This document shows, one piece after another, positions 1 to 64,000 of a stretch of 64,000 nt of DNA (the stretch's first letter is position 1; each line of letters starts with the position of its first letter). The position numbers and the translations under genes are program-made. The notes beneath the pieces were generated by a model. That model searched no databases, had not been told where the DNA came from, and worked only from the letters and a program-made list of their open reading frames with translations. This DNA comes from Limosilactobacillus reuteri subsp. reuteri (GTDB lineage Bacteria; Bacillota; Bacilli; Lactobacillales; Lactobacillaceae), in the NCBI RefSeq assembly GCF_000016825.1, contig NC_009513.1, positions 1,372,501 to 1,436,500 of the forward strand, written 5' to 3'.

Positions 1-524
<524 letters not shown>

Positions 525-682
525 AAACAATCAAAGATTGTCTGATTAATTGAGTTAGCGATTATAATTCGTTAATTAAAACTCAAATAACGCGGTGTTC
601 TCGGTTTATTGTTTTGTTAATAAAGAAATTAGATAGTATTTAGTTTTCAAAGTACAAACTCTATCAACCTTCCGGTTGATAA

Positions 683-755
683 TGGAGAATAACGGAATCG
701 AACCGATGACCTCCTGCTTGCAAAGCAGGTGCTCTCCCAGCTGAGCTAATTCCCC
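683..755 (-). tRNA. tRNA-Ala (anticodon TGC)
   Basis: On the minus strand the sequence folds as a standard tRNA: acceptor stem GGGGAAT/ATTCTCC, D-arm AGCTC...GAGC, anticodon loop centred on TGC, T-arm with GTTCGATTC, discriminator A. It lies in the 16S-23S spacer, the usual place for tRNA-Ala in lactobacilli. CCA is not encoded. Confidence 0.96.
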
Positions 756-758
756 ATA

Positions 759-833
<75 letters not shown>

Positions 834-919
834 AAACAAGCGTCTTATAGGTTAAAGTTTTAAGAGGTAAGCCTCTCAAAACTAAACAAAGTTTCTTCGA
901 TGTGTAGGTTCCGTTTTAT

Positions 920-2502
<1,583 letters not shown>

Positions 2503-2679
2503 AATATATAAGAACTTGAATAGCTCTCAATTATCTTTGTTATTAAGCGAATTGACTTCGCAAATGTTTTGCTTCAAATCACATCGTGATTGAAGACCCT
2601 ACACATTTGATTCGTCGAAACTTTGTTCAGTTTTCAAAGGTCTACCTGTTGGCCAATCAAGTAGCCGATCAACGTATTC

Positions 2680-2709
2680 ATTATAGCATACATTAGATTA
2701 GCTTGTCAA
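2680..2709 (-). promoter_or_regulatory. rRNA promoter, proximal
   Basis: Minus strand: TTGACA (2704-2709), an 18-base spacer, then a perfect TATAAT (2680-2685). It is the promoter nearest to 16S, about 180 bases upstream of the mature 5' end. Confidence 0.85.
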
Positions 2710-2769
2710 GAAGAAATTTTAATTAACTTTGAATTTCTTTTGATTGATAACTCAATCAGCAACTTTATT

Positions 2770-2798
2770 AATATATCATATCGTCAATTAGATGTCAA
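2770..2798 (-). promoter_or_regulatory. rRNA promoter, middle
   Basis: Minus strand: TTGACA (2793-2798), a 17-base spacer, then TATATT (2770-2775). It lies 90 bases upstream of the proximal promoter. An A/T-rich stretch just upstream could act as an UP element (inference). Confidence 0.82.
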
Positions 2799-2863
2799 CA
2801 ATTATTCTTAACTTTTTTGTCAAACCATCTCAGCAGCACTTAACTGCTTTGACAACGATAACT

Positions 2864-2892
2864 ACTATACATGGGTTTTGATTCCCCGTCAA
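2864..2892 (-). promoter_or_regulatory. rRNA promoter, distal (third)
   Basis: Minus strand: TTGACG (2887-2892), a 17-base spacer, then TATAGT (2864-2869). It is 94 bases upstream of the middle promoter, immediately behind the end of the YkuJ-like gene. Consensus is weaker than for the other two, but spacing and regular phasing support a third start site. The 2503-2910 interval holds no gene, only these promoters and the rRNA leader. Confidence 0.6.
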
Positions 2893-2910
2893 CTGTTTTT
2901 TCTAAAAAAA

Positions 2911-3159
2911 TTAAAAAGTATTCTCAAGATCATATAAACAGTTAAAAACTTCAATAGCAACTAGGTCAATATCATCAAAACGAAAACGTTCATAAGGTCG
3001 ATATCGAACAAAGATAAATTCTTCTCTACTATGAATATAAGTTACATCGCATAATGGAATACCAAATTTTTTAAATGTCCGTTTCTGTCGATCTCTTGAA
3101 TCATTGTTTTGCATGGCAATCAAACGTCTAATAATCACTAATAATTCTGATTCCTTCAC
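2911..3159 (-). CDS. YkuJ-like DUF1797 family protein
   Basis: 82-residue protein resembling the small conserved Firmicutes family typified by B. subtilis YkuJ (DUF1797). Shared traits are an N-terminal helix with 'IIRRLIAMQ' and a C-terminal 'FDDIDLVAIEVFNCL', which matches the family ending FDNIDMVSIEIF. No catalytic residues are recognisable, and the family's role is unknown to me. A good ribosome site (AAGGAGGATTATCC, minus strand) lies a few bases before the ATG. It is probably the last gene before the rRNA promoters. The family assignment comes from remembered sequence, not a search. Confidence 0.8.
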   Translation of the reverse strand: MKESELLVIIRRLIAMQNNDSRDRQKRTFKKFGIPLCDVTYIHSREEFIFVRYRPYERFRFDDIDLVAIEVFNCLYDLENTF

Positions 3160-3216
3160 AAGGATAATCCTCCTTCATACAAATAAAGGATCGTGTCTTC
3201 ACACAATCCCTTTTTT

Positions 3217-4230
3217 CTATCTTTTAACTTTATCCGGCCTTATAAATACAGCTACAATTCCGGCGAACATTCCAAAGTAATATGTAAGTAGTCGCCATAA
3301 GATCATTGCTAAAACCAATTTTGTATTTGAGTGAATAAAACTTGCAAAGAGAACGGAAAAACTATACTCGGCTCCCCCCGCCCCTCCTGGAATTGGAAAA
3401 AGCGAAATAATCATAAAAATTAAAACGTGCAAGCTGAGCACCATCACAAAATTAATATGGTTAATTCCAAGTGCAAGCATAATAAAGTATGGGATTGCAT
3501 AGTAAAAGAATAATTGAAAAATAGTTACTACGCAAACCTTAAGCAGCTTCTTATAATCTCGCTTCATTCGGAGACTCTCTTGGTAAAAAGTATCCACTTT
3601 TTCATTTAAGACGACTTTCATATGCTCATATCGGTTAGCCTTCATAAAAATGGCAGCTGGTTTGATAACGAGGTTCATTAGTTTCTTAGTAAAACTATAC
3701 CAGTACATCACCATTAGCAATCCGACAATTACCGCTAAGTGAATCAAAAAGCCAAATATTACTAGTAATGAAAGAGCATGGAGTTTTTCCGCAATAAAAT
3801 GAAAGCCAATTAACAAACTAATCAAAAAGTTAACAACAATCATTGCCTGGAATACAACAAACTTCATTAAAAGAACTGAACTTGCTAATCCCCCATCAAC
3901 ACCTGATTGAATCATTGCAACTAATTGCGCTGGCTGTCCCCCTGTTGAGAATGGAGTAATGCCATTAAATAGTTGTTCAATTAATGGTAATCGTAATGCA
4001 TCCTTCCAGGTAAAGCCATCGTGACGATCATTCATAAATATCTTTACGACAACTGCTTCTAAGCCTAAATATAAACAAATACAGCCAAGTGCAACGAGCA
4101 TCCATCCCCAATTAATGGCAGAAACATCCTGTAACAATAGGTGGATGTTTGAGTTACGTAATGAGTAGCCGAGAATTCCAATTCCAATAATTAGCATTAT
4201 GCTTAATACTAACCAATTTCGTCTGCTCAC
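3217..4230 (-). CDS. Flippase-like polytopic membrane protein (LPG synthase TM family)
   Basis: 337 residues with about eight predicted membrane segments and the 'PIPGGAGGAEYSF' motif typical of the YbhN/AglD/MprF-N-terminal membrane domain (UPF0104, lysylphosphatidylglycerol synthase TM region). No soluble LysX/aminoacyl-transfer domain is present, so it is not a full MprF. The start is GTG, overlapping the upstream lafB stop as TAGTG, which implies translational coupling. Position as third gene behind two glycolipid glycosyltransferases matches the Listeria laf arrangement, where a membrane protein follows lafA-lafB. A role in flipping or handling the glycolipid anchor is inference. Confidence 0.82.
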   Translation of the reverse strand: MSRRNWLVLSIMLIIGIGILGYSLRNSNIHLLLQDVSAINWGWMLVALGCICLYLGLEAVVVKIFMNDRHDGFTWKDALRLPLIEQLFNGITPFSTGGQPAQLVAMIQSGVDGGLASSVLLMKFVVFQAMIVVNFLISLLIGFHFIAEKLHALSLLVIFGFLIHLAVIVGLLMVMYWYSFTKKLMNLVIKPAAIFMKANRYEHMKVVLNEKVDTFYQESLRMKRDYKKLLKVCVVTIFQLFFYYAIPYFIMLALGINHINFVMVLSLHVLIFMIISLFPIPGGAGGAEYSFSVLFASFIHSNTKLVLAMILWRLLTYYFGMFAGIVAVFIRPDKVKR

Positions 4231-5261
4231 TAAGCATCCCCCTTTCGCGCTTGTTCCTGATAAAACTTAGTCCAAACATCTGCCAAATGTTCTTTTGAGT
4301 ATTCCTTAGCAGCTCGTTGGGCCTGATTTTGCCAATGTGCCAGTCGTGCAGGATCATTGCGTAATAATGTCAACTTCATTTGCATCTCATTGACATCTTT
4401 AGCAGGTTCATAATCCCCTTCAATAATAGAATGATAAAGGTCAAGATCGCGCAACATTACTGGTGTCCCGCAGCTAAAAGCTTCCAAGACAGACATTGGA
4501 AATAGTTCATTATATGAAGGTAAAAGAAATAGGTCAGCAAGATTGTTCAGTTCAGCAATCTTATCCCGCGAAACGATTCCTGTAAAATGTAAATTAGCTG
4601 GTGGATTATCTACTACCTTTTTTAATTCACTATAGCCATCAGTTAAACGACCAAAAGAGAATCCGCCAGCCCAAAAAAACTCAACGTCCGGATTTTGGCG
4701 AGCAAGACGGATAAAGTCGGGAACCCCTTTTCGTTCTTGAACCTGGCCGCTTCCTAATACCACAAATTTATCGGCAGCAATCCCATATTTTTTTCGGAGA
4801 GCAGTCCGCTTAACAGCCGAATATGGATGGAAACGATCATTATCAACAAAGTTAGGAATATAGGCAATCTTTTTTTCAGGAATCCCGTATGCTACTAACT
4901 GCTTGATAAAAGATGGATTTACAACTACTAACTGATCCATTCGTTTATAAAAGGCAATAATATAATGATAAAAAAGCCCGCGAAACGGTTGCGGGATTGT
5001 AAGACTTCCTTCTAGCGTCTCAGGAAGAAAATGCACATAGCCAATCTTTCGGCCCCGTTTTTTTGAAAAAGTTGACAAGTAAAAAAGCGGGTCGATTGTA
5101 TGATAATGACTGATCTGACTCTTCCCATAACGGTTGATTTCAATTTCAAATTTGTCACTGCATTGGTTGCGCAACAAGTTAATTAATTCAAGGTAGGCGC
5201 TTCCTACTCCTTGTCCCGCAACCTTATCTGCAGATGAAAACATTGTTATTTTAATCATCAT
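4230..5261 (-). CDS. lafB: GT4 glycosyltransferase, glycolipid second-sugar transferase (LafB-like)
   Basis: 343-residue GT-B fold glycosyltransferase, family GT4. The N-terminal half includes 'KVAGQGVGSAYLEL' near residue 14. The C-terminal half has the nucleotide-sugar region with 'LLPSYNELFPMSVLEAFSCGTPV', an EX7E-type motif. It probably adds the second sugar (galactose in Listeria LafB) to monoglucosyl-diacylglycerol to make the lipoteichoic acid anchor at the inner membrane face. The start ATG follows AAGGAGCTA and overlaps the lafA stop (TAATG). The sugar donor cannot be read from sequence. Confidence 0.82.
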   Translation of the reverse strand: MMIKITMFSSADKVAGQGVGSAYLELINLLRNQCSDKFEIEINRYGKSQISHYHTIDPLFYLSTFSKKRGRKIGYVHFLPETLEGSLTIPQPFRGLFYHYIIAFYKRMDQLVVVNPSFIKQLVAYGIPEKKIAYIPNFVDNDRFHPYSAVKRTALRKKYGIAADKFVVLGSGQVQERKGVPDFIRLARQNPDVEFFWAGGFSFGRLTDGYSELKKVVDNPPANLHFTGIVSRDKIAELNNLADLFLLPSYNELFPMSVLEAFSCGTPVMLRDLDLYHSIIEGDYEPAKDVNEMQMKLTLLRNDPARLAHWQNQAQRAAKEYSKEHLADVWTKFYQEQARKGDA

Positions 5262-6478
5262 TAGCTCCTTGGGCGGTGAAAAAGACGATGTGATTTTTCA
5301 GCTTGATTAAGTTCATCATGGACGGCCATATCGTTTTGACAATCTTGGTAGAACTGAACAACCTTTTCAACAAAGACTTCTGCTGAGATTTCATGTAGCT
5401 TTTGTTGCCGTCTCAACCTTGATTCTGAGTTTTTTGGTTGGTTAAGGTAAAACAAGACGCCCTTAACCAAGTCGGCCCGCTTTTGAAAGCTAATGCCAAT
5501 CGCTGGGTCATCAATCAATTGGTCAGTATATTCACTACGCATAACCACAATTGGCAAATCCGAGGCAAGGGCTTCATCATAAGTCAGTCCTTGTGATTCA
5601 GAATCCGAGGCTGAAACAAAAACATCTGCCATCTGGTAATAATGGTAAACTTCATCATTTGAAATCTCACCAGCAAAATTAATATTGTCATTAAGCTGCA
5701 TTTCACGAACTTGACGCTCCAGAGTATGTCTTGCGGGACCATCCCCAACAATCAGCAACTGTGCATCAGGCTTGTGAGCAAGAATATCTGGCATTGCTTC
5801 TATTAATGAATGGATATTCTTTTCATACGCTAAACGACTAAGCGAAAGTAAAACTGGGGTCTCTTCACGATAGCCTAACTTTGCCCTTAAATTAGCTATT
5901 TCTTCTGCTGAATCGCGTTTACTATATACCCGTAAATTAATCCCAGTCGGAATAACACGAATTGGTGATTCAACATGATAACTGGTTAAAGTATCCAAAA
6001 CACGGTCACTTGGAGCAATAATCCCAGAAATATTTTTTAAATAAAGATGAGCAAGCCGGGCAACATCATTTGGCTTAAGAATATGGCCATTCGCAATATA
6101 GTGGAGATAATCTTGATACATCGTATGGTAAGTATGGAGACAGGGAATATGCAAATGCTTGGCAACCGTCTTCCCCATAACTCCAAGTGCAAATTCAGTT
6201 TGATTATGAACTATATCTAATTGGAACTTTTTAGCAAGCTTGATAGCCCGAAATACGCCGCGCACCGCAATGCGACGATCAGAAAACGAAACAAAGGGAA
6301 TGCTTGCAAAGCGGTATATCCCATTTTCAACGTCATCATGTTTCGCCTTAGGATCAGTTGTCGTAAAAATATATACATGATGTCCCTGAGCAATCAATTC
6401 ATCACGAAGCGTCTTAATCGAAGTCGCCACGCCACTCACCTGAGGGAAATATGTATCTGTAAAAATACCAATATTCAA
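5261..6478 (-). CDS. lafA: GT4 1,2-diacylglycerol 3-alpha-glucosyltransferase (LafA-like)
   Basis: 405-residue GT4 enzyme opening with 'MNIGIFTDTYFPQVSGVATS', typical of diacylglycerol glucosyltransferases. The C-terminal donor site is 'FVSASDSESQGLTYDEALAS' (EX7E type). It is expected to transfer glucose from UDP-glucose to diacylglycerol, the first step of glycolipid and LTA anchor synthesis. The start is TTG with GGAGCAGTTAGG just upstream. No in-frame ATG fits the conserved N-terminus better. First gene of a tight three-gene operon in which all junctions overlap. Confidence 0.85.
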   Translation of the reverse strand: MNIGIFTDTYFPQVSGVATSIKTLRDELIAQGHHVYIFTTTDPKAKHDDVENGIYRFASIPFVSFSDRRIAVRGVFRAIKLAKKFQLDIVHNQTEFALGVMGKTVAKHLHIPCLHTYHTMYQDYLHYIANGHILKPNDVARLAHLYLKNISGIIAPSDRVLDTLTSYHVESPIRVIPTGINLRVYSKRDSAEEIANLRAKLGYREETPVLLSLSRLAYEKNIHSLIEAMPDILAHKPDAQLLIVGDGPARHTLERQVREMQLNDNINFAGEISNDEVYHYYQMADVFVSASDSESQGLTYDEALASDLPIVVMRSEYTDQLIDDPAIGISFQKRADLVKGVLFYLNQPKNSESRLRRQQKLHEISAEVFVEKVVQFYQDCQNDMAVHDELNQAEKSHRLFHRPRS

Positions 6479-6663
6479 CCTAACTGCTCCTTTTTCATCA
6501 TAAGTTTTCTAGATAATAATTAGTCATAACTGCTATTATACTAAAGCATTCACTGAACCGCAAAACAGATTTAGGTTATTTTAAATCTTCCTTCTAATAG
6601 TGACAAGACTCAGAAAGGCTGATTAAAATTTCTTTACAAAATCTTTTAATAATGAGAATAAAA

Positions 6664-6703
6664 AATAACTCTCTTGACGGTGCGAACTATCAAGAAAGTT
6701 ATT
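6664..6703 (-). terminator. Rho-independent terminator of ptsHI
   Basis: Fourteen-base arms (6664-6677 with 6690-6703, AATAACT and CTTGA cores) around a 12-base loop, followed on the minus strand by a T-rich tract. It lies directly after the ptsI stop. Confidence 0.85.
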
Positions 6704-6711
6704 TTCATTTA

Positions 6712-8442
6712 TTAAAGTTTTACCTGCGGAACATACTTTTCCACTAATTTTTGGACCGCCGCGGCAGTTTCAGCATGAATCGCTCGATGAACTAATGGTT
6801 GTAATTTGCGCGTATTCAACTGGTTAATTAAAGAGCGAACACGTAAAATCTGACTACTGCTCATTGAAAATTCATCAAGCCCCATTGCCATTAATAGAGG
6901 AACCGCATAAGGATTATTAGCCATCTCTCCACACATTCCGACCCACTTGCCTTCAGCATGCGCAGCTTCAATCACTTGCCGCACCATCCGTAAAACTGCC
7001 GGGTGAAGTTCTTGATATAGGTATGCTACTTGCTGATTTCCGCGATCAACAGCAAATAGGTACTGAATAAGGTCATTACTGCCAATGCTAAAAAAGTCAA
7101 CATACTTCGCAAAATGTTCAGCCATAACCGCAACTGCTGGAATCTCTAGCATCATGCCAACTTCAATATTTTTAGCAACTTGAATACCTGCTTGCTCAAG
7201 CTTTTCTTTTTCATCGTCAAGAATTGCTCGCGCCGCTTGGAACTCTTCAATTGTTGCAATCATCGGAAACATAATGGCTAACCGTCCATAAACGGATGCA
7301 CGAAGGAGGGCGCGCAATTGAGGACGTAATATTTCCGGGCGTGCCAATCCAATCCTGATGGCACGAAAACCTAGGTAAGGATTGTCCTCATGAGGAAGAG
7401 CAACCATCCCCAGCTTTTTATCGCCGCCAATGTCAAGCGTTCGGGCGACTACCCGCTGTTCATTCATCGCCGAAACAAATCTTTTGTAAGCATTAAATTG
7501 TTGCTCTTCTGTTGGCAATTCATCCTTGCTCATATAGAGAAATTCTGTTCTTAAAAGGCCAATCCCCTCGGCGCCATCTTCTTGAGCATCAATAACGTCA
7601 GCAAATGTTCCGACATTAGCTCCCACTTCAAAGCGGCGCCCATCAGCACTCACGGTTTGCTTATCTTTTAACGCTCCCCACTTTTGCTGCTCCTGGATAA
7701 ATTTACCAGCTAACAAACGATAATGCTCAATCTCTTCATTCGTTGGATTGACAATCACTTTGCCATGAATCCCGTCAACAATCAGCAAGTCGCCATCGTG
7801 AATAATCGTAGTAGCATTCTTGACGCCGACGACAGCAGGCAAGGAAAGGGTCTTACTCATAATCGTAAAATGAGAGGTCCGCCCCCCATTAGTTGTAACA
7901 ATCCCTGCAACATATCGTTTATCAAATTGAGCGGTATCAGTAGGCGTAATATTATTAGCCACAAAGATTGCCCGGTGGTCTAAAAGCCCTGGGTCTGGTA
8001 GGGAAACATTCAATAGGTGACTCAAGACTCGTTTGGTCACATCACGTAAGGCAGTTGCCCGCGCATATAAATACTCATTATCGTTCTTGCGCTCAAAAAC
8101 ACTTAAATAATAATCTTCAACGCGTTTAACAGCCCACTCCGCAGTATCATGATGGCTATTAATACGGTCAATAATCTTCTTTTGTAAAGTCGGATCGTCT
8201 AAAATCGCAATCTGGGTATCAATAATCGTCACTGCCCGCTGGCCTAGCAACTCATGGGCATGCTTAGATAAATGCTGAAGTTCGGTCTTGCTTAACGCAA
8301 AAGAATCATGAAGCCGGGCGACCTCATGATTCTCATCAGCTGTATGCTGTTTTTTTATAGATAGATCTGACTCTACTAACAGGTGTGCCGGAGCAATCGT
8401 AATACCACTACTAGCGGCAAGTCCGGTTAGTAGTATAGACAT
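6712..8442 (-). CDS. ptsI: Phosphoenolpyruvate-protein phosphotransferase (PTS enzyme I)
   Basis: 576 residues, the full length for enzyme I. It autophosphorylates from PEP and passes phosphate to HPr in the cytoplasm. Visible signatures are the phospho-histidine site 'GGRTSHFTIMSKTL' with His191, the PEP-binding 'DFFSIGSNDLIQY', and the C-terminal 'GMCGEMANNP' with the active-site cysteine. The start ATG overlaps the ptsH stop (TAATG), so the two are co-translated. A terminator follows the stop. Confidence 0.98.
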   Translation of the reverse strand: MSILLTGLAASSGITIAPAHLLVESDLSIKKQHTADENHEVARLHDSFALSKTELQHLSKHAHELLGQRAVTIIDTQIAILDDPTLQKKIIDRINSHHDTAEWAVKRVEDYYLSVFERKNDNEYLYARATALRDVTKRVLSHLLNVSLPDPGLLDHRAIFVANNITPTDTAQFDKRYVAGIVTTNGGRTSHFTIMSKTLSLPAVVGVKNATTIIHDGDLLIVDGIHGKVIVNPTNEEIEHYRLLAGKFIQEQQKWGALKDKQTVSADGRRFEVGANVGTFADVIDAQEDGAEGIGLLRTEFLYMSKDELPTEEQQFNAYKRFVSAMNEQRVVARTLDIGGDKKLGMVALPHEDNPYLGFRAIRIGLARPEILRPQLRALLRASVYGRLAIMFPMIATIEEFQAARAILDDEKEKLEQAGIQVAKNIEVGMMLEIPAVAVMAEHFAKYVDFFSIGSNDLIQYLFAVDRGNQQVAYLYQELHPAVLRMVRQVIEAAHAEGKWVGMCGEMANNPYAVPLLMAMGLDEFSMSSSQILRVRSLINQLNTRKLQPLVHRAIHAETAAAVQKLVEKYVPQVKL

Positions 8443-8708
8443 TAGTCAGTCAATCCTTCCTTCTTCATAGTTTCAGCAACGGTGTCCAAAGCTTCTTTTT
8501 CGTCGTCACCATTAGCAGTAATAGTAACCTTAGCGTTTTGACCAACACCAAGGGACATTACACCCATGATTGACTTCAAGTTTACACTCTTACCTTCGTA
8601 TGAAAGAGTAATGTCAGATGAAAACTTTGAAGCAGCTTGTACCAAAATAGTAGCTGGACGAGCATGAATACCAGTTTCAGAAGTAATTGTAAATTCACGT
8701 TTTTCCAT
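8442..8708 (-). CDS. ptsH: Phosphocarrier protein HPr
   Basis: 88 residues. 'TGIHARPA' holds the enzyme I-dependent phosphorylation site His15. 'LKSIMGVMS' holds Ser46, the target of HPr kinase in Firmicutes, through which HPr acts as CcpA co-repressor. RBS GAAGGAGACTG precedes the ATG. First gene of the ptsHI operon, with its own promoter and a cre-like site upstream. Confidence 0.99.
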
Positions 8709-8784
8709 ATTAATCAGTCTCCTTCGAGCAGATATAATTAATTTATTATCAGTAGCTTTACCACTGATACACCTCGATAATTAC

Positions 8785-8813
8785 ATTTTAGCAATTGTAA
8801 GCGTTAAATACAA
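8785..8813 (-). promoter_or_regulatory. ptsH promoter with overlapping cre-like site
   Basis: Minus strand: TTGTAT (8808-8813), 17-base spacer, TAAAAT (8785-8790). On the plus strand, 8796-8809 reads TGTAAGCGTTAAAT, matching the CcpA cre consensus except at the last two positions. Overlap with the promoter would allow carbon-catabolite control (inference). A stem-loop at about 8747-8769 (TATCAGT...ACTGATA) lies in the leader. Confidence 0.6.
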
Positions 8814-8829
8814 GGCTACATCTTGCGAT

Positions 8830-9015
8830 TTATCGCTCTCTTAATTGATAAATAACTTTACCGCCTCGTTGCGCTTCGCCTTCAATTTGCGAACGATATG
8901 CATACGAGTGAAAAATCGGTTGAAATTGCTGAAAATTCTCAGGGGTAATTACAAAATGATCAATCTTTTTATTTCGCAAGTCATCCAACAATTGCTCAAA
9001 ATTTTCTTCTGCCAT
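8830..9015 (-). CDS. Small conserved-type protein of unknown function, divergent from clpE
   Basis: 61 residues, acidic N-terminal helix ('MAEENFEQLLDDLRNKKIDHF') followed by a more basic C-terminus. There is no signal peptide or membrane segment. I do not recognise the family. Support for a real gene is the RBS GAGGTG eight bases before the ATG, a TATAAT about 25 bases upstream on the minus strand, and a clear intergenic position. A CIRCE operator lies about 65 bases upstream of the start, so it may be heat-inducible. Confidence 0.65.
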   Translation of the reverse strand: MAEENFEQLLDDLRNKKIDHFVITPENFQQFQPIFHSYAYRSQIEGEAQRGGKVIYQLRER

Positions 9016-9079
9016 TCAATCACCTCAACATAAAATTTTATTTTCTTATTATACACGAAATTACTTTCATCTTTCTATT

Positions 9080-9106
9080 TTAGCATTCATGGCTAAAGAG
9101 TGCTAA
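9080..9106. promoter_or_regulatory. CIRCE element (HrcA operator)
   Basis: TTAGCATTC - nine bases - GAGTGCTAA. This differs from the CIRCE consensus TTAGCACTC-N9-GAGTGCTAA at one base. HrcA represses heat-shock operons through this site. Here it lies between the divergent small gene (start 9015) and clpE (start 9291), nearer the small gene and just upstream of its TATAAT at about 9050. Confidence 0.85.
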
Positions 9107-9195
9107 AATCAAAGTAAGCTGTTTTCGGCATTCCTAAGTAACTTAGCTACGCGGAAAATCGCTCTTTATTTAAGAAAATATTTAAGTTTTATAGC

Positions 9196-9223
9196 TTGCT
9201 TTGCGATAAAAAGTAAGTATAAT
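9196..9223 (+). promoter_or_regulatory. clpE promoter
   Basis: TTGCTT (9196-9201), 16-base spacer, perfect TATAAT (9218-9223), with the CtsR operator starting 10 bases after the -10 box. RBS TTAGGAGG precedes the clpE ATG. Confidence 0.75.
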
Positions 9224-9233
9224 ATTAATCAAT

Positions 9234-9250
9234 GGTCAAGAAAGGTCAAA
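9234..9250 (+). promoter_or_regulatory. CtsR operator
   Basis: GGTCAAGAAAGGTCAAA: two direct heptamers separated by three bases. This fits the CtsR consensus RGTCAAANANRGTCAAA except one base in the first half. CtsR controls clp genes in low-GC Gram-positives. Its position immediately after the -10 box suits repression of clpE. Confidence 0.88.
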
Positions 9251-9290
9251 ACATTTCTTGATGAAATTATTTAGGAGGTATTAAATTCAG

Positions 9291-11495
9291 ATGCAATGTC
9301 AATACTGTCATCAAAATCCAGCCACAATTCATCTTCAAATGAATTTTAATGGGCAACGGATTCAAATAGACCTCTGCCAAAATTGTTATCAAAAATTACA
9401 AAATCTACAAACAGATATGATGAATGGAGGTAACGGAATGAATAATTTCGGTTTTGGAAGCCTCGAAGACTTCATGAACGCAATGAACAATATGCAAAGT
9501 CAAGCTGCCGGTACTAATGGTCAAAACATGAACGGCCAATCCCAACGACAAGGTGGCGGACGAAATGGAAAAGGAATCCTTGGTCAATATGGGATCAACC
9601 TTACTGATCTCGCTCGCCAAGGTAAAATTGACCCAGTCATCGGGCGCGACAATGAAATTAAACGAGTTATTGAAATTTTAAACCGTCGAACCAAGAATAA
9701 CCCAGTCTTGATTGGTGAAGCTGGAGTTGGTAAGACCGCGGTTGTTGAAGGTTTAGCTCAAGCAATCGTTAGCGGCCAAGTTCCCGAAAAGCTTGCTAAC
9801 AAGGAAATCATCCGGCTCGATGTTGTTTCCTTAGTTCAAGGTACGGGAATTCGGGGCCAATTTGAAAAGCGGATGCAACAATTAATGGAAGAAGTTCGTA
9901 AGAATAAGAACATCATCCTCTTTATTGACGAAATCCATGAAATCATGGGTGCGGGAAATGCTGAAGGCGGAATGGACGCTGGAAATGTTCTTAAACCCGC
10001 CCTTGCCCGCGGTGACTTCCAATTAGTTGGTGCCACTACTCTTAATGAGTACCGGAAGATCGAAAAGGATGCTGCTCTTGCACGGCGATTCCAACCAGTT
10101 GAAGTTGATGAACCATCCGTTGAAGAAACAATCCGCATCTTAAACGGGATCAAAAGTCGTTATCAAGATTACCACCACGTTAAGTACACAGATGACGCAA
10201 TTGTAGCAGCTGCTAAACTTTCTGACCGCTACATTCAAGATCGTTACTTGCCTGACAAAGCTATCGACTTACTTGATGAAGCGGGATCAAAGAAGAACTT
10301 AACGCTTAAAAATGTGGATCCAAATGCAATCGAAAATGAAATCCACACAGCTGAAGCACACAAGCAACAAGCAGCTGATAACCAAGACTATGAAAAGGCA
10401 GCTTTCTACCGCGATCAAGTTGCTAAGCTTGAAAAGGCAAAGAAGGAAGCCGAAGAAAACCATACTGAAGATTCTGCAACTGTTACCGTTAAGGATATGC
10501 AGAGAATCGTTGAAGAACGGACAAATATTCCAGTTGGTGACCTGCAAAAGCAAGAAGAAAATCAACTTCGCGACCTTGATAAGAAGCTTGATGAACATGT
10601 TATTGGCCAAGCCCAAGCAGTGGATAAGGTTGCTCGTGCCATTCGTCGTAACCGGATCGGTTTGAACAAGTCTGGTCGGCCAATTGGTAGTTTCCTCTTT
10701 GTTGGTCCTACGGGGGTTGGTAAGACTGAAACCGCTAAGCAACTTGCCCTCCAATTGTTTGGTTCTAAAGATGCTATGATTCGGTTCGATATGTCTGAAT
10801 ACATGGACAAGACCTCTACTTCTAAATTAATCGGGGCTGCTCCTGGTTATGTTGGTTACGAAGAAGCTGGTCAGTTGACTGAACAAGTACGGCGGCACCC
10901 TTATAGCTTGATCTTACTTGATGAAGTTGAAAAGGCGCACCCAGATGTTATGCACATGTTCTTACAAATTCTGGATGATGGTCGTTTAACTGATTCTCAA
11001 GGGCGCACTGTTAGCTTCAAGGATACAATCATTATCATGACATCTAATGCCGGAACTGGTGATTCAGAAGCAAGCGTTGGTTTTGGTGCTGAGTCTAATG
11101 GTAGTACTCATTCCATCATTGACAAGTTGACAAACTACTTCAAGCCAGAATTCTTAAACCGGTTTGATGACATTGTTCAATTCAATGCCCTCTCCAAGGA
11201 TGACTTGATGAAGATCGTTAACTTAATGATTGATGATGTTAATAACATGCTTGCTGATAAGAACTTGCATATCGAAGTCATTAACAATGTTGAAGAAAAA
11301 TTAGTTGACATGGGATTTGATCCAAAGATGGGTGCTCGTCCTCTTCGTCGGGTAATCCAAGAACAAATCGAAGACCGGATTGCTGATTACGTTCTTGATC
11401 ACAGTGACGCTCATAAATTAGTTGCTAAACTTGATGATAATGGTGACATTGTTGTCGAAGAAACTGAAGAAGTACCAACAATTGCTAAAAAATAA
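9291..11495 (+). CDS. clpE: ATP-dependent protease ATP-binding subunit ClpE
   Basis: 734 residues, Hsp100/Clp class. The N-terminal zinc finger has Cys3/Cys6 and Cys29/Cys32, the hallmark of ClpE. A Gln/Asn/Gly-rich linker follows. The first AAA module has 'GEAGVGKTA' and 'LFIDEIHEI'. A UVR-like coiled segment ('[11 protein letters not shown]') sits between modules, and the second AAA module has 'GPTGVGKTE' and 'LLDEVEKAH'. ClpE unfolds substrates for ClpP under stress. The CtsR operator upstream agrees. A bidirectional terminator follows. Confidence 0.97.
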
Positions 11496-11501
11496 CTGAG
11501 T

Positions 11502-11538
11502 AAAAAAACGAGGCTGAATTTTTCAACCTCGTTTTTTT
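11502..11538. terminator. Bidirectional terminator between clpE and panT-like gene
   Basis: AAAAAACGAGG...CCTCGTTTTTTT stem with inner TGAA/TTCA pairing. A runs on one side and T runs on the other serve both convergent genes. Confidence 0.9.
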
Positions 11539-11545
11539 ATTACGC

Positions 11546-12154
11546 TCAATTTACTTCCAAACGACGGCGGACTTCCAATACCGGAAGAGCAACCATCGGG
11601 ACAATAATAATTGCCAATATCAATTCTGCGAGCCCATTAGTCGCCATGACTGTTTCTAAAGCAATTAATAAATGATTAACATTTACCCCATAAGTTTGCG
11701 CAACTGCTGGAGTACGATAAAATAGATAAATAAAGCCTAATACCAAGCCAGTATTAGTAAGGGTTCCTACTATTGCAGCACTTACCGCGGCGATATATTT
11801 TGCTTTGACCAAACGACACATAAGAATAAAAGTATATCCTGCTAAAATCCCAATCATAATGCGCGGGACAACGGAAACAAGCGGGTTAACAAAAACTAAG
11901 GGAGCCAGCGGACTACTTGGTGCCACAAATGCTCGCACCCAAGTCAGGAGCCCCCAAATACCACCAATAATTGCGCCATCAACGGGACCCAACACAATTG
12001 CCGCAATAATGACTGTTACATGAAGGGTCGTAATACTAAGCGGTCCTAGCGGAATGTTACCAAAAAATGGGACAAAATCTTGTAAGAGAATAATTGCGAT
12101 AAAGATTGCTAATGTCGTATTGTGCCTAATTTGTTGGTGCCGAGTTTTTGCCAT
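11546..12154 (-). CDS. ECF transporter S component, pantothenate-type (PanT-like)
   Basis: 202 residues with about six membrane segments and no ATPase domain, as expected for a substrate-binding S component of a group II energy-coupling factor transporter. 'LGPLSITTLHVTVIIAAIVLGP' in the first third resembles PanT proteins, in which 'TTLHIPVIIGAIVLGP' is characteristic. It would share the EcfAAT module encoded elsewhere. Pantothenate specificity is inferred from resemblance only. RBS TAGGAGAAG precedes the ATG. Confidence 0.75.
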   Translation of the reverse strand: MAKTRHQQIRHNTTLAIFIAIILLQDFVPFFGNIPLGPLSITTLHVTVIIAAIVLGPVDGAIIGGIWGLLTWVRAFVAPSSPLAPLVFVNPLVSVVPRIMIGILAGYTFILMCRLVKAKYIAAVSAAIVGTLTNTGLVLGFIYLFYRTPAVAQTYGVNVNHLLIALETVMATNGLAELILAIIIVPMVALPVLEVRRRLEVN

Positions 12155-12176
12155 TTTTCTTCTCCTAAATAAATTT

Positions 12177-12211
12177 GAATAGGCTTATTGTAATAAAAAA
12201 ATCACCTATTC
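12177..12211 (-). promoter_or_regulatory. Leader inverted repeat upstream of the S component gene
   Basis: GAATAGG (12177-12183) pairs with CCTATTC (12205-12211) across a 21-base A/T-rich loop, starting 23 bases before the ATG. It might be a leader hairpin or protein site. It does not match any riboswitch I recognise. Confidence 0.35.
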
Positions 12212-12303
12212 GCAATTCTCAAGAGAAATATGGTCGTTCCTTATCGTGTCAGCTACTAAAAAGCGCTATAATAATAGAGAATTAAGGTTACGGAGTGTTA
12301 ATA

Positions 12304-13029
12304 ATGATTGACAAGTTTAAAACAGGAAATCCTATCTGGGTTTACTATAATGATATTGATTCAGGAGCAAACCTTACCGTCCCGCAATTATTACGCGGAT
12401 TCATCGGTCAAGAATACCAAATTGAACAAAAGCAATTTCCTAATTACCGATATGTAAAAACTGAAGGTGAAACTAAGGGAACATTTGATATGCGGCAACG
12501 AATTGTACACCTTTTTTATCGGAAACAGAATTGGGGAGAGGTCCAATCGATTGAAATGTACCTCCACCTCGATGCTCCGACACAGGTATTTGATACAGCT
12601 GGTGGAATGCCAGTCGGTGCCCCCCTTCCTGCTGATATTACAGTTAAATCTTTCCACCGGGTTGCGACTAAGAATGGTCAGTTTTGGTATGAAATCGGCG
12701 CTGACCAATGGATTAAGTACGATCAAATGCACGTTGTTGATAATCCATTCAACCAGGATATCCGGAAAGAAAAGTCAAAACTCATTAATAATTTAACGGT
12801 AATTCCCTTGAAGAATGTGCAGGCCAAAGTCGATTATCTCCATAATAAGTCAATCAATGTTTATGATGCGCCTTATGGAAATAAAGTGGCAGAGATTCCA
12901 AACGGCGAAACAATTACCCTAATTGGAAAATTAAACGATAATGATGAGATTACCTGGTACCAAGTGGGCCGCAAGAAATATATTACTAGTAACTACATTC
13001 AAATTGAATATCCAGAAGATGATGAATAA
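12304..13029 (+). CDS. MucBP/SH3-like domain protein
   Basis: 241 residues from ATG 12304. A GTG nine bases earlier is possible, but it overlaps the best ribosome site CGGAG. Residues about 10-75 resemble a MucBP-type beta domain ('GNPIWVYYNDIDSG...'). The rest looks like two SH3b/GW-like modules, for example 'SINVYDAPYGNKVAEIPNGETI' region ending 'WYQVGRKKYITSNYIQI'. There is no signal peptide, anchor or membrane segment, which is odd for such domains. Function unknown. A TATAAT at 12267-12272 may be its promoter. A strong terminator follows. Confidence 0.7.
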   Translation: MIDKFKTGNPIWVYYNDIDSGANLTVPQLLRGFIGQEYQIEQKQFPNYRYVKTEGETKGTFDMRQRIVHLFYRKQNWGEVQSIEMYLHLDAPTQVFDTAGGMPVGAPLPADITVKSFHRVATKNGQFWYEIGADQWIKYDQMHVVDNPFNQDIRKEKSKLINNLTVIPLKNVQAKVDYLHNKSINVYDAPYGNKVAEIPNGETITLIGKLNDNDEITWYQVGRKKYITSNYIQIEYPEDDE

Positions 13030-13035
13030 AAAAGC

Positions 13036-13076
13036 GAGAGGTTGAGAAAAAGCAAAAAGTTTTTTCTCAACCTCTC
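13036..13076 (+). terminator. Rho-independent terminator
   Basis: Sixteen-base arms, GAGAGGTTGAGAAAAA and its complement, with a short loop, then a T-rich tail. It ends the 12304-13029 gene. Confidence 0.9.
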
Positions 13077-13159
13077 CTATTTTTACAAACAATAGCAAGA
13101 TAACGTGGAACTAGCTTCGCATCACCACAAGGCTCAAGGCTAATTCTCACTTACTTTTA

Positions 13160-13846
13160 TTAATCCCGTCGTAATTGAATTTTATTATTAAAGAAACGCG
13201 CTAAAGCATAAACGATGATTAAGTAAATAACTAAGATTACCCAACCAGTAACGTTTGAGATTATTATTGATTTAAAGACACCGCTAGCAGAAAGCGCTGG
13301 GATTAAGCCAACCAGTGAATAGGCTAACATCATCAATAATACTAAGCACGCCATGGGAAGCCCAATTCCTACAATCCATTTCCACCGACGATTTAATAAG
13401 GCAAAACCATTACCAATTGCCATCATCGTTAAAGAAAGACCGAAATACCATAAAAGACTATGCCAAGCAGAAGCAAGATCAAACGGTGTATTCATTAAAC
13501 CCACAAGTTGGGCAATAAACCAAACTACTAATGTCATTAGGAAAAGAGATAAGATTCGTCCTTGCCATAGTGTTTTACGAGAAATACCGTTTTGAATTGC
13601 CCATTTAAAGTCAGTATAAGGAGTTACAAGGAAAATCGCCATTAAAAGCACGCTTAAGATTGATGAAGCAATGCTTGGAAGGGCTCGGAGGCTAACCAAA
13701 AAAGATTCAAGGTTGTGTGAAATAATTAATCCAAGCAAGTAGGTTATTAATGCAATTCCCAGCCCCCAACCTAAAGCAATTCCTGTAGCGTGACCCGCTT
13801 GTTGAAACATGGTTGAAATAACAAGGTTTCTCTTTTGATTTTCCAT
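13160..13846 (-). CDS. ABC transporter permease
   Basis: 228 residues with six hydrophobic segments, an ABC-2-like membrane subunit. No conserved catalytic residues are expected. The start abuts the ATPase stop at 13846, so the two are translationally coupled. With the upstream GntR regulator it forms a YtrA-type operon: regulator, ATPase, permease. Such systems are often induced by cell-wall-active agents. The substrate cannot be read from sequence. Confidence 0.85.
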   Translation of the reverse strand: MENQKRNLVISTMFQQAGHATGIALGWGLGIALITYLLGLIISHNLESFLVSLRALPSIASSILSVLLMAIFLVTPYTDFKWAIQNGISRKTLWQGRILSLFLMTLVVWFIAQLVGLMNTPFDLASAWHSLLWYFGLSLTMMAIGNGFALLNRRWKWIVGIGLPMACLVLLMMLAYSLVGLIPALSASGVFKSIIISNVTGWVILVIYLIIVYALARFFNNKIQLRRD

Positions 13847-14709
13847 TAGTATTCTCCCCCATTCGTTAAGTAAATGAATAAATGCTGCAAATCATAATGG
13901 CCAATCTTAACTTGATCAGGAATCACACGCTGTTCATCTAAGCGATCAAGTAAGTAGGCAGTCTTAATATTACCCATCATTTCTGTTTTAAGGACTTTTA
14001 AGCCTGCAGTATACTCATCAACCATTTTTTCTGGGCCACTAATTGCATAAGCCTTAGCTAATAAACCTTCTGTATCTTCATTAATAATGATGCGGTGTTG
14101 ATCCATGATGAGGACATGTTCGACTAATTGCTGATTTTCTTCAATTAAGTGGGTTGATAAGACAAAAGTGCGTGGCCGTTCTTGATAAGTCTTAACTAAT
14201 TCTTTATAGAAGCTATCACGGTGATTAGCATCTAAACCTAAAATCGGTTCATCTAATAGAACATAATCGGCATTGACTGCTAAGGCGACGATTAGCTTGG
14301 AGGCCGTCCGTTGCCCCGTCGATAAGTTAGTAATCTTCATCCGGTCATTCAAGCCGAATACCTTGAGGAGACGGTGGGCTAAGTCATAGTCAAAGTTATT
14401 ATAAGCGGCATCCGCTAAGTCAAAGGTTTGACTTATCTTCATGTGACGCGGATAAAGATTAATTTCACTCATCAAAAAGATCTTGCTGAGAAGGTCATCA
14501 TTGTTATTAACATCTTCATTACCAATTTGTACTTCCCCGCTCGTTGGAAAAATCCGGTTGCTCATAATATTAAGAAGAGTCGTCTTCCCAGCCCCATTCC
14601 GGCCAAGGAGACCATAAATTTTAGCAGGTTCTAGGGTAAATGAAATATTATCCAATACTGTTTGGCGATGATACTTTTTGACAATATTTTTAACTATTAA
14701 TTGATCCAT
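13846..14709 (-). CDS. ABC transporter ATP-binding protein
   Basis: About 287 residues. Walker A 'GLLGRNGAGKTTLLN' is near residue 33, the signature is 'LSTGQRTASKLIVALA', Walker B is 'YVLLDEPILGLD', and the switch histidine is in 'VLSTHLIEE'. The start was placed at ATG 14709, six bases after GAGGTG. The longer reading begins with a GTG inside that ribosome site. It overlaps the end of gntR by 20 bases. Energises the adjacent permease. Confidence 0.9.
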   Translation of the reverse strand: MDQLIVKNIVKKYHRQTVLDNISFTLEPAKIYGLLGRNGAGKTTLLNIMSNRIFPTSGEVQIGNEDVNNNDDLLSKIFLMSEINLYPRHMKISQTFDLADAAYNNFDYDLAHRLLKVFGLNDRMKITNLSTGQRTASKLIVALAVNADYVLLDEPILGLDANHRDSFYKELVKTYQERPRTFVLSTHLIEENQQLVEHVLIMDQHRIIINEDTEGLLAKAYAISGPEKMVDEYTAGLKVLKTEMMGNIKTAYLLDRLDEQRVIPDQVKIGHYDLQHLFIYLTNGGEY

Positions 14710-15073
14710 CATTCTCACCTCGTTCGATTAAGTCTAATAAATGCTGTTTGGTAATTCCAAGCTTACCCGCTTCAACTAGTAAACTCTTTACATAGTCGTT
14801 ATAAAAACTTTCTTTACGTTGTTCCATAATTTTTTGTTGTGCACCTTTTTTTACAAACATTCCGAGCCCACGTCGCTTTTCTAAGAGGCCTTTATTAACC
14901 AAAATATTCATCCCCTTAAGAACTGTCGCAGGATTGATATGCAATTGCTGAGAAAGCTGGGTCGTTGACGGTACCTGCGAACCTTCATCAAAGCCCCCAG
15001 AGAAAATCATCTCTTCAAGCTGGTCAGCAATTTGCTGATAGAGCGGCGTTGAATCATTAAAGTCGAAATTCAT
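14690..15073 (-). CDS. GntR-family transcriptional regulator (YtrA subfamily)
   Basis: 127 residues from ATG 15073, which follows a strong AAGGAGGTG. An earlier in-frame start at 15109 lacks this support and would overlap the operator. The N-terminal winged helix-turn-helix ('PLYQQIADQLEEMIFSGGF', 'VPSTTQLSQQLHINPATVLKG') is GntR type. The short C-terminal helical tail fits the YtrA subgroup. It probably represses its own operon with the two ABC genes. Confidence 0.92.
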   Translation of the reverse strand: MNFDFNDSTPLYQQIADQLEEMIFSGGFDEGSQVPSTTQLSQQLHINPATVLKGMNILVNKGLLEKRRGLGMFVKKGAQQKIMEQRKESFYNDYVKSLLVEAGKLGITKQHLLDLIERGENDGSINS

Positions 15074-15107
15074 AAGTGCACCTCCTTGGTTTGTTATTTG
15101 GTTAATC

Positions 15108-15123
15108 ACTTATGTAACTAAGT
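15108..15123. promoter_or_regulatory. Probable GntR/YtrA operator
   Basis: ACTTA-N6-TAAGT dyad 35-50 bases upstream of the gntR start, next to a TATATACT -10-like sequence on the minus strand. Position and symmetry suggest autoregulation (inference). Confidence 0.55.
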
Positions 15124-15164
15124 ATATATGTTGGAGGATGATTTGGCAAGGGGAAAAGTGAGTT

Positions 15165-15204
15165 TAAAAAGAAAAACAGTTCATATCCGAAATTGGATAC
15201 GAAC
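15165..15204 (-). terminator. Terminator of the GH53 locus
   Basis: GTTCGTATCC/GGATATGAAC arms (15179-15204), followed on the minus strand by a T-rich stretch. Confidence 0.8.
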
Positions 15205-15236
15205 TACTTGGTAAACAAGCGTATCAGTATTTCTAA

Positions 15237-18200
15237 TTAATTTTCACTAGTTACCATATCTTTTTTTGCCCATTTAAGGGAAGCAGTAGAGTTAACTGTT
15301 ACCGGCTCGCCATACTTAGTATTATTACTATCAACGGAATCAAGCCAAAAGTCATAATAATAATGGTTACCATCCGCTGTCTTATAATCAGCAGTACCAG
15401 TTATATTTTGTGGTAAGTTTTCTTTTAACTTGTTCAGAGTAGCAGTGCTAATATTTGTCCCCTGTGCACCAGTTAACAGTTGCTTTACACTCTTAGTATT
15501 TATCAAGGGCATATCGATACCCTTTGTAAGTTGTTCTCCTGCCTTTAATGGATCGGTGAGAACAACTTGCTTACCGCCAACCTCATTCCACACTTTAGAA
15601 ACGCGAATACTAATCGGTGATGTTACCTCTTGAACACCAGGTTCAGCATCAACTACCACCGTTGCTGAATACTTAGCAGTCAATGGCTGGCCGTATTTAA
15701 CATCCTTATTATCATTGACAAATTCGACTACTCTATTTGCATCGCCTTCGATCCAGTAAACATAATGATACTTGGCTCCATTAGCTGCTTCATAAATTGG
15801 TGAGGAGATACCATTACTTAGTTGATTAGCAATCTGGGTTAAGGCTTCTTGACCGATTACTTGATTGCTTTCACCACTCAATTGCTTACTTACTGAAGCA
15901 TTCAAAAATTCCTTATTATCTAAGACTTTCCCGGTAACTAAACCATCATTGGGCTTTACATCGGTATTATTCCAAATCTTAGTAACAACTGATTTAAGTG
16001 CCGACTTTACTTGTTCAGGACTCTTGTAACCCTCAAGCATTCCTTTATAAACGTTTAATGATTGAAGCGGGTGACCTTGATCATCAAATAGTGCAACATT
16101 ATCCCAGGTAGTTCCACCCCATATAGTCTGACCATTGTAATACATCACTGAATCTGGAGCATAACCAACTGCATTCTTTGATGCCCAACCGGTTCCATAT
16201 ACATCAGACATTTTCTTATTATAGTCCCAATTTTGCCAACCAGCTTTATCAGGAATCCACCTACTCCGCCTTGGGCAACTAATGCTTTATACATATCTTC
16301 AATTGCATTAACCTGCCCTTGCGGATCATGACTATATGCTTGAATCTCATCATTAGCACTAATAGAATTTCCTGTCCCATCGGCATCATTGACATTATTA
16401 ATCCAGCCTGTTTCTAGTACAACAGTTTTCTTACCAAATTTCCGCCAAGCCATCTTTTCAATCGCTTCTAAGTTAATTGGTGTACTTGCGCCATATCCCA
16501 GATCAACATTGTCATACCAACTATTACCGTCATGAGTCGACCAGAATGGGTAATAAGAAGTTCCTAGGTAGTCATACTCGACATTATTATTCTTCAAAAC
16601 CGTCATAATGCTACGATACTTACTAATGTTTGGTGTCTCAAGCTGAATGGCAATCTTGGCATTTGGTAATACTGACCTAACTGCTCCTGACGCGGTTCCT
16701 AAATATTTAGCAACTTGGTTTCCTTGGTCACTTTCCCATATAGTCGCCCAGTTTTCACCATGGTCACGGCCGGTCCAAATACCAAAAGCACCATTAGTTA
16801 CTTCATTCCCTACTTGAACCATTTCAACATCAGCGCCGGCCTGCTTCAAATCGTTAAGAACTTTGCTTGTGTATAAACTTATCTCTTTTGTAAGATCAGC
16901 TGACGATAAATTCTTCCATGCTTTGGGAAGCGGTTGCTTAGCTGGATCAGCCCAGAAATCAGAGTAGTGGAAGTCAACTAAGATTTTCATTCCATATTGA
17001 CTTGCCTCACTAGCCATCTTGACTAATGACTCTTCATCATTATTTCCACCACCATAACCAAAGCCTTCTGCATTGTATGGATCATTCCATAGACGAAGAC
17101 GAATCCAGTTTACACCAGCATCTTTTAACATCTTAAACAAGTTAGCTTCTTGACCATTAAAGTCATAGAATTTAACACCAGCATTAATTAAAGACTGGTA
17201 ACTGGAAATATCAACTCCACGAATCATATCATCTGACATGTTTGGAATCTTCTCAACAGTAATACTATCATAACGGAGACCAGTATCAGTACCTGTCTTA
17301 TATGCTAGGTTGAGTTCTTCAGCAGTTTTTCGACTGGCCGGGGTCTTATCATTAGCAGTGCTCTTAGCTGCACCCCAAGTTAAAGTAGCAGTATACGTTA
17401 TCTTAATTGGATCACCATACTTAACACCATTATTAGCTATCAAGAAATTATTTAACTTCTCAGTAGCATCTTTTCCAGCTAGCCAAAATTCATAATGGTA
17501 AGCATCCCCATTATCGGCATAGCAATTCTTTGCACCATCTAAAGCATATTCATTACCTGCTAGGCCAGCAAAAATTGCTTTTAACACATCATCAGAGATT
17601 CGAGTGCCTTGTTTACCTTGTAAGAATTCACTGCTAAATTGAGTAACGCCATCTTTTACATCAGCATTACTTAAGTTGTCGTTAACTTTAATGGCATCTT
17701 TTACCGTTACACTGAAACCGGCAGCAGGGTAAAACGGTACTGATAGTAACGTTTACTGGCGAACTTGCTTTTTGAGAAACATTTTCTTGACCTGGTTTAA
17801 ATAAAACAATCGCTAACTGATCTTTGCTTGCATCTGCCCCTACGCCCAATACCGAATTATTAGCATCAGCTGGATTAAATGAATTGATAAACCGTTGAAC
17901 AAGTGTTGATAGGTCAACATTATTAAAGTTAGTGGTAAATACAGATAATACATTACCCGTTAATAACGAATTTTTCTTTAGCTTATCAGCAATACTTGCC
18001 TTATTTGCTTTAGTATCGCCCTGTGCTACCTCTTGGGCTAAATCATGTAAGGCTAATTCACGGTAATTATGATCTTTACTTTGCCAATCATATTCAACAT
18101 TTTGAATATTTTCATTATTTAATGCTGTGGCTACCTGCTTAGCAACAGTATTTCAAATTTCAGAAGGATCATTTACTTGGATTGCTTCACCATTAACATT

Positions 18201-19077
18201 GAAATGATAGAATTTACCGTCAATGATCTTCTCTTGATCAGTGAGCATAATTCCATCATTATCGAAATAATACTGTTTACCATCCTTATTTAAGAATTGA
18301 CTGGTATAACAAGCACCATCAGCTCCAAAGTAATAAGTGTGGTTATCAATATTCTTAAATTGATCATGGATATTAAGAACTGCCCCATTAGCATCGAAAT
18401 AGTAATACTTATTATCAAGTCTCTCAAAGCGTGAAATAGCTTGCTGACCAGCTGGACCAAAGTACTTATTATCTATCCACTTATTAGTTACTTTTAAGTA
18501 AGTCGTCGGATCAAAGTAATAATAACTACCGTACCATTCCTTTAACCCTGTAACGATACGACCATCTGGGCCAAACATATACCAATCGCCCCACTGAGAT
18601 TGACGGTAATCATTATCTACTCGCAAATAAGTATTCGGATCAAAGTAGTAATACGTGCCAGCCCATTGGTAAACTTTAGTAACAATGCGGCCATCGTGAC
18701 CGAACATATACCAAAGCCCCTATAGTCATTGTCTACTCGTAAATAAGCGCGTGGATCAAAGTAGTAATATGTGTCAGCCCATTGCTGTACACCAGATTGA
18801 GCAATCCCATTATCCATCAAATACCAGTTTGTATTCCACTGAACATTAGTATTAGGAATAGTTGGTAAATTAACGTACTGTCGGCCATTCAGTGGTTTTC
18901 CATCCTGATAATAGGTCGATTGACCATTTTCATTTTTCCAACCGGTCACAATTGTCTGTTGCTCGTTATCATTCACTTGCGAAGTAACCGTTAATTGATT
19001 TTGAGTAGTCTTTGACTGTGTATTCGTATTTTCTTTATTACCATCTTCTATTGATAAAGTGGCGGTTGGGGCTGAAG
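15237..19077 (-). pseudogene. Broken secreted GH53 endo-beta-1,4-galactanase with glycan-binding repeats
   Basis: Reading the minus strand across frames gives one large former protein: low-complexity N-terminus, header and aromatic repeats (18200-18960), an about 100-residue domain, a GH53 catalytic domain (about 16240-17250), then two more copies of the 100-residue domain. GH53 residues survive: acid/base Glu in 'QVGNEVTNG' (about 16800) and nucleophile Glu in 'VVLETGW' (about 16415). Lesions: IS truncation at 19077, a 13-14 base deletion near 18720 in a repeat, in-frame TGA at 18153-18155, a frameshift near 17735, and a small deletion with frameshift near 16245 that removes the usual 'FYWE' segment. 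It would have cleaved galactan outside the cell. The signal peptide is lost. Confidence 0.88.
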
Positions 19078-19707
19078 TGCAAGAAAAAAGTTAGACAAAA
19101 TTAAAATATTAAGCTGCTAAGGCATGATTTCGGTATTCGACCGGAGTCATGCCTTTTGCTTTTAAGGTTGTTCTGACATGATTAAAATATTGAACATATT
19201 CTTGAGAAAGTTCGCTTAATTCTGCAATATCCTTACAAGGCAGAAATCCTGCTAGTAACTCAGTCTTAAATAAGTGAAAGAAACTTTCTACTGGAGCGTT
19301 ATCCAGGCAATTTTCCTTCCGTGACATACTTTGAATAAACTGGTGATCCGCCAATTTTTAAGTATAGTAATCTAACTGGTAATGCCAGCCCTGATCCGAA
19401 TGGATAATTGGGTAAGCATTATCAGGTAGATTGGTAATTAATTCTTCTACGGTTTTTACAATCAGTTCTTTATTCGGACCAGTACCTATTTGAAAAGCTA
19501 GAATCTCTTGACTTGCTTCATCAATCATCGCTGAGATATAAGCCCACTGATGATTAGCTAAGCGGACCTGTGTCACGTCAGTATGAATAACATGATAGGG
19601 ACGTTTTTCATTGAAGTTTTGTTTTAACCGATTGTCCGCAATCTTACCAACCGTACCATGAGGCTGGGAATTAACTATTAATTCTTGATTCTCTAACAGT
19701 AAAATCC
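19078..19707 (-). pseudogene. IS3-family (IS150-like) transposase OrfB, C-terminal remnant
   Basis: The minus-strand reading gives 'VIHTDVTQV' and 'IIHSDQGWHY' (DDE aspartates), then 'QSMSRKENCLDNAPVESFF' with the catalytic Glu, as in IS3-family OrfB. An in-frame TAA at 19358-19360 interrupts it. The N-terminal part and orfA are missing, because 19708 onward is different DNA. Its left end cuts the galactanase gene at about 19077. Confidence 0.85.
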
Positions 19708-19735
19708 GGACTATGATTTTTGATCGAGGCACTAT
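19708..19735 (+). repeat. Remnant matching the IS1182 3' end, inverted
   Basis: The plus strand here resembles the minus strand at about 21380-21420 (shared CCGGACTA.GATTTTT and GATCGAGGC). That is the 3' end of the IS1182-type transposase gene on the other side of the IS3 element. The IS3 element is thus flanked by inverted copies of the same sequence. Confidence 0.55.
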
Positions 19736-19764
19736 CAAGTATACAGTTTAAATAGAAAAATAGT

Positions 19765-20616
19765 TTATGCGGCTTGAGCGCGGAATTTTTCTGCGCTCAA
19801 GCCGTTTTTAGATGTATAAGCTCGTTGAGTGTTGAAATATTTAATAGCTTCCTTTACTGATTGTTCTAATTCCGTCAATGTTTTAGGCCGCGAACGTTTG
19901 GCTAACCAAATGAGCTTAAAATCATTCCACCAGCGTTCCATCGGCGAGTTCTCCCAAGGATGGCCTGGGTGTGACATGCTGTGAATACAGTTTTGATCGG
20001 CTAAATAGTCATTAAAAGCCATTGAACAATATGCTGATCCGCGATCCGTATGGATCAGCGGATGGGCATCCGGTTCCACTTTGAAGGCACGTTTAAATAC
20101 CTCAATTGCTGACACTGCTGTTTCTGTGGGTGAGATATTGTAGCTCAAAGCGTAACGTCCATACAGGTCCAAAACCACATGCACGCGAGCCTTCTTTACC
20201 TGATCTATCCCGTACAGAACCTCTGTAGTATCGGTTACCCAAACTTCGTTTTTACTCTGACGATCAAATTGTTCATTGAGTAAATTATCATTGATATATT
20301 CTTCATAACGCTTAACGCGATTATGTCTCTTCTTCCGGATATTAGCCCTGATTCCATGATTTCTCATACAATTAGTTGCCCGCTTTAGTCCCGCCTTGAA
20401 GCTTAGTTTATTTTCGAAGGCTAGTTGCGTTGTCATCGCTAAGTAACCCAGTGTCCACTTATGTTTTTCTTCCAATTCTAGAATTGCTTCAAGTAGCTCT
20501 GATTGTTCAACTTTATAATTACTTGGCTTTCTATGAAGCCACTTGTAGTAAGCATCTCTAGTTATGCCAGCGATCTGACACAAGACACTAATTGGCCAGT
20601 CATGTTCTTGACTCAA
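19765..20616 (-). CDS. IS3-family transposase OrfB
   Basis: 283 residues, complete. rve/DDE integrase core with 'VWVTDTTE', 'LIHTDRGSAY' and the Glu in 'ENSPMERWWNDF'. The N-terminal part is the HTH_21-type region. The start is TTG, and OrfA ends just inside it. The overlap contains A-AAA-AAT, a possible -1 slippery site to make an OrfAB fusion. OrfA is broken, so the element is probably inactive alone. Confidence 0.9.
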   Translation of the reverse strand: MSQEHDWPISVLCQIAGITRDAYYKWLHRKPSNYKVEQSELLEAILELEEKHKWTLGYLAMTTQLAFENKLSFKAGLKRATNCMRNHGIRANIRKKRHNRVKRYEEYINDNLLNEQFDRQSKNEVWVTDTTEVLYGIDQVKKARVHVVLDLYGRYALSYNISPTETAVSAIEVFKRAFKVEPDAHPLIHTDRGSAYCSMAFNDYLADQNCIHSMSHPGHPWENSPMERWWNDFKLIWLAKRSRPKTLTELEQSVKEAIKYFNTQRAYTSKNGLSAEKFRAQAA

Positions 20617-21326
20617 TTTTTTGATAGCTTATTGTTTGAAGAATCGTTCGCCTCCCGATTGCGTATTTCCATTACTTTTTTTGAGTAGGCATCTTCCATT
20701 TCTTTACGAAGAAGTTGGGCCTTTAGTAAGCGATTTTCAGCTTTTAGTCGATCAACTTCTGTCCATGCTTCCTTCGGCTTGGCTTTACCCCGCCGATCAC
20801 GAAGTGATTGCGGGTCATTACCACTTTTACGATATTTTTGATACCAACCATAGACTTGTTGGTAACTAACATGGTACTTACCTACTGCCCAATTGTAGTT
20901 GATATCATGTTTAATCAGTTCCTCAATTATCGATAATCGTTCTTCAAAAGTAGTTTTCCGTCCTGGCATAATTGAATCTCACTTTCTTGGCGTATAAGCC
21001 TTCAGTTTTGATTCATTATACTGGATAATCCAATTTGATAATTGTCTTTTTGATTTTAATCCATGTTTGATTGCGAATACTTCAAGGGAATCTGTTGATT
21101 CCTGATATTATTGAACCAAAGCCAGCTTAAATTCCTTTGAATAGCTACAATTGTGGTGAGTAGATCGCAATCCATCAATCCCTTGGTATTTATAAAGTAA
21201 TTGCCAATGTGAAATGGTACTGTCATTAACTAAATACTTTCTAGCAACCTCTTTAACACTAGAATGACTTAATTCGTTTAATATCGATAGCTTTTCTTCT
21301 GTACTATATTTTGAATTCCTACCCAC
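20613..21326 (-). pseudogene. IS3-family OrfA with two in-frame stops
   Basis: One continuous minus-strand frame of about 238 codons: start 'MGRNSKYSTEEKLSILNEL' (21326), TAA at 21108-21110, middle 'LKSKRQLSNWIIQYNESK', TGA at about 20979, then 'MPGRKTTFEERLSIIEELIK' to 20613. Lined up with the 238-residue OrfA at 43702, it is the same protein with two nonsense codons, not separate genes. It has two helix-turn-helix units and a C-terminal leucine-zipper-like helix. Confidence 0.85.
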
Positions 21327-21377
21327 AAAAAATGCCCTCCAAGTATATAAGATGAATTTTCTATTTCATCTGTATAC

Positions 21378-23007
21378 TTAGAAGACATTATAGCCTCGAT
21401 CCAAAAATCGTAGTCCGGATTTTAAATTATTTATGAAATTAGTCTCCAATCGACTAATTGATTGGCCAAATTTCGTTAGATTTAATGCCATCAGGGCTAG
21501 CCCCATGTCATTTTCCACAGCCCGTTGACCACGGAGATGAGTTCGGCGTATGCTAAAATCCCTCTTCATGTGACCAAAGACTGGCTCAACGTCGAACTTT
21601 CGTCGACGATAAATTGCCTTGCCTTCGTCACTTGAGGGGGTATCTTTAACTTTAGCTTTATAATAATTCCAGGTTGGGTTAACCTTCATATAGCGTTGAC
21701 GACCACCTGGTGTCTTCGCTAGCTCATCTAATTTGACTGATAGTTGATGTTTATCAGCACGATAGATTTTAAAGTTGCGCTTAAAGCCATACTTATCAGT
21801 GGACTTACTGTAGCGATAAAAACTAAAACGAACTCCTAAATAATCGATGTAGTAATCATCCTCGGCATTATACTGCCAATTTTGTGATTTAGTTGGATCG
21901 TTTTTAAATTTACGTTTCTGTTCCTTTTGATAGGTGGTGTATGGGATAACCGGCTGCTTTTCAAACCGATCAAGAATCATTGTGTAATTGTACTCACTAC
22001 CATAGCCTGCATCGGCGACGATATGTTCAAAGAAATCTAAAGCATGAAACTGGGTAAGGAATGGCACTAAGGTCCTGGTGTCAGTTGGATTTGAAAACAG
22101 CCCGTAATCAAGGACAAATTGCTTATGGGTAGCGATTTGCAGGTTATAGCCGGGCTTCAACTCCCGATTCATCATTGGATCTTCCTTCATACACATGAAG
22201 GTCGCATCGTGGTCAGTTTTGGAATAGCTATTACGACCTTGGAAGATATTTTCAGCACGTTCATACTTTTTGGCACGCGGAATTAGGTCGTTGCTTAATT
22301 GGTGACGAAGCTTTTTTAGAAAACGACGACGCCGTTTTCTAACTGAACCACCTTTGATGATTTTTGGTTCTTGCTTAATCTCCTCATCTAGCTTAGTGAT
22401 TTTCTCCGCCAGTTCTTGTTTCATTACTTCCATGCCTTCGGCGGAAGTAACCAGCTCCGGTGCCATTTCTTGCACCACTTGCTTTTCTACTAGTTTCTCA
22501 TAAAGCTTACTTGTCTTTTCTCTTAACTTAGCGTGATACTTTTCAACTGCCCGTCGCCAAGTAAATGAATATTTATTGGTATCGGCTTCTACCTTGGTCC
22601 CATCGATAAAAACTGCATCATTTTGAATTAGTCCGTGATCTTTCAAAGCCATGGTAAAGTAAACAAAGGCATGTTTAATTAGCTTACTAGCGTGCTGACT
22701 GCGTCGAAAGTTATTGATGGTATGGTAGCTATAAGTATAATCATGAGCTAACCAACGCATTGGCAGGTTCTCATCCAACATCATTTCAATCTTTCTTCCA
22801 GAATACGTAGGCAAACAAGAGAATCTTAAGCATAATTGCTGGATGCGATGAAGGGCGGCCGGTAGCTGCTCCTGAATCTTCTAATAGCACATTTTGTGGA
22901 ATCGAGTCGACAAAATCACTAATTAGCCGCGCAATATGATTTTGTGGTAAATCATAGTTATAGTTTAGTACGAATTCGGTTTGTCCTATGGTATAATTTT
23001 GATACAT
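21378..23007 (-). pseudogene. IS1182-family transposase, frameshifted
   Basis: N-terminal 73 codons (23007-22786: 'GQTEFVLNYNYDLPQNHIAR', 'GRPSSHPAIMLKILLFAY') and the remaining 478 codons (22814-21378) are in different frames, with a frameshift near 22805. The long part has the transposase core, for example 'VFIDGTKVEADTNKYSFTW', 'IVADAGYGSEYNY' and 'RRKFDVEPVFGHMKRDF'. Combined length of about 550 fits IS1182. The stop codon at 21378 lies exactly at the end of the neighbouring IS3 repeat. Confidence 0.88.
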
Positions 23008-23073
23008 GAAAATCGCTCCTTTTGGTTGTTTTGTGGTAATTACATCATATCAGGAACGATTTCCTGTGTACAT

Positions 23074-23119
23074 AAAAACCGGATGATGAATTGTTCAAAA
23101 AATTCATCATCCGGTTTTT
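23074..23119. terminator. Perfect 19-bp hairpin at the IS1182/IS3 junction
   Basis: Arms 23074-23092 and 23101-23119 are fully complementary (AAAAACCGGATGATGAATT) around an eight-base loop. T runs on either side make it a bidirectional terminator-like hairpin. It may instead be part of the IS end. Confidence 0.7.
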
Positions 23120-23127
23120 ATTTTGGA

Positions 23128-23475
23128 CTAGGAGTTTTTCCCCAGCCTCTTACGATGGCGATTATATAAGGTTACTTGAATATTTAATTCCCGCATTAAC
23201 TTGCGAATAGTATCCCCACTCAGGTGTAATCCTATTTGATCCAGCTCCATTTGAATACGACGATAGCCCGCGGCCCAACGTCCACGAAGTCTAAACCGTT
23301 GGGCAATCTTTAGAATTTGAACTTTAGCTTCTTCGTATTTGTCGTGGGAGTGGACAATTCGTTTACGTTCATCATGATAGGTTGCCTTGGCAAGCCCAAT
23401 GGCTTTGAGAAGATCGCCAATCTTATAGCGCAGTTTCTTTGGTCGCTGTGATTGATCGTCCCTGATCTGATCCAC
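23128..23475 (-). pseudogene. IS3-family (IS150-like) OrfB fragment
   Basis: 115 residues covering only the N-terminal HTH_21-like region ('GRWAAGYRRIQMELDQIGLH', 'IRKLMRELNIQ'). The whole DDE catalytic domain is gone, because the frame ends beside the hairpin of the next IS. It overlaps orfA at 23475. Confidence 0.85.
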
Positions 23476-24006
23476 TATTTGAGTTTTCTTCCCGGCTTTG
23501 ATGGTCCGAACAGGGACAGCGATTTTTTTAAGATATCGCGCTCCATCTTAGTTTCATAAAGTTCTTGGTTCTTCTTCGCTAATTCTTCCTTTAATCGTTC
23601 CAGCTCACTCTTATTAGCGAGCTGATGAGCCTGTTTTTTAGTATGTTTCACTTTAGACGGCCTACCTTTCGGGTGAGGCTTCAAAGCTGTAATACCGTCC
23701 CGTTCAAATTGCGAGCGCAAGCTCGAAACTTGCGCTGTTAAAATATCAAAGCGAGCGGCTACTTCAGCCATCGAATCCTCATGAGTTTGGTAGTAGTCTA
23801 TCACATTTAGTTTAAAATCGGTGGTAAATATTCGTTTATGACGCCGTTTTTTAAGTGCATCGATCCCCCTCAATTGGTATCTCTGAATCCATTCCGCAAT
23901 ACGCCGCCCACTAATTTGATATTTCTTACTTAAATCATTAGTGCTTTGTAAAGTCGAAAGGTATTCTTGAACAATTTGGGCTTTCAGTTCTGGTTTATAT
24001 CTGGTC
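23475..24006 (-). pseudogene. IS3-family (IS150-like) OrfA, 5' end cut by IS30
   Basis: Two helix-turn-helix units ('TNDLSKKYQISGRRIAEWIQ' and 'SMAEVAARFDILTAQVSSLR') and a C-terminal coiled coil ('ELERLKEELAKKNQELYETK'), as in IS150-type OrfA. The open frame runs on to 24119, but those codons come from the inserted IS30. The native start was about at 24000 and is lost. Confidence 0.8.
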
Positions 24007-25098
24007 GGCGAATTTACAATTGAAATGCAACACAAAGTAAAAAATAAACCCATACCGGGTAGAATATGTTTAACGACCAAATCAAACAATTCGAGGTATC
24101 CGGTATGAGCTATAAACATCTTACTATAAAAGAACGTGAAATGCTTATGTTTTTACGAGCTAAGAGGTTATCTATCCGGGCTGTTGCGTTACGGCTGGGG
24201 CGAAATCCAAGCACTATTTCACGAGAATTAAAACGTTGTGCAGGTCATTATTCCCCAAGTAAAGAAGAAAATGACTATCATCAAAAGCGAAAGAATTGTC
24301 ACAAGAAGCGGCTATTAGACAGCCATCCACAACTACGCCGTCAAATTGTTTATTACATCTTAGATCTGCACTGGTCACCAGAGCAGATTACCGCTCGCTT
24401 TAATAAGGAACATCAATGGTGTGTTAGCTACAACACAATCTACCGTCATATCTATCAACACAATTTAGGTGAGAAGTACTCCTCACATGGCGATACCGGT
24501 ATTCAGCGCCATCTCAGACATAAACATCGGACGCGGTATTCAAAGAATACTAGACGACATCGAGAAGTACAGACGGACTACATCTCAATTCATGAGCGCC
24601 CTGGTTTTATCAACCAGCGTCAACGTATTGGTGACTGGGAAATCGATACTGTGATTGGGCGAACGGGTCATTCCATCCTTTTAACGGTTGTCGATCGGCT
24701 TAGTCGGCTTACGCTTATCAAAAAGGTTGCGTGAAAGGACTCGCAGGAGATAAATAAAGGCTTAGTTGAACTGTTAGGGGCCATTCCTAAAGAATTTGTT
24801 CATTCTATTACACCAGATCATGGGACCGAATTTCTTCATCTTGATGAAATCAGCGAAAGATTAGGTGTTACTGTCTATTGGCCCGATCCATATTCCCCTG
24901 AACAGCGTGGAACAAATGAGAATACAAATGGATTAATCCGGGAATATTTTCCCAAGCGAACAGATATTGATAATTATACAGAACAGGACGTTGAACACTG
25001 CCAAAAGCAGTTAAATCAACGTCCGCGCAAAGTGTTAAATTATGAAACCCCATATGAAGTATTTTTTGACAAACCGTTGCACTTAGTTTGACAATTCG
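24006..25098 (+). mobile_element. IS30-family element (dead)
   Basis: Imperfect terminal repeats: GGCGAATTTACAATTGAAAT at the left resembles GGCGAATTGTCAAACTAAG read from the right. A single transposase gene with a nonsense codon lies between. It is inserted into the start of the IS150-like orfA. Boundaries are uncertain by a few bases. Confidence 0.75.
24105..25091 (+). pseudogene. IS30-family transposase with in-frame stop
   Basis: Starts 'MSYKHLTIKEREMLMFLRAK' (ATG 24105). Helix-turn-helix 'SIRAVALRLGRNPSTISREL', DDE core 'GDWEIDTVIG', 'ITPDHGTEF' and 'ENTNGLIREYFPK'. A TGA at 24732-24734 splits the catalytic domain, but the frame resumes unchanged to the stop at 25089-25091. One nonsense mutation is therefore the only visible defect. 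Confidence 0.88.
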
Positions 25099-25104
25099 CC
25101 TCAT

Positions 25105-25160
25105 ACAAAAAAAGTGCCTCACAATCATTAGATTTCTTGTCTAACCATTGTAGGGCACTT
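25105..25160 (-). terminator. Terminator of the GH70 gene
   Basis: Long stem, AAGTGCC (25112-25118) with GGCACTT (25154-25160) and inner ACAAT/ATTGT pairing, followed on the minus strand by seven T. It lies 45 bases after the GH70 stop. Confidence 0.85.
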
Positions 25161-25205
25161 CATGATTTATTAGCTATTTATTCACTAATAAAGATCATTT
25201 TCATA

Positions 25206-28200
25206 TTAAATATTTTCTTGGTTTGCATAGTAATCTGCAGACGATATAGCATCAGGCAATGTTGTTGCAAATGCTTTATTATTACCATCATTCAAATATG
25301 CATAGTAACCGTTAGGCATTTTAACTGCTAAACCAATACCAACATTCTGTAATGAAGTACCATTTTCATATTTAGCTGACCATTCAGTAATGCGAGTATT
25401 CGGATCAGGTGCCACTCCTGTGGAAGCAGCCTTTGTAGTAAACAAGTCTGGATACTTTTGCTTTAATTCAGCTAGATACTTACCACCATAATCTTGTTGA
25501 CCTTGGCCTCCACCACGTGTATAGCCAAAGTAGATTTGATCGGCAAACGTTTGACCATCAACACTTAACTGTTTTGCATCACGATCTACTCGTGTAACTG
25601 TAACAGCTTCTTGAGTTGAGAAACCAATCATCTGATTCATCACAAGGTCTTCTTGAACCTTTAAACCAGCCTGATGAAGTGCTGCAATCGCATTAGAAAG
25701 TTCTTCTCCATTACCATATTTAGTAGGATTATCTGCAGTACCTAAATTATAACGATCTGTCATAGCATATCCCTCATTATAGCGACTCGTATTAAATGGC
25801 GTGTAGGAAGGAGCCATCCAGAAATCAGTAATACCTAATTGATTAAACAAGGCTACATTATCCTTTATTACATTATAGGCATGTTCATTAACGGTAGTTG
25901 GTTCTGGCTGGAACAAGGAGAAGTCTTCATAAATCATATGTGAATCTAAGGCTGCATTAGAAGTAAATACTTTTCCAGGAACATTTCGGACTTCTTGTGC
26001 ACTTGTCCGAGCATTTTGAGTACCATTAATTAACGGTACCCAAACACTTAGATAGCCACTTACATAAGGATTACTGTAACCCTTAACCGTAACCCGTAAA
26101 ATACCCTTACTATCAGTTGTAAGGACTGATGGATTTACAGAACCGTTGCTATTATAGGTTAATCCATCAGCAGTACTATCAATTAGATTACGATATTGTT
26201 CATTAGCATGGGCAAGTCCCATATTAATTGCTACTACCTGCTCACTCATTGACGGATTATTCCCGACAATAACGGCCATTCCAGTAGTACGACTTAATGG
26301 ATCTGTACCGTTGCTCGATACATCGACAACTCCTTTACCATACCGAACACTGGTAATAAGATTATCATTCACTTTAGTCATTGTCTGACCACCGTTAACA
26401 AATTCACCACGTGCTTTCATCAGTGTAGTAATTGCATCATAATACATTGACTTCGTCTTCATATACTGATCGGTTTCTTTATATAAATCGCCATAGTATA
26501 CCTGTGGAACCGTATCTTTATTACTTAATAGCAGAGCATATTGTGCTGGCAAGTTATACTGAGCATATTTCTTATCAGCCTTTGCTTGATCTGCATAGAA
26601 TTCATCCCATGCTTTTTGAGCATAAGTCGACTTATAGCTATTAGCCATAATATCTGGAATATTAGGATGATTGTCAATAATAATTTGATTAATCACATTC
26701 TTTCGCTGATCATGATTAGTTACAAATGACCAGTTAGGCGTAGCGGTATTCTCAGTAATATCATTAGCTCGGTTAACGACACTATTGGTTATTAGGTTAT
26801 TAACATTGTCTCGTTTGTTTTCAGCTTGTCCTAAAACATTTTCTAATGTATAGAAATATCCCGCATCCATAAATAATTCAGGATTTCCTTTATCATTAAG
26901 CATTCTAGCAGCACCTGAGTGGTAACCTTCGTTATATACTAAATGGTTGTTAGCATTTTCCTGGTTACCCTTCGTATGATACATATCATTAACAAGTTGT
27001 CCCAATTGATCCAGCACATCTGCATCAATGTTATCTGCAGCATCTACCCGGAAACCATCAAAATTACCATCAGCATTATACTTCATTAGTTTACCGTAAT
27101 TTAATAGGAAGTATTCCCAATTAAAGTTTTCAGCTTGGACAGCTGGATTTGAATTATCAATATCATTACCAACTAATAATTCTGGACTCTGATCACTATT
27201 ATCATTATTTGTCTGATTATTAATGGTTCTGTTCATTAAACGATAATTGCTATCAGCATAGCTAGTATTACCCTTAGCTTGATTATCTGAATTGTTATTA
27301 ATAAAGATTAGCTGGTTATTATCAATTGAACCACTAACATCTGGAACATAGCCATTGCTATATTCTACCGGCAATTCAGATTTAGCTGATAATTCAGGAA
27401 TCGTTAGCATAAACTTATTAATATCATTTGCTAATGGACCAGTTGACTTATTAGCAGCAATACTCTTTTCGATTACGAAGCGAAGATTACGAGCATATTT
27501 ATTTAATGTTTGGGTATCAGTATCTTGCGAAAGATTAGTTACGTTATCCTTAGTTAATCCATAATCAGTATTGGTATAGCCATTATCAACAAAGTATTTA
27601 ATAAATTTGGCTTCCACATCTTTACTTGGCCATGTATACATTAATAATGGGCGCCAATCACTGGCAGTTGTTTTATACCATGTCTTACCATCTTGGCTCG
27701 TACCATAAGGACGATACCAACCAGAATAACTTAGGTAACCATCAGTATTATTAATTGATGAAGAATCCTGACTATAAGCCATATTCTCCCAATCACCTGA
27801 ATCAAGAGTCTTAATCAGCTTATTGCTTAACGAGTCATAGATATTAAACTTGCCATCAACAATCTTTCCATAAAGATTTCCTAATAGTTGACCATTTGAT
27901 GCGAAGTGGTAGTTCTTACCATCTATTGTTTGCTTACCAACTAATGCTGCACCGTCGGAACCAAAGTAATAAGTGTGAGTGTCGATTTTCTTGAATTGGT
28001 TACGAATAATCTGACCATTGCCATCAAAACAATAAAATTTATTATTAATATTTTCTAATGATGAAATTGCTTGACGACCATCTGGACCAAAGTATTTATT
28101 ATCAATCCACTTATTTGTAACCTTAAGATAAGTAGTTGGGTCAAAGTAGTAATAGCTACCATACCATTCTTTCAAGCCAGTAACAATTCGACCATCAGGG

Positions 28201-29673
28201 CCGAACATATACCAGTCGCCCCATTGAGATTGAACATAGGCATTATCGACCCGTAAGTGGGTTACCGGATCAAAGTAATAGTAGCTACCAGCCCATGGAG
28301 CAACCTTACTTGCTGCTGTTCCATCTGCTGTAAACAAGTACCAGTTACCATTATTAGCTTTGATATAATTATTAGTTACTGCAAGGTAAGTTACAGGATC
28401 AAAGTAATATAATTGATTATTTTTACTCCATTTATATAGACCAGTCACAATTCGACCATCTGGACCAAACATGTACTTAGATCCCCATTGAGATGTTACA
28501 TAATCATTATCGACCCGTAAATAAGTTGTAGGATCAAAGTAATAATATGTTCCAGCCCATCGCTGAACACCACTTTGAATCCGACCATCATTACCAAAGA
28601 GGTACCAATCACCCCATTGAGATTGGAGATAAGCATTATCTACACGCAAATAAGTTGTGGGATCAAAGTAGTAATATGTTCCGGCCCACGGATAAACTTT
28701 AGTCACAATCCGACCATCGTGACCAAACATATACCAAAGTCCCCATTGCGACTGACGATAATCGTTATCTACACGCAAATAAGTTGTAGGATCAAAGTAA
28801 TAATATGTTCCGGCCCACTGTTGAACGCCAGATAATACTTGACCATCGTTGCCAATCAGGTACCAGTCGCCCCATTGAGATTGAACATAATTTTCCTTGT
28901 TAGCTTGAAGATGAGTTACGGGATCAAAATAGTAATATTTACCATTAACACTTTGAATACCGGATAGAGCTGCCCCATCGTTTCCTAGTAGCATATTTCC
29001 TTTAGAAGTAGAAATATACTTATTAGTTTCACGGAGATAGGTTGTAGGATTAGCATAATACGTATTTCCATTGTAATCATAAAGACCGGTAACAGCTCGT
29101 CCGTCTTTACCGAACATATACCAATCTCCCCACTGAGATTGACGATATTCATTATCTACTCGAAGATATGTAGAAGGGTTAAAGTAGTAGTAAGAACCAG
29201 CCCATTGTTGAACGCCAGATTGTGCAATACCATTATCTACTAAATACCAATTATTATCGGTTTGGACATTTGTATTAGGAATTGTTGGCAGGTTCACATA
29301 CTGGCGTCCCTTGAGAAGTTGATTGTTTTGATAATACTCCATTTGCCCTTGAGCATTCTTTACCCAACGATTTTGTTGTTGATTAGAATTATCTGCTTTA
29401 GGATTAATTGATTTAGGGCTTTGAACTTTTTGTGCTTTTTGATTATTAGTTACGTCATTAGTACTTGCGTTAGAGGATACAGATTTAATATTTTCACTCG
29501 TTTGTGCAGCAGGCTGATTGACAGCAACATTATCATTTGCATTGGTTGCTGAATCAGCACTTGCTACCCCCCCCTAAATTTAAAATAAGGCCAGCTGAAA
29601 CTGCAGTAATAATGGCTGCAGTAAACCATTGCTTACCGCTTTTATATAGTTTAAAATGCTTTTTTATGTCCAT
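25206..29673 (-). pseudogene. gtfB: GH70 4,6-alpha-glucanotransferase (GtfB type), signal-peptide frameshift
   Basis: ATG 29673 opens a KxYKxGKxW signal peptide ('HFKLYKSGKQW'). A run of eight G (minus strand) at 29567-29574 shifts frame and gives a stop at 29554-29556 after 39 residues. The main frame then runs 1378 codons from 29342. Order: LPTIPxTNV header, nine 43-residue repeats and two shorter ones, then the circularly permuted GH70 core. Motifs: II 'FDGFRVDAADNIDADVLDQ' (about 27035), III 'YNEGYHSGAA' (about 26925), IV 'TNHDQRKN' (about 26715), I 'LKVQEDLVMNQMIGF' near the C-terminus (about 25645). Tyr after NEG and 'NHDQRKN' fit 4,6-alpha-glucanotransferases acting on starch/maltodextrin, not sucrose-using glucansucrases. 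All three catalytic residues remain, so one base would restore the gene. Confidence 0.88.
29567..29574 (-). repeat. Homopolymer G8 tract in the signal peptide of the GH70 gene
   Basis: Eight C on the plus strand. Seven or ten would join the KxYKxGKxW leader to the mature protein ('LNLGGVASAD'). Such tracts change length by slippage in other bacteria, and sequencers also miscount them. Confidence 0.9.
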
Positions 29674-29786
29674 AATCTATTTTCCTTCCCAATAGATGAT
29701 TGATTAGTATTTAACAAAGACAATATAACTCATAATTACAATGTTTTCAATTGAAAGTTTGCTCCAGGCTAACGTAACAAAAAAGA

Positions 29787-29816
29787 AAATGCCCAGTCCT
29801 ATTGACTAAGCATTTT
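29787..29816 (-). terminator. Terminator of the NlpC/P60 gene
   Basis: AAAATGCCCAGTC (29787-29799) pairs with GACTAAGCATTTT (29804-29816) with two mismatches, followed by a T-rich tail on the minus strand. Confidence 0.8.
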
Positions 29817-29828
29817 GATTTCTATTTA

Positions 29829-30710
29829 TTATAAAATTCTTCTTGCAAAAGTTGGATGATAATATTTAATATTAGTTATCTTTACATTTTGTCCTTTCGT
29901 AGGTGCCTGGATAAAGTTGCCATCGCCAATGTAAATTGCAACATGATAGGCATTCCCGTAATTTCCCCAGAAAAGAAGGTCACCTGGCTGTAATGAATTT
30001 AGACTAACCGCTTTACCCTGATACTCTTGTTGATAGGTTGTTCGTGACAAACTTATGCCCACTTGTCGATATACATATTGAACTAGTCCTGAACAATCAA
30101 ATGAATTGGGCCCGATAGCTCCCCAAACATAAGGCATCACAGGTTGTTTAGCAATTGAAACAACTTGTGATGCCTTATTTGAATGAGCAATTCCTTCGTT
30201 ATCAAAATAATAGCTAGTACCATCGATTATCAATGTTTCATTAGTTGCACGAGTACCATCAGATTTAAAGTAATACGAATGTCCCCAATTGTAATACCAC
30301 TTGTTCTGATACATGACCCCACTATTATCGAAATAGTAAACTTTATTATTTTGGTTTAAAAAGTAATTAGTTTGCCTTTGACCATTTTGATAGTAATAAT
30401 TATTACCATTTTCGTTAACTACTCCATTTGTAGCAGCTTGACTCTGAACTAAATTTACTGACTGAAAATTAGAAGAAGGTGTTACCTGCATATTAATCTG
30501 TTGATCAGATGTCTGATTATTCTCATCCTTCTTTACTAAATTATTATTCTGACTATTATTAGTTTTATCAGATACTAATACAGCAGATTGTTGCATTTGA
30601 TTATTTGGATTAGACTCATCAGCATTTACAATACTTATCGAACCAATAAGAAATACACTACATGAAAATAATGCTGAGTACCATTTTATATTGCCCTTAG
30701 TAAACTTCAT
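29829..30710 (-). CDS. Secreted NlpC/P60 peptidoglycan endopeptidase
   Basis: 293 residues. The conventional signal peptide (about 1-30, ending 'VNADES') has no KxYKxGKxW motif. An Asn/Gln-rich linker is followed by about four short 20-residue YYF-type wall-binding repeats (110-190). The NlpC/P60 domain (about 190-293) has catalytic Cys in 'FDCSGLVQYVY' and His in 'AYHVAIYIGDG'. It should cut peptide stems in peptidoglycan. Its repeats are shorter than the 43-residue units of neighbouring proteins. It has its own terminator. Confidence 0.9.
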   Translation of the reverse strand: MKFTKGNIKWYSALFSCSVFLIGSISIVNADESNPNNQMQQSAVLVSDKTNNSQNNNLVKKDENNQTSDQQINMQVTPSSNFQSVNLVQSQAATNGVVNENGNNYYYQNGQRQTNYFLNQNNKVYYFDNSGVMYQNKWYYNWGHSYYFKSDGTRATNETLIIDGTSYYFDNEGIAHSNKASQVVSIAKQPVMPYVWGAIGPNSFDCSGLVQYVYRQVGISLSRTTYQQEYQGKAVSLNSLQPGDLLFWGNYGNAYHVAIYIGDGNFIQAPTKGQNVKITNIKYYHPTFARRIL

Positions 30711-30767
30711 AATTAGTCACTCCCAATCTTATCAATCATTTATATTATAGCGCTTTCACTTCTAAGG

Positions 30768-32677
30768 ATCGAGTAGGAGATAATTGATTAGTTCAATTAT
30801 CGACCTCTCACACCACCGTACGTACGGTTCCGTATACGGCGGTTCGACAACTTAATCACATTAAATTGATTGGAGCGTCTTGGACATATTCATAAGTCCG
30901 AGTTGTTCCAGTTTTCTATTAGTTAGAGAATAGCTCAAGGTCTTACTATGTGCAGTTCGCCAGTAGCCCTTTCGGGTACTAGCGAAGACATATGCATCAT
31001 GCTGGGACAGCCCCAACTTCTGTAAGTTAGTTACCTTAGTTTTAAACTTTTTCCATTGCTTCCAAATATACTGCCTTATTCGGACCCTCAACCACTTGTC
31101 AAGGCGTTGAATAAAGTTAGTTAGTTTCCCAATTGAGTAGTACTGAAGCCACCCACGCATTTTTCGATGAATTTCTTCAAACATTCTTGTCAGAGATATT
31201 CCACGATTACGTTTAGTTAATAACTTCAGTGCTTTCTTTACTCGCTGTTGCGATTGTTTAGCTGGACGGGCGTAGGCCCCATTGTGGTCTACACCCAACG
31301 AAAAGCCAAGAAACTTCAACCGTAGCGGGCTACCGACTTTGGTTTTATCTGGATTCACTTTAACTTTCAAGCGCTTTTCTAGAAACTGTGTAATGCTTCG
31401 CATTACTCGTTCTCCGGCTCGTTGACTTTTAACATAGATGTTACAATCATCCGCATAGCGCACAAAGTGGTGACCACGTCTAGTCAACTCTTTGTCCAAC
31501 TCATTTAGATAGATGTTCGCCAGTAGTGGTGACAATGGCCCTCCTTGTGGGGTTCCTTTTTCACTCTTAGCGAAAAGCCCATGGTCTAAGACTCCGCTAG
31601 TTAGAAACTTACGAATGAGTCTTAGTGTCCATGGGTCATCAATATATTGTTGGAGATACTTAATCATCAAGTCATGATTAACGTTATCAAAATAGGCTTT
31701 TAGGTCTAAGTCGGCAACTCTTCGATAACCTTGATTATAAAGATCTACTACTTTTTCAATAGCGTCATGGGCCCCACGGTGGGGACGGAAGCCAAAGCTA
31801 TTATCAGAGAAAACACGCTCAAAGATAGGCGTAAGAATTTGGGCTACAGCTTGTTGAACCATTCGGTCCACCACCGTTGGTATTCCAAGTCTTCTTACTC
31901 TACCATTAGGCTTCGGAATTTCTACCCGTTTGACTGGAGCTGGTTTATACTTGCCCTCACGCAAACTAGCGATCAGTTCCGTCTTATTTTCTCTGAGATA
32001 TGGCAGAAGGTCATTGACTGTCATATCGTCAACGCCTGCTGCTCCTTTATTTCTCTTAACTCGCAAATAAGCCTGATTAAGGTTATTGCGATCCAAGACC
32101 AGGTCTTGGATAGTGACACTCATACCTTTACCTTCACCATAACCGGTACTACGCGCCCTTGTGTACTTTCGGTTTTCCAAACCTATCCTCGACAAGCGGT
32201 CAGCTTGTTGTTCTGTTTTCTGCGATTGTCGCACCTGATTACACCTCCGATATAAGTTACAAGTTATTGTCGTTCAGTCCTTCATCTGATTATTCAAACT
32301 ACTATGACCTCGGCTGACTTCTGGCTTACTCAACACTGCATCACTGCACCGCTTGTTTCTGTGGAAATTAAACTTATTCCTCTTGTCGGAAACGTGTAGG
32401 CCAGATCTCCCCGGGTAAGAATATTAGCTTTCGTACCATGTCATCGTTAGCTTTACTGAGACCAACTTCGAGTAGTATTGGACTTCAACTTGTCTAGCAG
32501 CCTTATCCAGTTAATTTCAGCCTTATAGCTACTTCTTGTTCATCGATGCAGTACTTTGCCTTAGACTTCCTTCAGATTCCACCTCACGGTGGACACCCTT
32601 GTCCTCAGCTCATGGTTCCGACTACTACGGCCCATAGCGGACTTTCACCACCTAGCTAATACCCATGCCGGGCGCAC
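30768..32677 (-). mobile_element. Group IIC intron
   Basis: The minus-strand RNA starts GTGCGCCCGGCATGGG (5' end 32677) and ends with domain V (CCGTATACGGAACCGTACG and following, about 30800-30845) and domain VI ending CTACTCGAT at 30768. The reverse transcriptase gene lies in domain IV. It sits directly after the T tract of a terminator hairpin, the target type known for class C introns. Length is about 1910 bases. Confidence 0.88.
30861..32234 (-). CDS. ltrA: Group IIC intron reverse transcriptase/maturase
   Basis: 457 residues. RT core with 'NKGAAGVDDMTV', 'FGFRPHRGAHDAI', 'GTPQGGPLSPLLANIYLNEL' and the catalytic 'RYADDCNIY', then maturase domain X and 'TRKGYWRTAHSKTLSY' at the C-terminus. 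No HNH endonuclease domain, consistent with class C. Closely resembles the Geobacillus GsI-IIC enzyme as I remember it. GTG start 32234 follows GGAGGTGTAATCAG. ATG 32123 is an alternative start. The frame is intact. Confidence 0.93.
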   Translation of the reverse strand: MRQSQKTEQQADRLSRIGLENRKYTRARSTGYGEGKGMSVTIQDLVLDRNNLNQAYLRVKRNKGAAGVDDMTVNDLLPYLRENKTELIASLREGKYKPAPVKRVEIPKPNGRVRRLGIPTVVDRMVQQAVAQILTPIFERVFSDNSFGFRPHRGAHDAIEKVVDLYNQGYRRVADLDLKAYFDNVNHDLMIKYLQQYIDDPWTLRLIRKFLTSGVLDHGLFAKSEKGTPQGGPLSPLLANIYLNELDKELTRRGHHFVRYADDCNIYVKSQRAGERVMRSITQFLEKRLKVKVNPDKTKVGSPLRLKFLGFSLGVDHNGAYARPAKQSQQRVKKALKLLTKRNRGISLTRMFEEIHRKMRGWLQYYSIGKLTNFIQRLDKWLRVRIRQYIWKQWKKFKTKVTNLQKLGLSQHDAYVFASTRKGYWRTAHSKTLSYSLTNRKLEQLGLMNMSKTLQSI

Positions 32678-32681
32678 AAAC

Positions 32682-32713
32682 AAAAAAGCTCCTTAATTAA
32701 TAGGGAGCTTTTG
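32682..32713. terminator. Terminator hairpin, target of the group II intron
   Basis: AAAAAAGCTCC (32682-32692) pairs with GGAGCTTTT (32704-32712). On the minus strand the hairpin ends in TTTTTTGTTT directly against the intron's first base at 32677. Which gene it originally served is unclear. Confidence 0.85.
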
Positions 32714-32720
32714 TTATTGA

Positions 32721-33491
32721 TTAATGTCTTTAGACCTAGTTGAGTGCGCGAGCAGAGCGAGTGCACGAAACAAAAAACCACCTGCTATGCGGGTGGGCGA
32801 TAAAAATTATATAAAAAAGGCCTCTTTTGCCTTAAGATGTAGGTGTTCAAGCCAAAGTCAATAAGGGAAAAGAGGTTATATAAATATGGCTAATAAATTA
32901 AATAGCTTAGCCCATACGAAGTGGTTATGTAAGTATCACATCGTATTCATACCAAAGTATAGACGTAAAGCGATCTTCAATCAATACCGAAGAGACCTGA
33001 GAGATTATATTCGTTTGTTGTGCAAATATAAGGGAGTAGAAATAATTGAAGGTCATATGATGCCAGATCATGTGCACTTGTTAGTAAGTATTCCGCCGAA
33101 ACTAAGTGTCTCGCAGTTTATGGGATACTTAAAAGGGAAAAGTGCATTAATGATGTTTGATCGACATGCAAACTTAAAATACAAATATGGGAACCGACAT
33201 TTTTGGGCTGAAGGCTACTATGTGAGTACAGTTGGATTAAATGAATCCACGATAAAGAAGTATATCCGAGATCAAGAGAAACATGATATAGCAATGGATA
33301 AGCTAACAAGTGTGGAATATTCGGACCCTTTTAAGGGTAAGTGAGGTAGTATAAACACCGCTTAAAGCGGTGGCAAAGTAGTCAGAGCATTTTGGCTTGA
33401 GCAAAGCGAAAGCCAGCGCCTTGAGACGCCGGCTTTTATTATCGGCTTATAGCCGATGTGCAAACCACCCGTTTGACGGGTGGTTATGATT
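32721..33491 (+). mobile_element. IS200/IS605-family element, copy 1
   Basis: 771 bases. No terminal inverted repeats. Instead there are subterminal hairpins: a left one near 32776 (CCACCTGC...GCGGGTGG) and a right one near 33465 (ACCACCCGT...ACGGGTGGT). It carries tnpA only. Almost identical to copy 2 at 52792-53562, in the opposite orientation. Confidence 0.88.
32886..33344 (+). CDS. tnpA: IS200-type TnpA transposase (Y1 HUH)
   Basis: 152 residues. HUH motif in 'DHVHLLVSIP' and the catalytic tyrosine in 'STIKKYIRDQE'. It cuts and joins single-stranded DNA at the subterminal hairpins. The frame is intact and the protein is identical to copy 2. RBS AAAGAGG is a few bases upstream. Confidence 0.95.
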   Translation: MANKLNSLAHTKWLCKYHIVFIPKYRRKAIFNQYRRDLRDYIRLLCKYKGVEIIEGHMMPDHVHLLVSIPPKLSVSQFMGYLKGKSALMMFDRHANLKYKYGNRHFWAEGYYVSTVGLNESTIKKYIRDQEKHDIAMDKLTSVEYSDPFKGK

Positions 33492-33516
33492 GATACAACA
33501 ACATTCTTACATTAAT

Positions 33517-35094
33517 CTATAACTTCGCTGTTAACTTCACATCAGGGTACTTTTGCTTAAACCAATTTTCGGCGAATTGATTTTCAAATAAGAATAGTGG
33601 CTGATCATGGATATCCTTGACTAAGATGTTTCTTGATGACGACATCTTTTCATCCAATTGATCTGGATCAATCCACCGGGCAGTCTTAGTTCCCATTGGT
33701 TCCATGACAACCTCGGAATTATATTCATTTTGCATCCGGAACTTGAACACTTCAAATTGAAGCTGACCAACTGCACCAAGAATATAATCACCAGTAGAAT
33801 AACTCCGGTAAAGCTGGACAGCCCCTTCTTGAACTAATTGATTGATTCCCTTGTGAAAGGATTTCTGTTTCATCACATTCTTAGCAGAAACACGAACAAA
33901 CAGTTCTGGCGTAAATTGTGGCAACTTTTCAAATTGAATATCTTTTTTACCATTATAAATAGAATCACCAATTTGGAAGTTTCCAGTATCGTATAAACCG
34001 ATAATATCACCGGCAACAGCTGTCTCAACGTTTTCACGGGTATCGGCCATAAATTCAGTCACATTTGATAACCGCATTGGTTTCTTAGTCCGTGATAATG
34101 TAACATCCATCCCCCGATCAAATTCACCAGAACAAATCCGGACAAACGCAATTCGATCACGGTGACGAGGATTCATGTTAGCCTGGATCTTAAAAACAAA
34201 ACCAGAAAATTCGGGATCAAGGGGCTTAACAACATCCCCGTCCTCAGTTTTGTGATCACTTGGTGCAGGGGCAAACTGTAAGTAGGTCTCCAAGAAAGTC
34301 TGAACTCCAAAATTGGTTAAAGCAGATCCAAAGAAGACCGGTGTTTGGTCCCCCTTGGCAATCTTTTCTTGATCAAGTTCATTACCGGCAACTTCAACCA
34401 GTTCCATGCCGTCCATTGCATCTTGCCATTCACCATCACCAGCTAATGGGTTGTCGCCCTCAACATTACCGTCTTCATCTAATGGTAAGTAAGGATTATT
34501 TTCATCAGCTGGATGAGTCAAGGCAACACGATGGTTAAAGCGATCATAGATTCCCTTGAACTGGTGACCAGAACCGATTGGCCAGTTAATTGGGTAAGTC
34601 TCAATTCCTAATACGTCTTCAACTTCATTTAAAAGGTCAAGTGGTTCACGGGCATCCCGGTCAAATTTATTCATAAAGGTAAAGATCGGAATTCCCCGCA
34701 TCTTACAAATTTGGAATAACTTCTTGGTCTGCGGCTCTATCCCCTTCGCACTATCAATAACCATCACAGCGGAGTCCACCGCCATTAATGTCCGATAAGT
34801 ATCTTCAGAGAAATCTTCGTGCCCTGGAGTATCCAAAATATTGATCCGCTTACCTTGGAAATCAAATTGCATAACAGATGAGGTAACAGAGATTCCCCGC
34901 TTCTTTTCAATCTCCATCCAGTCTGACTTTGCAAAATTACCGGTCTTCCGTGCTTTAACGGTCCCGGCTTCACGAACTACTCCCCCAAAAAGCAAGAGTT
35001 GTTCAGTAATCGTTGTTTTCCCGGCATCCGGGTGAGAAATAATGGCAAACGTACGCCGTTTATTAACTGCTTCAGCAAGTTCTTTTGGTGACAT
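33517..35094 (-). CDS. prfC: Peptide chain release factor 3
   Basis: 525 residues, full length. GTPase domain with P-loop '[14 protein letters not shown]', switch II '[14 protein letters not shown]' and '[10 protein letters not shown]'. EF-G-like domains follow. It recycles RF1/RF2 after termination. '[21 protein letters not shown]' is typical RF3, not EF-G. RBS AAGGAAAAAT. It stands alone with the IS200 end behind it. Confidence 0.97.
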
Positions 35095-35280
35095 TAAATT
35101 TTTCCTTTCCTTATTTTATTCTCGTGAAATATCTCTACTATATTATTACAATTTTTTATGAAAGTCTATTCTTAGAAAAAGTTACAGAAAGTTTAAAGTA
35201 TTGAGATATATTTGAACTTAGGATTAATTTTCTGCTATATTAATAAAGTTAGAACTTATTTTTATTGAGGTACTTAGTAT

Positions 35281-36747
35281 ATGGATAATAACAATAACAA
35301 CGAATCGCGGGAACATTACCGTAAACGGATGGAAGAACGTATCCAACGTGACGTTAATGAACGCAAGCGTCGAGAACGCGAGGAAGCACATAATAAGCGG
35401 GAGAACCGTTTGCGACGAGAAGAAGAACAATCGTCACCCGATTATCAACCGCCCAAAAAGCATCACTACCGAACGCCGAATTGGGTGCGCGCTTTAATTG
35501 GGTTATTAATTTGTCTAGTAGTGGCTGGCGGATTTTATGAATATCATAAAGTGCACTCAGTTGCCAAAGGGGTGTTTGGCGCTGGTGATGGAAAAATTAG
35601 TAAAAAGTTACAAAAGGGTGAACCAGTTTCCGTCCTGGCCATGGGAACAGATGTCGGTGCTTTAGATCGTGGTAACAAGGGTGGTAATACTGACTCTTTG
35701 GAACTATTTACTATTAATCCGAAAAAGAAAACAATTACTATGACTAGTATTCCTCGTGATATCCTAGTACGGGTTGAGACTAGTGATGGCCCTGATTACG
35801 TTAAAATCAACGCTGCTTATTCAATCAATGGGCCAAAGCAAACCGTAAAGCAAGTATCAGAATTACTTGATGTACCGATTGATTACTATGCAGTTATTAA
35901 CATGGGGGTTCTCGAAAAAGTTGTTAATTCCGTTGGTGGGGTTGAGGTTAATAACCCATTTGCCTTTGACTACGAAGGCCACCACTTCAAGAAAGGTAAA
36001 CAACACCTTAACGGAGCAAATGCGTTGAAGTATTCCCGGATGCGGTATGATGATCCAAATAATGATTACGGTCGTCAAAAACGGCAACAACAAATTCTAA
36101 AGAGCGTTATTAATAAGTTCAAGGCTTCAGGTTCAATTGGGGCAGCTAACAAGATTTTAGATGCTGTTGGGGATGGCGTTAAGACTAATATTCCAATTGA
36201 TGATATTGCGACCTTGTATGGTAACTACCATGGCGCAATGAACAATGTTAAAACCTACCATTTCCAAGGACAAAACGCAACGATCGAAGGAGTTTCCTTC
36301 CAGATTGCCAGTCCTAAAGAAATTAACCGGGTATCAAAACTGGTACGAGCTCAACTTGGCTTAAAGGCTAAGAACGTTGTTAACCACGAAACCAAGATGT
36401 ACAAGTCACAACCACACTATAATGGTTACAATGAAACAGACTTTATCCTTCCTGGTGGTGCCAGTTACAATGATCCTGGTAGTGGTAATGGAAGTGATGA
36501 AGTTATTGGCTCAAGTAGTCACCATTCATCTTCTGCAACTGAAGAAAGTGCAAGTACTACAGAAGAAAACTACGGAACAACCAATGCTTATAGTGAATCA
36601 CGGGCTGTTCTAACTACTGGCACAGCAAGCTCACAAGTAAGGCGATATTCAACTCCTCAATATCATAGTTACAATAACGGATACCCTTCAACATATACTC
36701 ATCCTACTTATGGGAATCATTACGGGTATACTCACCGTTATTATTAA
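35281..36747 (+). CDS. LytR-CpsA-Psr (LCP) family protein
   Basis: 488 residues. Very basic/acidic cytoplasmic N-terminus (1-65), one membrane segment (about 70-87), and an extracellular LCP domain with 'MGTDVGALDRGNKGGNTDSL', 'ITMTSIPRDILVRV' and 'NGANALKYSRMRYDDPNNDY', including the conserved Asp/Arg residues that bind the lipid pyrophosphate. The Ser/Thr/Tyr-rich C-terminal tail is probably disordered. LCP enzymes attach teichoic acid or capsular polymer to peptidoglycan. This one could serve the EPS cluster or teichoic acids. A terminator follows. Confidence 0.93.
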   Translation: MDNNNNNESREHYRKRMEERIQRDVNERKRREREEAHNKRENRLRREEEQSSPDYQPPKKHHYRTPNWVRALIGLLICLVVAGGFYEYHKVHSVAKGVFGAGDGKISKKLQKGEPVSVLAMGTDVGALDRGNKGGNTDSLELFTINPKKKTITMTSIPRDILVRVETSDGPDYVKINAAYSINGPKQTVKQVSELLDVPIDYYAVINMGVLEKVVNSVGGVEVNNPFAFDYEGHHFKKGKQHLNGANALKYSRMRYDDPNNDYGRQKRQQQILKSVINKFKASGSIGAANKILDAVGDGVKTNIPIDDIATLYGNYHGAMNNVKTYHFQGQNATIEGVSFQIASPKEINRVSKLVRAQLGLKAKNVVNHETKMYKSQPHYNGYNETDFILPGGASYNDPGSGNGSDEVIGSSSHHSSSATEESASTTEENYGTTNAYSESRAVLTTGTASSQVRRYSTPQYHSYNNGYPSTYTHPTYGNHYGYTHRYY

Positions 36748-36752
36748 ATTAT

Positions 36753-36789
36753 AAAAACCATCTTCGTTAAATTGGTGAAGATGGTTTTT
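36753..36789. terminator. Bidirectional terminator
   Basis: AAAAACCATCTTC pairs with GAAGATGGTTTTT (36777-36789) between convergent genes. Confidence 0.9.
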
Positions 36790-36790
36790 A

Positions 36791-38359
36791 TTACTTTAAA
36801 TAAATTGTTACTGTTTGCGTCGATTTATAAGGAGTGAAGCTAACCAGTGTTTCTCCTTTAACACTACTTTCCACTCTAACTCCTTTTGTAGAATAATTTC
36901 TACCGTAATTAAGTACGGGTAAAATCACTTTATTAACTTTGCCTTTTTGGAGATTATTGAGCTTATAGCTAATTACATTATATTGAGAACCAATTTGATT
37001 CTTTTTAAGATGTACCTTCCTACCATTTACCACTGCTATATGTTTATGGACATCTAATGCTGAACGAAAGACCTTTGCCTTATCCATACCTATTAACGTT
37101 TTTGCTGGCATGTAATCTGTATAAACAGCACTAGTTGCTATTTCAGTATAATTTTTCTGATTAGCAAATCCAATTCCATTAGTATGAGTATATTGATACA
37201 TATAACTAATGCTGACTAAACAAGAAACCAAGTACAAAAGAACAATTATACTATTAGAGTCCCTTAACTTATTACCAATTAAATTTGCAATCACTAATGA
37301 AAAGCAAAATGTGCTTATCCCTAAAAACCGCCATGGAAATTGTATTATATGGATAGGTGTTTTTTGAAGCAAAAACCATGGAAATAGTTTGGTAGATAGG
37401 AGTAAAAATAATAACCCAACACTTTCAATTCTACTCATTAATCGGTCTTTTGTAAGATAAACTAATAGTCCAAAAATTCCTGCAATAAATGTAATAAAGC
37501 CAAGATTTACTGCTAAAAGGTCATTAGGAACCATATTATTTACTGAATTAATGATTAAGTCACTCGGCTTTATTGCTTCATTAATAAGTGTATCTGGAAC
37601 TATTGGAACAATAATTGGTACTTTCATTTTGGCCCGTATCATCGTTAATAACATTGGTAAGCAAACCAAGAATGCTAAAAAGGCGCTTATGACTAGTCTC
37701 CTAGCAATAAGCAAATTAATTTGACGATGATCTAAAACCAATAAACAAACTAGAAAAAATGAAAAAATAATAGTTGAAAGAATATGTGCGTAACCGACAC
37801 AAATCATTCCTATTGATAACCACAACCATTTTTTAGAATTATAATCAAATAATTTTTCATACCCCATAAAAATTAAAGGTAGAAATATTAATGCAATATA
37901 CTCAGCAATATCACCACGTTGGCTTATTTGTAATAGTAAATATCCTCCATTGTTATATAGGATACTAAACAAAAATGCCACTTTCTTCGTGCCGAAAATA
38001 TCTCGCATCACGTAATAAGAAATAAAAAACGAAACTAGAGTTATTAAAAAACTACATATATTATAAGCAACTATAGGATCAACGTATGTACCCCCCCTCA
38101 ATATTGAAAAGGGGTATAAAAATAAGTACGGATAGAAGTGATTAATTGCTAAACCAATTTGTGAAAAAGCATATGTCCCAGTCGATGAAAATATATGTCC
38201 AGCTTGGATGCTTCGATATAATTCTTCGATTCGATTTAAGTGAAATTGTGTATCCCACCCCAAAGGAATTACTTTCATTTTAAAAAGATATGCATAAATA
38301 AGGAGGGCATTGATAGTAAAAAATACTATATAGTAATATTTGCTATAAAGCTTTCTCAT
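36791..38359 (-). CDS. Polytopic membrane protein, GT-C/PTPS-related type
   Basis: About 522 residues from ATG 38359, which has GGAGGAAGAAG before it inside the end of the upstream gene. The longer reading from 38413 lacks such a site. Roughly eleven membrane segments and a C-terminal extracellular beta-rich part. The first loop 'GWDTQFHLNRIEELYRSIQ' with a conserved Asp resembles the membrane family annotated as 6-pyruvoyl-tetrahydropterin-synthase-related and GT-C glycosyltransferases. A role in adding sugars to surface polymers is possible but unproven. It overlaps the AI-2E-type gene by 17 bases. Confidence 0.75.
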   Translation of the reverse strand: MRKLYSKYYYIVFFTINALLIYAYLFKMKVIPLGWDTQFHLNRIEELYRSIQAGHIFSSTGTYAFSQIGLAINHFYPYLFLYPFSILRGGTYVDPIVAYNICSFLITLVSFFISYYVMRDIFGTKKVAFLFSILYNNGGYLLLQISQRGDIAEYIALIFLPLIFMGYEKLFDYNSKKWLWLSIGMICVGYAHILSTIIFSFFLVCLLVLDHRQINLLIARRLVISAFLAFLVCLPMLLTMIRAKMKVPIIVPIVPDTLINEAIKPSDLIINSVNNMVPNDLLAVNLGFITFIAGIFGLLVYLTKDRLMSRIESVGLLFLLLSTKLFPWFLLQKTPIHIIQFPWRFLGISTFCFSLVIANLIGNKLRDSNSIIVLLYLVSCLVSISYMYQYTHTNGIGFANQKNYTEIATSAVYTDYMPAKTLIGMDKAKVFRSALDVHKHIAVVNGRKVHLKKNQIGSQYNVISYKLNNLQKGKVNKVILPVLNYGRNYSTKGVRVESSVKGETLVSFTPYKSTQTVTIYLK

Positions 38360-39470
38360 CGTCTTCTTCCTCCAATGGATGTTCAATCCGATAAATATCA
38401 AAGAAGTATTCACAAACCGTTTTAATCACGGCATAGAATGGGATACATAAAATCATCCCACCTACTCCAGCAATATGGCCGGCTGCTAATAATAGCATAA
38501 TGATAGTAAGCGGGTGAATCTGTAATGTTTTCCCAATAATATTCGGATAAATAATGTTCCCATCAATTTGTTGAACAACAATCACCACAACAATCACCCA
38601 AATCAATTTTTCAGGAGCCATTGTCAAGGCCACAAACAATGCTGGAGCAATTCCAATATAAGGCCCGATATAAGGAATGATGTTGGTTAACCCAGCAACA
38701 ATTCCTAAAACTAATGCCAAAGGTTGTCCGATTATCATGTAACCGATTGAAGTGGTGATACCGACAAATAAACATTCAATCATCTGTCCAGAAATATAAG
38801 ATGATAAAGTATTATTCATCTTAGTTAGTAGCTCATTAACTTCCTTAGCATGATGCGGTGATAGCCACTTTTGGATACTTGGACCCAGCTTTGAACCATC
38901 CTTAAGCATGTAGAAAAGCATCACTGGAACCGTAATTGTCACAACAGTAATATTAGTTACTACCCCAACAATATCACCAACTCGTTCAGATAAGCCCTTT
39001 AAAATAGTTTGTGCATAACCAGCAATTTGATGATCAAACTGACGATAATAAGTGTTCAAGTCAACATTACGCAAGAACGAATGTTGAACCGTATCATTAA
39101 TTAAAGTCTGAATACCACTAACCGTTTGCGGCATGTTACGAACTAATGAAGAAATTTCCTTAACAATAGTTGGTATCAAGAGAGAAATTCCACCAATAAT
39201 AATTAAAATTAAGGCAATAACAATTAACAAACTGGCAATTCCTCTACTCATCTTGAACTTACCAATCCGTAGTTTTAAAAATAATTTTAAAACCGGATTC
39301 AGCATATAGTACAAAAATCCAGAAATGATCAGAGGCACAAAAACAACAGAAATAAACGTTAAAAATGGCTGAAAAATAAACTGGATTTTTGTACATACCC
39401 AGATTAAGGTCGCCACAGTTAATAACAAAAGCGGCCAAAATAGCCAATGATAAAATTTTTGCTTAGACAT
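38343..39470 (-). CDS. AI-2E family (PerM/UPF0118) transporter
   Basis: 375 residues with about eight membrane segments. Typical family stretches 'GLTNIIPYIGPYIGIAPALFVAL' region and 'QQIDGNIIYPNIIGKTLQIHP'. The acidic C-terminus 'EEEDDEKAL' also holds the ribosome site of the next gene. Family members export autoinducer-2 or act as Na+/H+ antiporters. The substrate is unknown here. Confidence 0.92.
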   Translation of the reverse strand: MSKQKFYHWLFWPLLLLTVATLIWVCTKIQFIFQPFLTFISVVFVPLIISGFLYYMLNPVLKLFLKLRIGKFKMSRGIASLLIVIALILIIIGGISLLIPTIVKEISSLVRNMPQTVSGIQTLINDTVQHSFLRNVDLNTYYRQFDHQIAGYAQTILKGLSERVGDIVGVVTNITVVTITVPVMLFYMLKDGSKLGPSIQKWLSPHHAKEVNELLTKMNNTLSSYISGQMIECLFVGITTSIGYMIIGQPLALVLGIVAGLTNIIPYIGPYIGIAPALFVALTMAPEKLIWVIVVVIVVQQIDGNIIYPNIIGKTLQIHPLTIIMLLLAAGHIAGVGGMILCIPFYAVIKTVCEYFFDIYRIEHPLEEEDDEKAL

Positions 39471-39498
39471 AGATACTCCTTATATAAGGTTTAAAATA

Positions 39499-39537
39499 AA
39501 AATCATCTAAAACTGTAACATAGTTTTAGATGATTTT
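39499..39537 (-). terminator. Terminator of the repeat-only protein gene
   Basis: AAAATCATCTAAAACT pairs with AGTTTTAGATGATTTT, with a T-rich flank on the minus strand, between the repeat protein stop and the next gene. Confidence 0.85.
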
Positions 39538-39578
39538 GTTTAAAATTGAAAAGTTTTATTATTCTTTCTTATTCTAAA

Positions 39579-41211
39579 TTATTTAATCGTCTCAACACGA
39601 ACACCATCACTATTGAAGACATATGTTACACCGTTAATTGTATGACGACCAGTGTAGGCTACGCCGTCGGTACCAAAGTAATAACTCTTCTTTGCGTTAT
39701 CATCATTGAACCAACGATTCTTTAACATATTACCATTTGCGTCAAAGCGATAAAGACGACCATAATCATTCAAGAAACGGTTTTGATAACGTACACCATC
39801 AGCACCGAAGTATTGGTTGTTTACCCACTTATTTGTAACCTTTAAGTAAGTAATTGGATCAAAGTAATAGTAATTTCCGTACCATTCTTGCAAACCGGAT
39901 AAGACCTTACCATTATTATCAATTAGGTACCAGTCACCCCACTGGGATTGAACATAATTACGCTTGTTTGCTTGAAGATGAGTTGTTGGATCAAAGTAAT
40001 AATATGCATTATTCATACTTTGAACGCCAGATAAAGCTGCTCCATTATCACCAAGAAGAACGCCACGGCCATCTTTTGCATTCTTAATATACGTATTCTT
40101 TTCACGAAGATATGTTACCGGATTAGCATAATAAGTATTACCTTTGTAATCATAAAGACCTGTTACAATTCGACCATCATTGCCAAACATATACCAGTCA
40201 CCCCATTGTGCCTGACGGTAATCATTATCGACACGGAGGTAAGTTGTTGGGTCAAAGTAATAATAACTTCCAGCCCATTGTTGGACACCAGATAATACTT
40301 GACCACTATCACCAATTAGGTACCAGTCACCCCACTGTGATTGAACGTAATTACGCTTATTCGCTTGAAGGTGAGTAGCGGGATCAAAGTAGTAATAAGC
40401 ATTATTCCAATACTGAATACCAGATAAAGCTGCCCCATCTGCACCTAAAAGTACACCACGACCATCTTTTTCAGTTTGAATATACGTATTTTTTTCACGA
40501 AGGTAAGTTACTGGGTTTGCATAATAAGTATCACCATTATAACCATATAAACCAGTTACAATTCGACCATCATTACCAAACATATACCAGTCGCCCCATT
40601 GAGCTTGACGGTAGTCATTATCAACGCGGAGATACGTTGTTGGGTCAAAATAGTAATAACTTCCGGCCCACTGCTGAACGCCTGATTGAGCGACACCATC
40701 TTTTACAAAGTACCAGTTAGTATCACCTTTTACATTTGTATCGGGAATTGTTGGCAATTGAACATATTGTGTGCCTTTTACATCTTGACTATCTTTACAA
40801 CTATATACCCATTGGTTATTAGTATTTTTCGTCCAATTAGTTGTTTGTGGGGCCTTATTTTCATTTGGCTGATCAGTAGTTTTTTCAGCACCTTGTTTAC
40901 CATCAGTTTGGCCCTGAGACTGATCAACATTAGTAACCTTGTTTTTGAACTTATCGGTTGTTTGATCCTTATTGGTAGGTGAATCAGTTATGTTCCTTTC
41001 TGTATTTCCTTTAACTGTTGTTGCTTCTTTAAAAGAATTATTAGTCTGGTCAGTCGTTTGTGTTTGTTGGATAGTAGTATTAGTATCAGTTGTTGCCGCA
41101 GACGCATTATTAACAGACGCTAATCCTAGCGTTGCCACAAAAGTAAGCAATAGCTGTAATACACCATTGCTTACCACTTTTATACAACTTGAAGTGTTTT
41201 TTTGAAGACAT
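39579..41211 (-). pseudogene. Repeat-only KxYKxGKxW surface protein, signal-peptide frameshift
   Basis: ATG 41211 starts a KxYKxGKxW leader ('HFKLYKSGKQWCITAIA'). One extra base at about 41145 shifts the frame, with a stop at 41110-41112. The body (41177-39579, 532 codons in the other frame) has the rest of a signal peptide, a Thr/Asn/Gln-rich linker, the LPTIPDTNV header and nine repeats. Modules 1-3 and 4-6 are a duplicated triplet. No catalytic domain is visible, so it looks like a pure glycan-binding or scaffold protein. RBS AAGGAGT precedes the ATG. Function is inferred only from the repeats. Confidence 0.82.
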
Positions 41212-41301
41212 TATATATTACTCCTTCTTTGATATTTACTTATACGTAAATCATATCACGAACTCGTAATATTTGTAATCGTCGTTTGTAAAATGTATCT
41301 G

Positions 41302-42711
41302 TCAAGTTTTCATAGGTAGCCTTTAAATATACAGTTTTAGTGGGTTAGTGCCTTAAAAAGTTATCCCATTGGTCTACTTGTGGCCGTGTTAATCGGAATT
41401 ATTCCTTGTACTGCTCCAATTGACGGCTTTGTCGGTGCTTTTCTTAGAAACTCTCCAGTTCGAATATGCATTTCCTGTAATAGCCTTGTTTGAGCCACTC
41501 GAGGAAGAACTGTTAATTGTTCTAGGATTGTATTTAAACTAGCTTGCAGTTCACCATTCATTCGGGCTTCAATTAAACCAATCATGGCTTTAGCCCCCTG
41601 CTCAGTCCATGACTTGCCCTGTTTCTTCATCCGGTAAGTAAAAGCCCGGTGAGAACTTTCGACTGAACCAATTAAATGAATATCCTTAAATCCACGCATT
41701 TGTGGCGAGAGGATATACCGCCAATTTCGCTGTAGATATTTTCTTAAACGCATTAAGTCGTCTGCTTGTTTTTCCGTTAGGTTTTGTGATTCATAAGTAT
41801 CTAAAATTATTGTTAACTCTGCTTGATCATGATGACGAACGGCTTTAATTGCTCGCATGGCTAATTCGTTGTGCCGGCCTAAAGTATATTCAATTTTCTG
41901 TAAACAATGATAGCGGTCGAGAAAGTATTCACCATGTGCACCTTGAGGAACTAGACTTAATAGCTTAGCTGGTTCATAACCTGGGCCAGCGTCACTGGCC
42001 AAAAAGACCGTTTGACCGGCAAGCTTATAATGGCGGGCTAAATAATCACTTAGTCGTGCTTCAAGCCGTCCTTGGTGCCCAACACTGAGAAAGTCATGCC
42101 GATTAATGATTTGATTAGCTATCTGATTTCCTAACTCATGCACGGCGTGCATTACCGAATCGGCAGTAATTCCGCTGTCAAATACAAGGTTCAAAATATC
42201 GGCAGTGTTGCGCATTGTGGTTGTTTGGGCAATCTTAGCCATCATCATTAAGTAGTGCGGCGATAAACGACGACGTGGTTTAATTTTTAATTGTTGGTCT
42301 AAGTAAAATTCACGTTTCTTTGTCCCAGCCTGATAATACCGTCGTTGAAAAGTCACCGGGCCAAAGATAAAGTTAAGCGTCTGTGGCTGTTTATTGATTA
42401 CTTGATAGTTCGCTGGAGTTTGAGACTTTAAGCTTCGATCTAAGCTTTCCAAAAAGTTTTGCATGATTGCTTGTCCTAACTCCAGTACCCCTTTTAAAAT
42501 AATCTGTTCAGCTTCAAATAAACTGCCTGATTTCACCAAATTCTGCTCGATTTCTGTTAAAATATCCATGAGGAAAGACCTGCCTTTGCTTAGTATTCGA
42601 CACACACTAAAGGCTACTGGTCTTTTCTTTTTTTGTAAATAAGTAAATTGGTCTACAAAAAGGATTTCCACGACCAGATGAATTATTCATCCAACCTATG
42701 AAAATCTTACA
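41302..42711 (-). mobile_element. ISLre2-family element
   Basis: Ends share AAG.TTTTCATAGGT in inverted orientation (left about 41305, right about 42706). One complete transposase gene lies between. It ends a few bases before the IS30 element that starts about 42718. Confidence 0.75.
41361..42569 (-). CDS. ISLre2-family transposase
   Basis: About 402 residues from ATG 42569 ('MDILTEIEQNLVKSGSLFEA'). The open frame extends further upstream but without family resemblance. The conserved UPF0236/ISLre2 stretch 'RRYYQAGTKKREFYLDQQL' is present, as are core regions 'VFLASDAGPGYEPAKLL' and 'IGSVESSHRAFTYRMKKQGKSW'. The frame is intact, so it may be functional. Confidence 0.85.
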   Translation of the reverse strand: MDILTEIEQNLVKSGSLFEAEQIILKGVLELGQAIMQNFLESLDRSLKSQTPANYQVINKQPQTLNFIFGPVTFQRRYYQAGTKKREFYLDQQLKIKPRRRLSPHYLMMMAKIAQTTTMRNTADILNLVFDSGITADSVMHAVHELGNQIANQIINRHDFLSVGHQGRLEARLSDYLARHYKLAGQTVFLASDAGPGYEPAKLLSLVPQGAHGEYFLDRYHCLQKIEYTLGRHNELAMRAIKAVRHHDQAELTIILDTYESQNLTEKQADDLMRLRKYLQRNWRYILSPQMRGFKDIHLIGSVESSHRAFTYRMKKQGKSWTEQGAKAMIGLIEARMNGELQASLNTILEQLTVLPRVAQTRLLQEMHIRTGEFLRKAPTKPSIGAVQGIIPINTATSRPMG

Positions 42712-43701
42712 CTAACTTGTAAAATTAAGTTAGAAAAAATAAAAAGCCATTTGTGATAGACTTTTGAATATCCCTAATCAAAAGAAAGGCAATCACAAAT
42801 GACCTATAAACATCTTACCACACGTGAATTAACTCTCATAGCTGATTTTTGGTATCAAGGTACTAAAGCTTATCGGGCTGCTAAATTACTTCAGCGTAGT
42901 CAAGAAACCATCTATCGTGTTTATCGTTTCCTCAACGACGGTAAAACCATCGACCAATATCTTCAGACTTATCAGCGACATAAGCGTCGTTGTGGTCGGA
43001 AGCAGACCCAACTGCCAACTATCGAAGTTAACTATATCCATGCGCAAATCAAGGCAGGTTGGACTCCTGATACTATTATTGGTCGTCATGAACACCCAAT
43101 TAGCTGCAGTATGCGCACCCTTTATCGCATGTTTGCCCGCAATCAGTATGGCTTCTCCGTTAAACAGCTACCGATGAAAGGAAAACGCTATCCCAGTGGC
43201 TATGTGGAACATCGTGGTAAAGCTGGCCAATTAGGACGCAGTATCTATCAACGATATCGTGATTTTCCGCATTACCAACATGAATTTGGGCACTTTGAAG
43301 CTGATACAGTTCAAGGTAAAGCTCACCGCGGAGCGGTAATGACGCTAGTAGAGCGACAATCCAAAGTAATGATTGTCCTTAATATTCATCATAAAACAGA
43401 CGAAGCAGTGAATTGCCAGCTTGATCAATAGCTCGCTAAACTACCACGTCACTTTGTTAAATCAATTACTTTTGATAACGGGAAAGAATTTGCTGGATGG
43501 CGAGAAATAGCCAATAAGTATGATCTTCACACCTATTTTGCGGAAGTCGGTGCTCCCAATCAACGAGGGTTAAACGAAAATAATAACGGCCTCTTGCGTC
43601 GTGATGTTCTTAGTAAAAAGCTAGATTTTCGCGATTTACCAGACGTGTACAATACCCTTTAGGGTTGACACTTTAAATAATAAAAGTGCCAATTCTAGGG
43701 G

Positions 43702-44418
43702 GTGTTTTTCGTTTCTAGTTATTCCACAACAGAAAAATTAAGATTACTAAGTAATTATCAGGATTCAGATTGCTCATTAGGAGTATTCGCTGACTATCAC
43801 GAAGTGAGAACAGCGAACATGACTAAATGGATTAAACAATTTTTATTAGCAGGACTGGCAGGATTAATTCGTCCTAAACATAACCAAAAATATTCACTTA
43901 AGACAAAGATTGCCGCGGTGAAAGATTATCAGCTTAACGGACTGGCTAGTCGTGAGGTTTTAATTAAGTACAAAATACGCCATATTTCTCAACTAAAACA
44001 ATGGATTATCCAGTACAATAGTGACAAACTAACTGTTGCTTACGCAACAAGAAAGCGAGTTAAGAAAATGGGCCGGAAAGTATCCTTTGATGAGAAAAAG
44101 CAGATTGTGCAGTGGACGATTAACCACCAGAATAACTATAAAGAAGCAGCTAGTAAGTATGATATTAGTTATCAGCGGGTTTATTCGTGGGTACGTAAAT
44201 ATTTGCACGATCATAATTGGGAAGTACTAAAAGATAATCGTGGCAGAAATAAAGATAAAGAACCGACAAATGAGCTCGAACGGTTGAGAAAACGAGTACG
44301 TGAATTAGAAGCTGAGAAACGAGAAAGCGAGGTACAAATTGCGTTCGCAAAAAAATTAGTCGAAATACGCAATCGGGAGGTGCATCGACCGGACGATATC
44401 AAGCGATTCAAGAAATGA
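43702..44418 (+). CDS. IS3-family transposase OrfA
   Basis: 238 residues, intact, GTG start preceded by AGGGGG. Two or three helix-turn-helix units ('SREVLIKYKIRHISQLKQWI', 'YKEAASKYDISYQRVYSWV') and a C-terminal zipper-like helix ('ELERLRKRVRELEAEKRESE'). The stop overlaps the orfB start as ATGA, the usual frameshift arrangement for an OrfAB fusion. Confidence 0.88.
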   Translation: MFFVSSYSTTEKLRLLSNYQDSDCSLGVFADYHEVRTANMTKWIKQFLLAGLAGLIRPKHNQKYSLKTKIAAVKDYQLNGLASREVLIKYKIRHISQLKQWIIQYNSDKLTVAYATRKRVKKMGRKVSFDEKKQIVQWTINHQNNYKEAASKYDISYQRVYSWVRKYLHDHNWEVLKDNRGRNKDKEPTNELERLRKRVRELEAEKRESEVQIAFAKKLVEIRNREVHRPDDIKRFKK

Positions 44419-45281
44419 TTAAAGACGGTTATACAGTATCAGAACTAGTTAAAGCGGCTAAAGTAAGCCGGCAAGCCTACTATAAGTGGCTAAAACGAGA
44501 ATTAACTACTAAGGATATCCAGGATCAAGAGATCCTTAATTTGATTAAAGAAATTGAGAAAACTAATAAGCAAAGTATTGGCTATGGGAAAATGACTCGT
44601 CTTATTAAGCGTGCAGGTCTTGGATATTTGGTCAACAAAAAACGAGTTATTAGAATTATGAAGGAACATGGGATTAAAGCTGACTATCGTCAAGCTAAAA
44701 GAAAACGCGACAAGGAACGTCAAACCTATCAAGCTGAAAATATACTTAATCGTCAATTTAAACAGGAAGCAGCTAATCAGGTTTGGGTAACTGATACAAC
44801 AGAACTCGCCTACAATATTCATAATTATAAAGTTCGTTTACATGTGGTTCTTGATTTATATGGTCAATTTCCAATTAGCTAGCTAATTACCCCAACAGAA
44901 ACTAGTGAGGGAGCAATTCAAGTATTCAAGAAAGCTCAGAAACAAGAAGGTGTATTAGCCCCACTTATTCATACTGATCGCGGAGCTGCTTATACTTCTA
45001 AGGCGTTCAATCAATATTTAACTAGCAATAATAGTCAACATAGCTATTCAGCTCCTGGTACACCAGCAGATAACGCAGTTATCGAGCACTGGTGGGCCGA
45101 CTTTAAAGCAATTTGGCTAGCGCATTCATCTAAGCCACAAACACTTGATGAACTTCAAACACTAGTGGCTGAAGGAATTGAATACTTTACAAATACATTT
45201 ATTTCAGCTAAAAGAAATGATGTCAAGGGCGGTTTTAAATTGTCATTTTATAGCGGTTTAAAAATGTATGATTTGGTCGGT

Positions 45282-46019
45282 TTAAGAATTGACCGATGCC
45301 AAGCGATATGACTTTCCTTTGATCTTAATTACGTGTGAGTGATATACAAGGCGATCTAAAATTGCCTCTGCGGTTGCCGTGCTATGGAGGACGGCTCCCC
45401 AACTTGATAATGGTACATTGGTCGTTATGATCGTTGATTTACGTTCATAGCGACCATTTATTAGTTGAAATAATAGTTTTGCTTCTTCCGCCGATATTGG
45501 TAAATAGCCTAATTCATCAATGATTAACAGGTCATACCTTTCGTATCGACGCATTACGCGCTCCAAGTGTTGCTTCTCTTGAGCTGCTTTCAATCTAAGA
45601 ATTAGTTCATGGCAATTAATAAATAGTGTTCGTACATCTTGTCGACATGCTTCGATACCAAGCCCAATTGACAGATGTGTTTTACCTACGCCAGGGCTGC
45701 CAATAAAGATAATGTTTTCTTGATTGTCCAGAAATGACATAGTCGCAAATTCAGCGATTTGTTGCGGATTAATTGAAGGCTGAAATTGATAATTAAAATC
45801 ATTGAGTCGTTTAATAATCGGAAATCTAGCGCGTTTGATTCTTCTCTTTAAGCTTTCCTGTTGCTGATAGGTAATCTCCTTATCCGTTAGTTTTAACAAT
45901 GCTTCACTAAAGCTAATTTGGTTATCATTGACTTGTTGACGATAATCTGCGATTGATGCAGCCATATTATGTAAATTTAACTTCGTTAAATTATCTACTA
46001 ATTTTTGATATTGATTCAT
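45282..46019 (-). CDS. istB: IS21 transposition helper ATPase IstB
   Basis: About 245 residues from ATG 46019, one base after the istA stop. The longer frame upstream lies within istA. AAA+ type with Walker A 'IFIGSPGVGKTHLSIGLG' and Walker B 'DLLIIDELGYLP', followed by 'NGRYERKSTIITTNVPLSSW'. It regulates target choice and activates IstA. Confidence 0.93.
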   Translation of the reverse strand: MNQYQKLVDNLTKLNLHNMAASIADYRQQVNDNQISFSEALLKLTDKEITYQQQESLKRRIKRARFPIIKRLNDFNYQFQPSINPQQIAEFATMSFLDNQENIIFIGSPGVGKTHLSIGLGIEACRQDVRTLFINCHELILRLKAAQEKQHLERVMRRYERYDLLIIDELGYLPISAEEAKLLFQLINGRYERKSTIITTNVPLSSWGAVLHSTATAEAILDRLVYHSHVIKIKGKSYRLASVNS

Positions 46020-46020
46020 T

Positions 46021-47253
46021 TTATTCCCCAATCTGATCATAAATACTAAGATTATTAAGCATATACTGGTTAATTTCTTCATCCGTTTTATCTTTCATCA
46101 AATCACTTTTAAGAATGGCATGTTTATCATGAGGATCATAATTAAATTGCTTATTGGTTAAATCATGCTTTTGAATCTCAGTACCATGATAGAAAATGCG
46201 GATAGTCTTACCATCAGTTGTCGGTTTAATTTCGACTTCTTTTCCGATATAATTAGGGGAAACAGAGTATTGATGGTTTTGAAATCTGATCATTGAGTCT
46301 TGGGATACCTTTCTAGTTTGGTCGCTGTTAAAGTATCTCACGAGATCGTGGTTGAGAGACCGGAAATGCTCTTTTTCTTTTGTCCATAATTCAATTGGCT
46401 TCTGATTATTACTTTGTGATTTCTCATGATTGAGCCGTTCAGCTAGCCGATTAACGATATCATTTAAATCATTGACCGTACTAAATTCTCCATCATAAGG
46501 TTTTAATCGTTCCATTGTTCTTGCTAATGCTTCAACGCAACCTTTGGTTTGCGGTCTAAATGGGCGACATGCGACTGGATGAAATCCGGCATCATGGCTA
46601 AATGATAGGAATCGCTCATTAAATCGATGATGATGAAAATCGCTTAATTTATGGTCAATGACAGTTGACATATTATCAAACCAGATTTCTTTAGGAATTC
46701 CACCAGTAACCTTAAAGGCTTCAAACAAACATTTAAATAAAGTATCCTGTTTCTGATCTAAGGTTAGTTTTAGGAACTTAAATTTAGAATAGGGCAGAAC
46801 GTATAGGAAAATACTGAAAGTATGTGGGACACCATTTCTATCCGTCATTGTTACCCGTTCTTTCCAATCAACTTGAGCACTTAATCCTATCGTATGTTCA
46901 ACTCTAATCGTTGCTTTTTTAGCTTGTGTCCTACGAAAACGGCGACAATAATCTTTAACGATAGTGTATTTACCGGTAAATCCTTTTTCAACAATAAAAT
47001 CATAGATTGATCTAGCAGAACATCCTGCAGTGTATTTATCTTCAATGATATCTCGATATCCGTCTAGCTTACTACGACGCTTTTGTCGCTTCCTAACAAC
47101 TGCTACTTCACCACTCTGAGCTCTTACATATGCCGCTTTTACGGTTCGTGGATCAACATCATATTGCCGTGCAATAGCGGAATAATTTGGTCTTATCTTC
47201 TCTAACACAAAATATCTCATCCTTTCGTAAACGTCTTTTCGCATACTCATCAC
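46021..47253 (-). CDS. istA: IS21 transposase IstA
   Basis: 410 residues. N-terminal helix-turn-helix ('NYSAIARQYDVDPRTVKAAY'), rve/DDE core with 'LSAQVDWKE' (Asp), 'KEIWFDNMSTVI' (Asp) and the catalytic Glu in 'KGCVEALARTMER', and a C-terminal beta domain. Frame intact. The youngest layer of the nested IS stack. Confidence 0.93.
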   Translation of the reverse strand: MMSMRKDVYERMRYFVLEKIRPNYSAIARQYDVDPRTVKAAYVRAQSGEVAVVRKRQKRRSKLDGYRDIIEDKYTAGCSARSIYDFIVEKGFTGKYTIVKDYCRRFRRTQAKKATIRVEHTIGLSAQVDWKERVTMTDRNGVPHTFSIFLYVLPYSKFKFLKLTLDQKQDTLFKCLFEAFKVTGGIPKEIWFDNMSTVIDHKLSDFHHHRFNERFLSFSHDAGFHPVACRPFRPQTKGCVEALARTMERLKPYDGEFSTVNDLNDIVNRLAERLNHEKSQSNNQKPIELWTKEKEHFRSLNHDLVRYFNSDQTRKVSQDSMIRFQNHQYSVSPNYIGKEVEIKPTTDGKTIRIFYHGTEIQKHDLTNKQFNYDPHDKHAILKSDLMKDKTDEEINQYMLNNLSIYDQIGE

Positions 47254-47748
47254 TTCCTCAAAAGATTGATAAAGTGAGTATACAAAAAATGCAGGAAAAT
47301 CGACAATTTTAAACCGCCGATTTCCTACATTTTACTTCTGACCTTTACATGACCTTACTGCAACAGAATTTCGTTACGGCAAAGCCAATTAATTTTTATT
47401 ATTTAGTGTGTAAACTTGACAGGGTACAGTACCACGAACTAGTCACTCAGCTAATGCATCGTCGCAACAATATCCCACGAAAATCTCTTAATTATCGTAC
47501 ACCATTAGAAGTATTCTTGAGTCATGTCACAGAAGAACAACTTTCACCTTTTTTCTAATTTAAATTGACATTTCAGGTCTAATTATTTTTACAAAGTTAT
47601 CAATTACTTATCCAGTGTTCTTTTAAAATATTAAACATTACATACCAAAACAACTTCACACCAACTGATAATTAATTTTCTAATCAATAAGAAAAGATTC
47701 TAATAGCAAGGTATCAACCCTTTTATTAACACTTTTATAGCTATATAT

Positions 47749-48723
47749 TTACCTTATCTTCTTATTATTTTGAATTACTCTTAGCTTATAAATGATAGTA
47801 GCACACAAGTAAAAATGATATTTGCAAAATACTAGTGGCAACAATCTGGGTGTAAGTACATTTTTTAAGCTAATTACTTCTAATGCGTTACTTATATAAT
47901 CTTTTTTACAAAGTTCCTTTAGCTCGAACATTGAATTATGACTTCTTACAAAAACATGATGAACTATCATCAAGTTAAATTGCATCAGCACAAAAAAATT
48001 AAATGACTTTTCAAAATTTGGGAATCCATTTAAATCCTTTTTTACTTGTAAAATTGCTTTTTCATATTCATGAATCATTTGTGAATTATATTTTCTAACT
48101 GTTGAATTTTCTGACAAGATATAATTGTATATATTTTTCTTAATAAACCGTATTTTTTTACATAGTAATACGTACCTAATTAAGAATTCAGAATCTTCTG
48201 AATATGCTAATTTAGCATTGAACCTAAGATTCTCTTTTCTTATCAAGGTTGTCTTATAAAACTTTCCCCAGACAGTCATATACTTAGTAGGATTTTCTAG
48301 CATTTGCTTAATAATTGATATACAATTGTTTTTACATTTTGTCATAGAATATAAATCAATTTCTGACTTATTAACGAGATAATTGCCAATAATTAAATCT
48401 TCTTCGGCATTTACCAAAAGCTCTCCTAATTTACTACTCAAATTTAGCAAGCAATCATCTGCATCTAAAAAGGTAATCCAATTTGCACTAGCTATTTCTA
48501 TGCCTTTATTCCGAGCATTGGAAGCTCCTTTTTTTGATTCAGCATAAATCACACTAGAATTCTTTTGAACCTCTTGCTTTATTAGCATCTCAGTTTTATC
48601 CGTTGACCCATTATTTACCACTATTACTTCTATTTGATCACTCAAGTATACTCCTGTACTTCTAATAGCCTGAATAATAGTCTTTTCACAATTATAAGCG
48701 GGAATTACTACAGATAATAGCAT
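47749..48723 (-). CDS. GT2-family glycosyltransferase
   Basis: 324 residues. GT-A fold opening 'LLSVVIPAYNCEKTIIQAI', with 'VVNNGSTDKTEMLIKQE', 'GASNARNKGIEIA' and the metal-binding 'WITFLDADDCLL'. EpsJ-like family. Acceptor and sugar are unknown. It is the last gene of the EPS/hydrolase region, separated from other glycosyltransferases by the hydrolases. It may decorate EPS or another surface polymer. The 47572-47748 stretch downstream holds nothing I recognise. Confidence 0.88.
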   Translation of the reverse strand: MLLSVVIPAYNCEKTIIQAIRSTGVYLSDQIEVIVVNNGSTDKTEMLIKQEVQKNSSVIYAESKKGASNARNKGIEIASANWITFLDADDCLLNLSSKLGELLVNAEEDLIIGNYLVNKSEIDLYSMTKCKNNCISIIKQMLENPTKYMTVWGKFYKTTLIRKENLRFNAKLAYSEDSEFLIRYVLLCKKIRFIKKNIYNYILSENSTVRKYNSQMIHEYEKAILQVKKDLNGFPNFEKSFNFFVLMQFNLMIVHHVFVRSHNSMFELKELCKKDYISNALEVISLKNVLTPRLLPLVFCKYHFYLCATIIYKLRVIQNNKKIR

Positions 48724-48756
48724 TTACTCCTACTCCTTTCATAAACATATTACCTA

Positions 48757-48803
48757 AAATAAAGAGGACTAAATAAAAATTACTTAGCCCTCCTTATTAT
48801 TTT
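48757..48803 (-). terminator. Terminator of the lipoprotein gene
   Basis: Long imperfect stem (AAATAAAGAGGACTAAATAA with its near-complement at 48780-48803) with A/T flanks, located 33 bases after the lipoprotein stop and just before the GT2 gene. Confidence 0.75.
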
Positions 48804-48835
48804 CTATTTAGCTTAACAAAAATCCTATCACTCTA

Positions 48836-49405
48836 CTATTTGCCAGTAACAGAATTTGCAGTAACATGGTAAGTATGACCATTTCCAGAAACAGTCCAAT
48901 TGTTAGTGCCATTTTGTGTAGCTGTGTAACCGTCAATCGAATCAATCGATGGCAAGTCATCGGTTGACTGCCCTGCAACACCACGATCATTTAATTGGTT
49001 ACCAATATGTTCCTTAACAATATTTCGAGCATCAGTAGCAGTCATCGTTGCCTGTTGGTCATTAGAACTTTGCTTTACGCTAGACTTAGCAGAACTGCCA
49101 TTGCTTGAAGTTATTGTTGAAGAGACAGCATAGTTAGCGCTACTTGATGACTTACTTGCATTGGAAATACTGTTCTTAGAAGATGCACTTTTTTCATTAG
49201 TTTGAGAATCTTCATTACTGTTACTTACAGTCTCTCTTTCAGAACTAATCCTATTCTTATTAGAATGATGCTTCTTAGTAACTTTACTTGAAGTAACTTC
49301 AGAACTACTATCAGAGCTATCAGAAGAACTACTATTACCACAGGCAGCTAAGGTTAACATTAATGTTCCGGCAGCTAAAGTTGTAAATAGTTTTTTTAAT
49401 TTCAT
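48836..49405 (-). CDS. Ser-rich lipoprotein of unknown function
   Basis: 189 residues. Lipobox 'TLMLTLAACGN' gives a lipidated Cys at about residue 22. A long Ser/Asn/Lys-rich linker (25-115) would reach through the wall. The small C-terminal domain (about 120-189, 'ATDARNIVKEHIGNQLNDRG' and 'NGTNNWTVSGNGHTYHV') looks like a compact PepSY-like or similar fold, a weak guess. Its place between a hydrolase and a glycosyltransferase suggests an envelope role. RBS GAGGAGAAG. Confidence 0.82.
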   Translation of the reverse strand: MKLKKLFTTLAAGTLMLTLAACGNSSSSDSSDSSSEVTSSKVTKKHHSNKNRISSERETVSNSNEDSQTNEKSASSKNSISNASKSSSSANYAVSSTITSSNGSSAKSSVKQSSNDQQATMTATDARNIVKEHIGNQLNDRGVAGQSTDDLPSIDSIDGYTATQNGTNNWTVSGNGHTYHVTANSVTGK

Positions 49406-49472
49406 TTAACTTCTCCTCGTTTATCTATATTATCGCTATTATAACAATAGATTACTATTAATTATATCAAAA

Positions 49473-50789
49473 TTACATATTGATGTAGAAACTTGGTGTG
49501 AAGTATTTTGAATAACCAATCTTTACAACATCACCTGGCTCTGGTGCGTGAACATAAGTACCATTACCAAGAGAAATAGCTACATGATATGGAGCGCCAT
49601 CACTACCAAAGAATAGTAATGAACCCTTTGGAGCATTCATTACATCACGCTTATGAGCACCTAAAGTAGCTTGCTGGTAAGTTGTTCGATAAGCTGAACC
49701 TAAACCATAAGCCCATTGAACTAACCCAGAGCAATCAAAGCCAGCCGGAGTATTTCCTCCCCATACGTAAGGAACACCACGTTGGGATAATGCACGGTTA
49801 ACTTTAGCATCAACATTAGACACTTGTTTGGCAATACCATTAGCATCTAAATGATATTTCACGTTATTAACCGTTACATCTTGATTAACTACCTTCTTGA
49901 AAGTAGTTGGGTCAAAGTAGTAAGTCTGACCTTTCCAACTTTGAAGCCCTGAAAGAATCCGTCCGTCATTGCCAAAGAGATACCAGTCACCCCATTGGGA
50001 TTGACGGTAATCATTATCTACACGAAGGTAAGTACTTGGATCAAAATAATAGTATGAACCAGCCCATTGCTGTACTCCCGTTTGAATACGACCATCATTG
50101 CCAAAGAGATACCAGTCACCCCATTGGGATTGACGGTAATCATTATCTACACGAAGGTAAGTACTTGGATCAAAATAATAGTATGAACCGGCCCATTGCT
50201 GTACTCCCGTTTGAATACGACCATCATTGCCAAAGAGGTACCACATTCCCCATTGGGATTGTACATAATTATTGTCTACACGTTGATAATTATTGTTCGC
50301 ATCAAAGTCATAGTATGAACCAGCCCACTGTTGTACTCCTGATTGAACAACACCGTTATCAACTAAGTACCAACTATTACCTTCTCCGTTGATTGTTGGT
50401 AAATAAGTATAGTCACGTCCTGATGTTACCTCACCATTTTGATAATATGTCCAGTCATTGTTTTCATTTACCCAACCATTTTTTTGCTGGGTGTCTTGTG
50501 GCTGTACTGGTGTAACTGCCGGACTAGCAACATTTGTATCAACATTAGTGGTTTGTTCAGCGGCATCTACCGAATTAGATTGTACAGCAGAACTTGCTGC
50601 ATCTGAAGTGCTAGTAGCAGGAGTTTCTTCAGCTACTTGGGTAGTTTGTACAGTAGATGTTGTAGTAGTGTTTACGTCATCTGCATTTGCTGATGTAGCT
50701 AATCCAACGATACTAGCTACTGTGGCAAATGCCATAACGCACCATTTTTTACCATCTTTGTATAACTTGTAATGTTTCTTAGTATCCAT
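49473..50789 (-). CDS. NlpC/P60 endopeptidase with KxYKxGKxW signal and 43-residue repeats
   Basis: 438 residues. Signal 'HYKLYKDGKKWCVMAFATV', Thr/Ala/Val-rich linker, header 'GWVNENNDWTYYQNGEVTSG' ending YTYLPTI, four aromatic repeats (about 150-315), then the NlpC/P60 domain (about 330-438) with Cys in 'FDCSGLVQWAYG' and His in 'PYHVAISLGNGTYVHAP'. It should cleave stem peptides. Repeats 2 and 3 are almost identical at DNA level. Frame intact. Confidence 0.94.
   Translation of the reverse strand: MDTKKHYKLYKDGKKWCVMAFATVASIVGLATSANADDVNTTTTSTVQTTQVAEETPATSTSDAASSAVQSNSVDAAEQTTNVDTNVASPAVTPVQPQDTQQKNGWVNENNDWTYYQNGEVTSGRDYTYLPTINGEGNSWYLVDNGVVQSGVQQWAGSYYDFDANNNYQRVDNNYVQSQWGMWYLFGNDGRIQTGVQQWAGSYYYFDPSTYLRVDNDYRQSQWGDWYLFGNDGRIQTGVQQWAGSYYYFDPSTYLRVDNDYRQSQWGDWYLFGNDGRILSGLQSWKGQTYYFDPTTFKKVVNQDVTVNNVKYHLDANGIAKQVSNVDAKVNRALSQRGVPYVWGGNTPAGFDCSGLVQWAYGLGSAYRTTYQQATLGAHKRDVMNAPKGSLLFFGSDGAPYHVAISLGNGTYVHAPEPGDVVKIGYSKYFTPSFYINM
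49974..50231 (-). repeat. Tandem 129-bp repeat inside the NlpC/P60 gene
   Basis: Two adjacent 129-base units (49974-50102 and 50103-50231) differ at one base (AACCAGCCC versus AACCGGCCC). Each encodes one 43-residue module. This implies very recent duplication or gene conversion. Confidence 0.93.
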
Positions 50790-50961
50790 ATAGCTAAAAA
50801 AATCCTTTCTCTATAAAACCGTTCTTAATACTTTCTTTAATAATTATTTAACGTTTATTAAGATACCAGTTATTTAGAGTTAAGACAATCCTATCCAGCG
50901 ATATGTTAAGAAACGATAATGTTTGACACTTGAATGTAATACTTTTGTTACACTAAGCACT

Positions 50962-51004
50962 AAAAAAGACACCTAATTAGTCATAATGACTATTAAGCGT
51001 CTTA
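50962..51004 (-). terminator. Terminator of the amidase gene
   Basis: AAGAC (50966-50970) with GTCTT (50999-51003) and inner TAATTAGTCA/TGACTATTA pairing, followed by a T run on the minus strand. Confidence 0.75.
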
Positions 51005-51014
51005 AAATCGTTAA

Positions 51015-52613
51015 TTAGAATTCACCATAATATAGGCTTACCAACTCATAAAAATCACGCATTGTATAATCAGTACCATAGAAATTGTGGGCATTTGTGT
51101 ACCAATAACCATCCGGATCTGTATGATCAGTACCACCTAAATATTGAGATACATTATGATGAGACCATAGAGTTCCGTTACCATTAGATACTAACGAAGG
51201 CGCAAACCCATACTTGTGCATAATATATGCAGTGTAGTAAGCAGCGTTAGAAAGTTCCCGAGCAAACGCATCTGCATTATGTACCTCAACTTGTTCAAAT
51301 TGAACGGCCCGACCATTAGCAGGATAACCTGCACCCCAAGCCTCATGGTCAGTATTTGAGATCTGAATTATATTGTTATTATCTACAAAGGCATGAACGA
51401 ATGCATCATTATAATGATTCTTTTCGTAATTTATTTCACCCCAAATACTATCATTAGGATTAGCAGTTTCATGGACGATAACTATATTTGGTAATCCATT
51501 ACCCGTACCACTATATTTTCCAGTAATATTCAAAGGAATGGCCTGCCCATTATCATAAAATGTAATATTAGCATGACCAAGATTATTATTAAGAATATAG
51601 TTGTTAATTGAATTCAATCCAGAAGTAATAATTCCACTGCCACTTGCCCAATAACTTTTACCATTCGCTGAAACCCACTGGTTAGTTGCCTTGGTATATA
51701 AGTAAGGAGTAAAGTAATACAAACTTTCCTTCCAGCCATAAAGTCCTGAAACAATTCGACCATCTGGACCAAACATATACCAATCCCCCCATTGGGATTG
51801 ACGGTAATCATTGTCTACTCGAAGGTAAGTACTTGGATCAAAGTAATAATAAGTATCATACCATTTTTGGACTCCGGTTTGAATACGACCATCATTGCCA
51901 AAGAGATACCAGTCACCCCATTGGGATTGACGGTAATCATTATCCACGCGAAGGTAAGTACTTGGATCAAAATAATAGTACGTACTAGCCCATTGATAAA
52001 CTTTGGTAGCAATTCTACCATCTTTACCAAACATATACCAATCGCCCCATTGGGATTGACGGTAGTCATTATCCACGCGAAGGTAAGTGCTTGGATCAAA
52101 ATAGTAATAGGTATCGGCCCATTTTTGAACACCTGTCTGAATTACACCATTATCCGTTAAGTACCAGTTGCTTCCGCTGCCTTTACCATTACTTGTAATT
52201 GTTGGTAAATATGAATAAGTACGACCTAAATCAGTTTTACCATTTTTATAAAAAGTCCAGCCATTAGATTCTTGTACCCAACCATCTTTTACTGGTGTTG
52301 ATATCTCTGTTGACTTTGGTGTTACTGAGTTTGCTTTTTGATCCGTGGCTTGTTGAGTACTAATATTTCCCTGTTGATTATTTTGATTAGACTGATTAGT
52401 CTCACTTTCGCCAATTTTAGCATCGGTTGATTCTATTTGAGTAGCATCAGATGCTGAACTCTGTGCTAAACTCGTTTCTGCCTGTGCTGTATCAACTGTT
52501 GTATCAGCACTAGCAACCCCAGTTAAACTAACTGTTAATGCTAGTGCAGTAATTGCCATGACACACCAATTTTTCCCCGACTTATATAATTTATAATGCT
52601 TTTTATTAGTCAC
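51015..52613 (-). CDS. N-acetylmuramoyl-L-alanine amidase (Amidase_2) with KxYKxGKxW signal and repeats
   Basis: 532 residues. Signal 'HYKLYKSGKNWCVMAITALA' (ending VASAD), Gln/Thr/Ser-rich linker, header 'GWVQESNGWTFYKNGKTDLG' ending YSYLPTI, four to five 43-residue repeats (about 150-320), then an Amidase_2 domain (about 350-520). Zinc ligands are probably His in 'IVIVHETANPND', His in 'LWSHHNVSQY' and the later 'DHTDPDGYWY'. It should cleave MurNAc-L-Ala bonds. Frame intact. Confidence 0.93.
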   Translation of the reverse strand: MTNKKHYKLYKSGKNWCVMAITALALTVSLTGVASADTTVDTAQAETSLAQSSASDATQIESTDAKIGESETNQSNQNNQQGNISTQQATDQKANSVTPKSTEISTPVKDGWVQESNGWTFYKNGKTDLGRTYSYLPTITSNGKGSGSNWYLTDNGVIQTGVQKWADTYYYFDPSTYLRVDNDYRQSQWGDWYMFGKDGRIATKVYQWASTYYYFDPSTYLRVDNDYRQSQWGDWYLFGNDGRIQTGVQKWYDTYYYFDPSTYLRVDNDYRQSQWGDWYMFGPDGRIVSGLYGWKESLYYFTPYLYTKATNQWVSANGKSYWASGSGIITSGLNSINNYILNNNLGHANITFYDNGQAIPLNITGKYSGTGNGLPNIVIVHETANPNDSIWGEINYEKNHYNDAFVHAFVDNNNIIQISNTDHEAWGAGYPANGRAVQFEQVEVHNADAFARELSNAAYYTAYIMHKYGFAPSLVSNGNGTLWSHHNVSQYLGGTDHTDPDGYWYTNAHNFYGTDYTMRDFYELVSLYYGEF

Positions 52614-52791
52614 TTTTAAACTCCTCTTAAAATTTAAATTACGACATTACAGGTACATATTCTAACAGGTAATTTCTCAGATTCAAGGTTTCACAATAAT
52701 AAGGTTTCTACAATATCTGGTGTTGATATAGAAATATTACTTTCTATACCAATATCAGATTTTTTGTTATTTAAAACAGCCTAAATTTAGT

Positions 52792-53562
52792 AATCATAAC
52801 CACCCGTCAAACGGGTGGTTTGCACATCGGCTATAAGCCGATAATAAAAGCCGGCGTCTCAAGGCGCTGGCTTTCGCTTTGCTCAAGCCAAAATGCTCTG
52901 ACTACTTTGCCACCGCTTTAAGCGGTGTTTATACTACCTCACTTACCCTTAAAAGGGTCCGAATATTCCACACTTGTTAGCTTATCCATTGCTATATCAT
53001 GTTTCTCTTGATCTCGGATATACTTCTTTATCGTGGATTCATTTAATCCAACTGTACTCACATAGTAGCCTTCAGCCCAAAAATGTCGGTTCCCATATTT
53101 GTATTTTAAGTTTGCATGTCGATCAAACATCATTAATGCACTTTTCCCTTTTAAGTATCCCATAAACTGCGAGACACTTAGTTTCGGCGGAATACTTACT
53201 AACAAGTGCACATGATCTGGCATCATATGACCTTCAATTATTTCTACTCCCTTATATTTGCACAACAAACGAATATAATCTCTCAGGTCTCTTCGGTATT
53301 GATTGAAGATCGCTTTACGTCTATACTTTGGTATGAATACGATGTGATACTTACATAACCACTTCGTATGGGCTAAGCTATTTAATTTATTAGCCATATT
53401 TATATAACCTCTTTTCCCTTATTGACTTTGGCTTGAACACCTACATCTTAAGGCAAAAGAGGCCTTTTTTATATAATTTTTATCGCCCACCCGCATAGCA
53501 GGTGATTTTTTGTTTCGTGCACTCGCTCTGCTCGCGCACTCAACTAGGTCTAAAGACATTAA
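52792..53562 (-). mobile_element. IS200/IS605-family element, copy 2
   Basis: 771 bases, the reverse complement of 32721-33491. I found one difference (T/C in the left hairpin region). It lies between the glucosaminidase and amidase genes without breaking either. Confidence 0.9.
52939..53397 (-). CDS. tnpA: IS200-type TnpA transposase (Y1 HUH)
   Basis: 152 residues, same amino-acid sequence as the copy at 32886-33344, with the 'DHVHLLV' HUH motif and the tyrosine in 'TIKKYIRDQE'. Frame intact. Confidence 0.95.
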   Translation of the reverse strand: MANKLNSLAHTKWLCKYHIVFIPKYRRKAIFNQYRRDLRDYIRLLCKYKGVEIIEGHMMPDHVHLLVSIPPKLSVSQFMGYLKGKSALMMFDRHANLKYKYGNRHFWAEGYYVSTVGLNESTIKKYIRDQEKHDIAMDKLTSVEYSDPFKGK

Positions 53563-53567
53563 TAAAA

Positions 53568-53592
53568 AAAGAGAATCATGATGATTCTCTTT
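53568..53592 (-). terminator. Terminator of the glucosaminidase gene
   Basis: AAAGAGAATCA/TGATTCTCTTT perfect stem with a 3-base loop, followed by seven T on the minus strand and next to the IS200 end at 53562. IS200-type elements often land beside such hairpins. Confidence 0.85.
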
Positions 53593-53605
53593 AAGTGATA
53601 TATAC

Positions 53606-55084
53606 CTAAAATACTTCTTTGTCCCAAGCCTCTAAATTATATGTTCGAATAACATTATTTAAACTAGAAGCATATTTAGGATCTGTTGCATAACCATCAG
53701 CATGTAAATAATTTGTAACAGTAGCATAGTCTTTCTTCCACAAAAGATTGCTGTATCGTTTATTAGTAGCAAGGAAACGCCCGTGGTCAACTACACTCTC
53801 ATAATTACTTGGATATTTCCGAAATGCATCATTAATGTAATAATAACCACCAGTACCATATTCAGCAGTTCTCATAACAATTGACTGACCATTATAGCTA
53901 CCTTTAATACCAAACAAATTATGTCCTTGTGTAGCAAGAGCAGATTGACCCCAAGCACTTTCAAGAATAGCTTGAGCTGCAGTTACAGATGGCAATACAC
54001 CGAATTGTCGCCAGCCATCTAAAGCCGCATCATGGATACTTAATAGGAAATTAGTATTCCGATTAATTCCTGAAATAATCCCTGTACTATCGGCATGAAG
54101 GTTTAGTCCAGCTACCGTAATATTTTTATTAGTTACCTTTAAATATGTACTTGGATCAAAATAGTAATAGCTACCAGCCCACTTTTGAAGGCCAGATAGT
54201 ACACGCCCATCACCACCGAAGAGATACCAATCACCCCATTGAGATTGACGATAATCATTATCTACTCGTAAGTAAGTATTGGGATCAAAGTAATAATAAC
54301 TACCGGCCCATTGATATACTTTAGTGGCAATCCGTCCATCATTACCAAACATATACCATAACCCCCATTGAGATTGACGGTAGTCGTTATCTACTCGTAA
54401 ATACGTACTTGGATCAAAATAATAGTAGCTACCAGCCCACTTTTGGACACCGGTTTGAATTTGCCCATCATTGCCAAATAGATACCACATCCCCCATTGT
54501 GACTGTACATAGTTATTATCTACTCGTAAGTAAGTATTTGGATCAAAATCATAGTATGTGCCAGCCCACTTTTGGACACCAGATTGGACAACACCATTAT
54601 CAACTAAATACCAGTTATTACCAGTACCATTAATAGTAGGAAGATATGAATAATTGCGACCAGATGTTACATCACCATTTTCATAATATGTCCACTGATT
54701 ATTTTCCTTAATCCAACCATTTTTCACCTGTGCTGCTTGTGGTTGGATTGGTGTAAATTGACTAATATCCTCATCAGTCTGTGTGTTATCACTTGTTACA
54801 TTTACATGTACATTATTTGAATTTTCATTAGCATTATTTGAAGCTACTTCATCACTACTTTTAGGCGTAGCAGTAACTAGCTGGACTTCATTATTAGTCG
54901 TAATGTTGTTGGTGGTAACTTCTGTTTGTACTGCATTATTAACTGATTCTTCACTAGAATTATTCGCATTTGTATCAGCATTTGCAGTAGTGAACATTAC
55001 CATTGTACTTGCCAATGTTGCAATCGCCATTACACACCACTGTTTACCGCTTTTATATAGTTTATAGTGCTTACGCAAATTCAT
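53606..55084 (-). CDS. GH73 glucosaminidase with KxYKxGKxW signal and repeats
   Basis: 492 residues. Signal 'HYKLYKSGKQWCVMAIATLA' (ending TANAD), Asn/Thr/Val-rich linker, header 'GWIKENNQWTYYENGDVTSG' ending YSYLPTI, five repeats (about 155-340), then a glucosaminidase domain (about 345-492) with the catalytic Glu likely in 'AQAILESAWGQSALA', plus 'HNLFGIKGSYNG' and 'FRKYPSNYESVVDHGRFL'. It should cut the glycan backbone of peptidoglycan. With the amidase and NlpC/P60 it attacks three different bonds of the wall. Confidence 0.94.
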   Translation of the reverse strand: MNLRKHYKLYKSGKQWCVMAIATLASTMVMFTTANADTNANNSSEESVNNAVQTEVTTNNITTNNEVQLVTATPKSSDEVASNNANENSNNVHVNVTSDNTQTDEDISQFTPIQPQAAQVKNGWIKENNQWTYYENGDVTSGRNYSYLPTINGTGNNWYLVDNGVVQSGVQKWAGTYYDFDPNTYLRVDNNYVQSQWGMWYLFGNDGQIQTGVQKWAGSYYYFDPSTYLRVDNDYRQSQWGLWYMFGNDGRIATKVYQWAGSYYYFDPNTYLRVDNDYRQSQWGDWYLFGGDGRVLSGLQKWAGSYYYFDPSTYLKVTNKNITVAGLNLHADSTGIISGINRNTNFLLSIHDAALDGWRQFGVLPSVTAAQAILESAWGQSALATQGHNLFGIKGSYNGQSIVMRTAEYGTGGYYYINDAFRKYPSNYESVVDHGRFLATNKRYSNLLWKKDYATVTNYLHADGYATDPKYASSLNNVIRTYNLEAWDKEVF

Positions 55085-55195
55085 AATATATTAAAATTCT
55101 CCTTAATAATTTAACTATTTAACATCATATAACAATTTAACATGGTTTAGCGATATGTTAACAAATTGTAATGATACTTAAATTTAATGTAATAT

Positions 55196-56263
55196 TTAAG
55201 GAATTATCATCCTAACAAATTTATTCTTTTTTAAAAGAACGATTACTATCGAAAGAACAATATATGAAACTATTGGAACTAAAAATATTTCATATGGGTT
55301 ATTCATTAACTGAACAAATTCAGGCCAATTATCTGGAGTAACATGAAAAACATACTTATAAATTGCCTCATAAAAGATTGGATGGATGATATAAATTCCT
55401 AAGCTTACTCCAGACAATATTCCAAATAATTTAAATTGATAACTCTTATATTTATACAAAAACTCAACAATCCGTTTAACCAAAAGATAAAGTGCAATAG
55501 AATACAGAAAATTTCCAATATTATTTAACATATGAACCTTCTTTAAGGTTAAGTCATTAATTATTGAAAGCATTAACGTAACCATGCCAATAACAATTAG
55601 CCAATTTTCTCCCTTACGATTAAAAAAGTTCTCTTTTATTAGATAACCAATAATAAAGAAACCAAGAAAATCCGAAGTAAGCAATGGTTGAGTTAAGTAA
55701 TCATTATTTATTTTCAAGCCTGTTAATTTACTTATATAAGTAAAACAATCTATAAAAATAAAATTTGCAATTACAATTGCAAATAAAGTTTTTTTATGTT
55801 CATCAACTAATACTGAAAAAATTGGAGCCACTAAATAGAGAGCAATAATTGTATAAAAAAACCAAAATAAATTATTAATGTTATTACTAGCAAACGAATT
55901 AATAAAATCCGTGATACTAGGATTAGGATGCAACGATGGACCAGGATAAGCACGATGTTTAATATCATATAGATAGTATATTATCGACCATACAAAGAAA
56001 GGAATAACCACTCTTTTGAATCTTTTTATTAAAAAAGTTTTAGTAGAATACTTTTTTCGATAATCTAATAAAGTAGCTCCTGAATTCATAAAAAAAATAT
56101 ATACTGCTGGAATGCATAAAGATTGTAGTACTAAAGCAGTTATATAGTTTGAATAATTTGTATTTCCTGAAAACGCCAATTGTGATGAATGCAGCACCAA
56201 GACAAAAAATATTGCAATACAATTTAATACATCTATGTAGTGGAGTCTCTTACTATTAAGCAT
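55196..56263 (-). CDS. Acyltransferase 3 family membrane protein
   Basis: 355 residues with about ten membrane segments. The N-terminus 'RLHYIDVLNCIAIFFVLVLH' carries the family's usual His. It probably O-acetylates or otherwise acylates a polysaccharide, most likely the EPS made by the neighbouring genes. The start lies 12 bases after the upstream glycosyltransferase stop, so it is in the same operon. Confidence 0.88.
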   Translation of the reverse strand: MLNSKRLHYIDVLNCIAIFFVLVLHSSQLAFSGNTNYSNYITALVLQSLCIPAVYIFFMNSGATLLDYRKKYSTKTFLIKRFKRVVIPFFVWSIIYYLYDIKHRAYPGPSLHPNPSITDFINSFASNNINNLFWFFYTIIALYLVAPIFSVLVDEHKKTLFAIVIANFIFIDCFTYISKLTGLKINNDYLTQPLLTSDFLGFFIIGYLIKENFFNRKGENWLIVIGMVTLMLSIINDLTLKKVHMLNNIGNFLYSIALYLLVKRIVEFLYKYKSYQFKLFGILSGVSLGIYIIHPIFYEAIYKYVFHVTPDNWPEFVQLMNNPYEIFLVPIVSYIVLSIVIVLLKKNKFVRMIIP

Positions 56264-56274
56264 AATTTTCCCTC

Positions 56275-57291
56275 CTACACTAATCCCTTTTCTAAATTTG
56301 AAATTGCAGTTTTAATATAGAACCCTGACCGTAGTTTTTCAGCAACTTCTTTGGCGTTGTTCACCAGTTCACTATAATCAATCGAAGATACATTAGGTAA
56401 CACTTCATCTAATTCATTCAAACTATCAACTACAATTCCGATGTTCATTTTTTCAACAAGATCTGCTATCGCTGCCTGACGCCAAACAACTACAGGAATC
56501 CCTGAGCTTAAATATAAAGAAGCTTTATGAGGATTATTAAACTTCATATAATTTCCAAATAAGCCATCGCAAGTTATTGGTGTCGTTCCATCCCAAACCA
56601 ATCCAAAATTTCCTTTTAGATAATTAGGTAGTTCATCGGGGGGATACTGACCCTTGTATACTATGTTAGCTCCGTACTTTTCCAATGGATTAGGACCAAA
56701 GACATTTAATTTCACCCTTTTTAAGGATAACTTTTCTAAAAAGCCAGCCTTACTTAAATTTCCGGCAAAGCAAACAGAAGTCTCATAGTTTGAACCAGAT
56801 GCTAGCTTAATTTTATTATCATAATCAAATAAGCCCAAGCTTTCCATTGGGACTGTTACACCATTATCTCTAAGCCACTTTTCCATTTTTGCGTTATGAA
56901 CAATTAAGCCATCAGCCATATTAAATACTCGAAGTTCCTCATCAATGTACCCTTTTTCGCCATAATGGAGTCGCAAAGATTCAATATCGTGAATAATCAA
57001 AATAATTTTAGAATTCATTTGTTGAAGTCTTTTTACCAATTGCTTTGTAACAATTTTAGAATATGTTGGATATTGTAAAAAGATTTCATCAATGTCATTT
57101 TGCTTTGCCAAAAAGCGTGGAACATCAATATATGCAACCTTTGCTTTTTGCAAAACCGATTCTTGATTAATTGTAAAGTTCCATTTTTCAAAGCCATCTT
57201 TTAATAAGAAATTTTCAATATCAATTTTTGCTTTGGGTCCTGCATTGTTATCATGGTGTGTTTCTTTTACTGTCAATATTACTTTTGTCAT
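56275..57291 (-). CDS. Glycosyltransferase resembling beta-1,6-galactofuranosyltransferases
   Basis: 338 residues, GT-B-like. Features such as 'KIILIIHDIESLRLHYGEKG', 'HNAKMEKWLRDNGV', 'NFGLVWDGTTPITCDG' and 'PHKASLYLSSGIPVVVWRQA' recall WbbI/EpsU-type galactofuranosyl or sugar transferases. The presence of UDP-galactopyranose mutase (glf, 62033-63151) in the same cluster makes galactofuranose a sensible donor, which is an inference. Lies 15 bases from the next gene upstream. Confidence 0.78.
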   Translation of the reverse strand: MTKVILTVKETHHDNNAGPKAKIDIENFLLKDGFEKWNFTINQESVLQKAKVAYIDVPRFLAKQNDIDEIFLQYPTYSKIVTKQLVKRLQQMNSKIILIIHDIESLRLHYGEKGYIDEELRVFNMADGLIVHNAKMEKWLRDNGVTVPMESLGLFDYDNKIKLASGSNYETSVCFAGNLSKAGFLEKLSLKRVKLNVFGPNPLEKYGANIVYKGQYPPDELPNYLKGNFGLVWDGTTPITCDGLFGNYMKFNNPHKASLYLSSGIPVVVWRQAAIADLVEKMNIGIVVDSLNELDEVLPNVSSIDYSELVNNAKEVAEKLRSGFYIKTAISNLEKGLV

Positions 57292-57305
57292 ACTTATCCA
57301 CCCAA

Positions 57306-58355
57306 CTAATAGTCTGTAATTTTCTTTAGAACATTACGCAAGTTCTCAAAATACCGTTCTTCATAAAACTTTGAAATACTATTTTGAATCGCTACTTTGT
57401 TATATTCAGTTTGTGACATTTTATTAATCTTTTTCGCACATTCTTTTATATTTCCACGATGATAAACTTCCCCATTTATGCCATCCACAACTACATCCGT
57501 AAAACCGTCAAAGTCAGCAGAAAGACATGGAATTCCTCTGGACATTGCTTCCAAAAATACCATTGGTAGCCCTTCAAAGTGCGATGTCAAAATTAATGCA
57601 AACGGTTGATATGCTAATGAACTCCATATATTTTCAGTCCAGCCATGCCACTTAACTCTATCTTTAATTTCTAGTTTTTCAGCAAGTTCTTTACACTGAC
57701 TCTCATCTTCTCCGCCACCATAAACATCCAATACAACAGATGAATTAGTCAAGCTAACGGCACGAAGTAACTCTTCTAAATTCTTTTGGCCTGTTAATTG
57801 GACCCGGCCAACATATAATAAATGCTTTTTACTACTATTCTCTTGAATATCTAATAATTGATGATGTTCTGCAGGATTATAAATTAAAAAAATTCTTTGA
57901 GAAGCAATTCCTAAATCAATCATCTGTTGTTTTATCGGAGAACTAATTGCTAAATGATAATCCGCAAACACAATATTATGTGGATCATAATCCATCTGAT
58001 TAGCTATTGAAAAATGAAACCATGAAATTAACTTACAATTTTTATGAGTTACTTTTCTTAACTTAGCAAATAACTTAATAATGTTAGGACTAAGAATTAT
58101 ATAATTAGTATCTTTAGGACTCATTAAAAAAATCTTTATAAAGTAAGCTAAGCGATTTAGTCGACTACTATTCTTTGGATAAATTACTTTTATACTAGGA
58201 TTTAATTTATGCAGCCATTCTTTATCTGGCGTCATATTCGATAAAACTAATCGGATGTCATTACCATTTTCAACTAAATTATTTAGTACTTTAACTAAAA
58301 CTGTTTCTGTCCCACCACGACCAGTTATTTTATTGGTTATAAACGTTAACTTCAT
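57306..58355 (-). CDS. GT4-family glycosyltransferase
   Basis: 349 residues, GT-B fold. 'MKLTFITNKITGRGGTETVL' is the N-terminal glycine-rich start. 'LLYVGRVQLTGQKNLEELLR' and the donor-binding 'LTSHFEGLPMVFLEAMSRGIPC' (EX7E) are GT4 hallmarks. Resembles galactosyl/GlcNAc transferases of the WaaG type used in EPS repeat-unit assembly. The sugar is unknown. Same operon as flanking genes (16-base gap to wzx). Confidence 0.9.
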   Translation of the reverse strand: MKLTFITNKITGRGGTETVLVKVLNNLVENGNDIRLVLSNMTPDKEWLHKLNPSIKVIYPKNSSRLNRLAYFIKIFLMSPKDTNYIILSPNIIKLFAKLRKVTHKNCKLISWFHFSIANQMDYDPHNIVFADYHLAISSPIKQQMIDLGIASQRIFLIYNPAEHHQLLDIQENSSKKHLLYVGRVQLTGQKNLEELLRAVSLTNSSVVLDVYGGGEDESQCKELAEKLEIKDRVKWHGWTENIWSSLAYQPFALILTSHFEGLPMVFLEAMSRGIPCLSADFDGFTDVVVDGINGEVYHRGNIKECAKKINKMSQTEYNKVAIQNSISKFYEERYFENLRNVLKKITDY

Positions 58356-58371
58356 AATTAAGCTCTCTTTA

Positions 58372-59790
58372 CTATTTTTTTATTAAAGCCTTGGCTTGCT
58401 TTAAGATTGGTGCTTTTAGCATGAATAAACAGATTACATACACAAAAATTCCTAATGCAACTTGAAGTGCTAAATTAATAATCGTCATACTCATGATTAG
58501 GTTTATTCGAGAAACAATAATGTACATAAAAAGTCCACTCAGTAGATACCGCCATATAGGAGCAAAAAGTGCCCGACGTCGAATTGTTCCTTTAATATAA
58601 AATAGCTGAACTGCTGTCACTGCAAACTCCGAAATAACTGTTGCAATTGCCGCACCATTAGCTCCATACAAAGAAATCAAGAATATATTGGCAACTATAT
58701 TAACTACTGCTCCAATTGTTACTGAAATTGTATATTCATGTTCATGATGAATTGGCATTAGATACTGGGTACCAGTAACATTACTCCATGCAATCATCAG
58801 AATGGCTGGAGCTTCCCAAAAGATAACACCACCAGTCGGGCCATATTCACTACCTAAAAACCATGGAGCAAACTTATAGGCAATCGCCATCAGTCCAAAC
58901 ATCATTGGAGTTGAAATAGCTGTTACAAAGTCAAATGATTTATACAGGCTCTCACGGACTCCTTTTACATCACCAGAAGCAAACTTATTTGCAATATGTG
59001 GCAACATAACCGTCCCAGTTGCAGTAACAACCGCCAATACTAGTTTTACAATGTTATCTCCAAAATTAAATTGCGAAACTGCAGCTTGCGGAGCCATTCT
59101 CCCTAACATAATCCGATTCACAACTAAATAAATTTGTGTTGTAATCGTGGGAATAAATAATAACAATGCTGGATAAAAATGTTTAAGTGGGTGCCATTCA
59201 CGAATGCTTACCCACTGAATATTATTTTTGAGATATGGCCATAGGGTAAAACTTCCAGCTAATTGGGCAAAACCTAATAAGAAAATATATTTAGCAAGGT
59301 CACTTTGATTACGCACTAATACAAAAATCAAGGCAATTGTTATCAGTTTGACGATTGTGTTTCGCGAAACAGTCTTTTTAAAATCCTCCATCCCCATAAA
59401 ATACCAAGAAATATCAATTCCATAAGCAATTATCCATAATGCTTGTAGTAAAAAATAAGTCTTAAATGCACTACTAAATAAAAATACTGCTAATAAATAA
59501 GTAATTAAAACTATTGAACTAGTAGCTACTTGAAGTGAAATTATTCCCCAAAAAGTTTTTGATCTTTTAAATTTATCGTTTCGTTGGTAAGCTATTTCCC
59601 TATTACCATATAGAGAAATGCCAAGTTGACCTGCTAAATAGAAAAATGTTACCCATCCATTTGTATATGTATTGATTCCATTATTATTGGCACCAAGAAC
59701 TCGAGATACATAAGGAGTTGTAATTACAGGAGCTAGCATTAACAATATTTGATAGCCTGCATTATACAAATAATTTTTGATAACCTTCAT
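58372..59790 (-). CDS. wzx: Wzx-type oligosaccharide flippase
   Basis: 472 residues with about 12-14 membrane segments, MOP superfamily. The start 'VIKNYLYNAGYQILLMLAPVITTPYVSRVLG' region is the classic Wzx opening (pattern N..y..gY.....p.iT.PYvsRvLG). It should flip undecaprenyl-linked repeat units across the membrane for polymerisation by Wzy. Confidence 0.94.
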   Translation of the reverse strand: MKVIKNYLYNAGYQILLMLAPVITTPYVSRVLGANNNGINTYTNGWVTFFYLAGQLGISLYGNREIAYQRNDKFKRSKTFWGIISLQVATSSIVLITYLLAVFLFSSAFKTYFLLQALWIIAYGIDISWYFMGMEDFKKTVSRNTIVKLITIALIFVLVRNQSDLAKYIFLLGFAQLAGSFTLWPYLKNNIQWVSIREWHPLKHFYPALLLFIPTITTQIYLVVNRIMLGRMAPQAAVSQFNFGDNIVKLVLAVVTATGTVMLPHIANKFASGDVKGVRESLYKSFDFVTAISTPMMFGLMAIAYKFAPWFLGSEYGPTGGVIFWEAPAILMIAWSNVTGTQYLMPIHHEHEYTISVTIGAVVNIVANIFLISLYGANGAAIATVISEFAVTAVQLFYIKGTIRRRALFAPIWRYLLSGLFMYIIVSRINLIMSMTIINLALQVALGIFVYVICLFMLKAPILKQAKALIKK

Positions 59791-59938
59791 GTAACAACCT
59801 CATTTGACTTTTCTTAAACTAAAGTTTTATTTTACCACTGTATTTTACCAAACAAAAGACAGCCATGTTACACTTTAGTTTCTGATAAAATGTGCTACTT
59901 ACTTTGATATATTATTTTATAGTTAAACTAGTATCTAA

Positions 59939-59978
59939 ATAAGTAGCTTATACTAATGTTAAAGTACAAGCTACTTAT
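59939..59978 (-). terminator. Hairpin between wzz and wzx
   Basis: ATAAGTAGCTTATAC (59939-59953) pairs with GTACAAGCTACTTAT (59964-59978), but only a short T tract follows. It may be a partial terminator that reduces expression of the distal genes. Confidence 0.6.
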
Positions 59979-59992
59979 CAAAATGCTTCATT

Positions 59993-60622
59993 CTATTTTT
60001 TAGCTTTTAAATAAACCCACGTAGTAGCCGAGAAAGATAGGATAAAACCTAATAAAAATCCAACAGCTGCTCCTAATAAAGTAAGCTTTTTAATTGACGG
60101 AGAACTATCACTTTTGGCTTCATCAGCCACAGCCTTAGAGAATAGGGAAATTTTATTTGCTGAGGTTACTCTTTGAGGAATCTTTTTAGCTGCTGCCTCA
60201 GCAACGGCATTTACAACAGCCGCAGAATCGTGTGCAGTATTAGCCTTCGCACTTACTCTAACAATTGTAGTTTGCATTATCGGTTCTGCATTTACCATTG
60301 ATGAGATTTGTTCTGCATTGTATTTCTTTCGTAAGTCTTTTGATAAATACTTACGAGCAGCAGCAGCAGTATCATTACTTTCTATTATTTTTGCATATGT
60401 ATTTCCGAGATTCATATCAGCTTGAAGTTCTTCATTTGCATTAGCACCATCATATGCTCTACTAGTCATAATATTTCTAACGGATTCATAGGTTGTATGC
60501 TGTTTATGCTTTGCATATAAATTGCCCCCTAATCCAAATATTATTGTTGTAATAAGGATAATGAATACGTTTTTCCAAACAACTTTTGAAATATTCTTTA
60601 CGTTGAAATTTTTCTCACTCAT
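59993..60622 (-). CDS. wzz: Wzz/CapA-type chain-length determinant protein
   Basis: 209 residues. Membrane segment about 17-34, an extracellular stretch with 'YDGANANEELQADMNLGNTY' (the family's usual pattern before the first helix), second membrane segment about 183-203. It lacks a kinase domain, as usual for Gram-positive Wzz/CapA proteins that partner a separate BY-kinase. No kinase gene is seen in the window. Overlaps wzy by four bases (ATGA). Confidence 0.88.
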   Translation of the reverse strand: MSEKNFNVKNISKVVWKNVFIILITTIIFGLGGNLYAKHKQHTTYESVRNIMTSRAYDGANANEELQADMNLGNTYAKIIESNDTAAAARKYLSKDLRKKYNAEQISSMVNAEPIMQTTIVRVSAKANTAHDSAAVVNAVAEAAAKKIPQRVTSANKISLFSKAVADEAKSDSSPSIKKLTLLGAAVGFLLGFILSFSATTWVYLKAKK

Positions 60623-61815
60623 TTATGCTTCTCCTCCTGAGTATTATAAAAATTAGGTATAGCGAATAATGCTAATAGAAATGGGTTGTAAATAATCTTA
60701 ATTATATCTGGTTCAAACATAAAATTTAATGCTGCAACTAAAATAATTGCCGTTAAAATAAATGTTTGCCGAAATGTTGATCTTATCGCAATGTAGGTCA
60801 TGCACCCAATTATAAGTACAAACGATAATATTCCCCATAATAAAATCATCCGAACATATGAGGAATCTATAAAGAAGTAATGGCTCACACCATCTATTTG
60901 ATTAGCTAATTTCAGCCCTTTACTTCCACCATATGTATGCTCTACGATTGTCTGACCTAAAAGCTTAACATCGTAATTACTAAAAGCTTGATATCCCAAG
61001 CTCAATCTACCAGAAGTAATATCATTGATTTTTCTCATTATATGATTAGATGCATCATAGAAATAAGAAGTAAAAATTATTATAGAAGCTGAAATTGGTA
61101 CTGCCATCCACCAAAAAGAGGCTAGTATCTCCGATAATTTATGGCCTCTAAATGCTCGCTGTGCAATAATCATTACAGGTATTACAATCATAGTAGCTAT
61201 AAAGTCTAACTTAGTATTTGTAATCATCATAAAAATAACATCACCAACAAAGATAAAAAGATAATCAAACCATCTTAATTTATTAAATCTAAGATAACAA
61301 TACGCTAATACCAAATAGAAATAGTGAGTTGCAAGGCTTGATGTATAAATTAAACCTAACGAATATCTCGGTGGTCTGGGTGCAGCACGATATATTAAAT
61401 TCGGTATTACCCCTAATAGTGAGAAAATTGCCATTGCCAGCAACAACATTACGTTTAAATATAGATACCAAGTTATAATATCCTTAAAATTAACATTTTT
61501 TGCTCCAATAACAAAAGGCACTATTGTTAATAGCTGTAATTCATGCGCCATTCGCCAATTTATCATGCCTAATAGTATTAATATAGTAATTATAACTAAT
61601 TCTTTTTTACTCCACCTATCCAGAACGTATATTTTAAATAAAAGTAATGGAAGTGCGAGATACGAACATAATCTTAAAAAACGGCCATTTAATGCTTCCG
61701 CTAGAGTTGTGTCTTGAATAAATGAAGACACAAAAAAAATCACAAAAGCAATAAAAAATATCTGACTACCGTTAATAGGAAAATTGTAGATATTTTGAGT
61801 ATTTCTTTTAAGCAA
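60619..61815 (-). CDS. wzy: Wzy-type polysaccharide polymerase
   Basis: 398 residues with about ten to eleven membrane segments and a large extracellular loop (about 240-300). Wzy proteins have little sequence conservation, so the call rests on topology and position between Wzz and the priming genes. The start is TTG with GAAGGG upstream. Stop overlaps wzz ATG. It should polymerise the EPS repeat units outside the membrane. Confidence 0.82.
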   Translation of the reverse strand: MLKRNTQNIYNFPINGSQIFFIAFVIFFVSSFIQDTTLAEALNGRFLRLCSYLALPLLLFKIYVLDRWSKKELVIITILILLGMINWRMAHELQLLTIVPFVIGAKNVNFKDIITWYLYLNVMLLLAMAIFSLLGVIPNLIYRAAPRPPRYSLGLIYTSSLATHYFYLVLAYCYLRFNKLRWFDYLFIFVGDVIFMMITNTKLDFIATMIVIPVMIIAQRAFRGHKLSEILASFWWMAVPISASIIIFTSYFYDASNHIMRKINDITSGRLSLGYQAFSNYDVKLLGQTIVEHTYGGSKGLKLANQIDGVSHYFFIDSSYVRMILLWGILSFVLIIGCMTYIAIRSTFRQTFILTAIILVAALNFMFEPDIIKIIYNPFLLALFAIPNFYNTQEEKHK

Positions 61816-61834
61816 TTTATTATTTCCCTTCTTG

Positions 61835-61871
61835 AATGTAATAAAGCTATATCTATGTATTTTATTACATT
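61835..61871. repeat. Perfect 11-bp inverted repeat upstream of wzy
   Basis: AATGTAATAAA (61835-61845) and TTTATTACATT (61861-61871) around a 15-base spacer, 20 bases before the wzy start. There is also a shorter palindrome AACGTTT-AAT-AAACGTT at 61923-61939. Neither has a terminator T tract. A regulatory site is possible. The 61816-62032 gap holds no gene. Confidence 0.5.
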
Positions 61872-62032
61872 GCAGTATTAAATCCTTACCAGACTAGGAA
61901 TATTGCATGATACCGGTAATAGAACGTTTAATAAACGTTGCGTAATTCACTAAAAATGGCAATTCTACCAATCTTCTACGGATTAAAATTATTTAATATC
62001 AGTTAATAAAAGATACAATTCTTATAAATGCT

Positions 62033-63151
62033 CTAGCTAAATTCCTTATTAACAGCTGTCAATGCTGCATGTAATACTTGATCCATGTTGTAATAACGGT
62101 ATTGTCCTAAGCGACCACCAAAAATAACATTATCAGCCTTTTCGTCAGCTAACTTGGTATATTGCTTGTAAAGATCGTTATTCCGTTGATTGTTAATCGG
62201 ATAGTATGGTTCATCACCACGGTGCCAGTCAGCAGGGTATTCACGAGTGATGATCGTTTTATCCTTGTCACCCTTACCGAACTCAAAGTGTTTATGTTCA
62301 ATAATCCGTGTGTATGGTGTTTCAGCATCGGTATAGTTAATTACCGCATTACCTTGATAGTTACCAACATTCTTTTCTTCAGTCTCAAAACGTAAACTTC
62401 GGTACTGTAACTCACCTAATTGATAATCAAAGAACAGATCAATCATACCGGTAAATACTATTTTCGGATAATCTTCAAGGTACTTAGCCTTTTGATTAAA
62501 GAAGTCAACACCAGTCTCAACATCAATTAAGTCGCTATCAAGCATCTTCTCAACGATCTGGGTGTAACCACCAATTGGAATTCCTTGGTAGGTGTCATTA
62601 AAGTAGTTATTGTCATATACCAAACGCACTGGGAGACGCCGAATAATAAAAGCAGGTAATTCCGTTGCTTTTTGTCCCCACTGTTTTTCAGTATAGCCTT
62701 TGATCAACTTTTCATAGATATCGCGACCAATAAGTGAAATAGCTTGTTCTTCAAGGTTCTTTGGTTCTTTACCAGCCATTTCTTGCCGTTGCTCATTAAT
62801 CTTCGCCATTGCTTCTTCAGGTGTACGAACTCCCCACATCTCACTGAATGTATTCATATTAAATGGGAGGTTATACATTTCGCCCTTGTAATTAGCTACT
62901 GGGCTATTCGTATACCGATTGAATTCTGCAAACTGGTTTACATAATCCCACACTTCCTTATTAGACGTATGGAAAATATGGGCCCCATATTGATGCACTT
63001 GAATGCCATCTACCTCCTTAGTGTAGATATTACCAGCAATATGGTCTCGCTTTTCAATCACTTTCACACGCTTACCACGTTTAGCAGCTTCATAGGCAAA
63101 AGTTGCCCCAAAAAGGCCCGCGCCTACTACTAAATAATCATATTTTTGCAT
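62033..63151 (-). CDS. glf: UDP-galactopyranose mutase
   Basis: 372 residues from ATG 63151, which has AAGGAGATAGTT directly before it. The longer reading from 63193 overlaps the priming transferase gene. FAD-binding 'YDYLVVGAGLFGATFAYEAA', plus 'HQYGAHIFHTSNKEVWDYVN', 'TGMIDLFFDYQLGELQYRSL' and 'GRLGQYRYYNMDQVL' are Glf signatures. It converts UDP-Galp to UDP-Galf, the galactofuranose donor. Confidence 0.97.
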   Translation of the reverse strand: MQKYDYLVVGAGLFGATFAYEAAKRGKRVKVIEKRDHIAGNIYTKEVDGIQVHQYGAHIFHTSNKEVWDYVNQFAEFNRYTNSPVANYKGEMYNLPFNMNTFSEMWGVRTPEEAMAKINEQRQEMAGKEPKNLEEQAISLIGRDIYEKLIKGYTEKQWGQKATELPAFIIRRLPVRLVYDNNYFNDTYQGIPIGGYTQIVEKMLDSDLIDVETGVDFFNQKAKYLEDYPKIVFTGMIDLFFDYQLGELQYRSLRFETEEKNVGNYQGNAVINYTDAETPYTRIIEHKHFEFGKGDKDKTIITREYPADWHRGDEPYYPINNQRNNDLYKQYTKLADEKADNVIFGGRLGQYRYYNMDQVLHAALTAVNKEFS

Positions 63152-63176
63152 AACTATCTCCTTATTAACTAACTTT

Positions 63177-63824
63177 CTAATATGCACCCTCACTCTTAAA
63201 GATACTAATAATATTCTTAAACATTATCTTCATATCAAATCCGAGTGAAGCCTCATCAACATATTCCAATTCAACATCACAACGTTCGGGATAAGGAATA
63301 TTACTGCGACCACTTGATTGCCATAGTCCCATTGCTCCTGGCTTTACTGACAAAAACTTATCAACTCGGTCACCATACTCAGCCAACTCTGCCTTAACAA
63401 CTGGTCGGGGCCCAATAATACTCATATCGCCACGCAAGATATTGATAAACTGTGGAATTTCATCAATTGATGTCTTGCGCAGCCATTCTCCCAAACGCGT
63501 AATTCGGGGGTCTTCTTCTGGTTCTAACTTATAGTTATTTGCCACATATTTAGCATAAAGTTCAGGATCATTTTCCAAAATTTTATCTGCATTCTCAACC
63601 ATAGACCGGAATTTGTAGATTTTAAATGGCTTCCCATGCCAGCCGATCCGTTCCTGCTTATAAAACAGTGGTCCCTTATTATCACCAAAACGGTTCATTA
63701 TAAAAACAGCTAAAAACACTGGGCTAAAGCAAACTAATGCTCCTGATGATAGCACAACATCAAAGAACCTCTTCCAGAAAAGGTAGCTCTTAGATTGTTG
63801 TTTAATTTTTACCTTCTCACTCAT
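63177..63824 (-). CDS. epsE: Undecaprenyl-phosphate sugar phosphotransferase (priming transferase)
   Basis: About 215 residues from ATG 63824 (an in-frame TTG nine bases earlier overlaps the ribosome site). One membrane segment (about 20-45) and the polyprenyl-phosphate hexose-1-phosphate transferase domain: 'PLFYKQERIGWHGKPFKIYK', 'KTSIDEIPQFINILRGDMS', 'GPRPVVKAELAEY' and 'KPGAMGLWQSSGRSNI'. It starts EPS repeat-unit assembly. 'Gal or Glc' specificity is unresolved. The symbol is by analogy. Confidence 0.92.
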   Translation of the reverse strand: MSEKVKIKQQSKSYLFWKRFFDVVLSSGALVCFSPVFLAVFIMNRFGDNKGPLFYKQERIGWHGKPFKIYKFRSMVENADKILENDPELYAKYVANNYKLEPEEDPRITRLGEWLRKTSIDEIPQFINILRGDMSIIGPRPVVKAELAEYGDRVDKFLSVKPGAMGLWQSSGRSNIPYPERCDVELEYVDEASLGFDMKIMFKNIISIFKSEGAY

Positions 63825-63835
63825 GATTCTCAACC

Positions 63836-64000
63836 CTACTTTTTCTCTTTAATAATATATATCGGTCGTTTCTTTGTCTGCATATATATCCGACCAATGT
63901 AGCGACCTACTATTCCGAGGCAAAGTAACTGGATACCGCCGAGGAATAAAATAATACAAACCATTGACGCCCAGCCAAAAGCACTACTAGCAGGCTCAAT
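63836..64000 (-). CDS. GT2 glycosyltransferase, C-terminal end (partial)
   Basis: The last 54 codons are in the window, ending at TAG 63836-63838. 'FGWASMVCIILFLGGIQLLC' and 'GIVGRYIGRIYMQTKKRPIY' match the C-terminal membrane helix and tail of DPM1/GtrB-like bactoprenyl-phosphate sugar transferases. The catalytic N-terminus lies outside the window. Confidence 0.85.
   Translation of the reverse strand: MEPASSAFGWASMVCIILFLGGIQLLCLGIVGRYIGRIYMQTKKRPIYIIKEKK

Follow-up and report, generated by a model that had tools for sequence, protein, structure and literature searches.

A shared 43-residue repeat on wall hydrolases and glycan enzymes beside a polysaccharide locus of Limosilactobacillus reuteri: a probable surface-retention module and a possible frame switch in a GH70 leader

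Why would secreted enzymes with unrelated catalytic domains, encoded in one region of a Limosilactobacillus reuteri chromosome, carry one and the same repeat? The window analyzed here is a stretch of 64,000 nucleotides (contig NC_009513.1, positions 1,372,501 to 1,436,500; genome G000), in which an earlier note had recognized a unit of about 43 residues common to six genes. A profile search bears this out: it listed 40 stretches, one of them non-significant, and 31 reach 40 bits or more (E values from 2e-13 to 8e-26). The whole genome (2.0 Mb) holds 37 unit matches, namely the 31 of the window and six outside it, which belong to two Amidase_2 genes located around C1:911k and C1:1159k. According to Pfam, the unit-bearing genes of the window encode Glyco_hydro_53, Glyco_hydro_70, NLPC_P60, Amidase_2 and Glucosaminidase domains, so that one module does sit on five enzyme types, besides a repeat-only gene. 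Judged by enzyme family, the substrates would presumably differ as well, being peptidoglycan, galactan and alpha-glucan. The features are as follows, with units counted at 40 bits or more.

15237..18152, minus strand: remainder of a broken GH53 gene, with the catalytic domain within 16145-17752 and the C-terminal region
18153..19090, minus strand: 5' part of the broken GH53 gene, in pieces with 3 units
19112-19747: transposase-like frame abutting the 5' part of the GH53 gene
25206..29573, minus strand: GH70 glucanotransferase, putatively of GtfB type, with 9 units (28104-29255) ahead of the catalytic core; this frame lacks the leader
29554..29673, minus strand: KxYKxGKxW leader belonging to the GH70 gene, in a frame other than that of 25206-29573
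29567..29574, minus strand: run of eight G (coding strand) in the leader Gly codons of the GH70 gene
29829..30710, minus strand: second NlpC/P60 protein, whose repeats are related but shorter; no 43-residue unit
39579..41211, minus strand: repeat-only protein, 7 units at 39822-40718, two of which are shorter
start 41211, minus strand: KxYKxGKxW leader of the repeat-only gene, in a frame different from the rest of the gene
47749..49405, minus strand: family-2 glycosyltransferase and small Ser-rich lipoprotein-like gene
49473..50789, minus strand: NlpC/P60 endopeptidase, KxYKxGKxW signal in frame, 4 units at 49881-50378
51015..52613, minus strand: N-acetylmuramoyl-L-alanine amidase (Amidase_2), KxYKxGKxW signal in frame, 4 units at 51672-52169
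53606..55084, minus strand: glucosaminidase (PF01832), KxYKxGKxW signal in frame, 4 units at 54122-54619
55196..63833, minus strand: polysaccharide locus beside the unit genes, with acyltransferase (55196), family-1 glycosyltransferase (57306), flippase (58372), Wzz (59993), UDP-galactopyranose mutase (62033), priming sugar transferase (63177) and two further genes (56275 and 60619)

The unit is almost certainly a repeat of an already known kind, the domain-V-type (YG/cell-wall-binding) repeat of GH70 enzymes. A profile built from 19 window units, picked from among the copies and sharing eight invariant columns when aligned, matches two units of the PDB chain 7dt1_A with an E value of 2.8e-36. 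It resembles the beta-solenoid repeats described by PF19127 and TIGR04035 in its sequence, in its tandem arrays and in its occurrence on secreted enzymes, but the window form is a regular 43 residues long, is found mostly on murein hydrolases, and exceeds the 27-bit cut-off of PF19127 in only three of the six genes (GH53 piece 61.6, GH70 55.7, repeat-only 38.9); the NlpC protein (23.1) and the glucosaminidase (22.6) fall below it, and the amidase gave no PF19127 row. The second NlpC/P60 protein reaches 42.1 bits. The TIGR04035 model (glucan_65_rpt, cut-off 147.7 bits) was not reached by any of ten proteins, the best of which scored 75.9. In the unit-bearing proteins Pfam finds no other binding domain, and no LPXTG-like motif occurs in the ten stretches tested.

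We consider it likely, on the evidence of sequence, that the unit serves as a surface-retention module for its proteins; murein hydrolases with different target bonds in peptidoglycan would be held on the surface by arrays of it. A testable anchoring module can thus be named for several lactobacillus wall hydrolases together. The nearest functional parallel is that of the pneumococcal choline-binding proteins, LytA, LytB and the Cpl-type enzymes among them, in which one repeat family anchors many wall hydrolases on the cell surface. It could be argued from this parallel that the present repeats also bind choline or teichoic acid, all the more as the matched Pfam families bear the name of choline-binding repeats and the weaker matches include chains of the pneumococcal autolysin (2bml, 28.8 bits). 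However, choline kinase was matched in none of the ten genomes of the genus with strong units, while the control was matched in 5 of 14 named genomes, and the solenoid of DsrP is reported to bind the cell wall, probably by means other than choline (PMC11299179). Since choline kinase is absent from all ten genomes, the ligand is probably other than choline, a test that is indirect and speaks to choline rather than to teichoic acid; the reading as a whole we regard as very unlikely.

How would these proteins leave the cell? The KxYKxGKxW signal is present in all 50 genomes of the genus. The earlier note, which had most of the six genes starting with it, is right for the NlpC, amidase and glucosaminidase genes, where it lies in frame, and not for the other three: in the GH70 and repeat-only genes the signal exists out of frame with the remainder, and the GH53 remnant showed no such signal. 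The accessory secretion route that it associated with such signals did not survive a search of the whole genome, in which neither SecA2 nor SecY2 has a match over the cut-off: there is one SecA (921.7 bits against an accessory cut-off of 930) and one SecY (190.6 against 249.6), and accessory export is therefore rejected for this genome. As the accessory system is absent, the unit-bearing proteins would take the ordinary Sec route. The genome thus demonstrates KxYKxGKxW signals in the absence of accessory Sec. The same holds for the adhesin SpcB of L. rhamnosus, which bears this signal in a species with no annotated accessory Sec system; SpcB, though, is anchored by LPXTG, whereas the proteins described here are enzymes probably anchored by repeats (PMC3584209).

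To what, then, would the repeats attach? The genes of the hydrolases that carry the unit stand next to a Wzx-type heteropolysaccharide locus (55196-63833), as the earlier note had stated of an adjoining EPS cluster, and a like arrangement exists in five Limosilactobacillus relatives (G013, G016, G032, G037 and G049). In these and in G000, about 17 kb take in the glucosaminidase gene, the NlpC gene and one or more amidase genes (fragmented in G013 and G037), and polysaccharide-type genes are interspersed with this set or adjoin it; the genes close to the hydrolases are those of a glycosyltransferase, a flippase, Wzz or UDP-galactopyranose mutase. Gene order in these six genomes thus argues against a random scatter of homologues. 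In another genus, hydrolases with the unit are encoded in three genomes (G051, G090, G217) close to loci that contain flippase and UDP-galactopyranose mutase genes. More broadly, 11 of 17 other unit-bearing genomes fetched have in the region at least one relative of nine polysaccharide-locus proteins of the window, some of these matches being weak (28-30% identity) and the loci, from 18 of 25 unit-bearing genomes, having been chosen for strong matches, with no formal enrichment test; of the six regions with no such relative, three are shorter than 7 kb. No polysaccharide-type genes occur in the 10.7-16.6 kb around the unit genes of G004, G411 and G423. Carriers of the unit in other genera include GH25, NlpC/P60, C39, glucosaminidase and GDSL proteins. 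Relatives of the small Ser-rich lipoprotein-like gene also lie near the NlpC gene in all five relatives.

By this distribution, the murein hydrolases are old, conserved users of the unit, accompanied in some genomes by a repeat-only protein. That a conserved hydrolase set stands beside polysaccharide loci favours a common surface ligand, and the repeats would most likely hold the enzymes on that surface polysaccharide or on another envelope polymer. The identification of the neighbouring polysaccharide itself as the ligand is tentative. The polysaccharide genes vary between species and the units stay alike, which is not obviously expected of a specific EPS ligand.

A different answer, also put forward by the earlier note, is that the alpha-glucan product of the local GH70 enzyme is the ligand of all the repeats, which would tie the wall enzymes into a glucan coat. 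It draws on the closest solved relative of the unit, which is a domain-V part of a GH70 enzyme, on the nine units of the GH70 protein itself, and on the dextran binding of GH70 beta-solenoids (PMC11299179). Nevertheless, among 396 Lactobacillaceae genomes the unit occurs in 20 (E<=1e-12), GH70 in 74 (E<=1e-50) and both in 6 (Fisher p 0.15), and among 50 genomes of the genus each occurs in 10 (the unit at E<1e-15) and both in 4 (p 0.10); the hydrolase set is found without GH70 in G032 and G037. Furthermore, the GH70 gene of the window, whose leader is out of frame, differs from that of G049 by a dS of 0.19, against 1.1-2.6 for five other window genes, and because of this gap it is, by sequence divergence, a recent arrival by transfer; its search against plasmids gave no match. 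As 14 of the 20 unit-bearing genomes lack GH70, its glucan is an unlikely common ligand, and the genome counts argue that the ligand need not be the alpha-glucan implied by the name of the repeat.

GH70 and GH53 are later recruits to the unit-bearing set. The GH53 gene lies in pieces, with several frame breaks and a transposase-like frame against its 5' end; from 15168 to 18336 the DNA matches a locus of G004 (L040) at 96.3% identity, but the array upstream does not, and the identity of the core stops at a break inside the short-repeat region. Moreover, over their first 130 residues a GH70 protein (P0003), a GH53 protein (P0063) and the repeat-only protein of G037 are 91-96% identical to one another, whereas the repeat-only proteins of G037 and G049 share 51%. 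Leaders and arrays have thus very probably been swapped by recombination among genes with unrelated catalytic domains, and such cassette exchange would be how the GH53 and GH70 enzymes gained the module. A comparable likeness appears in the GH70/GH32 cluster of Apilactobacillus kunkeei, where unrelated catalytic families with PF19127-type repeats form a conserved cluster; there both are treated as enzymes of exopolysaccharide synthesis, whereas the window combines peptidoglycan, galactan and alpha-glucan enzymes (PMC12849098). An exchange of catalytic cassettes at the middle hydrolase slot, Amidase_2 in the window and Amidase_5 in G049 and G037, was also considered and rejected: G032 has an Amidase_2 beside a broken relative of the G049 Amidase_5 (65% identity over 164 residues), so differential loss suffices.

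If cassettes travel so readily, recombination might simply spread a convenient array, with arrays diverged to separate ligands and no ligand in common. Apart from the exchange itself, this would agree with a poorly resolved tree built from 83 units over 108 columns, in which the types of unit are separated by array position (23 changes against 30-45 in shuffles) and weakly by gene (39 against 48-61). The eight invariant columns of the picked window units and the similar hydrolase sets by polysaccharide genes in several species count against it, and we hold it improbable beside a common surface ligand. The same tree has no clustering by genome (48 changes, shuffles 46-59) or by single gene (69 changes, shuffles 65-75), so that recent homogenization of the arrays is not seen; at the DNA level, with the G049 GH70 gene left out as a recent transfer, the best match in a different gene of that genome exceeds the best match in the ortholog elsewhere for 14 of 23 window units, equals it for one and falls short of it for 8. 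Concerted evolution is accordingly not supported.

What remains is the leader of the GH70 gene. The protein aligns with 7dt1 (1691 bits) and with 5jbd (1470 bits), which we take to be a GtfB, and it has FRVDAADNID, NEGYHSG and TNHDQRK, presumably the catalytic motifs; by core and motifs it would be a GtfB-type glucanotransferase. It shares with the 4,6-/4,3-alpha-glucanotransferases of this type from L. reuteri and L. fermentum the catalytic core, a chain that ends soon past it and a long N-terminal part, which is believed to mediate cell wall attachment; the L. fermentum enzyme has no C-terminal domain V, and the difference from these known enzymes is that the window leader is out of frame at the G run (PMC5216370).

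That tract, the only G8/C8 run of the genome, is where the frame is lost, and it may place secretion of the enzyme under slippage control. Here a homopolymer near the 5' end sets the frame, and natural versions exist both in frame (P0001, differing at 7 of 1455 residues and known as protein only) and out of frame (G000, G049). It could equally be held that out-of-frame leaders reflect ordinary decay or assembly error, with no switch: decay is plain in the GH53 gene, the leader of the repeat-only gene is disrupted although it has no G run, and the G049 GH70 copy has one internal stop. Yet G049 has the identical eight-G run with its leader likewise out of frame, the two GH70 copies show a dN/dS of 0.06, indicative of strong purifying selection, the in-frame relative is nearly identical, and in a third species a different gene, its leader also out of frame, has seven consecutive G at the corresponding place. 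The chances of decay are about even. A reversible slippage switch, which the G049 tract, the dN/dS and the in-frame relative fit, comes close to an even chance, and the whole explanation, joining retention module, cassette exchange, ordinary Sec and slippage control of GH70, seems to us fairly probable.

The switch might be wider than one gene. A regular expression found 151 distinct leaders; three of them have runs of at least seven G, all out of frame, whereas 4 of the 148 others are broken within 100 codons; the Fisher p of 6e-5 is descriptive only because the sample is biased, the G007 leader having been chosen for its short frame and the 120 leaders fetched for the comparison coming from among the matches listed (fetched stretches ran about 340 bases past the leader, and the expression found none in 8 of the 120). 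It is possible, at somewhat less than even odds, that Gly codons just ahead of the KxYKxGKxW cleavage site act as G-run slippage switches across Limosilactobacillus, in GH70 (G000, G049) and GH53 (G007) genes; secretion of surface glycan enzymes would then flip, and a fraction of the population would build or trim the alpha-glucan layer. Such phase-variable secretion of a polysaccharide enzyme in a lactobacillus is not described in the titles and abstract beginnings of the open-licence literature among the matches listed. The 5' poly(A) tract of Listeria inlA offers a precedent for a tract near the 5' end, a frame loss that leaves a very short product and recurrent origins, with the difference that here the tract is poly-G, in signal-peptide glycine codons of a lactobacillus (PMC2831843).

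Profile searches with the repeat unit, whose consensus is W-G-x-W-Y-x-F-G-x-D-G-R-I ... Y-Y-Y-F-D-P-x-T-Y-L-R-V-D-N, recover 31 stretches scoring 40 bits or more, spread over six window genes; the genome as a whole (1,999,618 bases) yields 37 matches. The six lying outside the window fall in two Amidase_2 genes, near C1:911k and C1:1159k. Domain searches place the unit beside GH53, GH70, NlpC/P60, Amidase_2 and glucosaminidase domains, one protein consisting of repeats only. Together, these searches bear out the earlier note's claim that six genes share one unit on unrelated catalytic domains.

When PDB chain sequences were queried with a profile of 19 units, the top match by far was 7dt1_A ('Dextransucrase'; two units, E 2.8e-36), followed by large clostridial toxin repeats and streptococcal glucosyltransferases, and then by pneumococcal autolysin repeats. 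Three of the six genes score above the cut-off of Pfam PF19127, and none of the proteins tested reaches that of TIGR04035. The unit is of the GH70 domain-V/YG/cell-wall-binding type. Neither the repeat nor its use by several enzymes is new in kind; pneumococcal choline-binding proteins, as here, carry one kind of repeat on several different enzymes. The same likeness holds for the A. kunkeei GH70/GH32 cluster, where a repeat common to different enzymes is described (PMC12849098). Repeats of the GH70 domain-V type form beta-solenoids, and that of DsrP has seemingly non-overlapping sites for cell wall and for dextran, the former likely bound not via choline (excerpt of PMC11299179). Judging from sequence, the unit arrays may adopt this beta-solenoid fold too.

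By family, the unit-bearing enzymes presumably act on peptidoglycan, galactan and alpha-glucan. Since these expected substrates differ, and since no LPXTG-like motif (in the stretches tested) and no other recognised binding domain (in domain searches) was found, the arrays would serve to retain the enzymes at the surface rather than to bind substrate. Their ligand may lie in or near the surface heteropolysaccharide.

The KxYKxGKxW signal, said in the earlier note to open most of the six genes and to point to accessory secretion, is intact in only three of them, because the GH53 gene is fragmented, a transposase-like frame adjoining its 5' end, and the leaders of the GH70 and repeat-only genes are out of frame with the remainder. 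Nor does the accessory route apply here: the only SecY of the genome scores below the SecY2 cut-off, and its only SecA below that for SecA2. Among the 50 genus genomes, 13 exceed the SecY2 and 17 the SecA2 cut-off, and all 50 carry KxYKxGKxW signals. The simplest reading is export by the ordinary Sec route, which is likewise expected for SpcB of L. rhamnosus (PMC3584209, in the part available).

Mobile-element genes, assigned by eye and including several transposases, an IS21-like pair and a reverse transcriptase, are interspersed among the repeat genes:

Window 19112-22814, mobile-element genes
Window 30861-32234, mobile-element genes
Window 41361-42671, mobile-element genes
Window 45282-47253, mobile-element genes
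Window 52939-53397, mobile-element genes

Part of genome G037 matches window 32016-32685 at 99.6% identity.

As to gene order in related genomes, the hydrolases are kept together rather than randomly scattered. A glucosaminidase, an NlpC protein and at least one amidase, all unit-bearing, lie within about 17 kb in five other genomes (G013, G016, G032, G037 and G049), the amidase gene being in pieces in G013 and G037. Polysaccharide-type genes and kin of the window 48836-49405 gene accompany this set in all five, kin of the 38343-39470 gene in four, and a repeat-only gene in G016, G037 and G049. The window's own polysaccharide locus encodes a priming sugar transferase, UDP-galactopyranose mutase, Wzz, a flippase and an acyltransferase. 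In another genus, unit-bearing GH25 proteins flank UDP-galactopyranose mutase and flippase loci (G051, G090, G217), joined in G090 by unit-bearing NlpC/P60 and GDSL proteins. Two further genomes, G074 and G143, have an Acyl_transf_3-family acyltransferase adjoining a unit-bearing gene.

Loci were fetched for 18 of 25 unit-bearing genomes, and nine proteins of the window's polysaccharide locus were sought in them. At least one relative was found in 11 of 17 genomes (the window's own excluded), some of the matches being weak (G037, G143 and G009, 28-30% identity), and none in the regions fetched from G004, G024, G046, G165, G411 and G423, at the G013 GH70 locus (L038) or at two of three G009 loci. 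For these chosen loci, co-location of unit genes with polysaccharide loci is no more than suggestive. The unit-bearing Amidase_2 genes outside the window (L046:5052-6254 and L047:4483-5748), which resemble each other, have leaders devoid of KxYKxGKxW, and no relative of the nine proteins occurs within the 10 kb fetched around each. GDSL-type acylhydrolases with the unit (L071:8696-10912 and L070:11381-13915) share their regions with an Acyl_transf_3 gene, which hints at an acylated polymer.

Unit matches at E<=1e-3 occur in 25 of 50 genus genomes, ten of them with strong matches (E<1e-15: G000, which holds the window, G004, G009, G013, G016, G024, G032, G037, G046 and G049), and at E<=1e-12 in 20 of the 396 family-sample genomes, from 7 of 40 genera. 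GH70 is found in 10/50 (E<=1e-3) and 74/396 (E<=1e-50), respectively. GH70 accompanies the unit in 4 of the 10 strongly matching genus genomes (Fisher p 0.10) and in 6 of the 20 from the family sample (p 0.15), relatedness being uncorrected in both; it is thus neither required for the unit nor clearly associated with it. In G009 and G024 (L044:5184-6932, L042:5965-6900) the unit is also attached to Beta-lactamase2-type (PF13354) domains, in G009 near a unit-bearing glucosaminidase. At locus L040 of G004, a run of KxYKxGKxW proteins (C39, Lreu_0056-like, GH53 and weak M23-like domains), four above cut-off, carries shorter choline-binding-type repeats; an adjoining NlpC/P60 protein has seven full units, so that two repeat types stand side by side.

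Modules have been exchanged between these genes. The GH53 region (window 15168-18336) matches the G004 GH53 gene at 96.3% DNA identity, the match ending within the repeat region, and no unit in the G004 array reaches 40 bits. Over the first 130 residues, which span leader and linker, a repeat-only (G037), a GH70 (P0003) and a GH53 (P0063) protein are 91-96% identical; over the same residues the G037 and G049 repeat-only proteins share 51%. Furthermore, window 25166-30359, including the GH70 gene, is 94.9% identical in DNA to G049 (dS 0.19); five other window genes give dS 1.1-2.6 to G049. GH70 and GH53 are therefore late additions, by horizontal transfer and cassette exchange.

The GH70 leader is separated from its 1455-residue remainder by a frame break at an eight-G run (window 29567-29574), and the genome has no other G8, on either strand. 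G049 has the identical run and break, together with one internal stop. Between the two copies dN is 0.012 and dS 0.19 (ratio 0.06, 1454 codons): GH70 is under purifying selection. In P0001, a public-set sequence known as protein only, leader and rest are in frame and 7/1455 residues are unlike the window's; the G049 copy differs at 37 positions from the window and 38 from P0001, stop included. With G049 as outgroup, this calls for either a single return of the frame on the P0001 branch or two losses. In a third species, G007, the leader of a GH53 protein carries seven Gs in a row at the same position:

L080:769 (G007:C4:216.8k), seven-G GH53 leader, not in frame with 1238+ residues

P0121, 96% identical to this protein and known as protein only, has its leader in frame. 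This pattern fits recurrent slippage with function still selected, and slippage at the G run may switch the GH70 leader frame. Such a switch would be the new part of the case. None of the literature matches listed concerns slippage control of GH70 in lactobacilli, and one listed paper on an S. gordonii glucosyltransferase mentions phase variation once.
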